From the IMG/VR virus record IMGVR_UViG_3300037193_000175, positions 1 through 45,574 of that record: 45,574 nucleotides of DNA; one strand, 5' to 3'. Under the pieces are notes generated by a model. The model did no database searches. It had not been told where the DNA came from and saw only the letters and a program-made list of their open reading frames with translations. Below are positions 1 to 45,574 of the stretch, one piece after another. This DNA is from a virus. A program made the translations under genes and the position numbers. Within the stretch, counting starts at the first letter, position 1. Each line of letters starts with the position of its first letter.

Positions 1-141
1 ATCGCTGCAAATCAAAGCTTCGGGGTTCTTCGACAATGGCGAGTTAAGCGCCGAACCGCGTTCCGAATACGCGCCCTTCGTTTTACACGTTCCGTCTTCT
101 TTGACGGCTATGTAATTGTTAACGTCGCGGCTATAGACAGC
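1..141. repeat. Left copy of 141-bp terminal direct repeat
   Basis: These bases are identical to 45434-45574. The polymerase reading frame continues through the joint in phase, so this is most simply the overlap of a circular or circularly permuted genome. 141 is the default largest k-mer of a common metagenome assembler, so the length is probably an assembly property and not a biological end. Confidence 0.95.
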
Positions 142-1602
142 TTGATATTGCGTTTCTTCGGTTACGAAGCCTGTCCGTTGTTCCCACATACCGACGACAT
201 GCTGTAACAGGTTGTGCTTTGACCGGGGGCACTTGATAACGATACCGTCCGTATTGGCGGACACGACGGGGATACCTTCGGCTTCCATCATTTCGATAAG
301 CAATAGCAATCCAAGTTGCCCCGTCATTGTCGTTTGGATTAGCAGCTTCGGCGCATAGATCGTCGAATACATATTGCCTTGCTTGCCGAAAGTGCCGTTA
401 ATGGCGATCTTCAGGCCCGCTTCGTCCGGGTTCTTTTGCGACTTCAACGTTAGACGAAGTTCGACGATACCGCCGTACGCCTGAAGATACACTTCGCCCA
501 AATGATCGGGAGCGTAACGGTTGTTCAGGATGATACGCGGGTAATAGCTGGCAACGTCGCGATCGATCAACAGCGTTTCGGCGTCGGCTTTATGTGCGAT
601 CGACTTTTCGGCGCTATGAAGTCCGCCCATTCCCATTTTGTACGCGGTCTTGCCGACGACAACCTTTAGATCGGCGATCGCTTCGGGCATACGCGGCGAA
701 CCCGCACCGTCCAGGAAGAAGGGAACGGCTTCGACGATCGCGAGCGCATCGCGTAGCGCCGGGCTTTCGAACGATACCCATTCGGGCGCTTCGTACTTGA
801 AGCTGAATTCTTCGTCGAATTCGGGCCGCTTCGGGTAACGCCCGGTAAGTTGGCGGATTTCGGCGTTGATAACGGCTTCGGCAACTTGAGCGTCGGACTT
901 CGAACGAAGGTCGATCTTGTATCGTTCGCCCAAGCGCTCGCGCAGTTGGATTGAAGCCCTTAGGCCGTATTTCGGTTCGGTATAGAGTAGTTCGGTTCCG
1001 TCCAGGTCGTTGAAGCAATAGTCGCGTATGTCGTTTACTTCTTCGGCCTTCAACTCGCTATGCGGGTCGATCGGGATTTCCTGAAGGCGCTTGGCGTGAA
1101 GCCGCGCCATGTACGTTTTCAACGAACCTTCAAGCGGAGCGACTTCGATCAAGTCGATATGGTTGTACTGCGAACGATAGCTGGCGTGCCGGACTTCGCG
1201 TATGATTATGTCGTCGGACAGTTCCTTCAACTCATACAGCGTAGCGCCACGAATGGCGGCTTCGATCATCGGGATATCGTATTGAATGCCGTTGAACGAA
1301 ATGATCTTGAACCAAAACAAGGCCCGGTGCAATTCGTCGCGCTTCCATTGCGGAAGCGGACCTTCGCCGAAATGGTCGATAAAGAAGTATTGGCCGGTTT
1401 CGATATGCTTGAACGCGCAAAGCCAATAGTTGCGGAAGCATTCGGTATCGTACGGGACTTCGGAACCGACGGCCAAGTTGAACGGCGAAGTCGTAAAAGT
1501 CCGATCGACGGGCGCGTAAGCTATGCGCTTAAGCGGCCCGTCGTATCGCTTTGCCCCTTTTGTCGGAAGCGGAGCGTAATCGTCGATATTGTCGAAGAAC
1601 AT
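1..1602 (-). CDS. Family B DNA polymerase with 3'-5' exonuclease (N-terminal 534 codons; continues at 45574)
   Basis: Replicative DNA polymerase, about 650 aa when joined with 45433-45083. Seen by translation from ATG at 1602: exonuclease motif I DTE at residues 52-54, motif II SFNGIQYD near residue 100, motif III YCFND near 195; polymerase motif A DVASYYPRII near 346-355, motif B KIAINGTFG near 400, motif C NTD at 450-452. In motif C the first Asp of the usual DTD is Asn; the second Asp is kept. It starts 8 nt after the clamp stop (1611), so the two are co-translated from one leftward operon. The length is short for family B, resembling compact phage enzymes. It is unlikely to be protein-primed because no TPR insertion or terminal-protein gene was recognised. 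It is cut by the contig ends only. Confidence 0.93.
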   Translation of the reverse strand, partial: MFFDNIDDYAPLPTKGAKRYDGPLKRIAYAPVDRTFTTSPFNLAVGSEVPYDTECFRNYWLCAFKHIETGQYFFIDHFGEGPLPQWKRDELHRALFWFKIISFNGIQYDIPMIEAAIRGATLYELKELSDDIIIREVRHASYRSQYNHIDLIEVAPLEGSLKTYMARLHAKRLQEIPIDPHSELKAEEVNDIRDYCFNDLDGTELLYTEPKYGLRASIQLRERLGERYKIDLRSKSDAQVAEAVINAEIRQLTGRYPKRPEFDEEFSFKYEAPEWVSFESPALRDALAIVEAVPFFLDGAGSPRMPEAIADLKVVVGKTAYKMGMGGLHSAEKSIAHKADAETLLIDRDVASYYPRIILNNRYAPDHLGEVYLQAYGGIVELRLTLKSQKNPDEAGLKIAINGTFGKQGNMYSTIYAPKLLIQTTMTGQLGLLLLIEMMEAEGIPVVSANTDGIVIKCPRSKHNLLQHVVGMWEQRTGFVTEETQYQAVYSRDVNNYIAVKEDGTCKTKGAYSERGSALNSPLSKNPEALICSD

Positions 1603-1610
1603 GCGGAACC

Positions 1611-2888
1611 CTAGAAAGGAATGTCGTCGTCTTCAATATCCGAAGCGGGCGCGATCGACGCCCAAACGTTCGCGTTCGGGTCCGCCCCTGTTAACCCTTG
1701 CGGGCCGTCCTGGAAAGCCGGGGCGGCTGGCGGTCCCCAACCGCCGCCGGAAGCGCCCTGCGCGGTTTCCTGGACGCCTGCGAAGGCTTCGGCGACTTGT
1801 TCCCCGCTCGCGTCGGCGGGCAACTCCCAATGCCACGCCGCGTCCGCCGCCGGGGCCGGGTCCGGCGCGGCCTGCGACCGCTTCATAATCGAGCCGCGCA
1901 ACATGCCGCCGTCAACGAAGAACGCGCGATCGTCGTTCGACGTGTAATCGATTTGAGCGCATACGGGTTCGATCAATCGAAGAAGCTTCGCGGTGAACGA
2001 ATGTCCGGCCTGAAGACCGGGAACGTCGTATGTCGCGCCGTACAGCGGACCGCCCGTATCCTGGTAGTTGTCGTACGTCGTCTTCAGCTTTTCTTCGTGG
2101 AAGTGAACGCCGCCGTCCTTGCTGAAGCTTTCGATCGCCTTGACGGCTTCGAACAGCCCTTCAGGAACCGCCGCCGGATAGGTTGGATAGTCGAACAGCC
2201 GTTCAACGTCCGGCCATTCCTCGCCGAACAACTGCGACTTGTACCACGCGCCGTCGTCGAAGTAGAACGTAACCGACTTGGCGCTGAAGCCGAAGCCTTC
2301 AAGCTTCTTCGGACATGCGGCGATCGCGGCGGCGAACGACTTTGGAATGACAAGGCCCGGCGGCAAGTCGATACCGTGCCAGTATTCGAAGATCACCGTA
2401 CCGTTGCAGCTAACCATTGTGTTAGCGCGAAGCAAGATCGACACTTCGATAACCCGTTCCGCTTCAAGCTTGATAAGCGGCAACAGCTTCGCGAAACCTT
2501 CTTTGATACGATCGTCGATCGTGGCAATACGAGGGTCCGGCATGACTTGCGGAATGTCTTCGCCGGGGATGCAAGGCACGGTTGCGCGTATCTTGTCGCC
2601 CTTCACTAGCAACGTACCGTTTTCGTTTTCGGTCAACGCGAGCGTCGTTCCGGCCTTGTTCAGCGCGTCGATCAATCGCCCTGTATGTGGGCAAAGCGCC
2701 AGTTCTTCTTCGACGGGATGCCCGGCGGTCAACGTGCCGTCCGTTGCGGTAATCCATTTGCCCGCTAGCCTCGCGTGCGCTTGGAAAGGCATTCCGCCTT
2801 CCTTGAACGCTACGCCGACGAAGTTCAGCGCTTCGGCGAGTTTCGCCGCCGCCTGCGATTGTGCTTTCTTAGTTGGACGCCTTGCCAT
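1611..2888 (-). CDS. DNA sliding clamp-like protein with SSB-type acidic C-terminal tip
   Basis: Probable polymerase processivity clamp, 425 aa. Residues about 15-330 resemble phage DnaN-like clamps (for example the stretch with NTMVSCNGTVIFEYWHGIDL and the following GLVIPKSFAAAI). From about residue 335 the chain becomes a low-complexity Pro/Ala/Gly/Gln linker and ends in DIEDDDIPF, the same last six residues (DDDIPF) as bacterial SSB. Start ATG at 2888 has AGAAAGGG upstream; it overlaps the preceding small gene by 20 nt, and polymerase follows 8 nt after the stop. The clamp-polymerase pairing supports the role; the SSB-like tail is unusual and suggests recruitment of SSB-binding proteins. 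An alternative is an unusual SSB, but the N-terminal part does not look like an OB fold. Confidence 0.72.
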   Translation of the reverse strand: MARRPTKKAQSQAAAKLAEALNFVGVAFKEGGMPFQAHARLAGKWITATDGTLTAGHPVEEELALCPHTGRLIDALNKAGTTLALTENENGTLLVKGDKIRATVPCIPGEDIPQVMPDPRIATIDDRIKEGFAKLLPLIKLEAERVIEVSILLRANTMVSCNGTVIFEYWHGIDLPPGLVIPKSFAAAIAACPKKLEGFGFSAKSVTFYFDDGAWYKSQLFGEEWPDVERLFDYPTYPAAVPEGLFEAVKAIESFSKDGGVHFHEEKLKTTYDNYQDTGGPLYGATYDVPGLQAGHSFTAKLLRLIEPVCAQIDYTSNDDRAFFVDGGMLRGSIMKRSQAAPDPAPAADAAWHWELPADASGEQVAEAFAGVQETAQGASGGGWGPPAAPAFQDGPQGLTGADPNANVWASIAPASDIEDDDIPF

Positions 2889-3117
2889 TGAACACCCTTT
2901 CTAGGTCAATTGCGGATTTGTATTGTTCACAGCCGTACGCGATAATTCTTGCGGGCGGACGTTGCCCGTTAAGGTTGCATCGTTCGCCGGGTTCGTCAAA
3001 GTTCTTGCACATAAGACACGTCGGCGAAGTCTTTACGACGTAGTTCGCCAAGCATTCGGCCATGTAACGACTAAGGGCCTTCAAGCCTTCGGCGTCCGAT
3101 CGAAAGTTAGAACTCAT
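2869..3117 (-). CDS. Small four-cysteine protein in the replication operon
   Basis: 82 aa, function unknown. It holds a C-x2-C pair (CLMC), then ERC and YGC, a possible zinc or Fe-S site between residues 34 and 64. The start at 3117 lies inside the last codons of the helicase gene (11-nt overlap) with GGAAG upstream, and its end overlaps the clamp start, so translation is coupled to both. Position suggests a replication accessory factor; this is inference only. Confidence 0.7.
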   Translation of the reverse strand: MSSNFRSDAEGLKALSRYMAECLANYVVKTSPTCLMCKNFDEPGERCNLNGQRPPARIIAYGCEQYKSAIDLERVFNGKASN

Positions 3118-4825
3118 ACGACAACACTTCCGGGTTCGGACGCTTGTTCAACCAAACGCGGATACGACGCGGGATACGAAGGTGTTCGGCGTTATGCAGA
3201 ACTTCGGCGTTGGTTTCCGGCGGTTCGACCGGCGCACGCTGGCGGAACCAATCGCGCCCCTTCTTCTTCGGAAAGCCGTCGCCTTCGACTGTTACCCATT
3301 CATAGAACGTACGAAGTCCGTTGCAGTAGTACGCCACCTTGACCGAATGCTTGCCCGACTTCCTGGACGTATGCGCTGAATAGACGACGCGCAGCACGTC
3401 GAAGTATTCGACAACCGGCAAGTCTGATCGCAACAGTTCTTCGTTTGAAGCCGTGCCCACAATGTTTTGAGCAAACTTGAATTCCTCGCCGCATACGATG
3501 CATTCGCGCGCCCTAGTGTGGTTGTACGCGCCGCAACCGTCGCATATCTTTACCGGAGCATCGCCAGCGCGGCCCTTGCCCTTCGGGTTCGGGATAACCG
3601 GGTCGTTGATCGGCCCTAGCCGCCGCGTGTTACCGGCGAAGTCCAGGACAAGGCAATGATGCTTCGTAAACTCGAAACCCGGTATGTACTGTTGAACGTT
3701 GCGCCAATCGTACGGTCGCGTTCCACGGCCTAGCATCTGAACCCATAGGCCCGTTGACATGGTAGGTCGCATCATCGCGATTAGATCAACCGGGGGATGA
3801 TCGAAGCCCGTTGTAAGAATGTCCTTATTGACGATGCAACGTAGTTCGCCGCGCTTGAACGCCGCAATCGTTTCGTCGCGGTCCTTGCGCTTCGAATGGA
3901 CGACGCCGGTTGGAACCCCGAACGTCGATCGCAGCATTTCGCCGATATGCTCGGCATGTTCGATACCGCTCGCGAAGACAAGCCAGGACCGCCGTTGCAT
4001 TCCTAGTTCCATGACTTCGCACAATGCCTTGTACGTTACGTCCGGGTCGTCAACTGCCGCCTGAAGTTGGTTTTCGGCGAAGTCGCCGGTTGACGACAAG
4101 CCGACGCCGGATACGTCAAGTTCGGTCGCAGTCTTCTTCGGGAAGATCGGCGCAAGATAGCCTTCCGCGATCAATCGACCGAAGCCTTCGATATTCGTCA
4201 AGTCGTACGCAATGTGACTGAAGATCGGCCCGTTGGTTAGAAGGCCCATGCCAAGCCGATAGATCGTCGCGGACAGTCCGATGATCTTCATGTACGGGTT
4301 GATCGCGAGTAAATCGAGTATCAGTTGACCGTACGAACTGTCCGCCGAAGGCCCTACTAGGTGCGCTTCGTCGATTACCAAAAGATCGCGATACCCTAGC
4401 ACGCTGCGACCGTGTTCGTCGTACTTGCCAACCATTGACTTTACGCCGCCGAATACGATCGGCTGTATGAAGTCCTTTTGCTTCAACCCGGCGCTGTAAA
4501 TCCCTAGCGGAGCGTGCGGCCAAATGCGTTGCATTTGCTTCGCGTTTTGTTCGATCAATTCCTTGATATGTGTTGCCATGATCGCCCGCGTTTGCGGGTA
4601 TATCCGAAAGGCCCGTTCAAGGAACTTGCCGAGTACGAACGACTTGCCGGTTCCGGTTGGCAGCGCGATAAGCGGGTTCGCTCGAATGGGCCTGCCTTCG
4701 GCGTCGGTTCCGCCGTGTTCTTCGAAGAAGCGAAATAGCGCGTCAACGCTTTCTTCCTGATACCAACGGTCCAGGCCGACATGCGGGGGAGTTAGCGAAG
4801 TCGCGAGCGCCAGCGAAGCGTTCAT
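3107..4825 (-). CDS. SF2 DNA helicase (DEAH type) with zinc ribbon
   Basis: ATP-dependent helicase of superfamily 2, about 572 aa. Visible motifs: Q-like RWYQEESVDAL near the start, Walker A LPTGTGKS (about 55-62), DEAH in VIDEAHL (about 152-155), motif III GLSAT (about 184-188), motif VI QMLGRGTRP, and a C-terminal zinc ribbon with CDGCG and CIVCG about 13 residues apart. The chosen ATG at 4825 overlaps the stop of the nuclease gene as ATGA; a longer reading to 4903 exists but lies inside that gene. It is comparable to RecQ/UvrB-like phage helicases that unwind at the fork or in recombination. Coupling to a Cas4-like nuclease suggests joint end processing. Confidence 0.9.
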   Translation of the reverse strand: MNASLALATSLTPPHVGLDRWYQEESVDALFRFFEEHGGTDAEGRPIRANPLIALPTGTGKSFVLGKFLERAFRIYPQTRAIMATHIKELIEQNAKQMQRIWPHAPLGIYSAGLKQKDFIQPIVFGGVKSMVGKYDEHGRSVLGYRDLLVIDEAHLVGPSADSSYGQLILDLLAINPYMKIIGLSATIYRLGMGLLTNGPIFSHIAYDLTNIEGFGRLIAEGYLAPIFPKKTATELDVSGVGLSSTGDFAENQLQAAVDDPDVTYKALCEVMELGMQRRSWLVFASGIEHAEHIGEMLRSTFGVPTGVVHSKRKDRDETIAAFKRGELRCIVNKDILTTGFDHPPVDLIAMMRPTMSTGLWVQMLGRGTRPYDWRNVQQYIPGFEFTKHHCLVLDFAGNTRRLGPINDPVIPNPKGKGRAGDAPVKICDGCGAYNHTRARECIVCGEEFKFAQNIVGTASNEELLRSDLPVVEYFDVLRVVYSAHTSRKSGKHSVKVAYYCNGLRTFYEWVTVEGDGFPKKKGRDWFRQRAPVEPPETNAEVLHNAEHLRIPRRIRVWLNKRPNPEVLSYEF

Positions 4826-5724
4826 ACGATGCGCCGCCATTGTGGGCACCCGTTCGGGACATGCTCGCGCGGTATGTTGCCGTCGTGAACGCGACAGTAC
4901 CATTGGCCGTCGTCAACCGGGCTGGCGTGTTCGCAGCTTCGGCAGTTCTTTTCCGGCGATGCGCCGTGGTGGCATATCGACGACAGGTGGCACATTTTGC
5001 AAGTGAAGAACGCGGCGCTTTCGGCGATCTTCGCCGGGGGCGTTTGACTGAATATGATGCGCCCGGCTTTGTCGTACAGGTTGACGCTATGGTTCCAATC
5101 GAGCGCGACGACTTCGAAATACAGTTCGTCGGTTTCTTTGTTGATCGCGCAGTAAACGGCGTACTTGAAGCCGTACGCCTGCCCGTACGAACACATTTGC
5201 GAATAGTGTTGCGGCTTCGACTTGCGGACGCCTTCGGCCTTCGACCGATCGCGAATGAGTTGCGGCCATTTCGACTTGATCGGCCCGGCAAGCTTCGCGA
5301 ACGACTTTTCGTTGTGCGTCTTGTACTCGCCTAGAAGCGGTTCGTTGATTTCGTATCGCGGCGGCGCGACGAACACGCTGTCCAGGGAACCGCCGTAGTG
5401 CCCCTTGTGTCCGTTGATCTTGTATTGCTTACCGTCGCCGTCGAATTCGAAAACTTCGAACCCGATACGCTTCAGCCGATGAATGAACTTCGGTTCTTCG
5501 AAGTGACCGCGTTTGAACAGCCGATGCATTCGACCGTCGAAGCGTTCTTGCTTCAACCAACGGAAGTTCGACCACGCCCGACGCTCGCATTCCTGCCCGA
5601 TTTCGGACGCGCCCAAGTGCCAGCGCGGGCCTTCTTCGTATTCGGCGAGGCTATCGGCTTCGACTTCCTGCGAAATCGTCGCGGCTAGCCGTTCCCGTTC
5701 AGTTTGGAAGGATAGATCGTACAC
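4822..5724 (-). CDS. PD-(D/E)XK exonuclease, Cas4/RecB-like
   Basis: 300 aa. The nuclease core is seen as GASEIGQECERRAW near the N-terminus, GHYGGSLDSVF with the metal-binding Asp, and LLGEYKTHN giving the E-x-K pair. The C-terminal third has many cysteines (CKMC, SIC, NCRSC, WYC, NGC), as in Cas4/AddB-type enzymes that hold an Fe-S cluster. The start is GTG at 5724 with AAGGGG seven bases upstream. It is translationally coupled to the helicase (ATGA). With Sak4 and DUF669 protein it forms a phage recombination set; it probably resects DNA ends to give 3' tails. Confidence 0.87.
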   Translation of the reverse strand: MYDLSFQTERERLAATISQEVEADSLAEYEEGPRWHLGASEIGQECERRAWSNFRWLKQERFDGRMHRLFKRGHFEEPKFIHRLKRIGFEVFEFDGDGKQYKINGHKGHYGGSLDSVFVAPPRYEINEPLLGEYKTHNEKSFAKLAGPIKSKWPQLIRDRSKAEGVRKSKPQHYSQMCSYGQAYGFKYAVYCAINKETDELYFEVVALDWNHSVNLYDKAGRIIFSQTPPAKIAESAAFFTCKMCHLSSICHHGASPEKNCRSCEHASPVDDGQWYCRVHDGNIPREHVPNGCPQWRRIV

Positions 5725-5744
5725 GTCGCAACCCCTTAGGTGAA

Positions 5745-5819
5745 CCGTGGCAGTTCATCGCAGCGCCAGTCGTAACAACGCCGCAATTAGGCAAGGGTCG
5801 CGGAATGCCCCTGCCACGG
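5745..5819. other. Inverted repeat between SSB-like and nuclease genes
   Basis: CCGTGGCAG (5745-5753) is repeated inverted as CTGCCACGG (5811-5819), a perfect 9-bp match 57 bases apart. It lies in the 136-base gap, the only sizeable one inside the leftward operon. It could be an RNA stem that adjusts downstream expression or a protein site; no function can be assigned. Confidence 0.45.
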
Positions 5820-5828
5820 CTCGCCGAA

Positions 5829-5852
5829 GGGCCGGAACCGAAGTCCCGGCCC
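5829..5852 (-). terminator. GC-rich hairpin after the SSB-like gene
   Basis: GGGCCGG (5829-5835) and CCGGCCC (5846-5852) form a 7-bp stem with a 10-base loop, nine bases past the stop of the SSB-like gene on the minus strand. No T-run follows, so it may be a partial terminator or a stabilising 3' hairpin that lowers expression of the nuclease, helicase, clamp and polymerase relative to the SSB. Confidence 0.45.
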
Positions 5853-5860
5853 GCGATCGG

Positions 5861-6583
5861 TTATCGAGCGCCCCAAGCGGGCTGTCCGCCCCCGCCGCCC
5901 TGCGACCATTGCCCGCCGCCCGAAGGCTGCGCGCCCTGTCCACCGCCGCCGTTGCCGCCGCCCCAAGCGTTGCCGCCCTGCTGCGCGCCGCCGCCCTGGT
6001 TGTTCTGCTGCTGGTCGCCCTGCGGCTGTCCGCCACCTTGCGCCCCGCCGCCCCATGCGCCGCCACCTTGGGCCTGTCCGCCGCCTTGCTGCCCCTGCGG
6101 CTGTCCGCCGCCCCAAGCCGCATTGCCGCCGCCGGACGGCGCGCCGCCCGAACCGGACTTGCCGGGTTCGTTGCCGTTCACGTCGAACAGCTTCGCCATT
6201 TCGAACGTGTTCGGGTTGTCCGAACGCGGCTTCGTCTCGATCAAGAACGGCTTGCCGTGCAGTTCTTCGGTCGCGTTGAAGGCGAAGACGCCGGTAACGT
6301 GGCAGTACGCCGAAAGTTGCGTATTGGCGATACGAACGGCGTCGGCGCTCTTGTTGTGAAGGTTCAGGCGATCGACCTGTTGCGAACCCTTGAATGGGCC
6401 GTCGATCGCTTCCATGACGATTTCGAGATAACCGCCGGTGTTGTCCTTCGTCGGCTTCAGCGCCGTTCCGACGATCACGACGGGATGCTTGATCGCCTGC
6501 CCGTTGAAGGTCGCCGGAAGACCGCCGCCACCGCCGCCGTATTGCGGGTCGATACCGTTACTGTTGAACTGAAATGCGGGCAT
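5861..6583 (-). CDS. DUF669-family single-stranded DNA-binding-like protein
   Basis: 240 aa. Residues about 30-140 match the DUF669 pattern known next to Sak4 recombinases: VVIVGTALKPTKDNTGGYLE, AIDGPFKG, DRLNLHN, ANTQLSAYCHVTG and EELHGKPF. Members are thought to act as phage SSBs. The rest is a Gly/Gln/Trp-rich disordered tail, but it ends in PAWGAR and lacks the acidic tip of SSB; that tip is instead on the clamp of this operon. Start ATG at 6583 with AAAGGGAA upstream, 18 bases after the Sak4 stop. Confidence 0.87.
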   Translation of the reverse strand: MPAFQFNSNGIDPQYGGGGGGLPATFNGQAIKHPVVIVGTALKPTKDNTGGYLEIVMEAIDGPFKGSQQVDRLNLHNKSADAVRIANTQLSAYCHVTGVFAFNATEELHGKPFLIETKPRSDNPNTFEMAKLFDVNGNEPGKSGSGGAPSGGGNAAWGGGQPQGQQGGGQAQGGGAWGGGAQGGGQPQGDQQQNNQGGGAQQGGNAWGGGNGGGGQGAQPSGGGQWSQGGGGGQPAWGAR

Positions 6584-6601
6584 GTTCGTTCCCTTTCTCT
6601 C

Positions 6602-7594
6602 TTACTGAACGTCGCGGTTGAACAAGTCGATTGCCCCGCCCGTTGCGACGTGTACGGCGTTGGCAAGTTGGTTCCAGCTATACCCGGCGATCACGTTTGA
6701 CGGCGTGCCTTGGGGAGCGGTTGGAATTGGAATAGTGCCCACAATGCCGAAGCGATTGCCAGCGACGTAAGCGGGTTTGCGTTCGACGCCCATAACGCGA
6801 CCGTTGTTCATCGAAGTTGCAAGCTGCGCTTGATCGCCCTTCGTAATGAACAGCGGTTCATGGACGAAACCGATAAGGTCCGCCCATTGCGTAAGCATTT
6901 CACGCTTGCCGTAGTTCTTGTTGTTCTTCGGCGAATGCAACAGCAAATCCCATGCGTCGTATTCGCCAAAGGCCGGGTCGATCATCTTCGACGCGAACAC
7001 ATGCGCCGTAAAGATGATGTTGATACCGCCGTAAAAGGCTAGTTCGTCGCACGCGCTCAACAGCTTGGCGAACTGTTCGTTCGCATAGCCGTACGCCTTG
7101 CCGTACCCGCCAAGGGCGGCTTCCATCGTAATTCCCTTCGGATTACCTGGACGCCAATCTTTGTCGCTCGCGATCGTCTTTTCGTGGATACGCTGTTCAG
7201 TCGCGGTCGAACTGTCGAACACAAGCGATTGATACGGGAACTGCCCGCGCTGCGATCGAAGCTTGATATCGTCAACCGTCGCTAGCAGTTCGTCGAAGTG
7301 TTCGATTTGCTTCGTCTTCGGAACGTTGATCGAACCGTATCCCATTTCGAGCGGGATAAGAAGCGCCTTGGGAGCGCCGCAAGCGATCGTCGTCTTGCCC
7401 GCCTTTTCGACGCCGGATACGACGATGCGAGCGCCGACTTGCCGCGTCCCGGTTTCGATCGTGTCTAGGGCGGACGCTCCCGCACCGGCTGGCGCGGCGG
7501 TTCCGATGCCCATTTGCGCGAACGGGTTCGAAGGCACGCCCCCGGCATTTGTGGGCATACCGTTAGCGGCCATAGCCGAAGCGAAATCGTTCAT
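6602..7594 (-). CDS. Sak4-like RecA-fold recombination ATPase
   Basis: 330 aa. Walker A is GVEKAGKTT (about residues 60-68) and Walker B is SLVFDSSTATEQ (about 122-133), followed by NIIFTAHV, the pattern of the phage Sak4/RecA-like annealase family that works with DUF669 proteins. It probably loads on SSB-coated DNA for strand annealing in recombination-dependent replication. The start ATG at 7594 overlaps the previous stop (ATGA). A short low-complexity N-terminus precedes the ATPase core. Confidence 0.88.
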   Translation of the reverse strand: MNDFASAMAANGMPTNAGGVPSNPFAQMGIGTAAPAGAGASALDTIETGTRQVGARIVVSGVEKAGKTTIACGAPKALLIPLEMGYGSINVPKTKQIEHFDELLATVDDIKLRSQRGQFPYQSLVFDSSTATEQRIHEKTIASDKDWRPGNPKGITMEAALGGYGKAYGYANEQFAKLLSACDELAFYGGINIIFTAHVFASKMIDPAFGEYDAWDLLLHSPKNNKNYGKREMLTQWADLIGFVHEPLFITKGDQAQLATSMNNGRVMGVERKPAYVAGNRFGIVGTIPIPTAPQGTPSNVIAGYSWNQLANAVHVATGGAIDLFNRDVQ

Positions 7595-7905
7595 GCGTCA
7601 ACGTCCTTCAGTTCGGGTTCTACGCCGGTTCCGGCGCAATGCTTACAGGACTTAACCCATAGTGCGGAGCCGCGACATTCGCGGCAATTGCGGTCAAGTT
7701 CCCAAAGCTGATAGCCGCCCTTCTCCCCATGCGTGCAAAGACCTTCAGCCGACATAGCCCGCGTGTACAGGCCGAACGTCGGCGATCGCCGCATGGCTTC
7801 GGGATGGACGCAAAACGGGTCCATGTCCATATCCGCGCCCCAATATCGACAGGGAAGTTGCCCTTCCTGGCAGATACCGCCGCCGGTACAGGTGCGTTTC
7901 GTCAT
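7591..7905 (-). CDS. Cysteine-rich small zinc-finger-like protein
   Basis: 104 aa. It has nine cysteines, including NCREC and KSCKHCAGTGVEP; the last resembles the CxxCxGxG zinc repeats of DnaJ. It may bind zinc and nucleic acid or protein. Both ends overlap neighbours by 4 bases (ATGA), so it is part of the leftward replication operon. No family recognised beyond that. Confidence 0.72.
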   Translation of the reverse strand: MTKRTCTGGGICQEGQLPCRYWGADMDMDPFCVHPEAMRRSPTFGLYTRAMSAEGLCTHGEKGGYQLWELDRNCRECRGSALWVKSCKHCAGTGVEPELKDVDA

Positions 7906-8111
7906 GTGTCAAACGTCCTTTCGGATACGTCGAACGGCCATACGGTTTCGCGATCTTCGTAATAATACGTCACGCGCTCGATACGCCGAACCTTGTTGCC
8001 TTCGGTATGCTTGATCGCGTCGGCAAGCGACGGCTCCCAAGCGAACGCTTCGCCGTCGTCGTCCGAAATGACGTGGAATTCCGTCTTCCAAACTTCGGCG
8101 GCTTGCGTCAT
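7902..8111 (-). CDS. Small acidic hypothetical protein
   Basis: 69 aa, function unknown. It has acidic patches (SDDDGEAF) and an aromatic segment (VTYYYEDRETVWPF). ATGA overlaps at both ends show tight translational coupling with the zinc protein and the next upstream gene. Confidence 0.65.
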   Translation of the reverse strand: MTQAAEVWKTEFHVISDDDGEAFAWEPSLADAIKHTEGNKVRRIERVTYYYEDRETVWPFDVSERTFDT

Positions 8112-8341
8112 GGCATGGGCCGTAGCGTACGCGCGTGCAATTGCCTTTGCGCTTCAGGCGTCTTGCCTCGCGCGCCGATTACAGCGAATACGCCCATGCT
8201 TGGCGTCTTGCGGCGAAGTGTTGCAGCGGCTTCATGGGCCGCTTCCCGATCGCCGTACATCGGACCGTTTACGAACGTGCGGCCAATTGTGCCGTAGTCC
8301 AATACGACGCCGTAATATAGCTTCCAATCTTTTTGCGCCAT
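8108..8341 (-). CDS. Small hypothetical protein
   Basis: 77 aa from ATG at 8341 (AGGGC upstream). The N-terminal half (LYYGVVLDYGTIGRTFVNGP) looks like a compact alpha/beta fold; the C-terminus is basic (RRKTPSMG ... RQLHARTLR). A longer reading to 8485 would overlap the upstream gene and has a Ser/Arg-rich composition unlike a real N-terminus, so it was not used. Function unknown. Confidence 0.6.
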   Translation of the reverse strand: MAQKDWKLYYGVVLDYGTIGRTFVNGPMYGDREAAHEAAATLRRKTPSMGVFAVIGARGKTPEAQRQLHARTLRPMP

Positions 8342-8351
8342 TGCGGTTGCC

Positions 8352-8618
8352 CTACATGAAGCGGACGACGGCGAGTAAGCCGCCGAAGCGCGTCGTCCTG
8401 AAGAAGAATTTGCCGGTCTTGTTGCGGGCGTAAAGCCGCCGACGAAGACGATCGATTTCCTTACCGGATAGATCGTATTCGGCAAAGACCGATAGCGGAA
8501 GCGCTTCGATTTCGGCGTCCGTTGGCGGGCGCTTGTTCGTCGCGAGGAATTGCGGTTCGACTTCGCCGATCGGTTCAGCCTGGACGGCAGCGGGGGCGGC
8601 GCGAACCGTCCCCCGCAT
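8352..8618 (-). CDS. Hypothetical protein
   Basis: 88 aa from ATG at 8618. The middle (PPTDAEIEALPLSVFAEYDLSGKEIDRLRRRLYARNK) looks helical and charged. No Shine-Dalgarno is clear; a longer form beginning at 8729 would overlap the upstream gene and starts with an Arg run, so I prefer the shorter one. Function unknown. Confidence 0.5.
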   Translation of the reverse strand: MRGTVRAAPAAVQAEPIGEVEPQFLATNKRPPTDAEIEALPLSVFAEYDLSGKEIDRLRRRLYARNKTGKFFFRTTRFGGLLAVVRFM

Positions 8619-8664
8619 ACGACTAGGACGAAACCGGGTACGAAGACCTTCCCGGCGGTTCGGC

Positions 8665-9321
8665 CTAGCCACGCAACGTCGCCTTCGGTTCCTTGATTTC
8701 GAGCGACGGCGAACCCGTCGTGATTTCAAGGATACCGTCGATCAAGTCCTTGACGGCCTTGTGCGTCGGAAGCGCTTCGTCCAGCTTGTTGTATTCCGAC
8801 TTGCTGAAGTCCGCCTTCCATACGATGATGCGTTCGGCGAGGAACTGCCCTTCGTTGCCAAGTGCAACGCACTTGTCTTCGACGGCTTCGATCGCGTCGT
8901 TGTCGCCGGACAGCTTGTAGTTCAGCTTGTGCCCCATCTTCAGGACATAGCCGCCGCCCAATTCGTGATTGTTGACGCCTTCCTTCGGCGTCGGGAAGAC
9001 GTACGCGCCGACTGCCTTTCGGATTTCCATTTCGGAATTCTTCGCGGCTTCAAGCGTAAGCTTCGCTTGCTCCCAACGCTTCAAGAGAAGGTCGCGAGCG
9101 GCTTCGTCGAACGGCGCGCCTTCGACGTGTCCGATCACGCTAGCAACGCCAGCGTCGATCGCTTCCTTGGCGTGCGAGACGCACGACGACGCTTCGTTGC
9201 CGTCGTCGAAGCGCAGCTTCAACAGGGCTTGCGCCTTGCATTCCGGCGCTTCGCAAACAACAGCGACGACGGGAGCGGGAGCCGCGACAGGCGCGGCGGT
9301 TGCGGGTTGTCCCCATGACAT
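8665..9321 (-). CDS. Conserved phage protein at head of the recombination operon
   Basis: 218 aa. First gene of the leftward operon. An N-terminal segment has CEAPECKAQ and SSCVSH, possibly zinc ligands; the helical part with WEQAKLTLEAAKNSEMEIRK is followed by a beta-rich part (GGGYVLKMGHKLNYKL) and KADFSKSEYNKLDEALP. I recognise this layout from uncharacterised proteins beside Sak4/DUF669 genes in other phages (possibly DUF7173; not verified). ATG at 9321 is chosen because TTGGAG lies about 11 bases upstream. Confidence 0.7.
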   Translation of the reverse strand: MSWGQPATAAPVAAPAPVVAVVCEAPECKAQALLKLRFDDGNEASSCVSHAKEAIDAGVASVIGHVEGAPFDEAARDLLLKRWEQAKLTLEAAKNSEMEIRKAVGAYVFPTPKEGVNNHELGGGYVLKMGHKLNYKLSGDNDAIEAVEDKCVALGNEGQFLAERIIVWKADFSKSEYNKLDEALPTHKAVKDLIDGILEITTGSPSLEIKEPKATLRG

Positions 9322-9413
9322 ACGACTGTACTCCAATTAGTTGCCCGGTTGCGATCGACGCTTCTTCAGCAATGCGTGACCCGAAGGGCTTCGAAACGCC
9401 GATCGCAGTTCGG

Positions 9414-9442
9414 TACATGAACGGGGGAAAACCCGAAGTCAA
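9414..9442 (-). promoter_or_regulatory. Putative leftward promoter of the replication operon with operator box
   Basis: On the minus strand: -35 TTGACT (9442-9437), 17-base spacer, weak -10 CATGTA (9419-9414). The spacer contains TTTTCCCCC (9431-9423). The same box sits in the spacer of the facing promoter, so one protein probably controls both. It would drive the 9321-to-polymerase operon with a leader of about 90 bases. Confidence 0.5.
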
Positions 9443-9456
9443 CCTATATTTTACGG

Positions 9457-9484
9457 TTGCGGAAAACTTTTCCCCCTGTATGTT
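9457..9484 (+). promoter_or_regulatory. Putative rightward promoter with palindromic operator
   Basis: -35 TTGCGG (9457-9462), 16-base spacer, -10 TATGTT (9479-9484). The spacer holds TTTTCCCCC (9468-9476), which also completes the palindrome GGAAAACTTTTCC (9461-9473). The -10 equals that of the promoter at 12434. It would transcribe the HTH gene at 9510 and the primase. The HTH product is the natural candidate to bind here (inference). Confidence 0.55.
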
Positions 9485-9509
9485 GCCGCCAAATCGCATC
9501 GGGGAACTT

Positions 9510-9716
9510 ATGACCGCGCCGCCTGAAACGTCGCTTTTCGAGCGAACTAAAGCACTTGTCGAAGCTGCCCCGCGCCATATAACGCTTACCGTCATGGCGC
9601 GCGAAACCGGCCTTACCGTATCCTGGATATCGCGCTTCGCAGCGGGCAAGTTCCCGAACCCCGGCGTGCATCATGTCCAGGCATTGCACGACTATCTAGC
9701 GGGGCTTCATTCGTAA
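9510..9716 (+). CDS. Small HTH transcriptional regulator (Cro/CI-like)
   Basis: 68 aa. A helix-turn-helix is visible in LTVMARETGLTVSWISRFAA (about residues 26-45). The ATG at 9510 follows GGGGA; a longer reading upstream would run through the promoter region and is rejected. It lies immediately after the divergent promoters and overlaps the primase start (TAATG), so its amount is tied to primase. Probably an autoregulator of early transcription in both directions. Confidence 0.78.
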   Translation: MTAPPETSLFERTKALVEAAPRHITLTVMARETGLTVSWISRFAAGKFPNPGVHHVQALHDYLAGLHS

Positions 9717-12127
9717 TGTTCCGCAACATTCCGTCCGAAATGCATTTTTACCGTCAATGGATTTGCTGGCGTCTTGAAGATCAAGGCGGGCCGAAACCGA
9801 CGAAGGTTCCGTATTCGCCGATCATCCCCGGCGCGAAGGCGAGCGTCGATAAGCCGGGCACATGGGGCGGGTTCGAAGACGCAATCGCCGCATACGAAAG
9901 CGGAGCCTTCAGCGGTATCGGCTTCGTCCTAACCGACGCGGACCCGTACGCCTTTATCGATCTTGACGACACGAAAGGCGATAACGAAGCGCTTCAGCGG
10001 CAACAGCGTATCTTTACCGAATTCCCGTCGTACGCCGAACGCTCGCCTTCAGGCACCGGCCTTCATATCATATGCAAGGGCAAGGTCGATCGGGGCCGCA
10101 AGCGCGCAGCGATCGAAGTATATTCGAACCTTCGCTTTATGACTATGACGGGCGAAATTTACCGGGACGCCCCGATCATCGATTGCCAGGAAACGCTAAC
10201 GCTGTTGTGGCATCAAATGGGCGGACCGGCGGCGATACATCAATACGGCGGCAACGCCGAACAGAAAGAAGACGACGCAACGATTATCGGTCGCGCCTTG
10301 TCCGCACTGAACGGCGACAAGTTCCGCGAACTGCTAGAAGGGCGTTGGGAAGACCTGTACGCTTCGCAGTCCGAAGCCGATTTCGCATTCGTCGATATCG
10401 TCGCATTCTACACGCAAAACCGCGAACAGATTACCCGCATATTCCGCGCCTCGCCGTTGGGCGCTCGCGACAAAGCGAAGCGCAACGACTACGTAACGTA
10501 TATGATAAACAAGTCGTTCGATCGCCAGCTTCCCGAAGTTGACGTTGAAGGCTTGAAGCTTCAGTTCGAAGACATGCTAGCGTCGAAGGATGAACCGATG
10601 TTGCCGGGGTTCGACGCCGGTAACGGGGGCGACGTGGAAGGACCAACGCCGCCCCCGGCCCATAGCGGCACCGGGCAGGACCGCGAGCGCTACACCGCCA
10701 CCGCTCCGCAACAGGACGACGGCGCTCCAGGGGCAGGGCAAGACGTGCCAGCTATCCCCGGCGGCGTCAACGGCTCGATTGCTTTTCCACCGGGTTTAGT
10801 CGGCGAAGTCGCCAAGTTCATTTACGAAGCCGCGCCGCGTCCCGTATCGGAAATCGCACTTGTCGGCGCGATCGGCTTCGTATCCGGTATTGTGGGCAGG
10901 GCATTTAATATCAGCGCAACCGGCCTGAACCATTATACGATGTTGCTCGCGCCAACTGGCACCGGCAAAGAAGCGATCAACGCGGGCATATCGAAGCTTG
11001 TAACGGCTGTTCGGCCTAACGTACCGCCTATTCAAGATTTCATCGGACCCGCCGAAATTCGGTCCGACGCCGCGCTGTTGAAATGGCTTGCGAAGTATCC
11101 ATGCTTCGTATCCGTTACCGGCGAATTCGGCCTTCGCCTGAAGCAAATGTCGGCAATGAATGCGTCGTCGCATGAAGTCGGCTTGAAGCGCGTCTTACTC
11201 GATTTGTTCAACAAGTCGGGACACGGCAATATCTTGAACCCGGTCGCATACAGCGACAAGGAAAAGAACACCGCCGCAATCAACGCGCCAGCCTTCAGCA
11301 TGGTAGGCGAGACGACGCCCGAACGCTTTTACGACGCCCTGGACGAAATGATGATTAGCGAAGGCTTGCTGCCGCGCTTCTTGACGATCGAATACAGCGG
11401 CCCGCGTCCGGCCTTGAACGAAAACGCGCCATTCGCCCAACCGTCGTTCGCTCTAATCGAAATGGTTCAAGCGATCACCGTACATTGTCTAGAAGTCATG
11501 GCGAAAGGTTCCGTCGTCAACGTCCAAATGGACGAATACGCCGATCGGCTTATGCGCGACTTCGACCGCTACTGCGATGCTCAAATCAACGATCGCAACT
11601 CGCGTGAAGTGACGCGGCATATGTGGAACCGTGCCCACATCAAGGCGCTGAAGCTGTCCGCCCTGGTCGCTGTAGGCGTGTACCCGTACAAGCCCGTCGT
11701 CGATCGCGTTACCGCCCAATGGGCAACCGATATCGTCGTACGCGATATCCTGAACGTCATAGGCCGGTTCGATCGCGGCGAAGTCGGCACGAATGCGCTA
11801 GGGGTGAACGAACAGCGACAGATTGACGACATGGTTCGCGTCATAGCCGATTGGATGCGCGGCGACGGCTCGCAATGTGCGAAGTACGGAATGCCCGGTA
11901 ACATGCACGCCGCCGGTATCATCCTAGGTTCGGCGTTGAACAAGCGTCTTATGGCAATGGCTTCGTACCGCAACGATCGAAGCGGCGCTTCAGGTGCGAT
12001 CAAACGTACGATACAGTTCTTGCTTGACGGCGACGAACTTCGCGAAATCCCGAAAGGACAGATGCAATCTATGTTCGGTACGACCGCACGCGGATTTGCC
12101 ATTAGTCGTCCTTCGACGTTCGCGTAA
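9716..12127 (+). CDS. Primase-polymerase with C-terminal DUF3987-type ATPase
   Basis: 803 aa, likely the primase and possibly helicase of the replisome. The N-terminus resembles phage NrS-1 and plasmid prim-pols: FYRQWICWRLE, a metal-binding AFIDLDD (about residues 78-84), SPSGTGLHII (about 107-116, the S-x-H motif) and RFMTMTG (about 138-144). A Pro/Gly-rich linker (about 300-340) leads to a DUF3987-like domain with Walker A APTGTGKE (about 412-419). No zinc-ribbon of conventional primases is seen, as in NrS-1. It starts at TAATG directly after the regulator and is followed by the origin-like gap. In NrS-1 the enzyme starts DNA synthesis at a specific template octamer (established); whether this one uses TGTGGGCA is inference. 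Confidence 0.82.
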   Translation: MFRNIPSEMHFYRQWICWRLEDQGGPKPTKVPYSPIIPGAKASVDKPGTWGGFEDAIAAYESGAFSGIGFVLTDADPYAFIDLDDTKGDNEALQRQQRIFTEFPSYAERSPSGTGLHIICKGKVDRGRKRAAIEVYSNLRFMTMTGEIYRDAPIIDCQETLTLLWHQMGGPAAIHQYGGNAEQKEDDATIIGRALSALNGDKFRELLEGRWEDLYASQSEADFAFVDIVAFYTQNREQITRIFRASPLGARDKAKRNDYVTYMINKSFDRQLPEVDVEGLKLQFEDMLASKDEPMLPGFDAGNGGDVEGPTPPPAHSGTGQDRERYTATAPQQDDGAPGAGQDVPAIPGGVNGSIAFPPGLVGEVAKFIYEAAPRPVSEIALVGAIGFVSGIVGRAFNISATGLNHYTMLLAPTGTGKEAINAGISKLVTAVRPNVPPIQDFIGPAEIRSDAALLKWLAKYPCFVSVTGEFGLRLKQMSAMNASSHEVGLKRVLLDLFNKSGHGNILNPVAYSDKEKNTAAINAPAFSMVGETTPERFYDALDEMMISEGLLPRFLTIEYSGPRPALNENAPFAQPSFALIEMVQAITVHCLEVMAKGSVVNVQMDEYADRLMRDFDRYCDAQINDRNSREVTRHMWNRAHIKALKLSALVAVGVYPYKPVVDRVTAQWATDIVVRDILNVIGRFDRGEVGTNALGVNEQRQIDDMVRVIADWMRGDGSQCAKYGMPGNMHAAGIILGSALNKRLMAMASYRNDRSGASGAIKRTIQFLLDGDELREIPKGQMQSMFGTTARGFAISRPSTFA

Positions 12128-12411
12128 CAGCATACGAAAGAGCATACGACGTAAAGCGCGTCTAATGGCGTCTAGTGCCCTGTAGTATGCCGAAACCCGC
12201 AGAAAACCGCCAGTTCTAACGTTTCTAGCGTTCTAATGATTTCCCTTCAACCTAGGTCCGATCAGGTACGACAGTAAGCTATACCATTATATTAGAATAT
12301 TAGAATTATTAGAAAAGACTTAATTTCAGTCACTTAGGCATTTTACGGAATGCTAGAACCCGTTAGAAACGCCCTGGACGCACTTTTTATCGTATCCGGC
12401 GCATTTTCCGC
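12128..12411. other. AT-rich intergenic region with mirrored YTAGAA array; candidate replication origin
   Basis: No gene is seen. The hexamer TTCTAR occurs at 12214, 12223 and 12231, and its complement YTAGAA at 12292, 12300, 12309, 12353 and 12363. The first three and next three have mirrored spacing (9, 8 / 8, 9) around a centre near 12264. The stretch 12283-12335 is the most AT-rich of the window. Nearby are two direct repeats, AGCATACGA (12129-12154) and GCGTCTARTG (12158-12177). Its place between primase and the first early promoter fits an origin; an operator array is the alternative. Confidence 0.6.
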
Positions 12412-12439
12412 TTGACACGTCGCAATCGTCGTATATGTT
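12412..12439 (+). promoter_or_regulatory. Strong sigma70-like promoter of the accessory operon
   Basis: -35 TTGACA (12412-12417), 16-base spacer, -10 TATGTT (12434-12439), 28 bases before the ATG at 12468. The following leader TATCGAAACGGAAGGAC is repeated almost exactly before the gene at 19557. Confidence 0.75.
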
Positions 12440-12467
12440 GTGCGTATCGAAACGGAAGGACTTGAAC

Positions 12468-12632
12468 ATGCGTACCGTCGAAAAGACCGCGACAACCGAA
12501 ATCGTCGAAATGGGCGCGTACGTTGCGCCGGGCTTTCCGCCGTGTAGCGAATTCTATGCGTATGCTGGCGACAAGCTTATTCGGGTTTGTCCGTCGCTCG
12601 GCATGGCGCGCGAAGTGCTTGCCGGGTATTGA
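12468..12632 (+). CDS. Small hypothetical protein, first accessory gene
   Basis: 54 aa from ATG at 12468 with GGAAGGA just upstream. Sequence is compact with a central VAPGFPPCSEFYAYAGDKLI and no known motif. First gene behind the strong promoter, so probably among the earliest and most expressed proteins; small early proteins of this kind often target host functions (inference). Confidence 0.7.
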   Translation: MRTVEKTATTEIVEMGAYVAPGFPPCSEFYAYAGDKLIRVCPSLGMAREVLAGY

Positions 12633-12663
12633 CCGGCTGAATGTGGGCAGGAAGGGAAACGTC

Positions 12664-12861
12664 ATGGTTATGACTTTCGACGAAGCTAAGCGCTTCCTTC
12701 AGTCGCACTATTCGAGCGACGAAATCGACGAAGATCGCGTTCGTCGCGACGATGAACATTGGGAACGTGTCGCTGGCGATGCTGCGAAGTTCCCTAACGC
12801 CGACTTGGATTTCATCGATCAATTCGGCGAAGCGGCGACAACGTATCTGGCGTTGAAGTAA
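12664..12861 (+). CDS. Small acidic hypothetical protein
   Basis: 65 aa from ATG at 12664 after GGAAGGGAA. Rich in Asp/Glu (SSDEIDEDRVRRDDEHWERV), predicted mostly helical. Overlaps the next start as TAATG. Function unknown; a DNA-mimic role is possible but not shown. Confidence 0.68.
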   Translation: MVMTFDEAKRFLQSHYSSDEIDEDRVRRDDEHWERVAGDAAKFPNADLDFIDQFGEAATTYLALK

Positions 12862-13049
12862 TGTCCTTCAACAGCAACAGCTATCATCGCAACCGCTTTC
12901 GCGAAGACGCCGTATGCTACATGCGGAACGCTCGCGAAAGCGAAGGCGAGCGTCGATCGTATTTCGTTCGTATCGCTAGGTTGAAATGGCGAATGTACTT
13001 GTCCATGCGCCGCGTATGCGAACTTGAGAAACGAAGGAATGGAAGGTAA
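12861..13049 (+). CDS. Small basic hypothetical protein
   Basis: 62 aa, Arg-rich, with YFVRIARLKWRMYLSMRRV likely a basic helix. Linked by TAATG overlaps to genes on both sides. Function unknown. Confidence 0.62.
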   Translation: MSFNSNSYHRNRFREDAVCYMRNARESEGERRSYFVRIARLKWRMYLSMRRVCELEKRRNGR

Positions 13050-13240
13050 TGGCGAACGTATCTCTATCGCTTACGCCGATACAGGCGAAGGTTCTGTTCA
13101 ACACGGTTGACGGCGCTTCGGACGCTGGCGCGTGCGAAGGCGGGTTGACGAAGCAAGAGCAAAGCGCGCTCGCGTCCGTCATGGACAAGCTGATATCGCA
13201 GCATGATCGTTGGAAGGCGGTTCGGCTTGACGACGGCTAG
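13049..13240 (+). CDS. Small hypothetical protein
   Basis: 63 aa starting MANVSLSLTPIQAKVLFNTV, with a second half LTKQEQSALASVMDKLISQH that looks helical. This pattern recurs in small phage proteins of unknown role. TAATG overlap with the upstream gene. A 156-base gap follows, with no clear signal apart from the leader of the next gene. Confidence 0.65.
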   Translation: MANVSLSLTPIQAKVLFNTVDGASDAGACEGGLTKQEQSALASVMDKLISQHDRWKAVRLDDG

Positions 13241-13396
13241 CGCATCCAGGGTTGTTACCAATCATGGGTCTATTTGCGTTTAGACCTAGGATATGTAACA
13301 TGGTCGCAGCGGCCCAAAACGTACGTCGGCCTTGCGGGTGATTTGGCGAAGGTGGCACCTTCGGACGGAAACAGCCAACCGGGCAGGGGAATTCAA

Positions 13397-14128
13397 TTGC
13401 GACCTATCGTATCGATGTTCGACGAAAGCGGGCTTATGCTTCGCCCTTGGGCGGAACGCGGCTTCGAATGCTATGCGTACGACAAGCTGAACGACGGTCG
13501 CGTTGAAACATTCATCGGGGGGGGCGTTATCCGATACGTCCAAGCCGATCTTATGCCCGATGATTGGCGCGTCGAAGGTTCGACGAACGCTGCGATCGAA
13601 GCGATTATCGCATTGGACCCGCTGTTCGTCTTCGGCTTCGGCCCATGTACCGAACTGGCGACGTGCGGTGCGAAGCACTTCGCGTCCAAGCTGGCGATCG
13701 ACCCGGACTGTCAAGCGCGAGCCGTGGCGCTATGGCGTACGACGGAAACCGTCGGACTTCGTACCGGCTCGCCGTGGTTCGCTGAAAACCCGCGATCGGT
13801 CCTGTCCACCATGTACCGTCGCCCGGACTTCAAGTTCGACCCTGCCGACTACGGCGGCTATCTCGCCGAAGACGACGTACACCCGACGTATCCCGAAATC
13901 ATCCCGCCGCGTGACGCCTATACGAAGGAAACTTGGATATGGCACGGCAACGGCTTCGTCGTACCGGGCCGTCGCTACGTCGTCGATTGCGGGTACTATC
14001 CCGGCTGGTCGAACCTTGGCGGCAAGTCTGAACGTACGAAGCGCATTCGATCGACTACGCCGCGTGGTTGGGCGATCGCCGTACACTTTGCGAACTGGAC
14101 ACTGAAGCAATGGCAAAAGGCAGCATGA
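13397..14128 (+). CDS. Cytosine-C5 DNA methyltransferase-like protein
   Basis: 243 aa. The layout is that of phage C5-methyltransferase-like proteins: VSMFDESGLMLRPWAERGF as the SAM-binding motif I, GFGPCTELATCGAKHF with the Pro-Cys of motif IV, WFAENPRSVLST as motif VI, then DYGGYL and YTKETWIWHGNGF. The usual target-recognition region is very short, so specificity cannot be read. The TTG at 13397 is preferred: it follows AACCGGGCAGGGGA, the leader seen before other starts here, and places motif I right at the N-terminus; an in-frame extension to 13274 has no ribosome site. It may protect phage DNA from host restriction. The recognised site is unknown. Confidence 0.75.
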   Translation: MRPIVSMFDESGLMLRPWAERGFECYAYDKLNDGRVETFIGGGVIRYVQADLMPDDWRVEGSTNAAIEAIIALDPLFVFGFGPCTELATCGAKHFASKLAIDPDCQARAVALWRTTETVGLRTGSPWFAENPRSVLSTMYRRPDFKFDPADYGGYLAEDDVHPTYPEIIPPRDAYTKETWIWHGNGFVVPGRRYVVDCGYYPGWSNLGGKSERTKRIRSTTPRGWAIAVHFANWTLKQWQKAA

Positions 14129-14337
14129 TCGAAGCCCTGTCCAGGGCGAAGCGTTGGGGCATGGGAACACCGCCAACGTACATGCCCCATCGCGGCGAGT
14201 ATTCGCTATTCCGCAAGATGGAAGCGAAGGGCCTTGTCGTATGGCGCGAAGCCGACTTGACGAAGGTCGCATACGCCGGATACGAAATAACCGACGAAGG
14301 TAAGAAGGCGCTTGACGAAGCGCCGAAGCCGACTTAA
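14125..14337 (+). CDS. Small winged-helix-like hypothetical protein
   Basis: 70 aa from ATG at 14125, overlapping the methyltransferase stop (ATGA). The second half, FRKMEAKGLVVWREADLTKVAYAGYEITDEGKKALDE, reads like the wing and last helix of a small winged-helix domain. Possibly a DNA-binding partner or regulator; uncertain. An ATG at 14110 is also possible. Confidence 0.6.
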   Translation: MIEALSRAKRWGMGTPPTYMPHRGEYSLFRKMEAKGLVVWREADLTKVAYAGYEITDEGKKALDEAPKPT

Positions 14338-14346
14338 GCCGTAGTC

Positions 14347-14478
14347 ATGCGAACGATTGAATACCTTGTTGTCGCCGCCATTGGCCTAGGGTTCGCCCTT
14401 TGGGTTGCCGTGACGGCGTACACCGCGATCAACTCCGCATTCGAAAGGGCCGCATCGGCAATCGAACAGTCGCACTAG
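14347..14478 (+). CDS. One-helix membrane micropeptide
   Basis: 43 aa. MRTIEYLVVAAIGLGFALWV forms one membrane helix, followed by a short polar tail. Spacing and direction fit the operon. Function unknown. Confidence 0.55.
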   Translation: MRTIEYLVVAAIGLGFALWVAVTAYTAINSAFERAASAIEQSH

Positions 14479-14493
14479 CTGAAGGAACCGGGC

Positions 14494-14736
14494 ATGTTCT
14501 GGAAGATCGAATTGACGTGGCACGCCGAAGGGCGCGACCGCAAGTATCGTACCGTCCTAGAAGCGACAAGCTTCGACGACGCTCGCAAGGACGCGATCGC
14601 CGAAGCCGGGTTGAACCCCGATCGCGCCGTTGTCTGTACCGAAGGACAACCGTTCAACGACTTCGAATACGCCAACGTCGAAGCGTCCAAGCGGCGGTTC
14701 CTCAATAGCGCCGTCGCAATGTCGCCGCGCAAGTGA
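14494..14736 (+). CDS. Hypothetical protein
   Basis: 80 aa beginning MFWKIELTWHAEGRDRKYRT, then SFDDARKDAIAEAGLNPDRA. An alpha/beta fold is likely. Start preceded by GAAGGAACCGGGC. The following ORF begins 15 bases after its stop. Function unknown. Confidence 0.65.
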   Translation: MFWKIELTWHAEGRDRKYRTVLEATSFDDARKDAIAEAGLNPDRAVVCTEGQPFNDFEYANVEASKRRFLNSAVAMSPRK

Positions 14737-14750
14737 AAGGACGAACGACC

Positions 14751-15179
14751 ATGATGTACGCCGACGACGCGCGCGACGACGAACCTGGTCTTGTCGTCAT
14801 GCGACCCGTAAGAGGCTTCGGCCTTATCCGGCGATCGTATCAGCTAGGCGACGGCAACGGCGGTACGATCGTCGTCAACGGTAACGCCAAGCTGTACGAA
14901 GTCGCCGACGAATGCGGTATGCCCCATTGCTGGCATTGCGGCGAGCCGCAAGACGATTGCGCTTGTGCGGCGCTGAAGGCGTACGGCCTTGTGTCGATCG
15001 ATCAAGCGCGACGGTTGGCGATGTTCAACCTTCAGCTTCGCGAGACGCAACGTATCTTCGACCCGAACCGCGTCTATCCGGGCGATCGCCGCGATTGGAG
15101 CGCCTACGTCGTCGAAGCGGGCGCTTGGGCCGTGCTGGCGTTCCTCGCCGCTGTAGTGTGGGCAGCGTTGACCGCTTAG
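14751..15179 (+). CDS. Zinc-ligand protein with C-terminal membrane helix
   Basis: 142 aa. Contains HCWHCGEPQDDCAC (about residues 60-73), a probable metal site, and ends with the hydrophobic WAVLAFLAAVVWAALTA, a tail-anchor-like helix. AAAGGA precedes the ATG at 14751. A membrane-tethered domain facing the cytoplasm is likely; role unknown. Confidence 0.65.
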   Translation: MMYADDARDDEPGLVVMRPVRGFGLIRRSYQLGDGNGGTIVVNGNAKLYEVADECGMPHCWHCGEPQDDCACAALKAYGLVSIDQARRLAMFNLQLRETQRIFDPNRVYPGDRRDWSAYVVEAGAWAVLAFLAAVVWAALTA

Positions 15180-15223
15180 GCGATCTAGGGTACGCCCTGT
15201 CCTGGACGTAGCAGGGGGCGGCA

Positions 15224-15352
15224 ATGCGCGACGAACACGGCAAGCGCGTTTGGACATGGTTCGATCGCATCGTGTACGGCCAAGCCGCCTTTCAAGTCGC
15301 TTGCTTCGTCTTCCTCGCAATCGCGGCATTGTTCGCCGCCTACTTCGGATAA
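15224..15352 (+). CDS. One-helix membrane micropeptide
   Basis: 42 aa. A charged N-terminus (MRDEHGKRVWTWFDRIVYG) is followed by one membrane helix rich in Ala/Phe. GCAGGGGGCGG precedes the ATG. Function unknown. Confidence 0.55.
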   Translation: MRDEHGKRVWTWFDRIVYGQAAFQVACFVFLAIAALFAAYFG

Positions 15353-15357
15353 CTCAC

Positions 15358-15645
15358 ATGGCACGCAAGAAGACTTCCGCCGACGTATCCGCCGTCGCTT
15401 CGCGTATCCTCGCAACCGACAATCCCCTTGACGCCTATCGCGGCAAGATCGCCGTCGCAATCCAGGAATGCGGCTTGCCGCTGAACGAACGCGCCGTCGC
15501 CGTCTTCGTCGATCGCATTTCGGACGCGCTTGCGCCGATGATCGCCGATATGCGGACGCTCGCCGGTTCGGCGCTTTCGCAGGACGAAGAACCGGCGGTC
15601 AAGTCGGGCTTCGACGCGGGCGACGAAGAACTTGCGGGCAACTAG
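15358..15645 (+). CDS. Hypothetical helical protein
   Basis: 95 aa starting MARKKTSADVSAVASRILA. Predicted helical with an acidic C-terminus (SQDEEPAVKSGFDAGDEELA). It starts 5 bases after the preceding micropeptide. Function unknown. Confidence 0.62.
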   Translation: MARKKTSADVSAVASRILATDNPLDAYRGKIAVAIQECGLPLNERAVAVFVDRISDALAPMIADMRTLAGSALSQDEEPAVKSGFDAGDEELAGN

Positions 15646-15648
15646 GCC

Positions 15649-15915
15649 GTGTCGGATAACGTCGTCGGCTTACGCGGCGTTGTCCCGTCGCAGGGCAAGC
15701 AAACCCTACTCGATACCGTCGCGGTAGCGTACGATGAACTGGCGAAGCACGGCGAACCTGTTTGCGTCGTCTTCGCCGTCGTCGCCGAAAAAGGCGCTTG
15801 CCGTACCGGATATCATACGCTATCGCCGATCGACGATCGTAACTGTCTGTACATATCGCGCGCCGCAACCGCGATCATGGCGGACCTTGCGAACGTATGG
15901 GATGAAACCGACTAA
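15649..15915 (+). CDS. Hypothetical protein
   Basis: 88 aa from GTG at 15649. MSDNVVGLRGVVPSQGKQTL leads to an alternating hydrophobic strand (EPVCVVFAVVAEKG) and CRTGYHTLSP. It resembles small phage proteins without assigned role. It lies 3 bases after the previous stop. Confidence 0.6.
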   Translation: MSDNVVGLRGVVPSQGKQTLLDTVAVAYDELAKHGEPVCVVFAVVAEKGACRTGYHTLSPIDDRNCLYISRAATAIMADLANVWDETD

Positions 15916-15929
15916 CCGGGCAGGTTGAC

Positions 15930-16088
15930 ATGCAACTAGCAACACATGAATACGTCGCAATCGCTCTAATGTTCGTCGGTTCGGCGATCGCATGGGGCGC
16001 TTCGCATTACGCCGAACATCGCTCGCCGCGTATGCACGGTTTTATCGCCGTTGGTATGGCGATGATGTTCGCCGCGTTCTTCCTATGA
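15930..16088 (+). CDS. Two-helix membrane micropeptide
   Basis: 52 aa. Two hydrophobic segments, YVAIALMFVGSAIAWGA and FIAVGMAMMFAAFFL, separated by a short His/Arg-containing loop. CCGGGCAGG precedes the ATG. The stop overlaps the next start. It could be a membrane effector such as a superinfection-exclusion or lysis modulator; unproven. Confidence 0.58.
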   Translation: MQLATHEYVAIALMFVGSAIAWGASHYAEHRSPRMHGFIAVGMAMMFAAFFL

Positions 16089-16447
16089 CGTACGACGAAG
16101 CTTACAGCGAAGCGATCGACGGCGCATGGGTTCGGGCAACCGACATGAACCCCGGCGTGTACATATCGTACAACTTCGACGGCCTTCGTATCAATCACCC
16201 TGGCGGCAGTTCGTCGGGCTGGCACGCTCGCGATATCGACCGCGCCGCCGAATGGGAGATATGCGGACCGCCGGAAGCGCCGTGTCCTGAACCGAAGCCG
16301 GACAAATGGGGCAGGCCGGTTCCTTGCGCCCCGTTCACCGGACCGGAAGCCGACGCATACCACAAGACCTTACCGCCGATCGTCGAAGGTTGGGGCAGCA
16401 AGACGCCGGAACCGGCGAAGGACAAATGGGGGCGTAAGCATGGCTAG
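16085..16447 (+). CDS. Hypothetical protein with repeated DKWGR motif
   Basis: 120 aa from ATG at 16085 overlapping the preceding stop. Contains PGVYISYNFDGLRINHPGG and two copies of a Lys-Asp-Lys-Trp-Gly-Arg type motif (PDKWGRP and KDKWGRK) in a Pro-rich C-terminal half, suggesting a flexible tail. Function unknown. Confidence 0.62.
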   Translation: MTYDEAYSEAIDGAWVRATDMNPGVYISYNFDGLRINHPGGSSSGWHARDIDRAAEWEICGPPEAPCPEPKPDKWGRPVPCAPFTGPEADAYHKTLPPIVEGWGSKTPEPAKDKWGRKHG

Positions 16448-16628
16448 GTTAATACAACGGGGAACGACGAACGGTTTCAGCTTCAGCGAAAGCTTGATCG
16501 GAAGCGTCGGACCCTTCCGCGTAGTTCCGATCGGCAATACTTCGTATGCGGTCAATCCTTTAGCGGCGCGTCGTGTCGCGAAGGCAAACGGGGCGTTCGG
16601 CTTTTGGCGGCTGAAGCAAAGGGGATAG
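16440..16628 (+). CDS. Small basic hypothetical protein
   Basis: 62 aa, starts inside the end of the preceding gene. Beta-like N-terminal half (GFSFSESLIGSVGPFRVVPI) and basic C-terminal half (ARRVAKANGAF). Function unknown. Confidence 0.55.
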   Translation: MARLIQRGTTNGFSFSESLIGSVGPFRVVPIGNTSYAVNPLAARRVAKANGAFGFWRLKQRG

Positions 16629-16630
16629 CA

Positions 16631-16822
16631 ATGTCGCTTTTCAATATGGAGCCGCACCCGAAGGACGGCAAGCTTGTTGACGAAACGCCGAACCGCGTTG
16701 TTGACGAAGAAGGTTTCGTTGTCGCGCAGTTCCGCTTTTACAACGATGCAAAGGCTTACGTCGAAGCGGTCAACAGCAACTTCCCTTGCGCTGAATACAG
16801 CATCGAAGGCGAAGAAGCTTGA
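16631..16822 (+). CDS. Small hypothetical protein
   Basis: 63 aa from ATG at 16631, two bases after the upstream stop. MSLFNMEPHPKDGKLVDETP then FRFYNDAKAYVEAVN. The last codons overlap the start of the nuclease (TTGA), so expression is coupled to it. Function unknown. Confidence 0.6.
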   Translation: MSLFNMEPHPKDGKLVDETPNRVVDEEGFVVAQFRFYNDAKAYVEAVNSNFPCAEYSIEGEEA

Positions 16823-17298
16823 CGCCCGATCAATTGGCGCGTTCCAAGTCGGAACACGCCGAACAACGCGCGCTATTCGCATGGGCGAACATGGCAGCGA
16901 ATTTCGGCTTCGTCGCAGCGAACGACGATCGATCGTATTCGGTCAAGGGACACGCGGCGAGCCTAAGCGGCGCTCGCGTCGAAGCCCTGGACCGGCTGTT
17001 CGCCATTCCCAACGGCGGGCCGCGCGACAAGATCACGGCGGGCAAGCTGAAGGCCGAAGGCGTCAAGAAGGGCGTTCCCGACGTACTGCTACCGCTCCCG
17101 ATCGGGCGATGGGCCGGGCTGTTCATCGAATTGAAACGTATGAAGACCGATACGCAACGGGCGGGGACGACTTCGGACGATCAAGACGATTGGACCGGGT
17201 ATCTGCGCGGCGTCGGATACGGCGTTGCGGTCGCGTTCGGCTGGCGCGAGGCAGCGAAGCAACTTCAGTCGTACATTGAATGGAAGGGGAACGAATGA
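16819..17298 (+). CDS. VRR-NUC domain endonuclease
   Basis: 159 aa, a single VRR-NUC domain (PD-(D/E)XK superfamily). Family signature: SEHAEQRALFAWAN, LFAIPNGGPRDKITAGKLKAE split here, KKGVPDVLLP with the metal Asp, GLFIELKR with the E-x-K pair, and WTGYLRGVGYGVAVAFGWREA. Stand-alone members are found in phages and act as structure-specific or junction endonucleases. The start is TTG at 16819 overlapping the previous stop; the reading begins MTPDQLARSKSEH. It may resolve replication intermediates before packaging. Confidence 0.9.
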   Translation: MTPDQLARSKSEHAEQRALFAWANMAANFGFVAANDDRSYSVKGHAASLSGARVEALDRLFAIPNGGPRDKITAGKLKAEGVKKGVPDVLLPLPIGRWAGLFIELKRMKTDTQRAGTTSDDQDDWTGYLRGVGYGVAVAFGWREAAKQLQSYIEWKGNE

Positions 17299-17495
17299 AA
17301 GTCGATCTAACGCCAGTTCAGCGCCGATCGTTGACGATGATCGAACGCGGCTTCAAGGTCCGCAGGGTGACGATCGAAGCGCTGTTCGCAAAGGGCTTCG
17401 TAACCGGCACAATCGCCAAGCCGCGATTGAACGACGCCGGACAGCGCTTCGTCAAGCATGGCGAGTTGCCCACAAGCGAAGGCGTCGGCGGTTGA
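17295..17495 (+). CDS. Small winged-helix-like hypothetical protein
   Basis: 66 aa from ATG at 17295, overlapping the nuclease stop (ATGA), with AGGGGA upstream. LTPVQRRSLTMIERG and PRLNDAGQRFVKHG resemble the helices of a small winged-helix protein. Last gene before a terminator, so it closes this transcription unit. Confidence 0.65.
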   Translation: MKVDLTPVQRRSLTMIERGFKVRRVTIEALFAKGFVTGTIAKPRLNDAGQRFVKHGELPTSEGVGG

Positions 17496-17558
17496 CACCG
17501 TAGGCCGTCCAGGGCATAGCGGATTTGCCTTTCAGGCATCCTCTCCCAAACTTCCAAC

Positions 17559-17593
17559 GGCCCGGCGGCTTCGGCTTCCGGGCCGCTCTTTTT
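17559..17593 (+). terminator. Rho-independent terminator
   Basis: GGCCCGG (17559-17565) pairs with CCGGGCC (17578-17584) around a CTTCGG-containing loop, followed by CTC and five T (17589-17593). A new promoter starts five bases later. Confidence 0.8.
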
Positions 17594-17597
17594 GTGC

Positions 17598-17637
17598 TTG
17601 ACATACCTTCGTAACCGTCGTAATCGTCGCATACCGC
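17598..17637 (+). promoter_or_regulatory. Sigma70-like promoter with repeated 23-bp element
   Basis: TTGACA (17598-17603), 17-base spacer, -10-like TAATCG (17621-17626). The segment 17615-17637 (CCGTCGTAATCG ... ATACCGC) matches 28776-28798 upstream of the capsid gene at 21 of 23 positions. Drives the block beginning at 17661. Confidence 0.65.
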
Positions 17638-17660
17638 AACAGGAACGAAGGACTACCGAC

Positions 17661-17831
17661 ATGACGCAAGACCAAAAAGATTTCATCCAGGCGCTTCGCA
17701 CGGTTAGCAACGAAATCGCCGATTGGGCCGAACAGCGTATCGCCGACGGCGCGACCTTCGACGAAATGCAGTCGCAGCTTCGCAACGCCGTGAAGCTTGT
17801 TGACGGCTGGCGCATCGGGCGCGGCGTCTAA
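17661..17831 (+). CDS. Small hypothetical helical protein
   Basis: 56 aa from ATG at 17661 with GAAGGA upstream. MTQDQKDFIQALRTVSNEIA and DEMQSQLRNAVKLVDGW suggest a two-helix hairpin. It has its own promoter and is followed by a hairpin, so it may be a separately expressed protein. Function unknown. Confidence 0.68.
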   Translation: MTQDQKDFIQALRTVSNEIADWAEQRIADGATFDEMQSQLRNAVKLVDGWRIGRGV

Positions 17832-17838
17832 ACCAACC

Positions 17839-17860
17839 GGCGGGGGCTTCGGCTCCCGCC
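17839..17860 (+). terminator. Hairpin after 17661 gene
   Basis: GGCGGG (17839-17844) and CCCGCC (17855-17860) enclose GGCTTCGGCT, which itself can close on a CTTCGG tetraloop. No T-run follows; the next start is 20 bases on. It may be a weak terminator or mRNA-protecting stem. Confidence 0.5.
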
Positions 17861-17879
17861 CCATTTGGAGTACCGGGCA

Positions 17880-18098
17880 ATGGATATCGTAAGCAAGGCG
17901 GAAACCGCCGAACAATTTCGCAAGGAAGTGATTACGTTCTTCGACGATCAACTTGAACGTCTTGATCGCGAAAAGCGTACCATGCGTCCGACGAAGAAGA
18001 TCGACTTGGCAACGTTCAGCGCTCGCCGTCGTATGATCGAAAGCAACCGCGACTTCTTCTTCAACCTGAAGATCGACGGCAAGGGGTTCGGCGAATGA
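17880..18098 (+). CDS. Small helical hypothetical protein
   Basis: 72 aa, ATG at 17880 after TTGGAG and CCGGGCA. MDIVSKAETAEQFRKEVITF and a Lys/Arg-rich middle suggest a charged helical protein. ATGA overlap with the next gene. Function unknown. Confidence 0.63.
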   Translation: MDIVSKAETAEQFRKEVITFFDDQLERLDREKRTMRPTKKIDLATFSARRRMIESNRDFFFNLKIDGKGFGE

Positions 18099-18265
18099 GC
18101 ATTCACGATCGTATCGGCGAACAAATCGACTTGGCGAAGGCGTACGCCGAAGACGGCGCGTTCAGGACAGCCGCACGCATCTTCCGCAATCTCGCCGAAG
18201 AACTGGACGCCCATTCGAAGCATTGCGACGGCTTGCTTACGGAACTGAAGAAGCCGCAAGGTTGA
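18095..18265 (+). CDS. Small helical hypothetical protein
   Basis: 56 aa starting MSIHDRIGEQIDLAKAYAED; helical, with AARIFRNLAEELDAHSKHC. Start overlaps the previous stop as ATGA, indicating a translational pair. A 6-bp hairpin GGGGCG/CGCCCC follows at 18274-18296. Confidence 0.62.
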   Translation: MSIHDRIGEQIDLAKAYAEDGAFRTAARIFRNLAEELDAHSKHCDGLLTELKKPQG

Positions 18266-18318
18266 CGTATCAAGGGGCGGCGTTCATCGTCGCCCCGTCG
18301 ATCGCAAGAGGGTCCGCA

Positions 18319-18537
18319 ATGTCTCGATACGACCGCTACAGTCGAAGTCGCCCGAAGCCCGCCGTTGTGCCTGTCGCGCCTGTATGTGGGCAGGTGAACG
18401 AAGGCGACGAATACGTTTGCCGGGCTTGCTGGCTTCGTTGGCCGATCGTCGAAGACCGTCCGCCGTGTCCGAAAGGCAACGGTCCGATATCCCCCGATTA
18501 CTTCGAAACTGTGGATAACTTGACGGAACCCGATTAG
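18319..18537 (+). CDS. Small zinc-ligand hypothetical protein
   Basis: 72 aa from ATG at 18319. One cysteine (VCGQ) precedes a core VCRACWLRW followed by RPPCPKG, i.e. C-x2-C then C, a plausible zinc site. N-terminus is basic (MSRYDRYSRSRPKP). Function unknown. Confidence 0.6.
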   Translation: MSRYDRYSRSRPKPAVVPVAPVCGQVNEGDEYVCRACWLRWPIVEDRPPCPKGNGPISPDYFETVDNLTEPD

Positions 18538-18599
18538 GGGTCCAATGTTCCTTACCTGGACGGGACGATAATTCGCCTAGACAGGAAAGGACCGGGCAA

Positions 18600-19064
18600 A
18601 TGGGCCAAATTGACACTTCCGAAGCGTTCCTTCGCGCGTTCGAAGCTTCGGATTGCGAACAGTTGATCGAACACGTTCGCAACTGGTTTGAAACGCCGTA
18701 TCGCACGCCGGACAATTCAATCGACGTAGCGCAATGCTTCCATACTGCCATGACTGCCGCTTTGACCGCGCGCGAGGAAGAATGTCGTCGTCACTGGCGG
18801 CTAGCTGAAGCCGATCGCTGGCGGCAGGCTCGCCAGCGCTTCGACGCGGGGATGCGAGGCTTCCTTGAAGGCGTCGGCGGCGCTGCCAAGCCGGAACCCT
18901 ACCGGGGCGAAGCGGACGACCAGGAAGCGCGAGCGACCGCCCAACCGGCAATCGGGCGCGGCTGGCATGTGCCGCAAGTCGCTTCGCGCCCTAGGGGAAG
19001 GCCCCGGAGCGCTCCGCAGTCGTCGCAGCGTAACGCATGGGGGCCGCAACCGCAGCACGCTTAA
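18600..19064 (+). CDS. Hypothetical protein with disordered basic tail
   Basis: 154 aa, ATG at 18600 behind AGGAAAGGACCGGGCA. The first 90 residues are helical (SEAFLRAFEASDCEQLIEHV; RRHWRLAEADRWRQARQRF). From about residue 95 it becomes Arg/Pro/Gln-rich and likely disordered. Function unknown. Confidence 0.62.
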   Translation: MGQIDTSEAFLRAFEASDCEQLIEHVRNWFETPYRTPDNSIDVAQCFHTAMTAALTAREEECRRHWRLAEADRWRQARQRFDAGMRGFLEGVGGAAKPEPYRGEADDQEARATAQPAIGRGWHVPQVASRPRGRPRSAPQSSQRNAWGPQPQHA

Positions 19065-19104
19065 CCGTACTTCGTAACGGATTGTTAACCGGGCAGGACT
19101 AAAC

Positions 19105-19134
19105 GGGGCGGCGTAACCGAAAGGACGCCGCCCC
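19105..19134 (+). promoter_or_regulatory. Stem-loop holding the ribosome-binding site in its loop
   Basis: GGGGCGGCG (19105-19113) and CGCCGCCCC (19126-19134) are perfect 9-bp arms. The 12-base loop contains GAAAGGA, the Shine-Dalgarno of the ATG at 19136, which begins one base after the stem. Such a structure could present or gate the ribosome site. Confidence 0.6.
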
Positions 19135-19135
19135 A

Positions 19136-19363
19136 ATGTCAAAGACTAGAGCGCAACGCGAAATGGAACTTATGGCGCGCACGCTTGGATATCGAGACGT
19201 ACGCGAAGCATTGGAAGATCGCCGCCGTAAGAATGTCGAAGCCTATGCTGGCGAGGAACGGCGACGGGAAGAACGGCGTATCGCCGATCGCCTCGCCAAC
19301 GACAACCGCGAAGTCGTCGATTGGGTAAACCGCTTCGACGCCGCGCGATCGGGGGTTCAATGA
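19136..19363 (+). CDS. Small charged hypothetical protein
   Basis: 75 aa starting MSKTRAQREMELMARTLGYR. Highly charged, likely one long helix with EERRREERRIADRLANDN. Its ribosome site is displayed in the hairpin 19105-19134. Overlaps the next start (ATGA). Function unknown. Confidence 0.65.
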   Translation: MSKTRAQREMELMARTLGYRDVREALEDRRRKNVEAYAGEERRREERRIADRLANDNREVVDWVNRFDAARSGVQ

Positions 19364-19509
19364 ACTTTTGGTACATCGTTATCGGCGTCGTCTTGTACCT
19401 TGGCGTACTGTCCGCCTTGTGCGAAGGCATGGCTTGGCTTAGCAACCGACGCTTCCGGCGTAGCATGACAAAATGCGACGAACCGTTGAAGAAACCGCTT
19501 GACGAATGA
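19360..19509 (+). CDS. One-helix membrane micropeptide
   Basis: 49 aa from ATG at 19360. MNFWYIVIGVVLYLGVLSAL is a membrane helix; the tail RRFRRSMTKCDEPLKKPLDE is basic then mixed. The gene's last codons contain the -35 of the promoter at 19499. Confidence 0.58.
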   Translation: MNFWYIVIGVVLYLGVLSALCEGMAWLSNRRFRRSMTKCDEPLKKPLDE

Positions 19510-19527
19510 TCGCAACCGTCGTATCCG
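19499..19527 (+). promoter_or_regulatory. Putative promoter, related to 12412 and 17598
   Basis: TTGACG (19499-19504), 17-base spacer, TATCCG (19522-19527). The segment 19508-19550 aligns closely with 12421-12460, sharing CGTCGTAT and ATCGAAACGGAAGGAC, so promoter and leader appear to be copies of one cassette. Confidence 0.5.
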
Positions 19528-19556
19528 TTGGACATCGAAACGGAAGGACTGTTGAA

Positions 19557-19748
19557 ATGGAAATCTTCGTTGGAACGTTCGTTTTCGTCTTCGTCGCGAT
19601 CGTCGTCGGCGGCAACCGCGCGCTGAAGGCGCTTGCGGCGCACAAGGCGAAGCGCGAAGCCGATCGGCTGAACCGCATTGCATCCAGGGCGAACCGGGTT
19701 GACTATCGCGGCCCGACGTACAACGCGCACGGTCGCGAAACCAACTAA
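19557..19748 (+). CDS. Small membrane protein with basic tail
   Basis: 63 aa from ATG at 19557 (GGAAGGA upstream). MEIFVGTFVFVFVAIVVGGN is a membrane helix; the remainder is Lys/Arg-rich (AHKAKREADRLNRIASRANR), so likely N-out with a cytoplasmic basic tail. Function unknown. Confidence 0.6.
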   Translation: MEIFVGTFVFVFVAIVVGGNRALKALAAHKAKREADRLNRIASRANRVDYRGPTYNAHGRETN

Positions 19749-19759
19749 GGGGACAGGCA

Positions 19760-20044
19760 ATGCGCGAGCAAACAAGAGACGTGACGTACGAACTGTTGCG
19801 TGGCGAGGAATACGAAGAAGTTGAATTCGTCATGCACTATTCGCCGTGCAACGCCGAACCTGACGTTGGTATCATGGGTTCTTACGTCGAAGACGTTTAC
19901 TACACGATGGACGGCAAGAAGGAAGAACTGCCGTCCGATTTAGCGGCGGCTATCGAAGCGGACAAGAAATGGCAGGAACGCCAAATCGAAGGCGCTTGCG
20001 AAGAATACGACGAAGGGTACGACGATTACCCGGAATACGACTAG
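19760..20044 (+). CDS. Acidic hypothetical protein
   Basis: 94 aa, very rich in Asp/Glu/Tyr, ending EEYDEGYDDYPEYD. AGGGGACAGG precedes the ATG. The strong negative charge and Tyr content recall DNA-mimic inhibitors, but no known family is recognised. A terminator-like hairpin follows. Confidence 0.65.
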   Translation: MREQTRDVTYELLRGEEYEEVEFVMHYSPCNAEPDVGIMGSYVEDVYYTMDGKKEELPSDLAAAIEADKKWQERQIEGACEEYDEGYDDYPEYD

Positions 20045-20090
20045 GCGAGTTTTTCACAACTTAGGCGACTTGCCAGTTGACGGCGCGCGC

Positions 20091-20116
20091 GACGGCGGGG
20101 CAAAGTCCCTGCCGTC
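20091..20116 (+). terminator. Terminator-like hairpin
   Basis: GACGGCGGGG (20091-20100) pairs with CCCTGCCGTC (20107-20116), 10 bp including one G-T pair, loop CAAAGT. The following TTCCGTTT is only weakly T-rich. Confidence 0.6.
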
Positions 20117-20143
20117 TTCCGTTTCCGGGCAGGGGTTAGCTAC

Positions 20144-20788
20144 ATGGAATATACGTCGCGTGCGATCGCCGAAGGCTTCGACTATCAGGCCGAAGCCGAC
20201 AAGACGTGTTCGATCGAATTCAATCCGCAGAACGTCAACCGCGAAGCATTCCTTGCGAACCTTCGCAGCTTCGCCGAAATCGCTTCGGTCCTGAACCTGT
20301 ACAAGAAGCTGTTGTTCCGGGGCAAGACGCCCGGCGAACTCGGCATGGTTGGACCGTTGGAACCGGCGTCGTTGCTCGGCTTCTTCGCGTCGTCCGATAT
20401 CGACCTTGTTCATGGCTTGCTCGGCATTGCGACCGAAGCGGGCGAAGCCGTCGAAATCCTCGCCGACATGATCGAAGGCAAGCGGCCCGATCGCGTTAAC
20501 GCGGTCGAAGAAGTCGGCGATCTTCGCTGGTATCAGAACCGCGTACTTCGTTGGGCTGGCGTTACCGACGAAGAAGCGGAGCGATCGAACATCGCCAAGC
20601 TTCACGGTCGCGGCTTCGCATTCGGCTTCAACAAGCACGCGGACAGCAACCGCGACTTGGACAACGAACGCGCGATCTTGACGGCTGGCGTCGGCGGGGC
20701 CGCGCCAACGCTGCCCTTGGGGCCGCACGGCGACGAAGAACAGCGCCGCAAGGGTCCGATCGGCGATTGCGAAGGAATGGACTGTTGA
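20144..20788 (+). CDS. MazG-like nucleoside triphosphate pyrophosphohydrolase
   Basis: 214 aa. The MazG core lies at about residues 85-150: LLGIATEAGEAVEILADMIE carries the E-x2-E type metal ligands and AVEEVGDLRWYQNRVLRW the second E-x2-x-D helix. Such enzymes hydrolyse (d)NTPs or alarmones such as ppGpp; phage versions are thought to alter the nucleotide pool or blunt the stringent response. AGGGG lies upstream of the ATG. The C-terminal 50 residues are low-complexity. It is coupled to the next small gene (TTGA). Confidence 0.86.
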   Translation: MEYTSRAIAEGFDYQAEADKTCSIEFNPQNVNREAFLANLRSFAEIASVLNLYKKLLFRGKTPGELGMVGPLEPASLLGFFASSDIDLVHGLLGIATEAGEAVEILADMIEGKRPDRVNAVEEVGDLRWYQNRVLRWAGVTDEEAERSNIAKLHGRGFAFGFNKHADSNRDLDNERAILTAGVGGAAPTLPLGPHGDEEQRRKGPIGDCEGMDC

Positions 20789-20934
20789 CGAAGCTATCGC
20801 GCATCCTGGACGCGCTGAAGCAACGCCGGACGCGGGTTGTCGAGCCGACGCCCGCGCCCGAAGCCGTCGAACCTGTCGCAAAGGTGGACAAACCCGCCGA
20901 ACCGGCACGCCGCTACATGAAACAGGCCGACTAG
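20785..20934 (+). CDS. Small Pro/Glu-rich hypothetical protein
   Basis: 49 aa from TTG at 20785 overlapping the MazG stop (TTGA). MTKLSRILDALKQRRTRVVE then a Pro/Ala/Glu repeat and RYMKQAD. Probably disordered. Low-complexity makes it less certain. Confidence 0.45.
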   Translation: MTKLSRILDALKQRRTRVVEPTPAPEAVEPVAKVDKPAEPARRYMKQAD

Positions 20935-21005
20935 CGCTTGCATCGCGCCAGCGGAGCGCCTAGAACGCTTCGACCGATCGCCGCAACGATCGTATGGAAC
21001 CGGGC

Positions 21006-21335
21006 ATGACGAACGAACAGCTTATGAGCCTTGGCGGCGTCGTTTGGAGCGACGCCCATTTGTGGGCAATCCCCCTGGACGGCTCGCGCCCCATTCCCAT
21101 TACCGGACCGCAAGGCGAAGAAGCGTTTCGCAATCTTCGCAACGCATCGTTGCTTATGTTCCAAACGCTATCGCACGCCGAAGTTTGGACCGAACGCCTT
21201 AGCGTTTGGTTGGAAGCGGCAGGCGGCGAAGAAGCTGTGGATAGCGTGTTGAAAATGCAATCGGCCATTCGTGTTAGTCGTCGCTGCGCGATCGAAGGGC
21301 TGGAAAATATCGCAGCTATCAAAAAAGGTACTTGA
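21006..21335 (+). CDS. Hypothetical protein
   Basis: 109 aa from ATG at 21006 after GGAACCGGGC. N-terminus MTNEQLMSLGGVVWSDAHLW, then a helical half (LSHAEVWTERLSVWLEAAGG). Last two codons overlap the next promoter. Function unknown. Confidence 0.6.
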   Translation: MTNEQLMSLGGVVWSDAHLWAIPLDGSRPIPITGPQGEEAFRNLRNASLLMFQTLSHAEVWTERLSVWLEAAGGEEAVDSVLKMQSAIRVSRRCAIEGLENIAAIKKGT

Positions 21336-21360
21336 CACTATCGTATTCGTCGCATAGTGC
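21332..21360 (+). promoter_or_regulatory. Sigma70-like promoter
   Basis: TTGACA (21332-21337), 17-base spacer, weak -10 TAGTGC (21355-21360); the spacer has ATTCGTCGCA similar to the other promoters here. It would express the gene at 21414. Confidence 0.6.
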
Positions 21361-21413
21361 GGCGATCGGCATATCCGCAAAGGTTGCCGGGTGAAACCAG
21401 GAAAGGGAATACA

Positions 21414-21929
21414 ATGGCACTTTCGAAGAAGAACGCCGCGCTTCTCGGCGTGATCGTCGCCGCAATGGCGAACGAAGCGGCTCCGTACCACATGGCGTCC
21501 GAAGCCGATATCGCCGGGCTGGCGAAGGAAGGGCTGGTCGAGACGAACGCCGAAATCAAGGACGGCGACAAGTTCGCGGTCCGCGCGACCGACGCCGGTA
21601 TCGCTGCCCACAACGCGGCGGGTGCTTCGGGCGACAGCGGTTCGACGACTTCGACGCCTTCGGCTTTCGTGATCGACGACGGCGTTCCGCTGCCCGCCGG
21701 TCGCGGCGGTCGCGGTGCGAACGTCTATCCGTTCGATGCGCTCGGCGTGAACCAGTCGTTCCACGTCCCGGCGTCCGACGCCAAGCCGAACCCGGCGAAG
21801 TCGCTCGCTTCGACCGTTTCGAGCGCGACGAAGCGCTACGTCGGCAAGGGCGATCGCAAGTTCGTCGTTCGCAGCGTCGGCGACGAAGACCCGCGCGGCA
21901 AGGGCGCTCGCGTCTTCCGCACCGTCTAA
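21414..21929 (+). CDS. Conserved phage protein, single-gene unit
   Basis: 171 aa, ATG at 21414 after AGGAAAGGGAA. N-terminal half is helical (MALSKKNAALLGVIVAAMAN; ADIAGLAKEGLVE, resembling a small winged-helix region), linked by a Gly/Ser/Thr stretch to a C-terminal part with YPFDALGVNQSFHVP, ASTVSSATKRYVGK and GKGARVFRTV. I recognise that last pattern from uncharacterised phage proteins (possibly DUF7303; not verified). It has its own promoter and strong terminator, so it is probably highly and separately expressed; a DNA-binding or regulatory role is a guess. Confidence 0.7.
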   Translation: MALSKKNAALLGVIVAAMANEAAPYHMASEADIAGLAKEGLVETNAEIKDGDKFAVRATDAGIAAHNAAGASGDSGSTTSTPSAFVIDDGVPLPAGRGGRGANVYPFDALGVNQSFHVPASDAKPNPAKSLASTVSSATKRYVGKGDRKFVVRSVGDEDPRGKGARVFRTV

Positions 21930-21943
21930 TCCGGCGGGTTCAT

Positions 21944-22015
21944 CGATCGCGGTTCCCCCTTCGCGATCGTTTGGGGAAAAGTCCGGCAGGCTCGCGCCTC
22001 GCCGGGCTTTTCTTT
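21944..22015 (+). terminator. Tandem hairpins ending in a rho-independent terminator
   Basis: First stem CGATCGCG/CGCGATCG (21944-21951 and 21962-21969). Second stem: AAAAGTCCGGCAGGC (21977-21991) folds on TCGC to GCCTCGCCGGGCTTTT (21996-22011) with one bulge, followed by CTTTT. This is the clearest terminator of the middle region and separates accessory genes from lysis genes. Confidence 0.82.
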
Positions 22016-22068
22016 TGCCGTCCAACCTGCCATACGTCGATCGGGTTAATTCGGGTCGCGGGGTTGAT

Positions 22069-22269
22069 ATGTTGGGGGTTATGGCGAACAATCGAATTTC
22101 GACGGATTTCGCATTCGAAGCCGCCAAGGGGACGCCCGCCGTAGCGGCGGCGGCATGGACGATGAACGACGTTTTGATCGCAATTTCGATCGCATACGTC
22201 GTCTTCCAATGCCTCTATCTGGCGCGCAAATGGTGGCGAGAGGAAAAGGAACGTCGAAGTGCCGAATGA
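22069..22269 (+). CDS. Putative holin
   Basis: 66 aa. One strong membrane helix (TMNDVLIAISIAYVVFQCLY) followed by a basic tail KWWREEKERR, typical of small holins. It directly precedes and overlaps the endolysin start. ATG at 22069 is preferred (GGGG upstream); 22081 is an alternative. Assigned mainly by position and topology. Confidence 0.7.
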   Translation: MLGVMANNRISTDFAFEAAKGTPAVAAAAWTMNDVLIAISIAYVVFQCLYLARKWWREEKERRSAE

Positions 22270-22852
22270 ACCGACGCGCATTCCAGGCGGCAAGCTTACG
22301 CTCGCGTCGATCGTCGGTATCGGCGTTGCGATCGCGCTAGGCACCGCCATTCCGAAGGAAGAAAGCGGGCGGACCGTCGAAGCGACGATCGCCCAAACCG
22401 GCGAACTTCAGGTCCGCCATATCAGCGGCAAGCAATATCTCCGCGCATATCTCGATATCGTCGGCGTTGCCACGGCTTGCGACGGTATCGCCTACGTTCC
22501 CCGCAACGCCGTCTATACCGAAGCGCAATGTACCGCGATGCTCGAACGCGAGTTGATCGAACACGCGACCGCCGTAATGGCGTGTACGCCGGGTTTGGCG
22601 CTTTCGTCGAACCCTGCGATCGAACGCCAGCGCGAAGGACCGCGCTTCGCCGCCGTGTCGCTCGGCTATAACATCGGAACCGGGCGGTTCTGTCGATCGA
22701 CGGCCCGCGCCCGCTTCAACGCCGGACGCTACCCGGAAGGGTGCGAGGCGCTGAAGCTATGGAACCGGGCAGGCGGCGTCGTCGTGCGCGGCCTTGTCAA
22801 CCGGCGAGCGCGGGAAGCCCGCGTATGCCACAACGGCCTAGGGGCGCTCTAA
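22259..22852 (+). CDS. GH24-like endolysin with N-terminal membrane (SAR) segment
   Basis: 197 aa lysozyme-type muramidase. N-terminal hydrophobic LTLASIVGIGVAIALGTA is a probable signal-arrest-release helix, so export would use Sec and release needs membrane depolarisation. The catalytic region QYLRAYLDIVGVATACDG keeps the Asp and Thr of the E-x8-D-x5-T triad, but the expected Glu position is Gly. FAAVSLGYNIGTGRFC, FNAGRYPEGCEALKLWNRAG and GLVNRRAREARVC are typical of the alphaproteobacterial-phage branch. GTG start at 22259 with AAAGGAA; overlaps holin, and its stop overlaps the spanin start. Confidence 0.88.
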   Translation: MPNEPTRIPGGKLTLASIVGIGVAIALGTAIPKEESGRTVEATIAQTGELQVRHISGKQYLRAYLDIVGVATACDGIAYVPRNAVYTEAQCTAMLERELIEHATAVMACTPGLALSSNPAIERQREGPRFAAVSLGYNIGTGRFCRSTARARFNAGRYPEGCEALKLWNRAGGVVVRGLVNRRAREARVCHNGLGAL

Positions 22853-23217
22853 TGGCCTATCTGAAGCTTGCGAAGACCTTCGGCCCGTACGTCGCGATCG
22901 CGCTGTTGATCTTCGCCGTCCTTTGGCTTCGCGGCGACGTGATCGGGGCGAAGTCTGAACGCGATCTTGCCAACGTCCAGGTTGGCTTGCTGCAACAGGC
23001 GAACGCCGCGAACGTCAAGATCATCGAAGCGTTCGGACAGCAACGCGAAGACAACGACAAGATCGCCGAAGCCGTCGCCGAAGCCGTCGCGTCGAACAAC
23101 CGCGCCGTCGATTTGACGCGCCAACGATTGAGGGAAGCGCAAGATGAACCGGGCGTTCGTGATTGGTATAATGAGCCTGTCCCTGGCAGCGTGCAAGACG
23201 CCCTTACCGGCGGTTGA
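22852..23217 (+). CDS. i-spanin (Rz-like)
   Basis: 121 aa. N-terminal membrane helix (PYVAIALLIFAVLWLRGD) then a long coiled-coil-like periplasmic part (LANVQVGLLQQANAANVKII ... RAVDLTRQRLREAQ) and the conserved ending DWYNEPVPGSVQDAL typical of Rz. It bridges to the outer-membrane partner to fuse membranes in the last lysis step. TAATG overlap with endolysin. Confidence 0.87.
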   Translation: MAYLKLAKTFGPYVAIALLIFAVLWLRGDVIGAKSERDLANVQVGLLQQANAANVKIIEAFGQQREDNDKIAEAVAEAVASNNRAVDLTRQRLREAQDEPGVRDWYNEPVPGSVQDALTGG

Positions 23218-23419
23218 ATTTCGCACGCCGCCCGCCGACGTACCCGACGCGGCCCTTGTCGCGCCTTGCGATACGTCGGACAACGCCACGCCGACAAACG
23301 GCGCGCTCGCCGAAGAACTGAACCGGGTACGCGGGCAGCGCAACGAATGCGCTATCCGCATGGACGGCGTTCGCCAGCATCGCGACGACGAACTTCGCCG
23401 CGCTTCCAATCCCCGGTGA
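23144..23419 (+). CDS. o-spanin (Rz1-like lipoprotein)
   Basis: 91 aa, starting in another frame within the end of the i-spanin gene (74-base overlap), the classic Rz/Rz1 arrangement. MNRAFVIGIMSLSLAACKTP is a lipoprotein signal with the lipobox LAAC at residues 14-17. The mature part is Pro-rich first, then a charged helix. Longer than most Rz1 proteins. Confidence 0.85.
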   Translation: MNRAFVIGIMSLSLAACKTPLPAVEFRTPPADVPDAALVAPCDTSDNATPTNGALAEELNRVRGQRNECAIRMDGVRQHRDDELRRASNPR

Positions 23420-23470
23420 ATGTGGGCATTCCACTAGACCGAAGCCGCACGATTGGTTAATGTACGCCGC

Positions 23471-23986
23471 ATGTCCTGGAACCGCGAACCGCCGCCGATC
23501 TTCGAACATGAAGACGAACTTCAACTGAAGTTGGAATACGCGCGCATTGTGGCGCGTAACCCGAACGCTCGCCTTACCGCCGGGTATCAGGTCTTCCCCG
23601 GCGAAGACAACTACGGACGCGCCATGCAAGCGCAAGCGTGGTTGTCGGACCCGATCGTTCAAGAGGAAATCAGCCGTCTTCGCGATAGCGGCGAAGCCGA
23701 AAGCCTGTTGCCCGAAGTTTCGTCCGTCAAACTCGAAATCCTTCAACGGGCGCGCGGCGCGATCGACGACAAAGACGCCGCTGCGCTGTACAAGCTGTAT
23801 CTCGAAAGCGAAGGTGAAATCCAAAAGGGTCCGGCGATTATCAACGATAATCGGACGGTCAACGTACTTCGCGTTCCCGCGCGCGATACTACGCCTGAAG
23901 ACGACGAAGACTTTGATCGGCGGTTTTACCTTCAACAGAATGCGTTGATCGCCGATGCCAAGTCCAAACGAACCGTCGCGGCTTAA
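23471..23986 (+). CDS. Terminase small subunit
   Basis: 171 aa. DNA-recognition subunit of the packaging motor. Pattern NARLTAGYQVFPGEDNYGRA followed by QAWLSDPIVQEEISRLRDSG and KLEILQRARGAIDDKDAAAL matches Terminase_2-type small subunits. The ATG at 23471 is chosen; an in-frame TTG at 23453 is possible. Its 3' end overlaps the large subunit by 32 bases. Confidence 0.82.
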   Translation: MSWNREPPPIFEHEDELQLKLEYARIVARNPNARLTAGYQVFPGEDNYGRAMQAQAWLSDPIVQEEISRLRDSGEAESLLPEVSSVKLEILQRARGAIDDKDAAALYKLYLESEGEIQKGPAIINDNRTVNVLRVPARDTTPEDDEDFDRRFYLQQNALIADAKSKRTVAA

Positions 23987-25592
23987 CAAATGGGGCAAAG
24001 CGGTTGTCGGCGCGATCGCCGGGGCAACCCTTGTCAGTGCGGCGGCGCTCGCCACGCCGCACGACGGCGTTCAACTCGAATACGGTTGGTCTTACCTTAA
24101 GGGTACGTCGCAGGAATTCGCGCTTCGGACGAATGCGAACCATATCCTGTATCACGGCACGCGCGGTCCAGGTAAGACCGATTGCCAGCTTGCGCGCTTC
24201 GCTTCGAACGTCGGCGTCGGATACGGTTCGTATTGGCGCGGCGTTATCTTCGATCGGAAGTACAAGAACCTTGACGACTTGATTATCAAGTCCAAGCGTA
24301 TCTTCAAAAAGATATTCGGCAACAAGTGCAAGTTCCTTGAAAGCAAGGGCGATTACAAATGGGTTTGGGATACGGGCGAAGAACTTATGTTCCGCCAGTT
24401 CCTGAAGTCCGACGACTATTGGAACTATCACGGTCAAGAATTCCCGTTCATCGGTTGGAACGAACTTTGCAAGTATCCGAATTCCAACGCATACGATAGT
24501 ATGATGAGTTGCAATCGTTCGTCCTGGACGCAAGAGAAGGACGGCGTATGGCTTGAAGGCGAAAAACGTTGGAACCTTGCGCCGATACCGCTTGAAGTCT
24601 TCAGTACGACGAACCCTTACGGACCGGGGCACAATTGGGTTAAGGCGAAGTTCATTGACGTTGCGCCGGTTGGGCGCGTTCATATTACGGAAGTTCAAGC
24701 CTTCGACCCGCGTATCAAGCAAGACGTGACGGTTCGACGGAAGCAAGTTGCGATCTTCGGTTCGTACAAGGAAAATCCGTACCTGGACCCGATATACGTT
24801 GCCGAACTCGAAAGCATTACGGACCCGAACAAGCGCGCGGCTTGGCTTGAAGGGGATTGGGATATCGTCGCTGGCGGCGCGATCGACGACGTTTGGCGTA
24901 AGCATATCCATATCCTGCCGCGCTTCGCCATTCCCGAAGGTTGGCGCATCGATCGCGCATTGGATTGGGGCAGTTCCCATCCTTGTAGTGTGGGCTGGTT
25001 TGCCGAAGCCAACGGGGAAGAAGCCGTAATCGAGTACGACGACGGTTCGACGGTTACGTTCTGTCCGCCGCCGGGTTCGATAATTCAAATCGGCGAAGTG
25101 TACTTGACTGAAAAGCTAGGTTCGAACGTCGGGTTGCGTTTGAGCGCGCCGACGATTGCTGAAAAGATCAAAGCTTACGAAATGCGGCTTATGGCCGAAG
25201 GTTGGATTGAACAGCAACCTTGGCCTGGACCCGCCGACAACCAAATCCGCGACGTACGCGAACAAGACGTTGATACGATCGAAAAGAAGTTCGCCGACAA
25301 CGGGGTTCGTTGGGAAAGGTCTGATAAGTCCCCCGGCTCGCGCAAGAACGGGTTGCAGCTTATCCGCGATCGTTTAGAAGCTGCGATGATCGGCAAGGAA
25401 GAACCGCACCTATACTTCATGGATAACTGCCGGGCTTCGATCGCGACATTGCCCACATTGCCGCGTGACGAAGACGACCCGGACGACGTAGATACCGAAG
25501 CTGAAGATCATGCTTACGACATGGTTCGATATCGTGTATTGAAGGGTGCGAACCGGCTTGCGAAGAAGCTAAAGGCTAATTGGGCAAGCTGA
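23955..25592 (+). CDS. Terminase large subunit
   Basis: 545 aa packaging ATPase/nuclease. Walker A is HGTRGPGKTD (about residues 68-77); Walker B-like PFIGWNEL (about 161-168) has Asn before the catalytic Glu. The nuclease domain begins at RALDWGSSHPCSVGWF (about 333-348, metal Asp) and ends with DTEAEDHAYDMVRYRVL, the usual final Asp motif. Short hydrophobic N-terminus (VVGAIAGATLVSAAALA) precedes the ATPase. Order small-large-portal is standard. Class (headful or cos) cannot be decided here. Confidence 0.92.
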   Translation: MPSPNEPSRLNKWGKAVVGAIAGATLVSAAALATPHDGVQLEYGWSYLKGTSQEFALRTNANHILYHGTRGPGKTDCQLARFASNVGVGYGSYWRGVIFDRKYKNLDDLIIKSKRIFKKIFGNKCKFLESKGDYKWVWDTGEELMFRQFLKSDDYWNYHGQEFPFIGWNELCKYPNSNAYDSMMSCNRSSWTQEKDGVWLEGEKRWNLAPIPLEVFSTTNPYGPGHNWVKAKFIDVAPVGRVHITEVQAFDPRIKQDVTVRRKQVAIFGSYKENPYLDPIYVAELESITDPNKRAAWLEGDWDIVAGGAIDDVWRKHIHILPRFAIPEGWRIDRALDWGSSHPCSVGWFAEANGEEAVIEYDDGSTVTFCPPPGSIIQIGEVYLTEKLGSNVGLRLSAPTIAEKIKAYEMRLMAEGWIEQQPWPGPADNQIRDVREQDVDTIEKKFADNGVRWERSDKSPGSRKNGLQLIRDRLEAAMIGKEEPHLYFMDNCRASIATLPTLPRDEDDPDDVDTEAEDHAYDMVRYRVLKGANRLAKKLKANWAS

Positions 25593-25609
25593 AGGCGGGG
25601 AATAGTATT

Positions 25610-27112
25610 ATGGCAAATGTCGGCTTCGTTCATCCCGAAATCAAGGTTCGTATCCCGTCGTACGAACTAATCCGCGATTGCATCGCTGGCGAAACAACAA
25701 TCAAGTCGCGGAAGGAAAAGTACCTTCCGAAGCCGAACCCCGAAGACACGTCGGAAGACAACAACAAGCGGTATAATGCCTATTTGACGCGCGCCGTCTT
25801 TTACAACGTAGCGCAGCGCACGCTTGCCGGACTTGTCGGGCAAGTCTTCCTTCGCGACCCTTCGGTTAAGGTTCCGCAGTTGCTTGAACCCGTCGTAATC
25901 GACGCAACCGGGTCCGGCGTGCCGCTAGATCAACTCGCGCAAGAAGCAACCGGCTTCGGCGTCGGCTTCGGGCGCTTCGGCCTGTACGTCGATTACCCTT
26001 CCGTACTCGCGCCGGAAAGCGAAGTCGAACCGGGCGACGACGCGCAGCCGGGGGCGACTGTCGCCGATCTTGAAACCGGCGAAGTTCGCCCGGTTATCCG
26101 CGTCATTCCGCCTTGGGATTGCATTAACTATCGCGTCAAGCGGCGCGGTGCGAAACTCATTCTGTCGCTTGTCGTCTTCCGCGAAGACGCCGTTGTTGAA
26201 GACGACGGTTTCGAGACGAAGAAGAAAGATCAATGGCGCGTCCTTCGCCTGGACGAAAACGACCTTTACGTTATCGAAGTGTACCGCAACAAGAACGGGA
26301 CGAAGGCGGACGAAACGTACTTCCCGACGGACGCGAGCGGCGCACGCCTGAACGAACTTCCGTTCATCTTCGGCGGTTCGACGAACAACGACCCGAAGCC
26401 GGACCTTATGCCGATGTACGACCTATGTTCGTTGAACATCGCGCATTACCGCAACAGCGCGGATTACGAAGAAGCCGTGTACATGCTTGGACAGCCTACG
26501 GCGTGGTTCGGCGGTCTTACCGAAGAATGGGTAAAGAACGTCATGGGCGGAACCGTGGCGCTCGGCTCGCGATCGATTATCCCCCTTCCGCAGAATTCGT
26601 CGGCGGGCTTGCTTCAGGTCGAACCGAACACGCTCGCGAAGGAAGCGATGGACCAAAAGGAAGCGCAAATGCTCGCGCTTGGCGCGAAGCTGGTCGAAGG
26701 CTCCCAAGTCGAACGTACGGCGACGGAAGCCGATATCGACAATGTTTCGGAAACGTCAATTCTATCGACCGTCGCAGTCAACGTCGGCAACGCCTTCGAA
26801 TGGGCGTTGGGTTGGGCGGCGAAGTTCAGCGGCGCGGACGAAGGCGGTATCGAGTACGACTTGAATACCGAATTCGACCTTGTGAACCTGTCGCCGGACG
26901 AACGCCGCCAGCTTCTTGCCGAATGGCAGTCGGGCGGTATCCTAGACGAAGAATACCGCGACAACATGCAACGCGCCGGTATCGCAACCGTGCCGTTCGC
27001 GCAGTTCAAGACGAAGGCAGCGGAGCAAGACGCCGAACGCATGGCGAACGCCGTCGCCGAAGCGGAAGCCTTGCATAGCGCGACGGGCGGCAACGACCCG
27101 CCGGGGGCATAA
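25610..27112 (+). CDS. Portal protein (DUF4055 type)
   Basis: 500 aa, forms the dodecameric portal vertex. Sequence features match DUF4055 portals: YNAYLTRAVFYNVAQRTLAG, GLVGQVFLRDP, ATGFGVGFGRFGLYVDYP, PFIFGGSTNNDPKP and YEEAVYMLGQPTAWFGGL. ATG at 25610 after GCGGGGAATAG is preferred to an upstream TTG at 25580 inside the terminase end. Overlaps the next gene as TAATG. Confidence 0.9.
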   Translation: MANVGFVHPEIKVRIPSYELIRDCIAGETTIKSRKEKYLPKPNPEDTSEDNNKRYNAYLTRAVFYNVAQRTLAGLVGQVFLRDPSVKVPQLLEPVVIDATGSGVPLDQLAQEATGFGVGFGRFGLYVDYPSVLAPESEVEPGDDAQPGATVADLETGEVRPVIRVIPPWDCINYRVKRRGAKLILSLVVFREDAVVEDDGFETKKKDQWRVLRLDENDLYVIEVYRNKNGTKADETYFPTDASGARLNELPFIFGGSTNNDPKPDLMPMYDLCSLNIAHYRNSADYEEAVYMLGQPTAWFGGLTEEWVKNVMGGTVALGSRSIIPLPQNSSAGLLQVEPNTLAKEAMDQKEAQMLALGAKLVEGSQVERTATEADIDNVSETSILSTVAVNVGNAFEWALGWAAKFSGADEGGIEYDLNTEFDLVNLSPDERRQLLAEWQSGGILDEEYRDNMQRAGIATVPFAQFKTKAAEQDAERMANAVAEAEALHSATGGNDPPGA

Positions 27113-28059
27113 TGGCCGAACTGTTCGATATCGTCGTTCGCCGTCAAATCTATATCGAAGGTTTGAAGGCGACAAAGGGCGTCGAATTCGCCGCCGCGCT
27201 CGCCAAGCTGCGAACCGAACTGGCGCACCGGCTGGCGGGCTTCGAATACGACGATCTAGGCAACGCAACGAAGACTTCCATTCGCAAGTTGATCGTCGAT
27301 CTTCGCAAGATCGCGAAGGCCGTCTTCGACCCGTACCTTACGGCGTTGATCGATTGGCTTCAGCGCTTCGTTCGCGTCGATCTAGCGTTGCTCGCCATGT
27401 CCTACGGCGAAGCCCGCCCCGATCGCCGGGACGCGCTTCAAACGGCCCCGAACAGCGATGATATGTGGGCACTGGCGATCGCCGCCCCGTTGGCTGCTAC
27501 GGGGACGCTGGCGCTGCCTTTCCTCGCCGCGTTGCTGCCTTCGTTGTACGTCAAGCTTGAACGATTGACGATGCAACACTTCGCCAATCGTTCGACGCGC
27601 GCCGACTTGATTACCGCAATCGTCGGTTCGCCGAATACGAAAGAAGCGCAAGGTTATCTTCGGCAGTTGCAAGCGCAGTCGAACGCCGCGACGAACACGG
27701 TTCTTCAGCATCTTGCGAACCAAATCAACGATACGTTGGGTTCGAAGATCGTCGGCTTTTACGAATGGGTTTCGGTCCTGGACGACAGGACGACGAAGAT
27801 TTGTACCGATCGCGACGGCAACCGCTACGCCTACGGTCGCGGTCCTATTCCCCCGGCGCACGTCAATTGCCGATCGACGACAGTACCCGTCGATATCGAC
27901 GCGCCAGCCTCGCCGAACAGCTTCAGTCAATGGCTTCGGGGACAACCCGACGAATTCGTTTCCGACGCCCTAGACGGACGCCGGGGCGCTCGATATGAAC
28001 GTGCTTCGCCGATTACCCTGAACGCCTATGGCGCGAAGGGTCCGCTAATCACCGCGTAA
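27112..28059 (+). CDS. Minor head protein, Mu gpF-like
   Basis: 315 aa. The C-terminal part carries the MuF signature WVSVLDDRTTKICTDRDGN followed by IPPAHVNCRST, which includes the conserved Cys/His set. The N-terminal two thirds are helical. Such proteins take part in head morphogenesis and may enter the virion. TAATG overlap with portal. Confidence 0.88.
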   Translation: MAELFDIVVRRQIYIEGLKATKGVEFAAALAKLRTELAHRLAGFEYDDLGNATKTSIRKLIVDLRKIAKAVFDPYLTALIDWLQRFVRVDLALLAMSYGEARPDRRDALQTAPNSDDMWALAIAAPLAATGTLALPFLAALLPSLYVKLERLTMQHFANRSTRADLITAIVGSPNTKEAQGYLRQLQAQSNAATNTVLQHLANQINDTLGSKIVGFYEWVSVLDDRTTKICTDRDGNRYAYGRGPIPPAHVNCRSTTVPVDIDAPASPNSFSQWLRGQPDEFVSDALDGRRGARYERASPITLNAYGAKGPLITA

Positions 28060-28073
28060 GGAAGGACAATCCG

Positions 28074-28760
28074 ATGAAACTGAAGTATCTGTTGAATTCG
28101 ACGGCGTACAACAGCCTGGACGACGCCCACAAGGAATTCTACATCGCAGGCGACAAGGACGGCGAATACGTCCTGGATATCGACGGCCTTCCGCAAGGCG
28201 AAGATACCGGCCCGCTGAAGCGCGGCTTGGAAGCCGAAAAGGGCAAGTCGAAGGAACTGAAGCGCCAGCTTGACGAAGCGAACGCGAAGATCGCCGACTT
28301 CCCCGACGTGGAAGCGTTGAAGAAGACGCACGAAACCGAAACGGCGAAGCTGAAGACGTTCGCCGACAAGTCGCTGAAGGACGGCGTTGCAATGTCGATC
28401 GCGTCGAAGATTTCGAACGCGCCGAAGTTGCTCGCACCGGAGATTGCGGCGCGTATCAGCGTCGATATGACGGGCGACGAACCGAAGACCGTCTTCCTGG
28501 ACAAAGACGGCAAGCCGGACGCAACGTTGACTGTGGAAAAGATTTCCGAAGAATTCGTTGCAAACCCGGATTACAAGGCTATTATCGTCGCATCGAAGGC
28601 GACCGGCGGCGGTGCCCCGGCCCGGCCTTCGATCAAGCCCTTGGGCGGCGGTGCCCCGCAAGGCGAACAAGGCAACCAATTCGACGCCGCGAAGGCCAAG
28701 CCTGCCGACATGGTAGCGCACCTGAAGGCGAAGAAGGAAGCCGCAGCGCAACAGCAATAG
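28074..28760 (+). CDS. Capsid scaffold-like protein
   Basis: 228 aa. A charged coiled coil (LEAEKGKSKELKRQLDEANA; KKTHETETAKLKTFADK) followed by a Gly/Ala/Gln/Lys-rich tail, located just before the major capsid gene: the usual profile of a scaffolding protein. AAGGAAGGA precedes the ATG. Confidence 0.8.
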   Translation: MKLKYLLNSTAYNSLDDAHKEFYIAGDKDGEYVLDIDGLPQGEDTGPLKRGLEAEKGKSKELKRQLDEANAKIADFPDVEALKKTHETETAKLKTFADKSLKDGVAMSIASKISNAPKLLAPEIAARISVDMTGDEPKTVFLDKDGKPDATLTVEKISEEFVANPDYKAIIVASKATGGGAPARPSIKPLGGGAPQGEQGNQFDAAKAKPADMVAHLKAKKEAAAQQQ

Positions 28761-28775
28761 CGCGGTTCGTTCTGT

Positions 28776-28798
28776 CCGTCGTAATCGGCGAATACCGC
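28776..28798 (+). promoter_or_regulatory. 23-bp element upstream of the capsid gene
   Basis: CCGTCGTAATCGGCGAATAC plus CGC, matching 17615-17637 at 21 of 23 positions. At 17598 this element follows a TTGACA; here no -35 is obvious, so it may be an activator-dependent late promoter core or a shared leader element. It lies 21 bases before the capsid ATG. Confidence 0.45.
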
Positions 28799-28818
28799 GC
28801 GGTCGAAAGGGAAATTCA

Positions 28819-29781
28819 ATGGCACTCTCCGATCTGGCGGTATTCTCCGAATACGTCTATTCGTCCATGTCCGAAGTCGTCGCGCAGCAGGTCGAACTGT
28901 TCAACGCGGCGTCGGGCGGCGCGATCATCTTGCGGCAGGCCGCGAACGAAGGCGACTACAGCGACATTGCCCTTTGGGCGAAGATCAGCGGCCTTGTCCG
29001 CCGTCGCAACGCCTACGGGACCGGCGCGCAGGCCGCGAAGGAACTCGAACACCTGATCGATACGATGGTCAAGGTTGCCGCCGGTACGCCGCCGGTCAAC
29101 ATGCCGCCGTCCATGTTCACCTGGATACAGCGGAACGAGGAAGAAGGCGGGGCCGTCGTCGGACAGCAGCTTGCGGGCGACATGCTCGCCGACATGCTGA
29201 ACACCGCGATCATGGCGTTCGTCGCCGCCGTGGACGGCGAAGCCGCCGTGACGCACGACTACAGCGCCACCGGCACGGCGAAGCTGTCCGAACTGAACAA
29301 GGCCGCTGGCAAGTTCGGCGATCGCGCGACCGACATTCGCGCGTGGCTGATGCATTCGAAGGTGCTGTTCGATATCTTCGGCACGGCGCTGGCGAATACC
29401 GAAGCCCTGTTCAACTTCGGCACCGTCAACGTTCGCCAGGACGGCTTCGGACGCCCGTTCGTCATTACCGACAGCGCATCGCTTATCAACACGACGCCGA
29501 ACCCGGACGTTTATCGTTCGCTTGGGCTTGTCGTCGGCGGTATCGTCGTCGAAGCGAACAACGACTTCGACGACAATATCGAAACGTCGAACGGCGACGA
29601 GAATATCCAGCGGACCTATCAGGCCGAATGGACGTACAATCTCGGCGTCAAGGGATACGCCTGGGACAAGGCGACCGGCGGCAAGTCCCCGAACGACGCG
29701 GCCCTTGCGACCGCGAACAATTGGGACAAGTACGCCACGTCGCACAAGGACACGGCGGGCGTTATCCTTCTTTCGCAGTAA
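28819..29781 (+). CDS. Major capsid protein
   Basis: 320 aa, consistent with an HK97-fold coat protein (it resembles gp13-like capsid proteins: VVAQQVELFNAASGGAIIL at the N-terminus, then DYSDIALWAKISGLVRRRN, LFDIFGTALANTEALFNFGT, GRPFVITDSASL and YQAEWTYNLGVKGYAWD). Position after the scaffold and its own ribosome site (AAAGGGAA) fit. A hairpin follows the stop. No fold was computed. Confidence 0.85.
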   Translation: MALSDLAVFSEYVYSSMSEVVAQQVELFNAASGGAIILRQAANEGDYSDIALWAKISGLVRRRNAYGTGAQAAKELEHLIDTMVKVAAGTPPVNMPPSMFTWIQRNEEEGGAVVGQQLAGDMLADMLNTAIMAFVAAVDGEAAVTHDYSATGTAKLSELNKAAGKFGDRATDIRAWLMHSKVLFDIFGTALANTEALFNFGTVNVRQDGFGRPFVITDSASLINTTPNPDVYRSLGLVVGGIVVEANNDFDDNIETSNGDENIQRTYQAEWTYNLGVKGYAWDKATGGKSPNDAALATANNWDKYATSHKDTAGVILLSQ

Positions 29782-29794
29782 CGCGCGATCGGCG

Positions 29795-29818
29795 GGGGCG
29801 GGCTTTCGGGTCCGCCCC
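29795..29818 (+). terminator. Hairpin after the capsid gene
   Basis: GGGGCGG (29795-29801) pairs with CCGCCCC (29812-29818) around GCTTTCGGGT. No T-run, so partial termination or mRNA stabilisation; it may keep capsid mRNA in excess. Confidence 0.6.
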
Positions 29819-29883
29819 TAACGTCGCATCCGTCGCAGGCGGGCGCGTCGTTAGGGCAACTTCGCAACCGGGAAGGTTTGAAT

Positions 29884-30351
29884 ATGGCAAAGCGTAAGAT
29901 CAAAGTCCTGTACTTTCTGAACGGTCCGTCAACGACCGAAGACGACGAAGCCGCGATCGGGCAGTTCAGCGCGCTTCACAACGTTTGCTTGCGGAACGCG
30001 CAGTACATCGGCGACAACGACGCGATCGAAGACTTCGATATCGTCGCCGGGCACGTCCCGTCGTCGTATGTCGCAGCCGCCGAAGAAAAGGGCGAACCGC
30101 CGATCGTCGCCCTTCCGAAGACGCCGATCGAAAGCGTCCAGGCGGGAAGCCCGCTCGCGCCCGCCGGGGACGCGCAGGACGACGCCGGAGCCGGTGACGC
30201 CGCTTCGGGAGCCGGGGACGCCGGACAGCCCGCCAGCGGGCAGGAAACGGCCCCTGTCGAGCCTGCCAAGGACGACGGCAAGGGTAACGCCAAGCCGAAG
30301 GCCCCCGAAGCCAAGCCGGACGCGGCGAAGGGCTGGCGTCCGAACGCCTAA
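29884..30351 (+). CDS. Head-associated protein with Pro/Ala-rich tail
   Basis: 155 aa. The N-terminus IKVLYFLNGPSTTEDDEAAI resembles that of the next gene (KILYFIAGVSPTVGEQAEI), so the two look related. From about residue 85 it is Ala/Pro/Asp/Lys-rich and disordered. Possibly a minor head or decoration protein; not proven. Confidence 0.65.
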   Translation: MAKRKIKVLYFLNGPSTTEDDEAAIGQFSALHNVCLRNAQYIGDNDAIEDFDIVAGHVPSSYVAAAEEKGEPPIVALPKTPIESVQAGSPLAPAGDAQDDAGAGDAASGAGDAGQPASGQETAPVEPAKDDGKGNAKPKAPEAKPDAAKGWRPNA

Positions 30352-30366
30352 CTGAAGGGAACGAAC

Positions 30367-30867
30367 ATGCAGAAAATCCTTTACTTCATTGCCGGTGTTT
30401 CGCCGACTGTCGGCGAGCAAGCCGAAATCGACGCGATCGTTCCCGCGACCGCGCCGCAATTCGAACTCGGCATTCGCACGAACATGGCCGGGGCGAACTA
30501 CGGCGAAGGCCGCTTGGAACCGGCGGATTTCGTCGCCGGTACGCCGCCCGTCGCGTACGACGTTCTGGACGACGAAGACGCGCGGGTTTACCCGATCTTC
30601 GACCCGGACAATCTGCCGGAAAGCGGCATCGAAGCGAACCAAGTCGTCCTTACCGACGCCGACGTTATCGCCATTCTGGACGGCGACGGCGTTAGCGCCG
30701 ACGCGACCGTTGCCGTTGCAGCGGGCGTCGATACTTACGAACTCGAAGCGACGGCGGCGATCGTCAACAGCGGGGACGCTCGCGCGATCGCCGTTACCGG
30801 CGTTTACGCAACGACCGTTACCTTTACCGTCGTCGCGGGAGAAATTACCGCGATCGCGCTGTCCTAA
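30367..30867 (+). CDS. Probable head decoration or minor head protein
   Basis: 166 aa. N-terminal segment KILYFIAGVSPTVGEQAEI is shared in pattern with the upstream protein; the C-terminal half (VSADATVAVAAGVDTYELEA; VYATTVTFTVVAGEITAIAL) is beta-rich, like a small Ig-like or decoration domain. Located between capsid and connector genes. Confidence 0.65.
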   Translation: MQKILYFIAGVSPTVGEQAEIDAIVPATAPQFELGIRTNMAGANYGEGRLEPADFVAGTPPVAYDVLDDEDARVYPIFDPDNLPESGIEANQVVLTDADVIAILDGDGVSADATVAVAAGVDTYELEATAAIVNSGDARAIAVTGVYATTVTFTVVAGEITAIALS

Positions 30868-30888
30868 CGGCTTGAAGGGGGACGCCGC

Positions 30889-31389
30889 GTGCCGCTGACT
30901 ATCGAAGACGGAACCAACGTTGCCGGGGCGACAAGCTACGCAACGCGGGCTGAAATCATCGCATATGCAGCGGCGCGCGGCGTAGTAATCGCCGACGCCG
31001 ACGCTTCGGACGTGTTCGCGATAAAGGCAATGGACTACATCGAACGGCAGTCGTTCAAGGGCGTGCCCACATACGGCCCCGTTGGCGTCGTCCAGGCGTT
31101 GCAGTTCCCCCGCGACGAAATCGAGTATCAAGGCGCGTACTTCGAAGCCGACGCAATCCCGCTGTTGCTGAAGAACGCCGAATGCGAAGCGGCAATGCTG
31201 ATTTCGCAGGGTATCGACCTAGAGCCGAACCGCGCCGCCGAACAAGGCGTGAAGCGCGAGAAAGTCGGACCGCTCGAAACCGAATTCTTCGCCGAAGCGC
31301 CTTACAGCGCGACGACGCCCCAACTGGACGCGCTGTTGAAACCCCTTATTGTGGGCAGCGGGTTCGCAATCAACGTCATTCGGAAATGA
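30889..31389 (+). CDS. Head-tail connector (DnaT-like family)
   Basis: 166 aa from GTG at 30889 after AAGGGGGA. Begins MPLTIEDGTNVAGATSYATR, the typical opening of phage proteins labelled 'DnaT-like ssDNA-binding' that are really neck/head-completion proteins; QALQFPRDEI is also characteristic. ATGA overlap with the next gene. Confidence 0.78.
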   Translation: MPLTIEDGTNVAGATSYATRAEIIAYAAARGVVIADADASDVFAIKAMDYIERQSFKGVPTYGPVGVVQALQFPRDEIEYQGAYFEADAIPLLLKNAECEAAMLISQGIDLEPNRAAEQGVKREKVGPLETEFFAEAPYSATTPQLDALLKPLIVGSGFAINVIRK

Positions 31390-31772
31390 CGTACTCGCGC
31401 GCGATCGCCAGCGCCCTTCGTCTTATCGAAGCAAAGGGCGAAGCTTGCATTTGGCACAAGCCCGCCGATCAAGACCCGGCGGCGAAGCCTTGGCGCGATC
31501 AACGGACCGGCGAACCCGTCGAACATGACGTGTCGATCGCATGGTTCAGCCCGCGCGATCTAGGCATGGGAACCGAAGCGTTTCTTGCGGCGATCGGCGG
31601 AACCGAAGTGCCCCAAGGGTTCGAAATCGGTCTTATGGGCGCGTACGACTTCGAACCGCTCGCGACGGATACGATCGAACGCGGCGAAGGGCGCATGGTA
31701 AGTCCAACGTCAATCGATCGTCTCGCGCCGAACGGCGAACCGATCTTGTACTTCGTCAAGGTGAAGCTGTAA
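31386..31772 (+). CDS. Neck / head-closure protein
   Basis: 128 aa from ATG at 31386 overlapping the previous stop. Ends with a strand pair (ERGEGRMVSPTSIDRLAPNG; PILYFVKVKL) like head-closure proteins. Identity rests largely on position between connector and tail-terminator-like genes. Confidence 0.62.
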   Translation: MTYSRAIASALRLIEAKGEACIWHKPADQDPAAKPWRDQRTGEPVEHDVSIAWFSPRDLGMGTEAFLAAIGGTEVPQGFEIGLMGAYDFEPLATDTIERGEGRMVSPTSIDRLAPNGEPILYFVKVKL

Positions 31773-32233
31773 TGCTGGCGGACCCGATCGTTGCACGCGA
31801 CGAAATGTTCCAACTGTTCGACGACGGTTGGGAAGCGATCGATTGGGAAGGTGCGCGTCATACGATCGCGCAACCTGAAGTTCGTTGGCAGGGCAAAGAA
31901 AAGCACGACGCGCCGATACCGGAAAGTTACTTCGTCCGGGTTGCTACCCGTCAAGCCGGTTCGCCGCTTGGCGGTTTCATGCAAGACGACGGCCCAAGTC
32001 CGAAGGTTTACGACACTTTCGGCAATCTGTTCGTCCAGGTCTTCGCGCCGATGGACGGCGAAGACAGTTATCGACAAGGCGAGTTGCTTGCGATCGCCGC
32101 ACGCGATATATTCCGGGGCGTCCAAACCCCTTCGGGTGTTTGGTTTCGTAATGCGCGTTACGTCGAACTGGACGACGACAAGAAGTTCTATCGTTGGAAC
32201 GTAATCGTCGAATACGAATTCAGCGAAACCTAG
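31772..32233 (+). CDS. Tail terminator / tail completion-like protein
   Basis: 153 aa from ATG at 31772 (TAATG). ESYFVRVATRQAGSPLGGF, YDTFGNLFVQVFAPMD and AARDIFRGVQTPSGVWFRNA fit the gpU-like alpha/beta tail-terminator fold (DUF4128-like). It precedes the tube gene, as expected. Confidence 0.7.
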   Translation: MLADPIVARDEMFQLFDDGWEAIDWEGARHTIAQPEVRWQGKEKHDAPIPESYFVRVATRQAGSPLGGFMQDDGPSPKVYDTFGNLFVQVFAPMDGEDSYRQGELLAIAARDIFRGVQTPSGVWFRNARYVELDDDKKFYRWNVIVEYEFSET

Positions 32234-32251
32234 ACCGAAAGGGGCTTTGAA

Positions 32252-33766
32252 ATGACCGTCGAAAAGCAAGACAGCAACAACGTTGGCCTGTTCGTCGCGC
32301 GCGAGGAAAGCAACGGCGTACTTGGCGCAACTCCCGTATTCTATACGCGGGAGCCGAACAGCTTCGACGACTTGGGCGGCGAGAATACGCTTGTCGCGCG
32401 TCGTCCGTTCAACCCGTCGCGCCAGCGCAAGAAAGGCGGCATCGTCGATCACGACGCGGACGGCGGTTGGAACGAAGACGTGACGCTTACCAATACCATT
32501 CCGACGATCGAAGCGTTTTGCTTCGCCGCCGCGCGTGCGAAGACGACCGAAACCGGCGCTGCCGCCGTCGCCGCAACGGACGATTTCACCGTTGCGGACA
32601 GCGCGGATTACCTTGTCGGTTCGATCGTACTCGCCGCCGGTTACGCGAACGGCGCGAACAACGGATTGCATGTCGTCGGCGGCTTGACGGACGGCACGCA
32701 TATTTCGACGGCTTCGGCCCTGGTTGACGAAGCGGGCAGCGCCGACAAGCGCCTTACCGTCGTCGGCTATCAGTTCCCGGCGGCGGACGTGGTTGCATCG
32801 CTTGTCGGCGGAACCTTCGTCCTTACGTCGGCGACGATCGACCCGACGACGTTCGGCCTTCTTCCCGGCGAATGGGTATTCATCGGCGGGCAGGCTGGCG
32901 CGAACCGGCTTGGCGCGGACGCCGCGTTGACTGGATACGCCCGGCTGAAGGAAGCGAACGCCGACGCGCTCATTTTCGACAAGACGACGTTTACCGCCGC
33001 CGCCGACGACGGCGCGGACACGACGCTTCGTATCTTCTTCGGAACCGTCGTTCGCAACGAAGAAGACCCGGACTTGATCGTGAAGTACACGCACGTTATC
33101 GAACGCACCCTTGGGCGCGACGACGACGGGCGGCAGTCCGAATACATCGACAAGTTCGTTATGAACGAACTTACCTGGAATTCGCCGCTGTCCGACAAGG
33201 TTTCGATGGACATTGGCGGTATCGGCGGTCGCGCGCGTACTCGCACCGGGGCCGAAGGGCCGCTTTGCGAGGAAGGCGGCGCGACGATCGTTGCCGCGCT
33301 CGGCGAAGACCTTATCAACACGTCGTCCAACGTGTACCGGCTTCGTATGGCGACGGTGGACCCTGCCACGTTGAACCCGACTGCGCTGTTCGCTCGCGTT
33401 ACCGAATGGAACGCGACGATCAACAACAACGTGTCCGGCGCGAAGGCGCAAGGCGTCGTCGGCGCGTTCGACACGACGGCGGGCGGGTTCGACGTGGACC
33501 TTGAATTGACGGCGTACTTCGCGACCGTCTCGCCGATCACGTCGTTGAACGACAACGACGACGTTACGTTCGACGCGATCTATGCGGCGCGCAACAAGGC
33601 GATCGTCTTCGACCTTCCGTTGCTCGCGTTGGGCGGCGGACGTTTGACGATCGAAATGGACGCGCCGATCATGGTTCCGTTGCAGAACAGCGCCGCCGAA
33701 AGCGACTTCGGCCATACGGTGCTGTTCAACTTCTTCCCGTACGTCCCCGATGTGGGCAACGCCTAA
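32252..33766 (+). CDS. Major tail tube protein
   Basis: 504 aa. Starts MTVEKQDSNNVGLFVAREES and has the long beta-rich profile of large tail tube proteins with inserted Ig-like domains; FNPSRQRKKGGIVDHDADGG and the ending GHTVLFNFFPYVPDVGNA are typical. It is larger than lambda V, probably because of the insert at about residues 85-215. A strong terminator follows. Confidence 0.82.
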   Translation: MTVEKQDSNNVGLFVAREESNGVLGATPVFYTREPNSFDDLGGENTLVARRPFNPSRQRKKGGIVDHDADGGWNEDVTLTNTIPTIEAFCFAAARAKTTETGAAAVAATDDFTVADSADYLVGSIVLAAGYANGANNGLHVVGGLTDGTHISTASALVDEAGSADKRLTVVGYQFPAADVVASLVGGTFVLTSATIDPTTFGLLPGEWVFIGGQAGANRLGADAALTGYARLKEANADALIFDKTTFTAAADDGADTTLRIFFGTVVRNEEDPDLIVKYTHVIERTLGRDDDGRQSEYIDKFVMNELTWNSPLSDKVSMDIGGIGGRARTRTGAEGPLCEEGGATIVAALGEDLINTSSNVYRLRMATVDPATLNPTALFARVTEWNATINNNVSGAKAQGVVGAFDTTAGGFDVDLELTAYFATVSPITSLNDNDDVTFDAIYAARNKAIVFDLPLLALGGGRLTIEMDAPIMVPLQNSAAESDFGHTVLFNFFPYVPDVGNA

Positions 33767-33805
33767 GCGTCGGTTGCGTTCGGCCTGAAGCCGGACTAGG
33801 TACAG

Positions 33806-33833
33806 GGGGCGGGCTTCGGCTCGCCCCTTTTTT
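33806..33833 (+). terminator. Rho-independent terminator after tail tube gene
   Basis: GGGGCGGGC (33806-33814), TTCG loop, GCTCGCCCC (33819-33827), then six T (33828-33833). One mismatch in the stem. It would reduce read-through into the chaperone and tape-measure genes. Confidence 0.88.
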
Positions 33834-33854
33834 CTCTAGCGAAGGACGGATACG

Positions 33855-34310
33855 ATGGGGCTCCGCAATACATTCAAGACGAACGAAACGAAGGAAATCG
33901 AAGGCGTCGAAATCCCCGTTTCGATCAACGATCACAACGGCGAACCGATCGTCATTCGCGTTTCGCGTATGTCGCGTTCGAACAAGCGCTATACGAAGGC
34001 GCTCGAAACCGCCACGCGACCGCATTCCGCCGCGATCGCGAACGAAACCCTGGACAACGACCTTGGCAACAAGCTTCTTCGCGAAGTCTTCGTCGATACG
34101 GTCTTGCTCGGCTGGAAGAACCTTCCGAAGTCGGAACTTACCGGCGTCGAAACCGATACCGAAGAACTGCCGTTCAGCCGCGAAAACGCGCTGGCGCTGT
34201 TCGACGAACTGCCCGACTGTTACGACGATTGGGAGAAGAAGGCGAAGTCTTCGGCGAACTTCCGCGACGAAGAACGCAAGGCCAACGCGGGAAACTCGCG
34301 CAAGTCCTGA
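33855..34310 (+). CDS. Tail assembly chaperone, short form (G-like)
   Basis: 151 aa. MGLRNTFKTNETKEIEGVEI is a common opening of tail chaperones; the rest is helical. It lies between tube and tape-measure genes and ends just after a GGGAAAC heptamer at which a -1 shift gives the longer form. Expected to coat the tape measure during tail assembly. Confidence 0.83.
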   Translation: MGLRNTFKTNETKEIEGVEIPVSINDHNGEPIVIRVSRMSRSNKRYTKALETATRPHSAAIANETLDNDLGNKLLREVFVDTVLLGWKNLPKSELTGVETDTEELPFSRENALALFDELPDCYDDWEKKAKSSANFRDEERKANAGNSRKS

Positions 34311-34684
34311 TACATTCGGTCAAATGGCCGGAAGATCGGGAGCGCCGCGAACGTCAAGAATGCGCTAGGTTCGGTGAGCCGTTACCGCCGGACCTAGTGA
34401 ACCCGCCGCAATTACGTCTCGGCTTAGCGTTGTATTTGAACGCATGGTTCGACATGGACTTTGAACGCAACGTCGGCGAGTATCAGCCGATCAAGCGTTC
34501 GGATTGCTTCAGCTACGCACGCGATTACGAATTGGACGATTGGCAAGCTGAAGACTTGTGGTACTATATCGCACGCATGGACCGCGACTATTTGAAATGG
34601 CGTAAGGACACCGCGCCGAAGCCGCCGGACGTGCCCACAAGGAAAGGAAGCGGCGTTGGCCGGAAGCCTCGCAAGTCTCGCTAA
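33855..34684 (+). CDS. Tail assembly chaperone, frameshifted long form (GT-like)
   Basis: A -1 shift at 34289-34295 joins 147 residues of the short form to LAQVLIHSVKWPEDRERRER and onward to a stop at 34684, giving about 276 aa. The T part has a helical region ending in a Lys/Arg/Pro-rich tail. No start with ribosome site exists for the second frame alone. This matches lambda G/GT, where the T domain recruits tube subunits. Confidence 0.82.
34289..34295 (+). other. Programmed -1 frameshift site
   Basis: G GGA AAC: zero-frame codons are GGA (34290-34292) and AAC (34293-34295), so both tRNAs can re-pair with GGG and AAA after slipping back one base. It has the same X XXY YYZ form as lambda's GGGAAAG and sits 13 bases before the zero-frame stop codon. 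No clear downstream stem was seen. Confidence 0.83.
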
Positions 34685-35117
34685 GCGGGCGCGCAGCATC
34701 AACGAAGCGCTTCCCGATCGGGTGAACGCGCAAACCGTCCAGGTGGCAACGAAGTTGGTTGAAGAACTGATTTCGTCGCCGCCGGACGGAACGCCGGTCG
34801 ATACGTCGCAGGCAATGTCGAACTGGCAAGTCGGCGTTGAACGTCCGAAGCGATCGTATGTCGGGCCGCACGTCGCAGGCAAAGCCGGTTCGTCCGCCGG
34901 GGCGTCCAGGACGCAAACGCGAGCCGAAGCCGTCATGGCGCTTGCCAACCGCAAAGTCGGGCAGCGCATTTACATTTCCAATAACGCCCCGTATATTCGA
35001 AGGCTAGCGTACGAAGGACATTCGAAGCAATCGCCGCCGGGTTGGGTTGAAGGTGCGGTTCTGATTACGAAGAAGTTTTTGGGTACGATTAGGAAGACGC
35101 TTCTTCGTAATCTTTAG
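34656..35117 (+). CDS. HK97 gp10-like tail component
   Basis: 153 aa from TTG at 34656 with AAGGAAAGGAAG upstream. The C-terminal motif ISNNAPYIRRLAYEGHSKQS followed by PPGWVEGAV is the gp10/neck-completion signature. This family is usually encoded before the tube gene; here it lies between chaperone and tape measure. It overlaps the end of the long chaperone by 29 bases. Confidence 0.75.
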   Translation: MAGSLASLAKRARSINEALPDRVNAQTVQVATKLVEELISSPPDGTPVDTSQAMSNWQVGVERPKRSYVGPHVAGKAGSSAGASRTQTRAEAVMALANRKVGQRIYISNNAPYIRRLAYEGHSKQSPPGWVEGAVLITKKFLGTIRKTLLRNL

Positions 35118-35126
35118 GGGGTTTCA

Positions 35127-37883
35127 ATGGCGGACGAACGCATTGATATTGAAATCAACGACAAGATCGATGCGAACATTCCGAAGAAGCTTCGGGATAT
35201 CGCTTCTAGCGCCGACAAAGGCGAAAGTTCCGTCAAGCGGCTGAAGGCCGCGCTTGCCGATATCAACGCTACACCCGCGCAGCGTTTGAAGGCCGCGACG
35301 GACGACGTTACGAATTCGTTGAACCGCGAAGTCAACGCGCAAAAGAGCGTCAAGACGGCGCGCGATGCTACGTCTTCGGCGATTGCGAAGGAAGCCGCGC
35401 AGCGCGATCGTATCTCGGCTATGGTCGATCGCTCGATTGCCCAAATGGAGCGCGAGGCAGCGGCCCGGCGTGCGGCCATGTCGGCAAGCGGCCCGATCGG
35501 CGGCGGGGACGGCCTAGCAGGCTCTAGGGCGGCGGCTGCGCGCCAAACGGCGGATATGCGAGCGGAGACGGACAGGCTCGCCACGGCGCGCCGGAACGAC
35601 GCGGCGGCGGCTCGCGTCCAGGAAGCCGCGACCGAAGCTTCGACGGGTGCTATGCGGCGCAACAGCGCAGCGGCGGGCATGAACCGGCAACACATGCTGA
35701 ACCTTGGGTTCCAGCTTCAGGATATCGTCGTCGGACTTACCAGCGGCCAAAAGCCGTTGACCGTATTCCTTCAGCAAGGCGCGCAAATTCAAGGCATCAT
35801 GGGGCAAGCCGGTATCGGCGTCGGCGGCTTGGCGCAAGCCGTATGGAAGTTGATCGCACCGTTCGCCGCGTTCATCGCGATTGCTGGCGTTGCCGCCGCT
35901 GCGCTCGCGCTGTTCAAGTCCGACTTGAACGACGGCAACGACATGAAGGAATTCGCGAAGACGCTCGGCTTGACGAAGAAGGAAATGGAAGACCTTAAGG
36001 ACGTTACGATCACTTGGGGGGATATGTGGGAAGGGTTCAAGAAGACCCTCGCCGATAATACGAAGATCGACGAAGCTTGGACGGCAACGAAGAATTGGCT
36101 TATCCAGGCGTTCCGCGACGTTTTGAAATTCGGCATGTACGCCGTCGCCGGGCTGTACGGAAGCTTCGTCGGCGCGTATCGAGCGATCAAGAAGACGTGG
36201 CAGGATTTCCCGGCGTTGCTTGGGTATCTTTTCACGTCCGGCGTAAACGTCGCAATCGACGCGATCGAAAGCCTTGTCAATGCCTCTATCCAAGGCATCA
36301 ATTGGCTTACCGATAAGGCGAACGGCGTCCTTCCCGACATGGCGCAAATCGGGCGTATCAGCGAAGTTCGCCTTGGGCGTATCGCAGTCGCCGGACAGGA
36401 CGCCGCGCAGCGCGTCGGCGATGCATTCCGCGAAGAAGTCGGCGGCGCTACCCGCGAAGCCTTCGACGGGATGAACAACTTCCTAGACGAATGGGGCCGC
36501 AACAGCGCCGAAGCGGCTCGCGATCGGCTGCGCGCCCAAGCGCAAGACATTATCGGCGATCGCGGCGCGGGTCCGAAGGGCAAGGAAGACAAGACCGCCG
36601 AAAACCGCGCGAAGGCGCTTCGTATGGTCAATCTCGAATTGGACAACGAACTTGCGCGTATGAAGATGCTGAAGCCCGAACGTGAAATTCAACAGCGCAT
36701 GGACCAAATAACGCAACAGTTGGCGCAAAAGGGCATTACGCTTAGCGATACCGAAACCGCCGCAATTCGGGCGAAGATCGCCGCCATTCAAGATTATGCC
36801 TACGTGCAATCCGAAGCGGACCGCATTCTTGAAGCGGCGACGGCTCCGCAGCGGACGTATAACGCCACGCTTCAGGCGGCGTCGGAATTGCTCGCGCAAG
36901 GTGCGATCGATCAAGCGCGGTTCAACGCCGAAGTCGTCCTGGCAGGCCGGGCGCTTCAGGAAGCGACGAACCCGTTCTTCGCTATGACGGAAGCCATGAC
37001 GCAAGCCGAAGGTGCCAGCCTTCGGTACGGCGTTGCCGCGCAAAAGTCGGCGTATTACGAAAGCCTTCGTCAAGCCGCGTTGGCGAAGGGCATTGAACTT
37101 TCGCCGACGTACGTAGCTGGCGTGAACGCCGAAGTTGACGCGCTTATGCGCCGCAACGACGCGCTTCTTCAGCAACAGTTCATCCAATCGCAAGTTGCGT
37201 CGTTCGTTGACCCGCTGTTGCAAGATCAAACGATGCTCGAAAACAAGGCGAACTTGTATGCCGAAATCGACCGCTTGCGGCAAGCCGACGTACTTAGCGA
37301 AGAAAACGCACAACGGGCGAAGTATGCGTTGGACGCCAAGTACAGTGAAATGCGGCTTGCCGGTGCGTCGTCGTTCTTCGGCGAACTGGCGTCGCTATCG
37401 TCGTCGGGCAACAAGAAGCTAGCTGCGATCGGCAAGGCGGCTGCGATCGCCCAAGCGACGATCGACGGCTTCGTTGCCGTGCAAAAGGCCCTGGCGAGCG
37501 CCCCGCCGCCGTGGAACTTCGCTATGGCCGCTGCCGTGGCCGTGAAGACCGGCGTTCAGGTCGCGGGCATCATGTCAACCAATGTGGGCAGCTACGCCAA
37601 CGGCGGTTCGTTCATGGTTGACGGCAACGCGGGCGTCGATCGCAACAACATCAACATGAACGTGTCGAAGGGGGAGCGCGTCACGATCGAAACCCCGGCG
37701 CAACAGCGGGCGAACGACAACGGCGCGGGCGGCGATGCTTCGGGGCTGAACCTGAAGATCGTAAACCAATTCGACGCACGCGAATTCGTCGCCGAAGTGA
37801 CGGAAAGCGACGAATTCGAACATGCGGTGTTGAACGTCATGTCGCGTAACCCGAACGCGGTCAAGTCGGCGGCGAACAACTAA
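35127..37883 (+). CDS. Tape measure protein
   Basis: 918 aa, longest structural gene except the hub; sets tail length and is ejected with DNA. Contains the signature LNLGFQLQDIVVGLTSGQKP followed by TVFLQQGAQIQGIMG, hydrophobic segments (FAAFIAIAGVAAAALALF), and long Ala/Gln-rich coiled coils. AGGGGG precedes the ATG. At roughly 1.5 angstrom per residue, the usual rule of thumb, a tail near 140 nm would be expected. Confidence 0.92.
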   Translation: MADERIDIEINDKIDANIPKKLRDIASSADKGESSVKRLKAALADINATPAQRLKAATDDVTNSLNREVNAQKSVKTARDATSSAIAKEAAQRDRISAMVDRSIAQMEREAAARRAAMSASGPIGGGDGLAGSRAAAARQTADMRAETDRLATARRNDAAAARVQEAATEASTGAMRRNSAAAGMNRQHMLNLGFQLQDIVVGLTSGQKPLTVFLQQGAQIQGIMGQAGIGVGGLAQAVWKLIAPFAAFIAIAGVAAAALALFKSDLNDGNDMKEFAKTLGLTKKEMEDLKDVTITWGDMWEGFKKTLADNTKIDEAWTATKNWLIQAFRDVLKFGMYAVAGLYGSFVGAYRAIKKTWQDFPALLGYLFTSGVNVAIDAIESLVNASIQGINWLTDKANGVLPDMAQIGRISEVRLGRIAVAGQDAAQRVGDAFREEVGGATREAFDGMNNFLDEWGRNSAEAARDRLRAQAQDIIGDRGAGPKGKEDKTAENRAKALRMVNLELDNELARMKMLKPEREIQQRMDQITQQLAQKGITLSDTETAAIRAKIAAIQDYAYVQSEADRILEAATAPQRTYNATLQAASELLAQGAIDQARFNAEVVLAGRALQEATNPFFAMTEAMTQAEGASLRYGVAAQKSAYYESLRQAALAKGIELSPTYVAGVNAEVDALMRRNDALLQQQFIQSQVASFVDPLLQDQTMLENKANLYAEIDRLRQADVLSEENAQRAKYALDAKYSEMRLAGASSFFGELASLSSSGNKKLAAIGKAAAIAQATIDGFVAVQKALASAPPPWNFAMAAAVAVKTGVQVAGIMSTNVGSYANGGSFMVDGNAGVDRNNINMNVSKGERVTIETPAQQRANDNGAGGDASGLNLKIVNQFDAREFVAEVTESDEFEHAVLNVMSRNPNAVKSAANN

Positions 37884-39055
37884 TGACGTACGGTATCGTC
37901 CTTCAAGTCCCCGAAACGCCGATTACCGAAGATTGGTTTTGGATTACCGATATCGGCGTTGCTTACGACGGAACCGAAGACAGCGTACCGCTTCTTCGGT
38001 ATCCTCGCCGCATGTTCAACGGACAGTTCCGGTTCGACGACGCCGCCGATCTTCGGCGTCATTTGGCAATGGCGACGAAGCGGTTCAAGAGCGAATTCGA
38101 CTTCCCGCTTTGGCAGTATCAATCGAAGCTGAAGGCGGCAGTCGCAGCCGGGGCGGATACTGTTACAGTCAACGCGAGGCGCGGCGACTTCCGCGTTGGC
38201 GGCGCGGCGATCATCGTCGAAGGCGACACATACGAACAAGTCGAAATCGCCGCCGTTACCGAAACCGAACTTCAATTCGCGGACGTACTCGCCAACGACT
38301 ATTCGGCTCGCGCGATCGTATGCCCGGTTTCGACGGTGTACACGAATACGAACGCGCAAGTAACGCGCAGCAACCCGGATTACGTCGCGACGGCTTCGTT
38401 CACGTTCCTAGAGCGCGTGCCCACAACCCCGCTAGTGTCGCCGCTGAACGAAGCCGTCGTCGCGACGTTCGACGATCTTCCGTTGCTGCCTTACGTGCCG
38501 ATCGGGACTAGCTTCGAAGGGACGGTCGATACCGGCCTTCAGCCGGTCGAATACACCGGCCTTATCGATCTTGTGTCGCCCTGGACATACGAACAATGGG
38601 CGTATCAGCTTACGTTCAATGCGAACCGGATTGGAAACGTTGACGACTGCGAATGGTGGCAGGCGTTCGCCGATGAAATTCAAGGCTCGGCTTATCCGTT
38701 CTTGTTTCCGACGAACCGCGCCGATTTCGAGATTGTGACGCCCGCGATCGGGGGCGGTACGACTATCACGGTCGAAGGCGACGAATACAGTCAACACTAT
38801 TCGGGGCACGGCGGCTTCAGCCGTATATTCATCGATACCGACGCCGGACGCCATTACGCGAAGATCACCGGCCTTGCTTCGGTTGGCGGCAACGATCAAT
38901 TGGTTTTCTCCCCCGCTTTGCCGGTTGGCGCGGGCTGGACGACGAACCAAAAGCTAGGCTTCCTCTTGAAAGTCCGCGTCGATAATGACAAGGTATCGTT
39001 CAAGCATTACGGGCTTACGACCGAAGTATCGATTTCGATTAGGACTGTCGTATAA
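37883..39055 (+). CDS. Distal tail protein
   Basis: 390 aa from ATG at 37883 (TAATG). Beta-rich; PLWQYQSKLKAAVAAGADTV and the region FTFLERVPTTPLVSPLNEAV resemble distal tail proteins encoded after tape measures in alphaproteobacterial phages (DUF2460-like position). Probably forms the ring joining tube and hub. Confidence 0.7.
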   Translation: MTYGIVLQVPETPITEDWFWITDIGVAYDGTEDSVPLLRYPRRMFNGQFRFDDAADLRRHLAMATKRFKSEFDFPLWQYQSKLKAAVAAGADTVTVNARRGDFRVGGAAIIVEGDTYEQVEIAAVTETELQFADVLANDYSARAIVCPVSTVYTNTNAQVTRSNPDYVATASFTFLERVPTTPLVSPLNEAVVATFDDLPLLPYVPIGTSFEGTVDTGLQPVEYTGLIDLVSPWTYEQWAYQLTFNANRIGNVDDCEWWQAFADEIQGSAYPFLFPTNRADFEIVTPAIGGGTTITVEGDEYSQHYSGHGGFSRIFIDTDAGRHYAKITGLASVGGNDQLVFSPALPVGAGWTTNQKLGFLLKVRVDNDKVSFKHYGLTTEVSISIRTVV

Positions 39056-39855
39056 TGGCGACGAAGACCGAACTTTACCGCTTCAGCGAACAAGCTTCGG
39101 CCCTTGTATGGCTTTACACGTCCGGTAACGAAGTCGTGTCGTACGACGCCGGGGACGGCCCCGAAGATTACGTTCCGGCGTCGATAAGCCGTACCGAAGC
39201 TGAAGTGAAGAACGAACTGGCGCGGGCGAATATCGAAGTCAACGTGCCGTTGACGAACCCTGCCGCTGTACGTTGGATGCAAGACAACGGCGAAAAGATC
39301 GTATCATTGACGATCTTCGAACGCGAGAAGAACGGAACTGTCAACGTCGTATGGAAGGGACGGTTGGCGAGCCTCTTACCGGGCATGAAGGACGTTTCGT
39401 TGAAGATGGAAAGCATCTTCACAAGCCTTCGTCGTCCAGGGCTGCGCGCTCGATACCAGCGCAGTTGTCGTCACGCCCTGTACGGGCGCGGCTGTACCTT
39501 GGACCCGGAAACCTTCGCGATTGCAGGCACCGTCACGGCGGCGGCTGGCACGGTCCTTACGATCGCCGCTGCCGACGCCCAAGCGGACGGCTATTTCGTC
39601 GGCGGGATGCTGCGCGCGGCGGACGGAACCCTTTCGTATATCGTCGGGCATGTGGGCAGCGCGATTACGCTTCAGCGCATGTCGCGTTCGATCGCCGACG
39701 AGATTACCGGCGGCTTCCCGTTCGACGTAACGTTGTATCCCGGTTGCGACCATAGCCGGGCGACATGCGATAGCAAGTTCGACAACATTCTGAATTACGG
39801 CGGGTTCGATTTCATTCCGACAAAGAACCCGATGGGCGGGAGTTCGATCGTCTAA
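39055..39855 (+). CDS. DUF2163 / BR0599-type baseplate hub protein
   Basis: 266 aa. The N-terminal half matches DUF2163 (LVWLYTSGNEVVSYDAGDG) and the C-terminal half the BR0599 pattern with cysteines: RSCRHALYGRGCTLDP, YPGCDHSRATCDSKFDN and NYGGFDFIP. This family occurs in gene transfer agents and many alphaproteobacterial siphophages, where a homologue binds an Fe-S cluster at the tail tip. TAATG overlaps on both sides. Confidence 0.88.
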   Translation: MATKTELYRFSEQASALVWLYTSGNEVVSYDAGDGPEDYVPASISRTEAEVKNELARANIEVNVPLTNPAAVRWMQDNGEKIVSLTIFEREKNGTVNVVWKGRLASLLPGMKDVSLKMESIFTSLRRPGLRARYQRSCRHALYGRGCTLDPETFAIAGTVTAAAGTVLTIAAADAQADGYFVGGMLRAADGTLSYIVGHVGSAITLQRMSRSIADEITGGFPFDVTLYPGCDHSRATCDSKFDNILNYGGFDFIPTKNPMGGSSIV

Positions 39856-40085
39856 TGTGGTTCTTCATTGCCTTGTTCGTTGCTGCGCTTGTTATTTCGT
39901 ATGCGACAATGCCGAAGCCGCAATCGCAGCCCCCGGCAGGTATCGGCGAAGTTCAAGCGCCGATCGCCGAAGAAGGCGTGGAAATCCCGGTGTTGTTCGG
40001 CACGCGCGATCTTAACGGCCCGAACGTCGTATGGTACGGCGACTTGAAGACTGTTGCGATCAAGTCGAAGGGCGGCAAGAAGTGA
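39855..40085 (+). CDS. Small membrane-anchored tail assembly protein
   Basis: 76 aa. N-terminal hydrophobic helix MWFFIALFVAALVISYATMP, then Pro-rich EVQAPIAEEGVEIPVLFGTR and PNVVWYGDLKTV. This small protein is regularly found just before the hub gene. It may guide tail-tip assembly. Confidence 0.72.
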   Translation: MWFFIALFVAALVISYATMPKPQSQPPAGIGEVQAPIAEEGVEIPVLFGTRDLNGPNVVWYGDLKTVAIKSKGGKK

Positions 40086-40276
40086 CGGTTATAGTAACGA
40101 TCAAGGATATTCGAGCCTGCCGCATGTGCAGCGGCGGTACTCGCGACTTCTTCAAACGTCACGATATGGATTGGAACAAGTTTCTGTCCGAAGGACTGCC
40201 CGAAGAAGAATTCATTCGGACCGGCGATGCTATGGCAATGCAAGTAGTCGAAAAGGCGCGGGAACGTCATGGGTAA
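40082..40276 (+). CDS. Small tail-region protein with CxxC
   Basis: 64 aa from GTG at 40082 overlapping the previous stop. ACRMCSGGTRDFFKRHDMDW then FIRTGDAMAMQVVEKARER. Short proteins with this Cys pair are common before J-type hub genes; possibly a metal-dependent assembly factor. Overlaps the hub start by 8 bases. Confidence 0.68.
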   Translation: MTVIVTIKDIRACRMCSGGTRDFFKRHDMDWNKFLSEGLPEEEFIRTGDAMAMQVVEKARERHG

Positions 40277-43223
40277 AGGCGGCAAAGCGCAAACGATCGG
40301 ATACAAGTATCACCTTGGGATGCACCTTGGGTTGTGCGCCGGTCCGATCGACAAGATTACGCGCCTTCAGGTTGACGGGCGCGAAGCCTGGACCGGCACA
40401 AGTACCGGCGGTTCGATCGCGGTTAGCAAGCCCGAACTGTTCGGCGGCGAGAAGCGCGAAGGCGGCGTGTCCGGTACGATCGATGTTGCGATGGGCGACC
40501 CGGCGCAAGGACAGAACAGCTACCTTGTTTCAAAACTAGGTTCGCTCATTCCGGCGTATCGCGGCGTCGTCGGATTGATCTTCCGTCAAGCCTATCTCGG
40601 CAACAATCCGTACCTGAAGCCCTGGAGCGCGCGAGGCACGCGCGTTCACGTCCGACAGGACGGTATCGAACAATGGTACGACGAAAAGGCGGGTATTGGT
40701 ACGACGAACCCCGCACCCGTTGACGGACAGCCTTGGTTCGATAGCGGAACTAACTTCTTTACGATCGGGGCCGGGTCCGAAACAAGCGGCACGCAAACCG
40801 AATTTCAATCGTGGTTCCCCGGCTATATCGACAGTCTTCGGGTTACTAAGGGTGTTGCTAGATATCCAGCGAAGAAGTTCGCCGTTCCGACTGAAGAATT
40901 CCCGAACGGTCCGACGGACGGTTATTGGGATAGCGTCATTACCCTGTTACGCTTCGACGGGGCGAATGGCGCGACGGCTTCGACGTGCGAAAAGGGCAAC
41001 GCGGTTGCCCATAACGGCGGCGCTTCGCTGTCAACTGCGATCAAGAAGTTCGGCCTTTCTAGCTGTCATTTCGACGGCGTAAACGATTGGGTAAAGGTTA
41101 CAGTCGGGACCGAAGGGCAAGACCTTGGCGAGACGTTCACGATCGAAGCTTGGGTCTATCCGACGGGACGTGTCAACATCGGCCCGATAACCGGAAGCTA
41201 CATTTACGGTGCGCCAATTTTGGCAGCGGGTCCGATTAGCACTTCGGGAATGGATACGTACTTTTCGGTACTTGGCGAAAACGCCATGTTCCACATGCAA
41301 AGCGCGTATCCTGACTTCGATACGTACTTGCATCTTGTCGGACAACTGAAGTCCGTTCCGCTGAATGAATGGACGCACATTTCAGTTTGCCGCGACGGCG
41401 CTTCGGGCCTGTATTGGGTTCACGTCAACGGCGAACTGGCAACGTATTCGACCGATGGGAGCGACTTGAACGCTGCCCACATTATCCGCGAATGCTTGAC
41501 GGACCCCGATTGGGGCATGGGTTATACGGACGGCGACGTTGACGACGTTTCGTTCATGTCCGCCGCCGATACCTTCGCGGACGAAGGCTTAGGGTTGTCC
41601 TTGCTTTGGGATAAGACGACGAAGATCGAAGACTTCGTTCAGCTTGTCCAAAGTCACGTTGACGTTGCGCTGTACGTCTCGCGCACGACGGGCAAGTACG
41701 TTCTGAAGCCTATTCGTGGCGATTACGACGAAGGCGCGCTGATTTCGCTTGACGAAAGCAACATCATAAGCATCGATAATCCGACGCGCATTGCGTCCGG
41801 CGAACTTACCAATTCCGTTACCGTGACGTATTGGGATGCTTCGACCGGCAAGGACGCGAGCGTTACCGTTACCGATACGGCAATGGTTCAACAGCAAGGC
41901 GTCATTATCAACGCCCCGCTTCAGTATCCAGGCTTCAGCAACGCCCGTAATGCGACGATCGCCGCGCAGCGGGACTTGCGGGTTCTGTCGTCCGCGCTGT
42001 TGTCTTGCACGATTACCGCGAACAGCGATGCAAAGCCGCTGAACATCGGCGACGTATTCAAGTTCAGTTGGGCGAAATGGGGCCTTGTTGACGTTGTAAT
42101 GCGCGTCAACGGCATTAGCTACGGAACCGGACGCAACAACCGCGTCAAGATCAACTGTACGCAAGACGTGTTCGACACGAATACGACGGTTGTTATCAGC
42201 GTCCCCGATGGGGATTGGTTGGACCCTTCTTCGCCGCCAAGCCCTGTCCTGGCACAACTCGCCGTCGAAGCGCCGTATTGGGAGTTGGTACAGGGCCTTG
42301 GACAGTCCGATACCGACAACAAGCTTCTTACGCACCCCGAAATCGGATACGTCATTGCGGCGGGCGGTCGCGCACCTTCGGCGATCAACGCCAGCTTGCA
42401 TACCGATAGCGGGAGCGGATACGCCGACGTTGGCGCGCTCGATTTCTCGCCGTTCGGCTATCTCGCCGCCGATATCGGCAAACTCGATACGGCGTTGACC
42501 TTGGACGGCGGCAACGATCTTTCCGAAGTGATTGTGGGCACGCATGTTCAAATCGGCGACGAACTTATGCGCGTTGACACGATCGACGCGGATACCGGCG
42601 AATTGACCGTTGGACGCGGTGTACTCGATACGGTTCCGGCTGAACATACGGCTGGCGAACTGGCTATGTTTTGGGACGTGTACGCGGCTTTCGACCCGAC
42701 GGAATACGTCGCGACCGAAGAAGTTGACGCGAAGATCGTTCCGGTATCCGGTAGCGGTGTTCTGCCGATCGAAGCGGCGGTCGCAATGACTGTCACTATG
42801 GACAGCCGAGCGGCTCGCCCGTACGCCCCCGGCGATCTTCGTATCAACGGGGACAGCTACGTTGAAGGCGTGACGTACGAAGGTGAAGTTGAAGTGTCCT
42901 GGACGGACCGCGATCGCCTTCAGCAAACGTCGGGAACGTTGATCGATCACACGGCGGGCAACATCGGTCCCGAAGCCGGAACCGAATATCGCCTTCGCGT
43001 CTATATTGACGACGTGCTAGATCAAACTATTGAACCCGCCGTAAGCCCGCAAGCCGTGACGCCCGGCGGTTCGGGCACCGTGCGGGTTGACGTGTATTCC
43101 AAGCGCGACGGCCTTTATTCGTGGCAGGGTCCGTCGCATAGCTTCCTAAGCGCCAACTTCCGCGTTACTGAAGAAGGCGACAACCGTATTACCGAAGACG
43201 CCGAAGACATGGCGACGGAGTAA
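40269..43223 (+). CDS. Central tail hub / host-specificity protein (J/TipJ-like) with lectin-like insert
   Basis: 984 aa. Hub signatures: MGKGGKAQTIGYKYHLGMHL, FRQAYLGNNPYLKPWSARG, then NAAHIIRECLTDPDWGMGY and LGLSLLWDKTTKIEDFVQLV as in lambda J. Between them (about residues 145-400) is a concanavalin/LamG-like insert whose last strands (PGYIDSLRVTKGVARYPAKK) come before its first ones (DSVITLLRFDGANGATAST; HFDGVNDWVKVT; FTIEAWVYPTG; EWTHISVCRDG), i.e. circularly permuted. The C-terminal part has fibronectin-like beta domains. It likely binds the receptor and starts DNA ejection. Confidence 0.88.
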   Translation: MGKGGKAQTIGYKYHLGMHLGLCAGPIDKITRLQVDGREAWTGTSTGGSIAVSKPELFGGEKREGGVSGTIDVAMGDPAQGQNSYLVSKLGSLIPAYRGVVGLIFRQAYLGNNPYLKPWSARGTRVHVRQDGIEQWYDEKAGIGTTNPAPVDGQPWFDSGTNFFTIGAGSETSGTQTEFQSWFPGYIDSLRVTKGVARYPAKKFAVPTEEFPNGPTDGYWDSVITLLRFDGANGATASTCEKGNAVAHNGGASLSTAIKKFGLSSCHFDGVNDWVKVTVGTEGQDLGETFTIEAWVYPTGRVNIGPITGSYIYGAPILAAGPISTSGMDTYFSVLGENAMFHMQSAYPDFDTYLHLVGQLKSVPLNEWTHISVCRDGASGLYWVHVNGELATYSTDGSDLNAAHIIRECLTDPDWGMGYTDGDVDDVSFMSAADTFADEGLGLSLLWDKTTKIEDFVQLVQSHVDVALYVSRTTGKYVLKPIRGDYDEGALISLDESNIISIDNPTRIASGELTNSVTVTYWDASTGKDASVTVTDTAMVQQQGVIINAPLQYPGFSNARNATIAAQRDLRVLSSALLSCTITANSDAKPLNIGDVFKFSWAKWGLVDVVMRVNGISYGTGRNNRVKINCTQDVFDTNTTVVISVPDGDWLDPSSPPSPVLAQLAVEAPYWELVQGLGQSDTDNKLLTHPEIGYVIAAGGRAPSAINASLHTDSGSGYADVGALDFSPFGYLAADIGKLDTALTLDGGNDLSEVIVGTHVQIGDELMRVDTIDADTGELTVGRGVLDTVPAEHTAGELAMFWDVYAAFDPTEYVATEEVDAKIVPVSGSGVLPIEAAVAMTVTMDSRAARPYAPGDLRINGDSYVEGVTYEGEVEVSWTDRDRLQQTSGTLIDHTAGNIGPEAGTEYRLRVYIDDVLDQTIEPAVSPQAVTPGGSGTVRVDVYSKRDGLYSWQGPSHSFLSANFRVTEEGDNRITEDAEDMATE

Positions 43224-43228
43224 AGAAC

Positions 43229-44116
43229 ATGACTGTCAAGCGCCTTACCGATCTTACCGCCGCTGTCGCCCTTACCGGGGACGAATTGGTTGAAGTGTCG
43301 CAGCTTTCGTCGGCTGTCACGATTACCGCCGTGACGATTTCGGCGCTCGCGTCGGACAACAGCTTCAACGACAGTGCGAACGGCTTCGTTGCCGCCGGGT
43401 TCGCGGTGAACGATCGCGTTCATGTCGTCGGCTTTACCGGAAACGTCGTCAACAATCTGTTCGTCGGCGCGATCACCGCGCTTACGACGGGCAAAATGAC
43501 GATCGGCGGAACGGACGGCGACGTTATCGTTGACGACGCGGCGGGCGAAAGCGTCACGATCACGAAATGGACGACGAAGCGCACGACGGCGCAAGAAATC
43601 GCCGACTTGGGCGGCGGTGGCGGCGGGTCCGGCAAATGGTTCCGTACGTTCCGTCCGGTGGACAACGAACCCCCGGCGGCGAACTACGCCACGCTTGACA
43701 CGCGCAACAGTCGTTCCGTACTCGAATTCGACGCGGCAACGCAAGAAGGCGCGGTCTTCAGCGGCGTTATGGGAGCCGGTTACGCCGCTGGCAACATTAC
43801 CGTCGATATCTTCATTGCGGCGGACACGGCGACGACAGGTAACTTCATATTCGACGCCGCGTTCGAACGTACCGACGTATCGAGCCTGGACATTGACGCG
43901 GACAGCTTCGCGACGGCGAAAGTCTTCGCGACGACTGCCGCGCCCGGCACGTCCGGCCAAGTCGTCAAGGTAAGCGTCAACTTCACGCAAGCCGAAGCGG
44001 ACGGCTTGGACGCTGGCGAGTTGTTCCGGCTTCGCATTCGTCGCGTTGCGGCGGACGCTTCGGATACTATGGCGGGCGATGCCCAATTGCTCGCCGTTCA
44101 CGTTCGGGAAGCGTAA
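43229..44116 (+). CDS. Tail tip / fibre protein
   Basis: 295 aa. Begins with the short attachment repeat common in tail fibres (MTVKRLTDLTAAVALTGDEL), then a Gly linker (GGGGGGSGKW, about residues 129-138) and a beta-sandwich domain (SRSVLEFDAATQEGAVFSGV; GNITVDIFIAADTATTGNF). Likely trimeric and exposed on the tail tip. Confidence 0.75.
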   Translation: MTVKRLTDLTAAVALTGDELVEVSQLSSAVTITAVTISALASDNSFNDSANGFVAAGFAVNDRVHVVGFTGNVVNNLFVGAITALTTGKMTIGGTDGDVIVDDAAGESVTITKWTTKRTTAQEIADLGGGGGGSGKWFRTFRPVDNEPPAANYATLDTRNSRSVLEFDAATQEGAVFSGVMGAGYAAGNITVDIFIAADTATTGNFIFDAAFERTDVSSLDIDADSFATAKVFATTAAPGTSGQVVKVSVNFTQAEADGLDAGELFRLRIRRVAADASDTMAGDAQLLAVHVREA

Positions 44117-44118
44117 TC

Positions 44119-44790
44119 ATGGCGTACAGCGGTTCAGGCAACGGCTATCTTCGTTCGGCGTCGTCCATTCCGTCTTCGGAAAACTTGCACGCCGTAAACA
44201 CGATGCATTGCTTTATCCGATCGTCGGTTGCGCCGGGTACGTCGAACTTTCGAAATATCATGGAACTTGTCGGTAACGTTCAGAACCCGCACGAACAAAA
44301 TCCGTGGTCGCATACAAGCGCGGCGTTTTCGAAGTCGCGAGCGCACCGCACGTCCGGCGGCGCTTACAGCGCAGCGCAAGCGACTTCGACGCCAGCGATC
44401 AACACTTGGCATTCATGGGGCAGTCAATACGACGGCGCTGCGAAGCTGTACGTCAACGGCGTATTGGAAACGACAGGCACGGCGGCGGGCGCTTCTTCGG
44501 CCAACGCCGTATTCGTTCATGCGCTCGCGTTTATCACCTTCGCCGGGGCACTAGATCAAGGCCCCTTCCCCGAAGGCGACATTGCCGAACTAGCGGTATG
44601 GAACGTCGCGCTTAGCGCCGACGAAATGGCGTCGTTGTCGAAAGGCTTCCGCGCCGATCGCATTCGCCCGCAATCGTTGAAGTTCTATGCCCCGCTAGTG
44701 CGGCAACTGAACGATCGCGTCGGCGGGCGAACCTTCGTCCGATTGGCCGGGGCGGACGCCTTCGCCGATCATCCCCGCGTTTACGGCTGA
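44119..44790 (+). CDS. LamG/concanavalin-like tail tip protein
   Basis: 223 aa. Jelly-roll lectin-like pattern: MAYSGSGNGYLRSASSIPSS, NTWHSWGSQYDGAAKLYVNG, GDIAELAVWNVALSADEMAS, and the ending FYAPLVRQLNDRVGG with HPRVYG common in tail proteins of such phages. Probably binds cell-surface glycan. Last gene of the rightward late operon. Confidence 0.8.
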   Translation: MAYSGSGNGYLRSASSIPSSENLHAVNTMHCFIRSSVAPGTSNFRNIMELVGNVQNPHEQNPWSHTSAAFSKSRAHRTSGGAYSAAQATSTPAINTWHSWGSQYDGAAKLYVNGVLETTGTAAGASSANAVFVHALAFITFAGALDQGPFPEGDIAELAVWNVALSADEMASLSKGFRADRIRPQSLKFYAPLVRQLNDRVGGRTFVRLAGADAFADHPRVYG

Positions 44791-44797
44791 AGCTAGG

Positions 44798-44827
44798 TCC
44801 AGGGGCAGCGGTCAAACTGCCCCTGGA
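44798..44827 (+). terminator. Strong hairpin between converging operons
   Basis: TCCAGGGGCAG (44798-44808), loop CGGTCAAA, CTGCCCCTGGA (44817-44827): a perfect 11-bp stem. No T-run on either side. It stands 8 bases after the last tail gene and faces the end of the leftward operon, so it may act in both directions. Confidence 0.72.
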
Positions 44828-44846
44828 TTGCCCGGAAACCGGGCTT

Positions 44847-45005
44847 CTAGCGCCGATCGGCGGTTCCGGCTCCCCGCGTGCCGGCACGGCGCGTCCTGTA
44901 CGCCTTGCAGCGGGCTTCAGCGCGGCCCTTGACGACCTTCTTCGATCGCGAGGCGCTCCATTGATCGCGGGCCGTGGTGGACACTAGATCGCCCGGCCTT
45001 CGCAT
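44847..45005 (-). CDS. Possible small basic protein downstream of the polymerase
   Basis: 52 aa from ATG at 45005 (a TTG at 45032 is an alternative). Sequence is Arg/Lys-rich (SASRSKKVVKGRAEARCKAY). It lies 77 bases beyond the polymerase stop in the same direction and would be the last leftward gene. No ribosome site is visible, so it may be spurious. Confidence 0.35.
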   Translation of the reverse strand: MRRPGDLVSTTARDQWSASRSKKVVKGRAEARCKAYRTRRAGTRGAGTADRR

Positions 45006-45082
45006 TATACGACAGTTTCGTTGGAAGTTCAATAGCGATTACGAACGCTTCGTCGTAAGTACGACACGGTTCGTCGCATACG

Positions 45083-45574
45083 TCAAATAAACAGTTGGCC
45101 TTGACGGTGCCGATTGAAGTACCCGATATCTTCTAAGATCGAATACGCCCGATCGACGTACATTTCGTAATTGATATCGTCGGGCAGTTCGTCGGGTAAT
45201 TCCATGCAAGGCTTAGCGCCTTCACTGTTCGATACTTTGTTGCCGCTCGCGATGTACTGTATAATTCCATGTACGCCGGTCGCGTAATACCAACGAACGA
45301 CTTTGCCCAAGTACCAACCGTCCTTGTGTCCGCCGCCTCGCACGTTGCGAACGACGATGAACCGGCGGATATCGCGACAGGCTCGAATGGTATCCTGAAC
45401 CGGCGTGCCGTTGGTTAGAAGCGCCTGGACCGCATCGCTGCAAATCAAAGCTTCGGGGTTCTTCGACAATGGCGAGTTAAGCGCCGAACCGCGTTCCGAA
45501 TACGCGCCCTTCGTTTTACACGTTCCGTCTTCTTTGACGGCTATGTAATTGTTAACGTCGCGGCTATAGACAGC
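45083..45574 (-). CDS. Family B DNA polymerase, C-terminal part (continues from position 1)
   Basis: 163 codons plus stop; the first 47 codons (45574-45434) duplicate codons at 141-1, leaving 116 unique C-terminal residues (for example GTPVQDTIRACRDIRRFIVV and VVRWYYATGVHGIIQYIASG, the thumb region of phage family B enzymes). The frame agrees exactly with 1-1602, giving one 650-aa protein on the circular map. Confidence 0.9.
   Translation of the reverse strand, partial: AVYSRDVNNYIAVKEDGTCKTKGAYSERGSALNSPLSKNPEALICSDAVQALLTNGTPVQDTIRACRDIRRFIVVRNVRGGGHKDGWYLGKVVRWYYATGVHGIIQYIASGNKVSNSEGAKPCMELPDELPDDINYEMYVDRAYSILEDIGYFNRHRQGQLFI
45434..45574. repeat. Right copy of 141-bp terminal direct repeat
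   Basis: Identical to 1-141. It should be removed once when circularising the sequence. Confidence 0.95.

Follow-up and report, generated by a model that had tools for sequence, protein, structure and literature searches.

Elimination of GANTC together with dozens of other restriction sites from a Sphingomonas-type phage genome

Introduction

Avoidance of restriction sites by phages is a known phenomenon. Rusinov et al. (2018, PMC6286503) described complete or nearly complete elimination of sites for roughly one viral genome in ten; in their survey 3.9% of phage–site pairs were excluded, and type I/IIG sites were not avoided. GANTC-poor pelagiphages have been published as well (Seong et al. 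2022, PMC9516812). A different solution is chemical: 7-deazaguanine modification of DNA blocks restriction enzymes, as was shown for phage CAjan (Hutinet et al. 2019, PMC6884629).

Here we consider a stretch of viral DNA of 45,574 bases, analysed as a whole and called ‘the window’ below, for which an initial annotation had reported the absence of GANTC, the target of the cell-cycle methyltransferase CcrM. So far as the literature shows, what is new here is the breadth of the loss, its comparison over a whole clade, the contrast with phage VPv64 and the all-or-none loss of asymmetric words.

Results

The window and its relatives

The window, an IMG/VR virus record, comprises the complete genome of a phage from a Sphingomonas-type, siphophage-type lineage. 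Its ends carry an identical 141-base repeat (1–141 and 45434–45574) that marks a circularly closed contig; the contig junction lies inside a minus-strand open frame of 660 codons, which is in the position of the DNA polymerase gene of phage Kharn. Other genes code for a DNA helicase (3107–4825, minus strand; Pfam ResIII/Helicase_C, phrog_16), a Sak4-like recombinase (6602–7594, minus strand; phrog_124, PF13479), the terminase large subunit (23955–25592, plus strand; 71% identity to the Kharn terminase region), the portal protein (25610–27112, plus strand; 60% identity to the portals of Sphingomonas phages Lucius and Kharn) and the major capsid protein (28819–29781, plus strand; 66–84% identity to its counterparts in the clade described below); tail, primase, lysis and MazG-like genes were found as well.

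The closest named relatives are Sphingomonas phages Kharn, Lucius, Eidolon, Birtae and Kimi and Variovorax phage VCLv21, with the Septimatrevirus group next. In a tree of portal proteins, which we used for placement, the window fell within a 15-member clade (support 100/99). The host of the window phage itself we infer from these relatives.

GANTC is absent

The initial annotation stated that GANTC occurs nowhere in 45,433 unique bases, and this was borne out: a string search returned no copy on either strand of the window, and none in the closed circle of 45,433 unique bases, with the junction at the end repeat checked. The expected number is 104 under a maximal-order Markov model and 174 under a second-order one; in coding sequence, 300 synonymous-codon shuffles with protein and codon usage fixed gave 67.3 ± 6.5 copies, with a minimum of 51. 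If a site is called eliminated when its observed count is below a tenth of expectation, GANTC is eliminated under all three nulls (0 versus 67–174). The non-coding part, 8,990 bases by our own gene calls, has no GANTC either, versus 32 expected.

One could suppose that composition, codon usage or mutational bias stands behind this absence, as GAG and CTC are rare in the genome and the expectations for GAGTC and GACTC are lowered. However, GAATC and GATTC taken alone make 0 copies versus ∼150 expected, no shuffle came near zero, and the words that differ from GANTC by one mismatch are found at 0.88–1.19 of expectation where the exact word has 0 copies versus 68 by shuffle, pointing to specificity for the exact word. 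Bias has, in our estimate, a practically negligible chance of being the cause.

It was also claimed that Ser following Asp or Glu is encoded by AGC or AGT in spite of a preference for TCG. All 47 such Ser codons agree (39 AGC, 8 AGT and no TCN; P = 7e-24), with TCN making up 68% of Ser codons genome-wide and TCG being the commonest (304 of 631); the Asp/Glu-Ser dipeptides are scarce too, with 47 seen where composition would give 82. The example that had been given, Asp-Ser-Ser as GAC AGT TCG in both the helicase and the Sak4 genes, is correct: GACAGTTCG has one copy in each, at 4334–4342 and 7208–7216, both on the minus strand.

Other eliminated and retained words

GANTC is one among many eliminated words, a point that the initial annotation overlooked. 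We considered a REBASE site testable if at least 10 copies were expected; the set was not limited to enzymes known from the hosts. In the window, 56 of 435 testable sites are at a tenth of expectation or below, 38 of the 435 being absent outright, while the numbers of eliminated sites in comparison phages are 4 of 508 (VPv64), 5 of 507 (Sansa), 4 of 505 (the distant G014) and 11 of 490 (phiCbK). Among palindromic REBASE sites the count is 29 of 115, and 6-bp palindromes are eliminated far more often than asymmetric 6-mers (14 of 28 versus 64 of 1238; Fisher P = 7e-11). Besides GANTC, the absent words include GGATC, RGATCY, CYCGRG, GTMKAC, CGGCCG, GTCGAC, GGCGCC, CCGCGG, GACGTC, ACGCGT and others. 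Retained or even enriched (observed/expected) are GATC (344/267), CGATCG (175/87), CCWGG (75/46) and GAATTC (33/21).

Equal absence of many unrelated words of similar composition had been named as a result that would refute the claim. As to number, many words are indeed absent; as to composition, the absent words are strongly enriched in palindromic restriction sites, and the near neighbours of GANTC are present at the levels given above.

Between close relatives the presence of a word switches in a nearly all-or-none manner: GTCGAC is 0/45 in the window versus 60/31 in its relative G001, GGATC is 0/50 versus 38/41 in the same two genomes, and GATC is 0/89 in Kimi versus 451/336 in Birtae, both isolated on the same strain. 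The window thus resembles the virulent dsDNA phages of PMC6286503 in eliminating orthodox type II sites (observed/expected < 0.1) and in that no integrase was found among the genes scanned; it differs from them in the breadth of the loss, counted over REBASE sites that include more than those of known host enzymes, and in that the asymmetric words GATGTC, CCGACC and CCCAG behave in this group in the all-or-none way as well.

Loss across the clade

Comparison with relatives, a check that the initial annotation had proposed, showed GANTC depletion in the whole 15-phage clade and its retention in relatives from beta- and gammaproteobacterial hosts. Fourteen of the 15 clade phages have 0–8 sites; the exception, G009, has 38 versus 245 expected, all of them GAWTC. 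As 46–57% of four-fold sites differ between the window and other clade members, the clade-wide absence must be actively maintained. Depletion across the entire clade might also be expected if the absence were inherited from an ancestor and selection had since gone; however, over such divergence the sites would have returned, and GTCGAC and GGATC are seen at full level in sister phages, so we find inheritance without selection very improbable.

Outside the clade, GANTC is retained at 0.69–1.06 of expectation in Phage 73, DLP_2, LPPA15, KL1 and Kmi2C, which infect gamma- and betaproteobacterial hosts. Their genomes contain no GATC and CCWGG, or only a small part of the number expected; six-cutters are purged in these relatives too, with GAWTC retained. 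Septimatrevirus (Pseudomonas phage 73, Stenotrophomonas phage DLP_2) and Burkholderia phage KL1 therefore share the six-cutter purge with the window, to which they are related, but unlike the window they keep GANTC (0.69–0.92 of expectation) and lack GATC and CCWGG.

Two Rhodobacter phages have lost GANTC: RcTitan (1/98) and its relative RcSpartan (0/101). In the tree RcTitan clusters with the GANTC-retaining Phage 73, DLP_2 and LPPA15; a loss beside GANTC-keeping kin indicates that the loss tracks the group of the host and had at least two origins. Within this group of phages, GANTC was lost in lines infecting Alphaproteobacteria and kept in those on Pseudomonas, Stenotrophomonas, Burkholderia and Klebsiella. 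VCLv21 (GANTC 0/138) has a betaproteobacterial host. In its clade-wise depletion and in hosts that are CcrM-bearing Alphaproteobacteria the group is like the pelagiphages of PMC9516812; the window belongs, however, to a different phage family and its hosts to a different order.

CcrM and other alphaproteobacterial phages

The initial annotation attributed the loss to very strong selection, either from restriction or for escape from CcrM-linked control. Very strong selection is borne out, and restriction is well supported by our results; CcrM escape as the driver is not, although the correlation of the loss with CcrM-bearing hosts is real.

That the host lineage encodes CcrM, as had been anticipated, was seen in a search with a CcrM query checked against PDB 6PBD: the gene is present in 38 of 38 named Sphingomonadaceae/Erythrobacteraceae genomes and in 189 of 201 sampled Sphingomonadales genomes. 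A HinfI-like system, the other candidate, did not turn up: the same search gave no convincing second, HinfI-type GANTC methylase in these ∼240 Sphingomonadales genomes, the four exceptions being a CcrM fragment, a second CcrM-like match and two weak matches of other type (38% and 37% identity). The search is expected to reveal HinfI-type methylases, while GANTC methylases of another class could escape it. Among 249 Pseudomonadota, a search for HinfI-type methylases gave only CcrM and shorter relatives of 36–48% identity, mostly of ∼290 residues and possibly of other specificity. That hosts of the other alphaproteobacterial phages carry CcrM is knowledge at the level of the class; our search covered Sphingomonadales.

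If CcrM and its partner GcrA disturbed phage genes or replication, GANTC would be counterselected with no cutting involved. The near-universal presence of CcrM fits such a possibility, as does the distribution of the loss, seen in Sphingomonas, Rhodobacter and one Pelagibacter phage and not in the Pseudomonas, Stenotrophomonas, Burkholderia and Klebsiella relatives; also, pelagiphages are often GANTC-poor although SAR11 has no known restriction systems (PMC9516812). A general loss of GANTC in phages of CcrM hosts should then be observed, but the test came out against it. Observed/expected counts are 54/159 in Sansa, 79/153 in phiCbK, 59/125 in Lacusarx, 50/116 in SIO1, 45/150 in PBC5, 31/107 in RcapNL, 49/143 in R6L and 36/161 in phiLM21. 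Phages of Caulobacter, Sphingobium, Roseobacter, Rhodobacter (RcapNL), Sinorhizobium and Erythrobacter are thus at 0.22–0.52 of expectation, and host DNA itself is at 0.52, as counted over 690 kb that surround ccrM in sphingomonads. R6L encodes a CcrM-like methylase (PMC5463345), and the same is stated for phiLM21 in a reference cited there. Lacusarx, a Sphingobium phage, has purged 14 of 30 palindromes yet kept GANTC, so that the pressure on GANTC is patchy among alphaproteobacterial phages. In HTVC011P, the one pelagiphage that we measured, the loss is likewise not specific for GANTC, with GATC at 0/80 and CCWGG at 0/27. Escape from CcrM also leaves unexplained the loss of dozens of unrelated sites, and why the loss is as complete in coding as in non-coding sequence. 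With GANTC near the host level in other alphaproteobacterial phages we reject CcrM escape as the sole driver, and on the whole judge that explanation quite unlikely.

Methylases and DNA modification

The only methyltransferase-like gene found in the window (13415–14128, plus strand; phrog_757, E = 5e-52) has homologues in 1,477 phage records, and it gave no match to solved structures. As the phage homologues are annotated as C5-cytosine methylases, its product is unlikely to protect the GANTC adenine. We rejected it as the reason why GATC survives: it is carried only by the window and G002, and Birtae, VCLv21, G001 and others retain GATC without it. PF01555, PF00145 and PF02086 have no match in the window genome or across the clade, the sole match being PF00145 in the distant G014; a phage-encoded GANTC methylase of the CcrM type (PF01555) had no match in the window or its relatives.

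Variovorax phage VPv64, a relative from the same lineage with a portal 53% identical, has GANTC at 106/145 and keeps almost every other site, only 2 of 33 palindromes being eliminated. Three genes adjoin those for its polymerase and clamp: one matches QueC (E = 2e-54), one codes for a radical-SAM protein resembling QueE, and one for a member of the queuine-transferase family (phrog_887) that takes the position of DpdA in the 7-deazaguanine pathway. VPv64 apparently solves the problem of restriction as do the phages of PMC6884629. The window differs in this: neither it nor any other purged relative tested has QueC, and these phages lose sites instead. A first QueC search found no copy in the window or in 20 other phages, and three further relatives had no queuosine operon by annotation or QueC search. 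VCLv21, of the same host genus as VPv64, is without QueC and without GANTC. On the other hand, the non-purging relative G013 keeps its sites with no QueC, so modification is not the sole route to keeping them. In the one case of VPv64, with modification predicted from its genes, site avoidance appears to be relaxed where phage DNA is chemically protected.

Discussion

We consider restriction-site avoidance on an extreme scale to be the explanation of the GANTC loss, with a probability of about 85%. The purge of dozens of other words that are cut sites makes the loss look like restriction evasion rather than a special link to CcrM, and the retention of sites by a relative with modification genes points the same way. 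The phage lineage would evade host restriction through loss of recognition sites instead of DNA modification; at least 56 known recognition sequences, GANTC among them, have been reduced to zero or nearly so. A newly arisen GANTC would be cut by a GANTC-cleaving (HinfI-like) nuclease, presumably frequent enough in alphaproteobacterial host populations, and GANTC-free variants would survive such cutting.

As to the source of this nuclease, the relevant restriction–modification systems may be rarer, may use a methylase of another class, or the nuclease may lean on CcrM. The last option, a special form of restriction-site avoidance, supposes that a nuclease with no methylase of its own is common in Alphaproteobacteria and that CcrM protects the chromosome. 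In the lines from alphaproteobacterial hosts GANTC has gone along with genuine restriction sites, and near-universal CcrM with no second GANTC methylase found in ∼240 sphingomonad genomes would suit it; still, methylases of another class could have escaped the search, and CcrM protection varies with the cell cycle. We regard this form as rather doubtful. The wider proposition, that Alphaproteobacteria commonly carry such CcrM-reliant nucleases and that the missing words, asymmetric ones such as GATGTC included, record host specificities, some of them undescribed, we put forward tentatively, as a possibility with odds well below even.

For the study of anti-restriction the clade amounts to a natural experiment of unusual clarity, in which either dozens of sites were lost or, in VPv64, the DNA was apparently modified and the sites were kept. 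The list of missing words predicts the restriction activities that hosts really use. When GANTC depletion is observed in phages of Alphaproteobacteria, other sites should be checked before the depletion is read as escape from CcrM.

GATC is over-represented in the window, where CGATCG occurs 175 times (87 expected); despite this excess, the window holds no copy of GGATC or GATCC. Among the measured relatives that retain GATC, GGATC is missing from the window only.

Loss of asymmetric words in the window (1-45574) compared with its relatives was also all-or-none. GATGTC was found at 57/26 (observed/expected) in Variovorax phage VPv64, a relative that keeps GANTC and nearly all other sites, versus 0-1 copies in every measured relative with eliminated restriction sites. 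Counts of CCGACC were 73/48 in Sphingomonas phage Kharn and 0/50 in the window, and those of CCCAG were 43/36 in another relative, G001, and 1/37 in the window. Several of the eliminated asymmetric words had no entry in the REBASE list of recognition sites used for the window.

The window carries a methyltransferase-like gene (phrog_757, 13415-14128, plus strand), present within the clade only here and in relative G002; its product is ∼46% identical to phage proteins annotated as C5-cytosine methylases. In VPv64, whose record is unannotated, we saw queuine-transferase-family (DpdA-like), QueC and QueE-like genes at 38577-42386.

Sphingomonas phages Birtae and Kimi were both isolated on strain LR55; despite this common host, GATC counts were 451/336 in Birtae versus 0/89 in Kimi. 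A search for a Dam-type methylase (PF02086) in these two phages found none in either.

‘Sphingomonas’ phage PAU (L176 1-30001; GC 32%), very different from other Sphingomonas phages, has normal GANTC (147/131); its recorded host may be incorrect. Pelagiphage HTVC011P (L178 1-39000) has GANTC at 1/84, and also GATC at 0/80 and CCWGG at 0/27; given the latter two counts, the published GANTC depletion of pelagiphages (PMC9516812) may reflect general site avoidance.

Follow-up and report, generated by a model that had tools for sequence, protein, structure and literature searches.

A mirrored array of short words beside a prim-pol/helicase gene as a likely replication origin in a group of lytic phages

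The window analyzed here is the whole 45,574-bp virus record, and its scanned genes (TerS/TerL, portal, capsid, tape measure, endolysin and spanin) point to a lytic siphophage. Between the stop of the primase gene at position 12127 and a promoter-like site for the early genes starting at 12468 (TTGACA-N16-TATGTT, 12412..12439, + strand) there is a gap, 12128-12411, that contains short words arranged in mirror symmetry. What does this array do, and which protein reads it? An earlier note had suggested an initiator array and a candidate origin of replication. We conclude that the gap is likely (probability about 0.8) the replication origin of the phage, with the adjacent prim-pol/helicase as its own initiator. 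This reading is supported by comparative evidence and is not proved; binding and origin activity are inferred, as there are no replication or binding data.

The array has ten short words, five per side, in an exact mirror with spacings, from left to right, of 10-44-9-8 | 60 | 8-9-44-10 (5-mer starts at 12161, 12171, 12215, 12224, 12232 | 12292, 12300, 12309, 12353, 12363). The left half is oriented on the minus strand. Its two far words, which read GTCTAA (12160..12165) and GTCTAG (12170..12175) on the plus strand, are the mirror partners of the words at 12363 and 12353, respectively; the second is 10 bp from the first and 44 bp from the near triple TTCTAA (12214..12219), TTCTAG (12223..12228) and TTCTAA (12231..12236). 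The right half, on the plus strand, consists of a near triple of TTAGAA (12292..12297, 12300..12305 and 12309..12314), then CTAGAA (12353..12358), 44 bp from the triple, and TTAGAA (12363..12368), 10 bp further on. Both the array and its geometry are shown directly. An origin of the iteron type is expected to have repeated words in a short interval, and a replicon of the pRN1/P4-alpha type a cis site adjacent to the replication gene; the ten words span 209 bp and lie 33-241 bp past the primase stop, which satisfies both criteria.

How did the earlier description of this locus fare? Its placement of the array between the primase gene and the first early promoter held (stop at 12127, promoter-like site at 12412), with the reservation that the 10 of 12 match of the promoter-like site is not evidence of function. 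All eight copies that it named were present where it put them: three TTCTAR at 12214, 12223 and 12231 (spaced 9 and 8), three TTAGAA at 12292, 12300 and 12309 (spaced 8 and 9), and two further copies, CTAGAA at 12353 and TTAGAA at 12363. The left mirror partners of the last two, GTCTAA (5-mer at 12161) and GTCTAG (12171), were missed. The claim of a spacing near one helical turn failed, since 8-9 bp is shorter than one turn. The claim of an AT-rich core held in part: the strongly AT-rich segment sits on the right triple (12288-12327).

Could such an array arise by chance? A mirrored 3+3 array of any 5-mer appeared in one of 300 shuffles of the whole window and in none of 3000 shuffles of the gap. 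The hexamer YTAGAA itself showed no enrichment across the whole window (23 found, 19 expected); the unusual property is the clustering. Tandem pairs of the word 7-11 bp apart were found at the array and nowhere else in the window.

The AT-rich stretch (12288..12327), which contains the right near triple, has 15% GC and is a candidate unwinding element, a role that is inferred. The whole gap has 44% GC, and the 1-kb window covering it has the lowest GC of the record. Between the far and near words on the left there is a constant box, GCCGAAACCCGCAGAAAACCGCC (12189..12211, + strand), little changed in Birtae, Kharn, L002 and L003; its function is inferred. Other phages carry GCTAAGTnnnTGATTT at this place, and its reverse complement fits the IHF consensus. 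On the right, the constant box TTTCAGTCACTTA (12324..12336, + strand) is IHF-like (WATCAANNNNTTR with 2 mismatches) and lies 15 bp after the last near word, a position at which an IHF-like constant box is found in many relatives; binding of IHF is an inference. The density of the IHF consensus was 1.84 compared to 0.04 per kb, which is partly due to AT composition, and only the fixed +15 bp position was used as evidence.

Three other signals were considered. No DnaA box (TTWTNCACA, up to 1 mismatch) was found in the gap; a DnaA box is not universal among iteron-type origins. A stem-loop origin like that of pRN1 was ruled out, as the fold energy of the gap equals that of shuffles (z -0.15). GC skew, proposed in the earlier note as a check, was computed as well: its detrended minimum in the window is at 12430, near the array, yet in four other genomes the skew tracks the direction of transcription. 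This check cannot decide the matter, and GC skew was dropped as origin evidence.

In having mirrored arm sites separated by IHF-like boxes, the array also resembles the layouts of recombination (attP-like) and partition (parS-like) sites with IHF bends. We consider this reading all but excluded. Neither an integrase nor ParAB was found among the window proteins scanned (some ORFs were left out), the lysis and terminase genes are of lytic-phage type, and the protein that covaries with the word (see below) is a replicative primase-helicase.

The gene to the left of the array (9716..12127, + strand) codes for an 803-aa protein matching phrog_3022 (E 2e-233), annotated as 'DNA primase'. We took an AEP (or TOPRIM) primase domain, a ring-type AAA+/SF3 helicase domain and a C-terminal winged helix as the protein criteria for a prim-pol/helicase/winged-helix replicon of the pRN1/P4-alpha type, and the protein satisfied all three. 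The N-terminus matched the NrS-1 prim-pol both in phmmer (E about 1e-27) and in Foldseek (E 2e-14), with a further phmmer match of the primase to 7ola (E 1e-31). The helicase matched MCM AAA+ folds (E 3e-6 and weaker) and has the Walker A motif PTGTGKE; it is taken as a ring-type AAA+ helicase, ring formation being inferred. The AF2 model (mean pLDDT 87.7; alignments built from the window and IMG/VR loci only) has a prim-pol domain, a disordered linker, an MCM-like AAA+ helicase, a helical region and a C-terminal winged helix. The last domain (about aa 718-803; 11867..12124, + strand) was modeled from the last 120 aa with a pLDDT of 90.6 and a pTM of 0.81, and its topology, H-S-H-H-S-wing-S at pLDDT above 90, is that of a winged helix. 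Foldseek gave only weak MarR/RTP-like matches to it (best E 0.04), and a profile of the C-terminus had no sequence match among PDB chains.

We observed that relatives keep the mirrored architecture and carry other words. The word is TTCTAAT in the window phage, Birtae and L017; TTGTAT in L002, L015/L200, Kharn and Lucius; TAGTAT in L003, L149, Eidolon and Acinetobacter Lokivirus AB_SZL7; TTTAAT in Kimi and L019; TAGGAT in L020; TAGAAT in L034; TATAAT/C in Septimatrevirus 73 and Kaya, KL1, VCLv21 and many more; and GGGGAT and AGGGAA in Baskent_P4_1 and VpKK5. Most of the words fit one frame, T-xyz-A-Y. A generic scan for mirrored arrays in the 4.2 kb downstream of the primase was positive in 54 of 110 relatives compared to 2 of 327 Markov shuffles. 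A point against the origin reading is that the exact-word scan was passed by only about half of the relatives. On a 41-phage tree we counted at least 20 changes of the word, yet ten phages, with six words among them, share the exact right-hand spacings 8-9-44-10. Absence of the hexamers from relatives had been named beforehand as grounds for refuting the origin reading. When this test was run, the hexamer was found to change often and the architecture to be kept; conservation with changes of word is shown, and the hexamer test alone would have misled.

The array usually follows the primase directly, and in some phages it is 0.4-3.4 kb away. In AB_SZL7 (L260, an Acinetobacter phage; 4300-4590), it is located upstream of the HTH-primase operon rather than downstream.

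Several features of individual loci were recorded along the way. In Variovorax phage VCLv21 (L007, 5550-5790), the array is shifted to about +390, and by eye the segment separating it from the primase stop contains an inserted small ORF for an AlpA-like regulator. The mirrored array of Achromobacter phage Axy18 (L259, 7260-7520) uses a word, GTGTTTTCGGT, that is very unlike the others and falls outside the T-xyz-A-Y frame. Pseudomonas phage PSV3 (L013, 5700-5940) has a tandem duplication (about 120 bp) of the terminator-promoter segment that follows the primase. Directly upstream of the primase, two loci (L056, about 3700-3995, and L059, about 1680-2175) have a GIY-YIG homing endonuclease-like ORF, and in eight others (L036, L045, L053, L070, L076, L077, L085 and L093) a ribbon-helix-helix (RHH)-like protein replaces the XRE-type HTH protein; both observations were made by eye. 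A search of IMG/VR for primase-less satellites or contigs sharing the word array returned 37 + 2 pattern matches, none convincing.

The turnover of the word makes it possible to ask which protein changes with it. For the null model, each variable base was evolved on a tree built from the primase body (aa 1-650) of 40 phages; the word frames had been set manually. Against this tree-simulated null, primase columns 742 and 743 ranked 1 and 2 of 600 for base x; columns 747, 746 and 742 ranked 1, 3 and 4 of 600 for base y; and column 747 ranked 1 of 600 for base z. When all phages of debatable frame were dropped, the top column was 742 for x, 746 for y (with 747 in fourth place) and 747 for z. Other primase columns, 584, 712, 438 and 604, ranked high too; several non-contact columns are expected to do so because of linkage and the limited number of taxa.

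The codons of residues 742-747 (NKRLMA) are at 11939..11956 on the plus strand, and these residues are the proposed word readers. At 742, the apparent code pairs Thr with x=T, Asn with x=C and Gln, His or Ser with x=A; at 746/747, it pairs Gln, Lys, Arg or His with y=G and Ala or Ser with yz=TA. For example, Q, K, R or H at 746 or 747 was present in 10 of 10 training phages with y=G and in 2 of 30 others (Fisher p 8e-8, with no tree correction). Seven hold-out phages outside the training set mostly followed the code: the y=G rule gave 4/4 compared to 0/3, and both hold-out GGG words went with a primase having Arg742 and Arg746. In one hold-out, FtMidnight, the array is fuzzy and its word was assigned by eye. 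The code has exceptions: L006 has S742 with x=C and L008 has Q742 with x=T, in both L147 and L205 Gln at 746/747 goes with a y other than G, and the Axy18 word falls outside the frame.

Covariation of the array word with residues 742-747 is shown. That the primase C-terminus binds the words is likely and remains indirect, being inferred from covariation. It was earlier held that no classical initiator gene is present. This point appears resolved: the C-terminal winged helix of the adjacent prim-pol/helicase covaries with the word base by base, and therefore the initiator appears to be the prim-pol/helicase itself. The covarying residues sit in predicted helix 2 and the following turn and not in the usual recognition helix; therefore, the mode of docking may be unusual.

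One pair of relatives offers a natural experiment. The primase bodies of L002 and L003 are 95-98% identical in DNA, and from codon 661 onward through the array the identity falls to about 70%, and the two arrays carry different words. That the C-terminus and the array change together fits a specificity unit. In the same pair, the HTH gene and its upstream region (about 4430-4995) are replaced as well (about 50-60% identity), with 93-98% identity on both sides of the replacement, 2 kb from the swapped primase C-terminus and array. This second change could reflect an independent, immunity-like turnover of the operon repressor, which is no more than a possible explanation.

The HTH gene is at the center of a rival reading. 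A 68-aa XRE-type HTH protein (9510..9716, + strand; phrog_6223, transcriptional repressor, E 4e-9) is encoded upstream of the primase and is likely the operon repressor; the earlier note had named it as a candidate for binding the array. In the rival reading, the array is the operator through which this repressor silences the early promoter at 12412, with a repression loop formed by the mirrored layout. In its favor, the HTH gene heads the operon and was swapped along with the array between L002 and L003, the array abuts the early promoter-like site, and the protein resembles phage repressors. By eye, a Ser-Arg-Phe feature compared with word classes had suggested the HTH protein as word reader; Mantel tests ruled this out, with no covariation between recognition-helix residues and the word (r -0.06, p 0.74). 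In a column scan, the best single HTH columns were not recognition residues: none of them leads for y or z, and the one that leads for x is the final residue of the protein, which is not part of the HTH. Besides, arrays persist in several phages where RHH-like proteins replace the HTH, the words cluster only at the array, and the array can lie 1-3.4 kb away from the primase or on the upstream side of the HTH gene. Lacking overall covariation with the word, the HTH candidate failed, and the operator reading is very unlikely.

Another rival accepts the primase C-terminus as the binder and assigns it a different role: copy control or autoregulation (similar to P4 crr, or an early-transcription shut-off), with replication starting elsewhere. 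Covariation indicates the probable reader of the word and not the effect of binding, and the array does lie between the replication operon and the early promoter. On the other hand, a search of the window and of four other genomes turned up no second array of the word, the AT-rich triple and the mirrored layout suit an origin, and the origin of pRN1 is at the equivalent place (PMC4234260). We consider the copy-control reading unlikely.

Under the preferred reading, with the array as origin, the following mechanism can be proposed. The 803-aa protein would bind the ten words through its C-terminal winged-helix domain, with residue 742 (together with 743) tied to the first variable base of T-xyz-A-Y and residues 746/747 to the next two. 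Five mirrored words per half would place two opposed groups of protomers, and a bend at the constant (IHF-like) box would fold each far pair back onto the near triple. The AT-rich right triple would then melt, two helicase assemblies would load facing apart, and the prim-pol domain would prime bidirectional replication. In this scheme binding is inferred from covariation; the role of IHF, melting, opposed loading and origin activity are inferred from precedent.

The precedents differ in how closely they fit. The alpha protein of P4 binds origin repeats through its C-terminal winged helix, unwinds and primes (PMC4234260). Similarly to the window protein, it combines a primase, a hexameric helicase and a C-terminal winged-helix domain in one chain (PMC4234260), but the P4 primase is of the TOPRIM type and that of the window is of the AEP/NrS-1 type. 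The repeats differ from the P4 origin as well, being 5+5 mirrored 7-mers with a variable triplet, adjoining the gene. In the Sulfolobus plasmid pRN1, a small repressor and a prim-pol/helicase/winged-helix protein (ORF56/ORF904) form an operon, and the origin starts 54 bp past the stop (PMC4234260). The window shares the order of a small DNA-binding repressor, an AEP prim-pol/helicase/winged-helix gene in one operon, and then a cis site. The pRN1 origin, however, is a 100-bp stem-loop without iterons, whereas the window gap has iterons and no unusual single-strand fold (z -0.15). The pRN1 authors proposed the same arrangement in Bordetella phage BIP-1, with the binding motif not yet identified (PMC4234260).

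For NrS-1, two opposed copies of an 8-nt recognition sequence in the middle of the genome were suggested as the origin (PMC7102993). The NrS-1 polymerase has a homologous prim-pol N-terminus and a hexameric AAA+ ring (PMC7102993). Its two single sites are tied to primer-free synthesis (PMC7102993), while the ten words of the window phage covary with the C-terminal domain and not with the prim-pol domain. Finally, iteron-type plasmid origins share with the window tandem initiator words, an AT-rich segment and IHF-like boxes. They differ in that the window array is mirrored and not purely direct, the gap has no DnaA box, and the initiator is also primase and helicase. The words of iteron plasmids are spaced by about 20 bp, compared to 8-9 bp in the window array.

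In the open-licence literature searched, we found no prior description of such an origin or iterons for these genera, and no origin was named there for the phage groups concerned. The array is a concrete candidate origin for a large lytic group: Septimatrevirus, Kilunavirus, Lokivirus, Titanvirus, Sphingomonas and Queuovirinae phages. Its word is also a candidate for the recognition motif still missing, according to the authors of the pRN1 and NrS-1 studies, for this class of enzyme. The residue-to-base rule makes re-pairing of initiator and origin directly testable with few point changes.

A bolder reading is that many lytic phages with NrS-1/pRN1-type prim-pol helicases share one mirrored-iteron origin, whose word is read by residues 742, 743, 746 and 747 through a simple code, the C-terminal domain and the array being swapped or mutated as a unit. 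We lean slightly towards this view. If it is true, units of C-terminal domain and array would define replication-specificity groups in lytic phages. Fast turnover of the word along with fixed geometry suggests selection for replication specificity; the selecting agents, speculatively, may be hitch-hiking satellites, co-infecting phages or origin-targeting defences.
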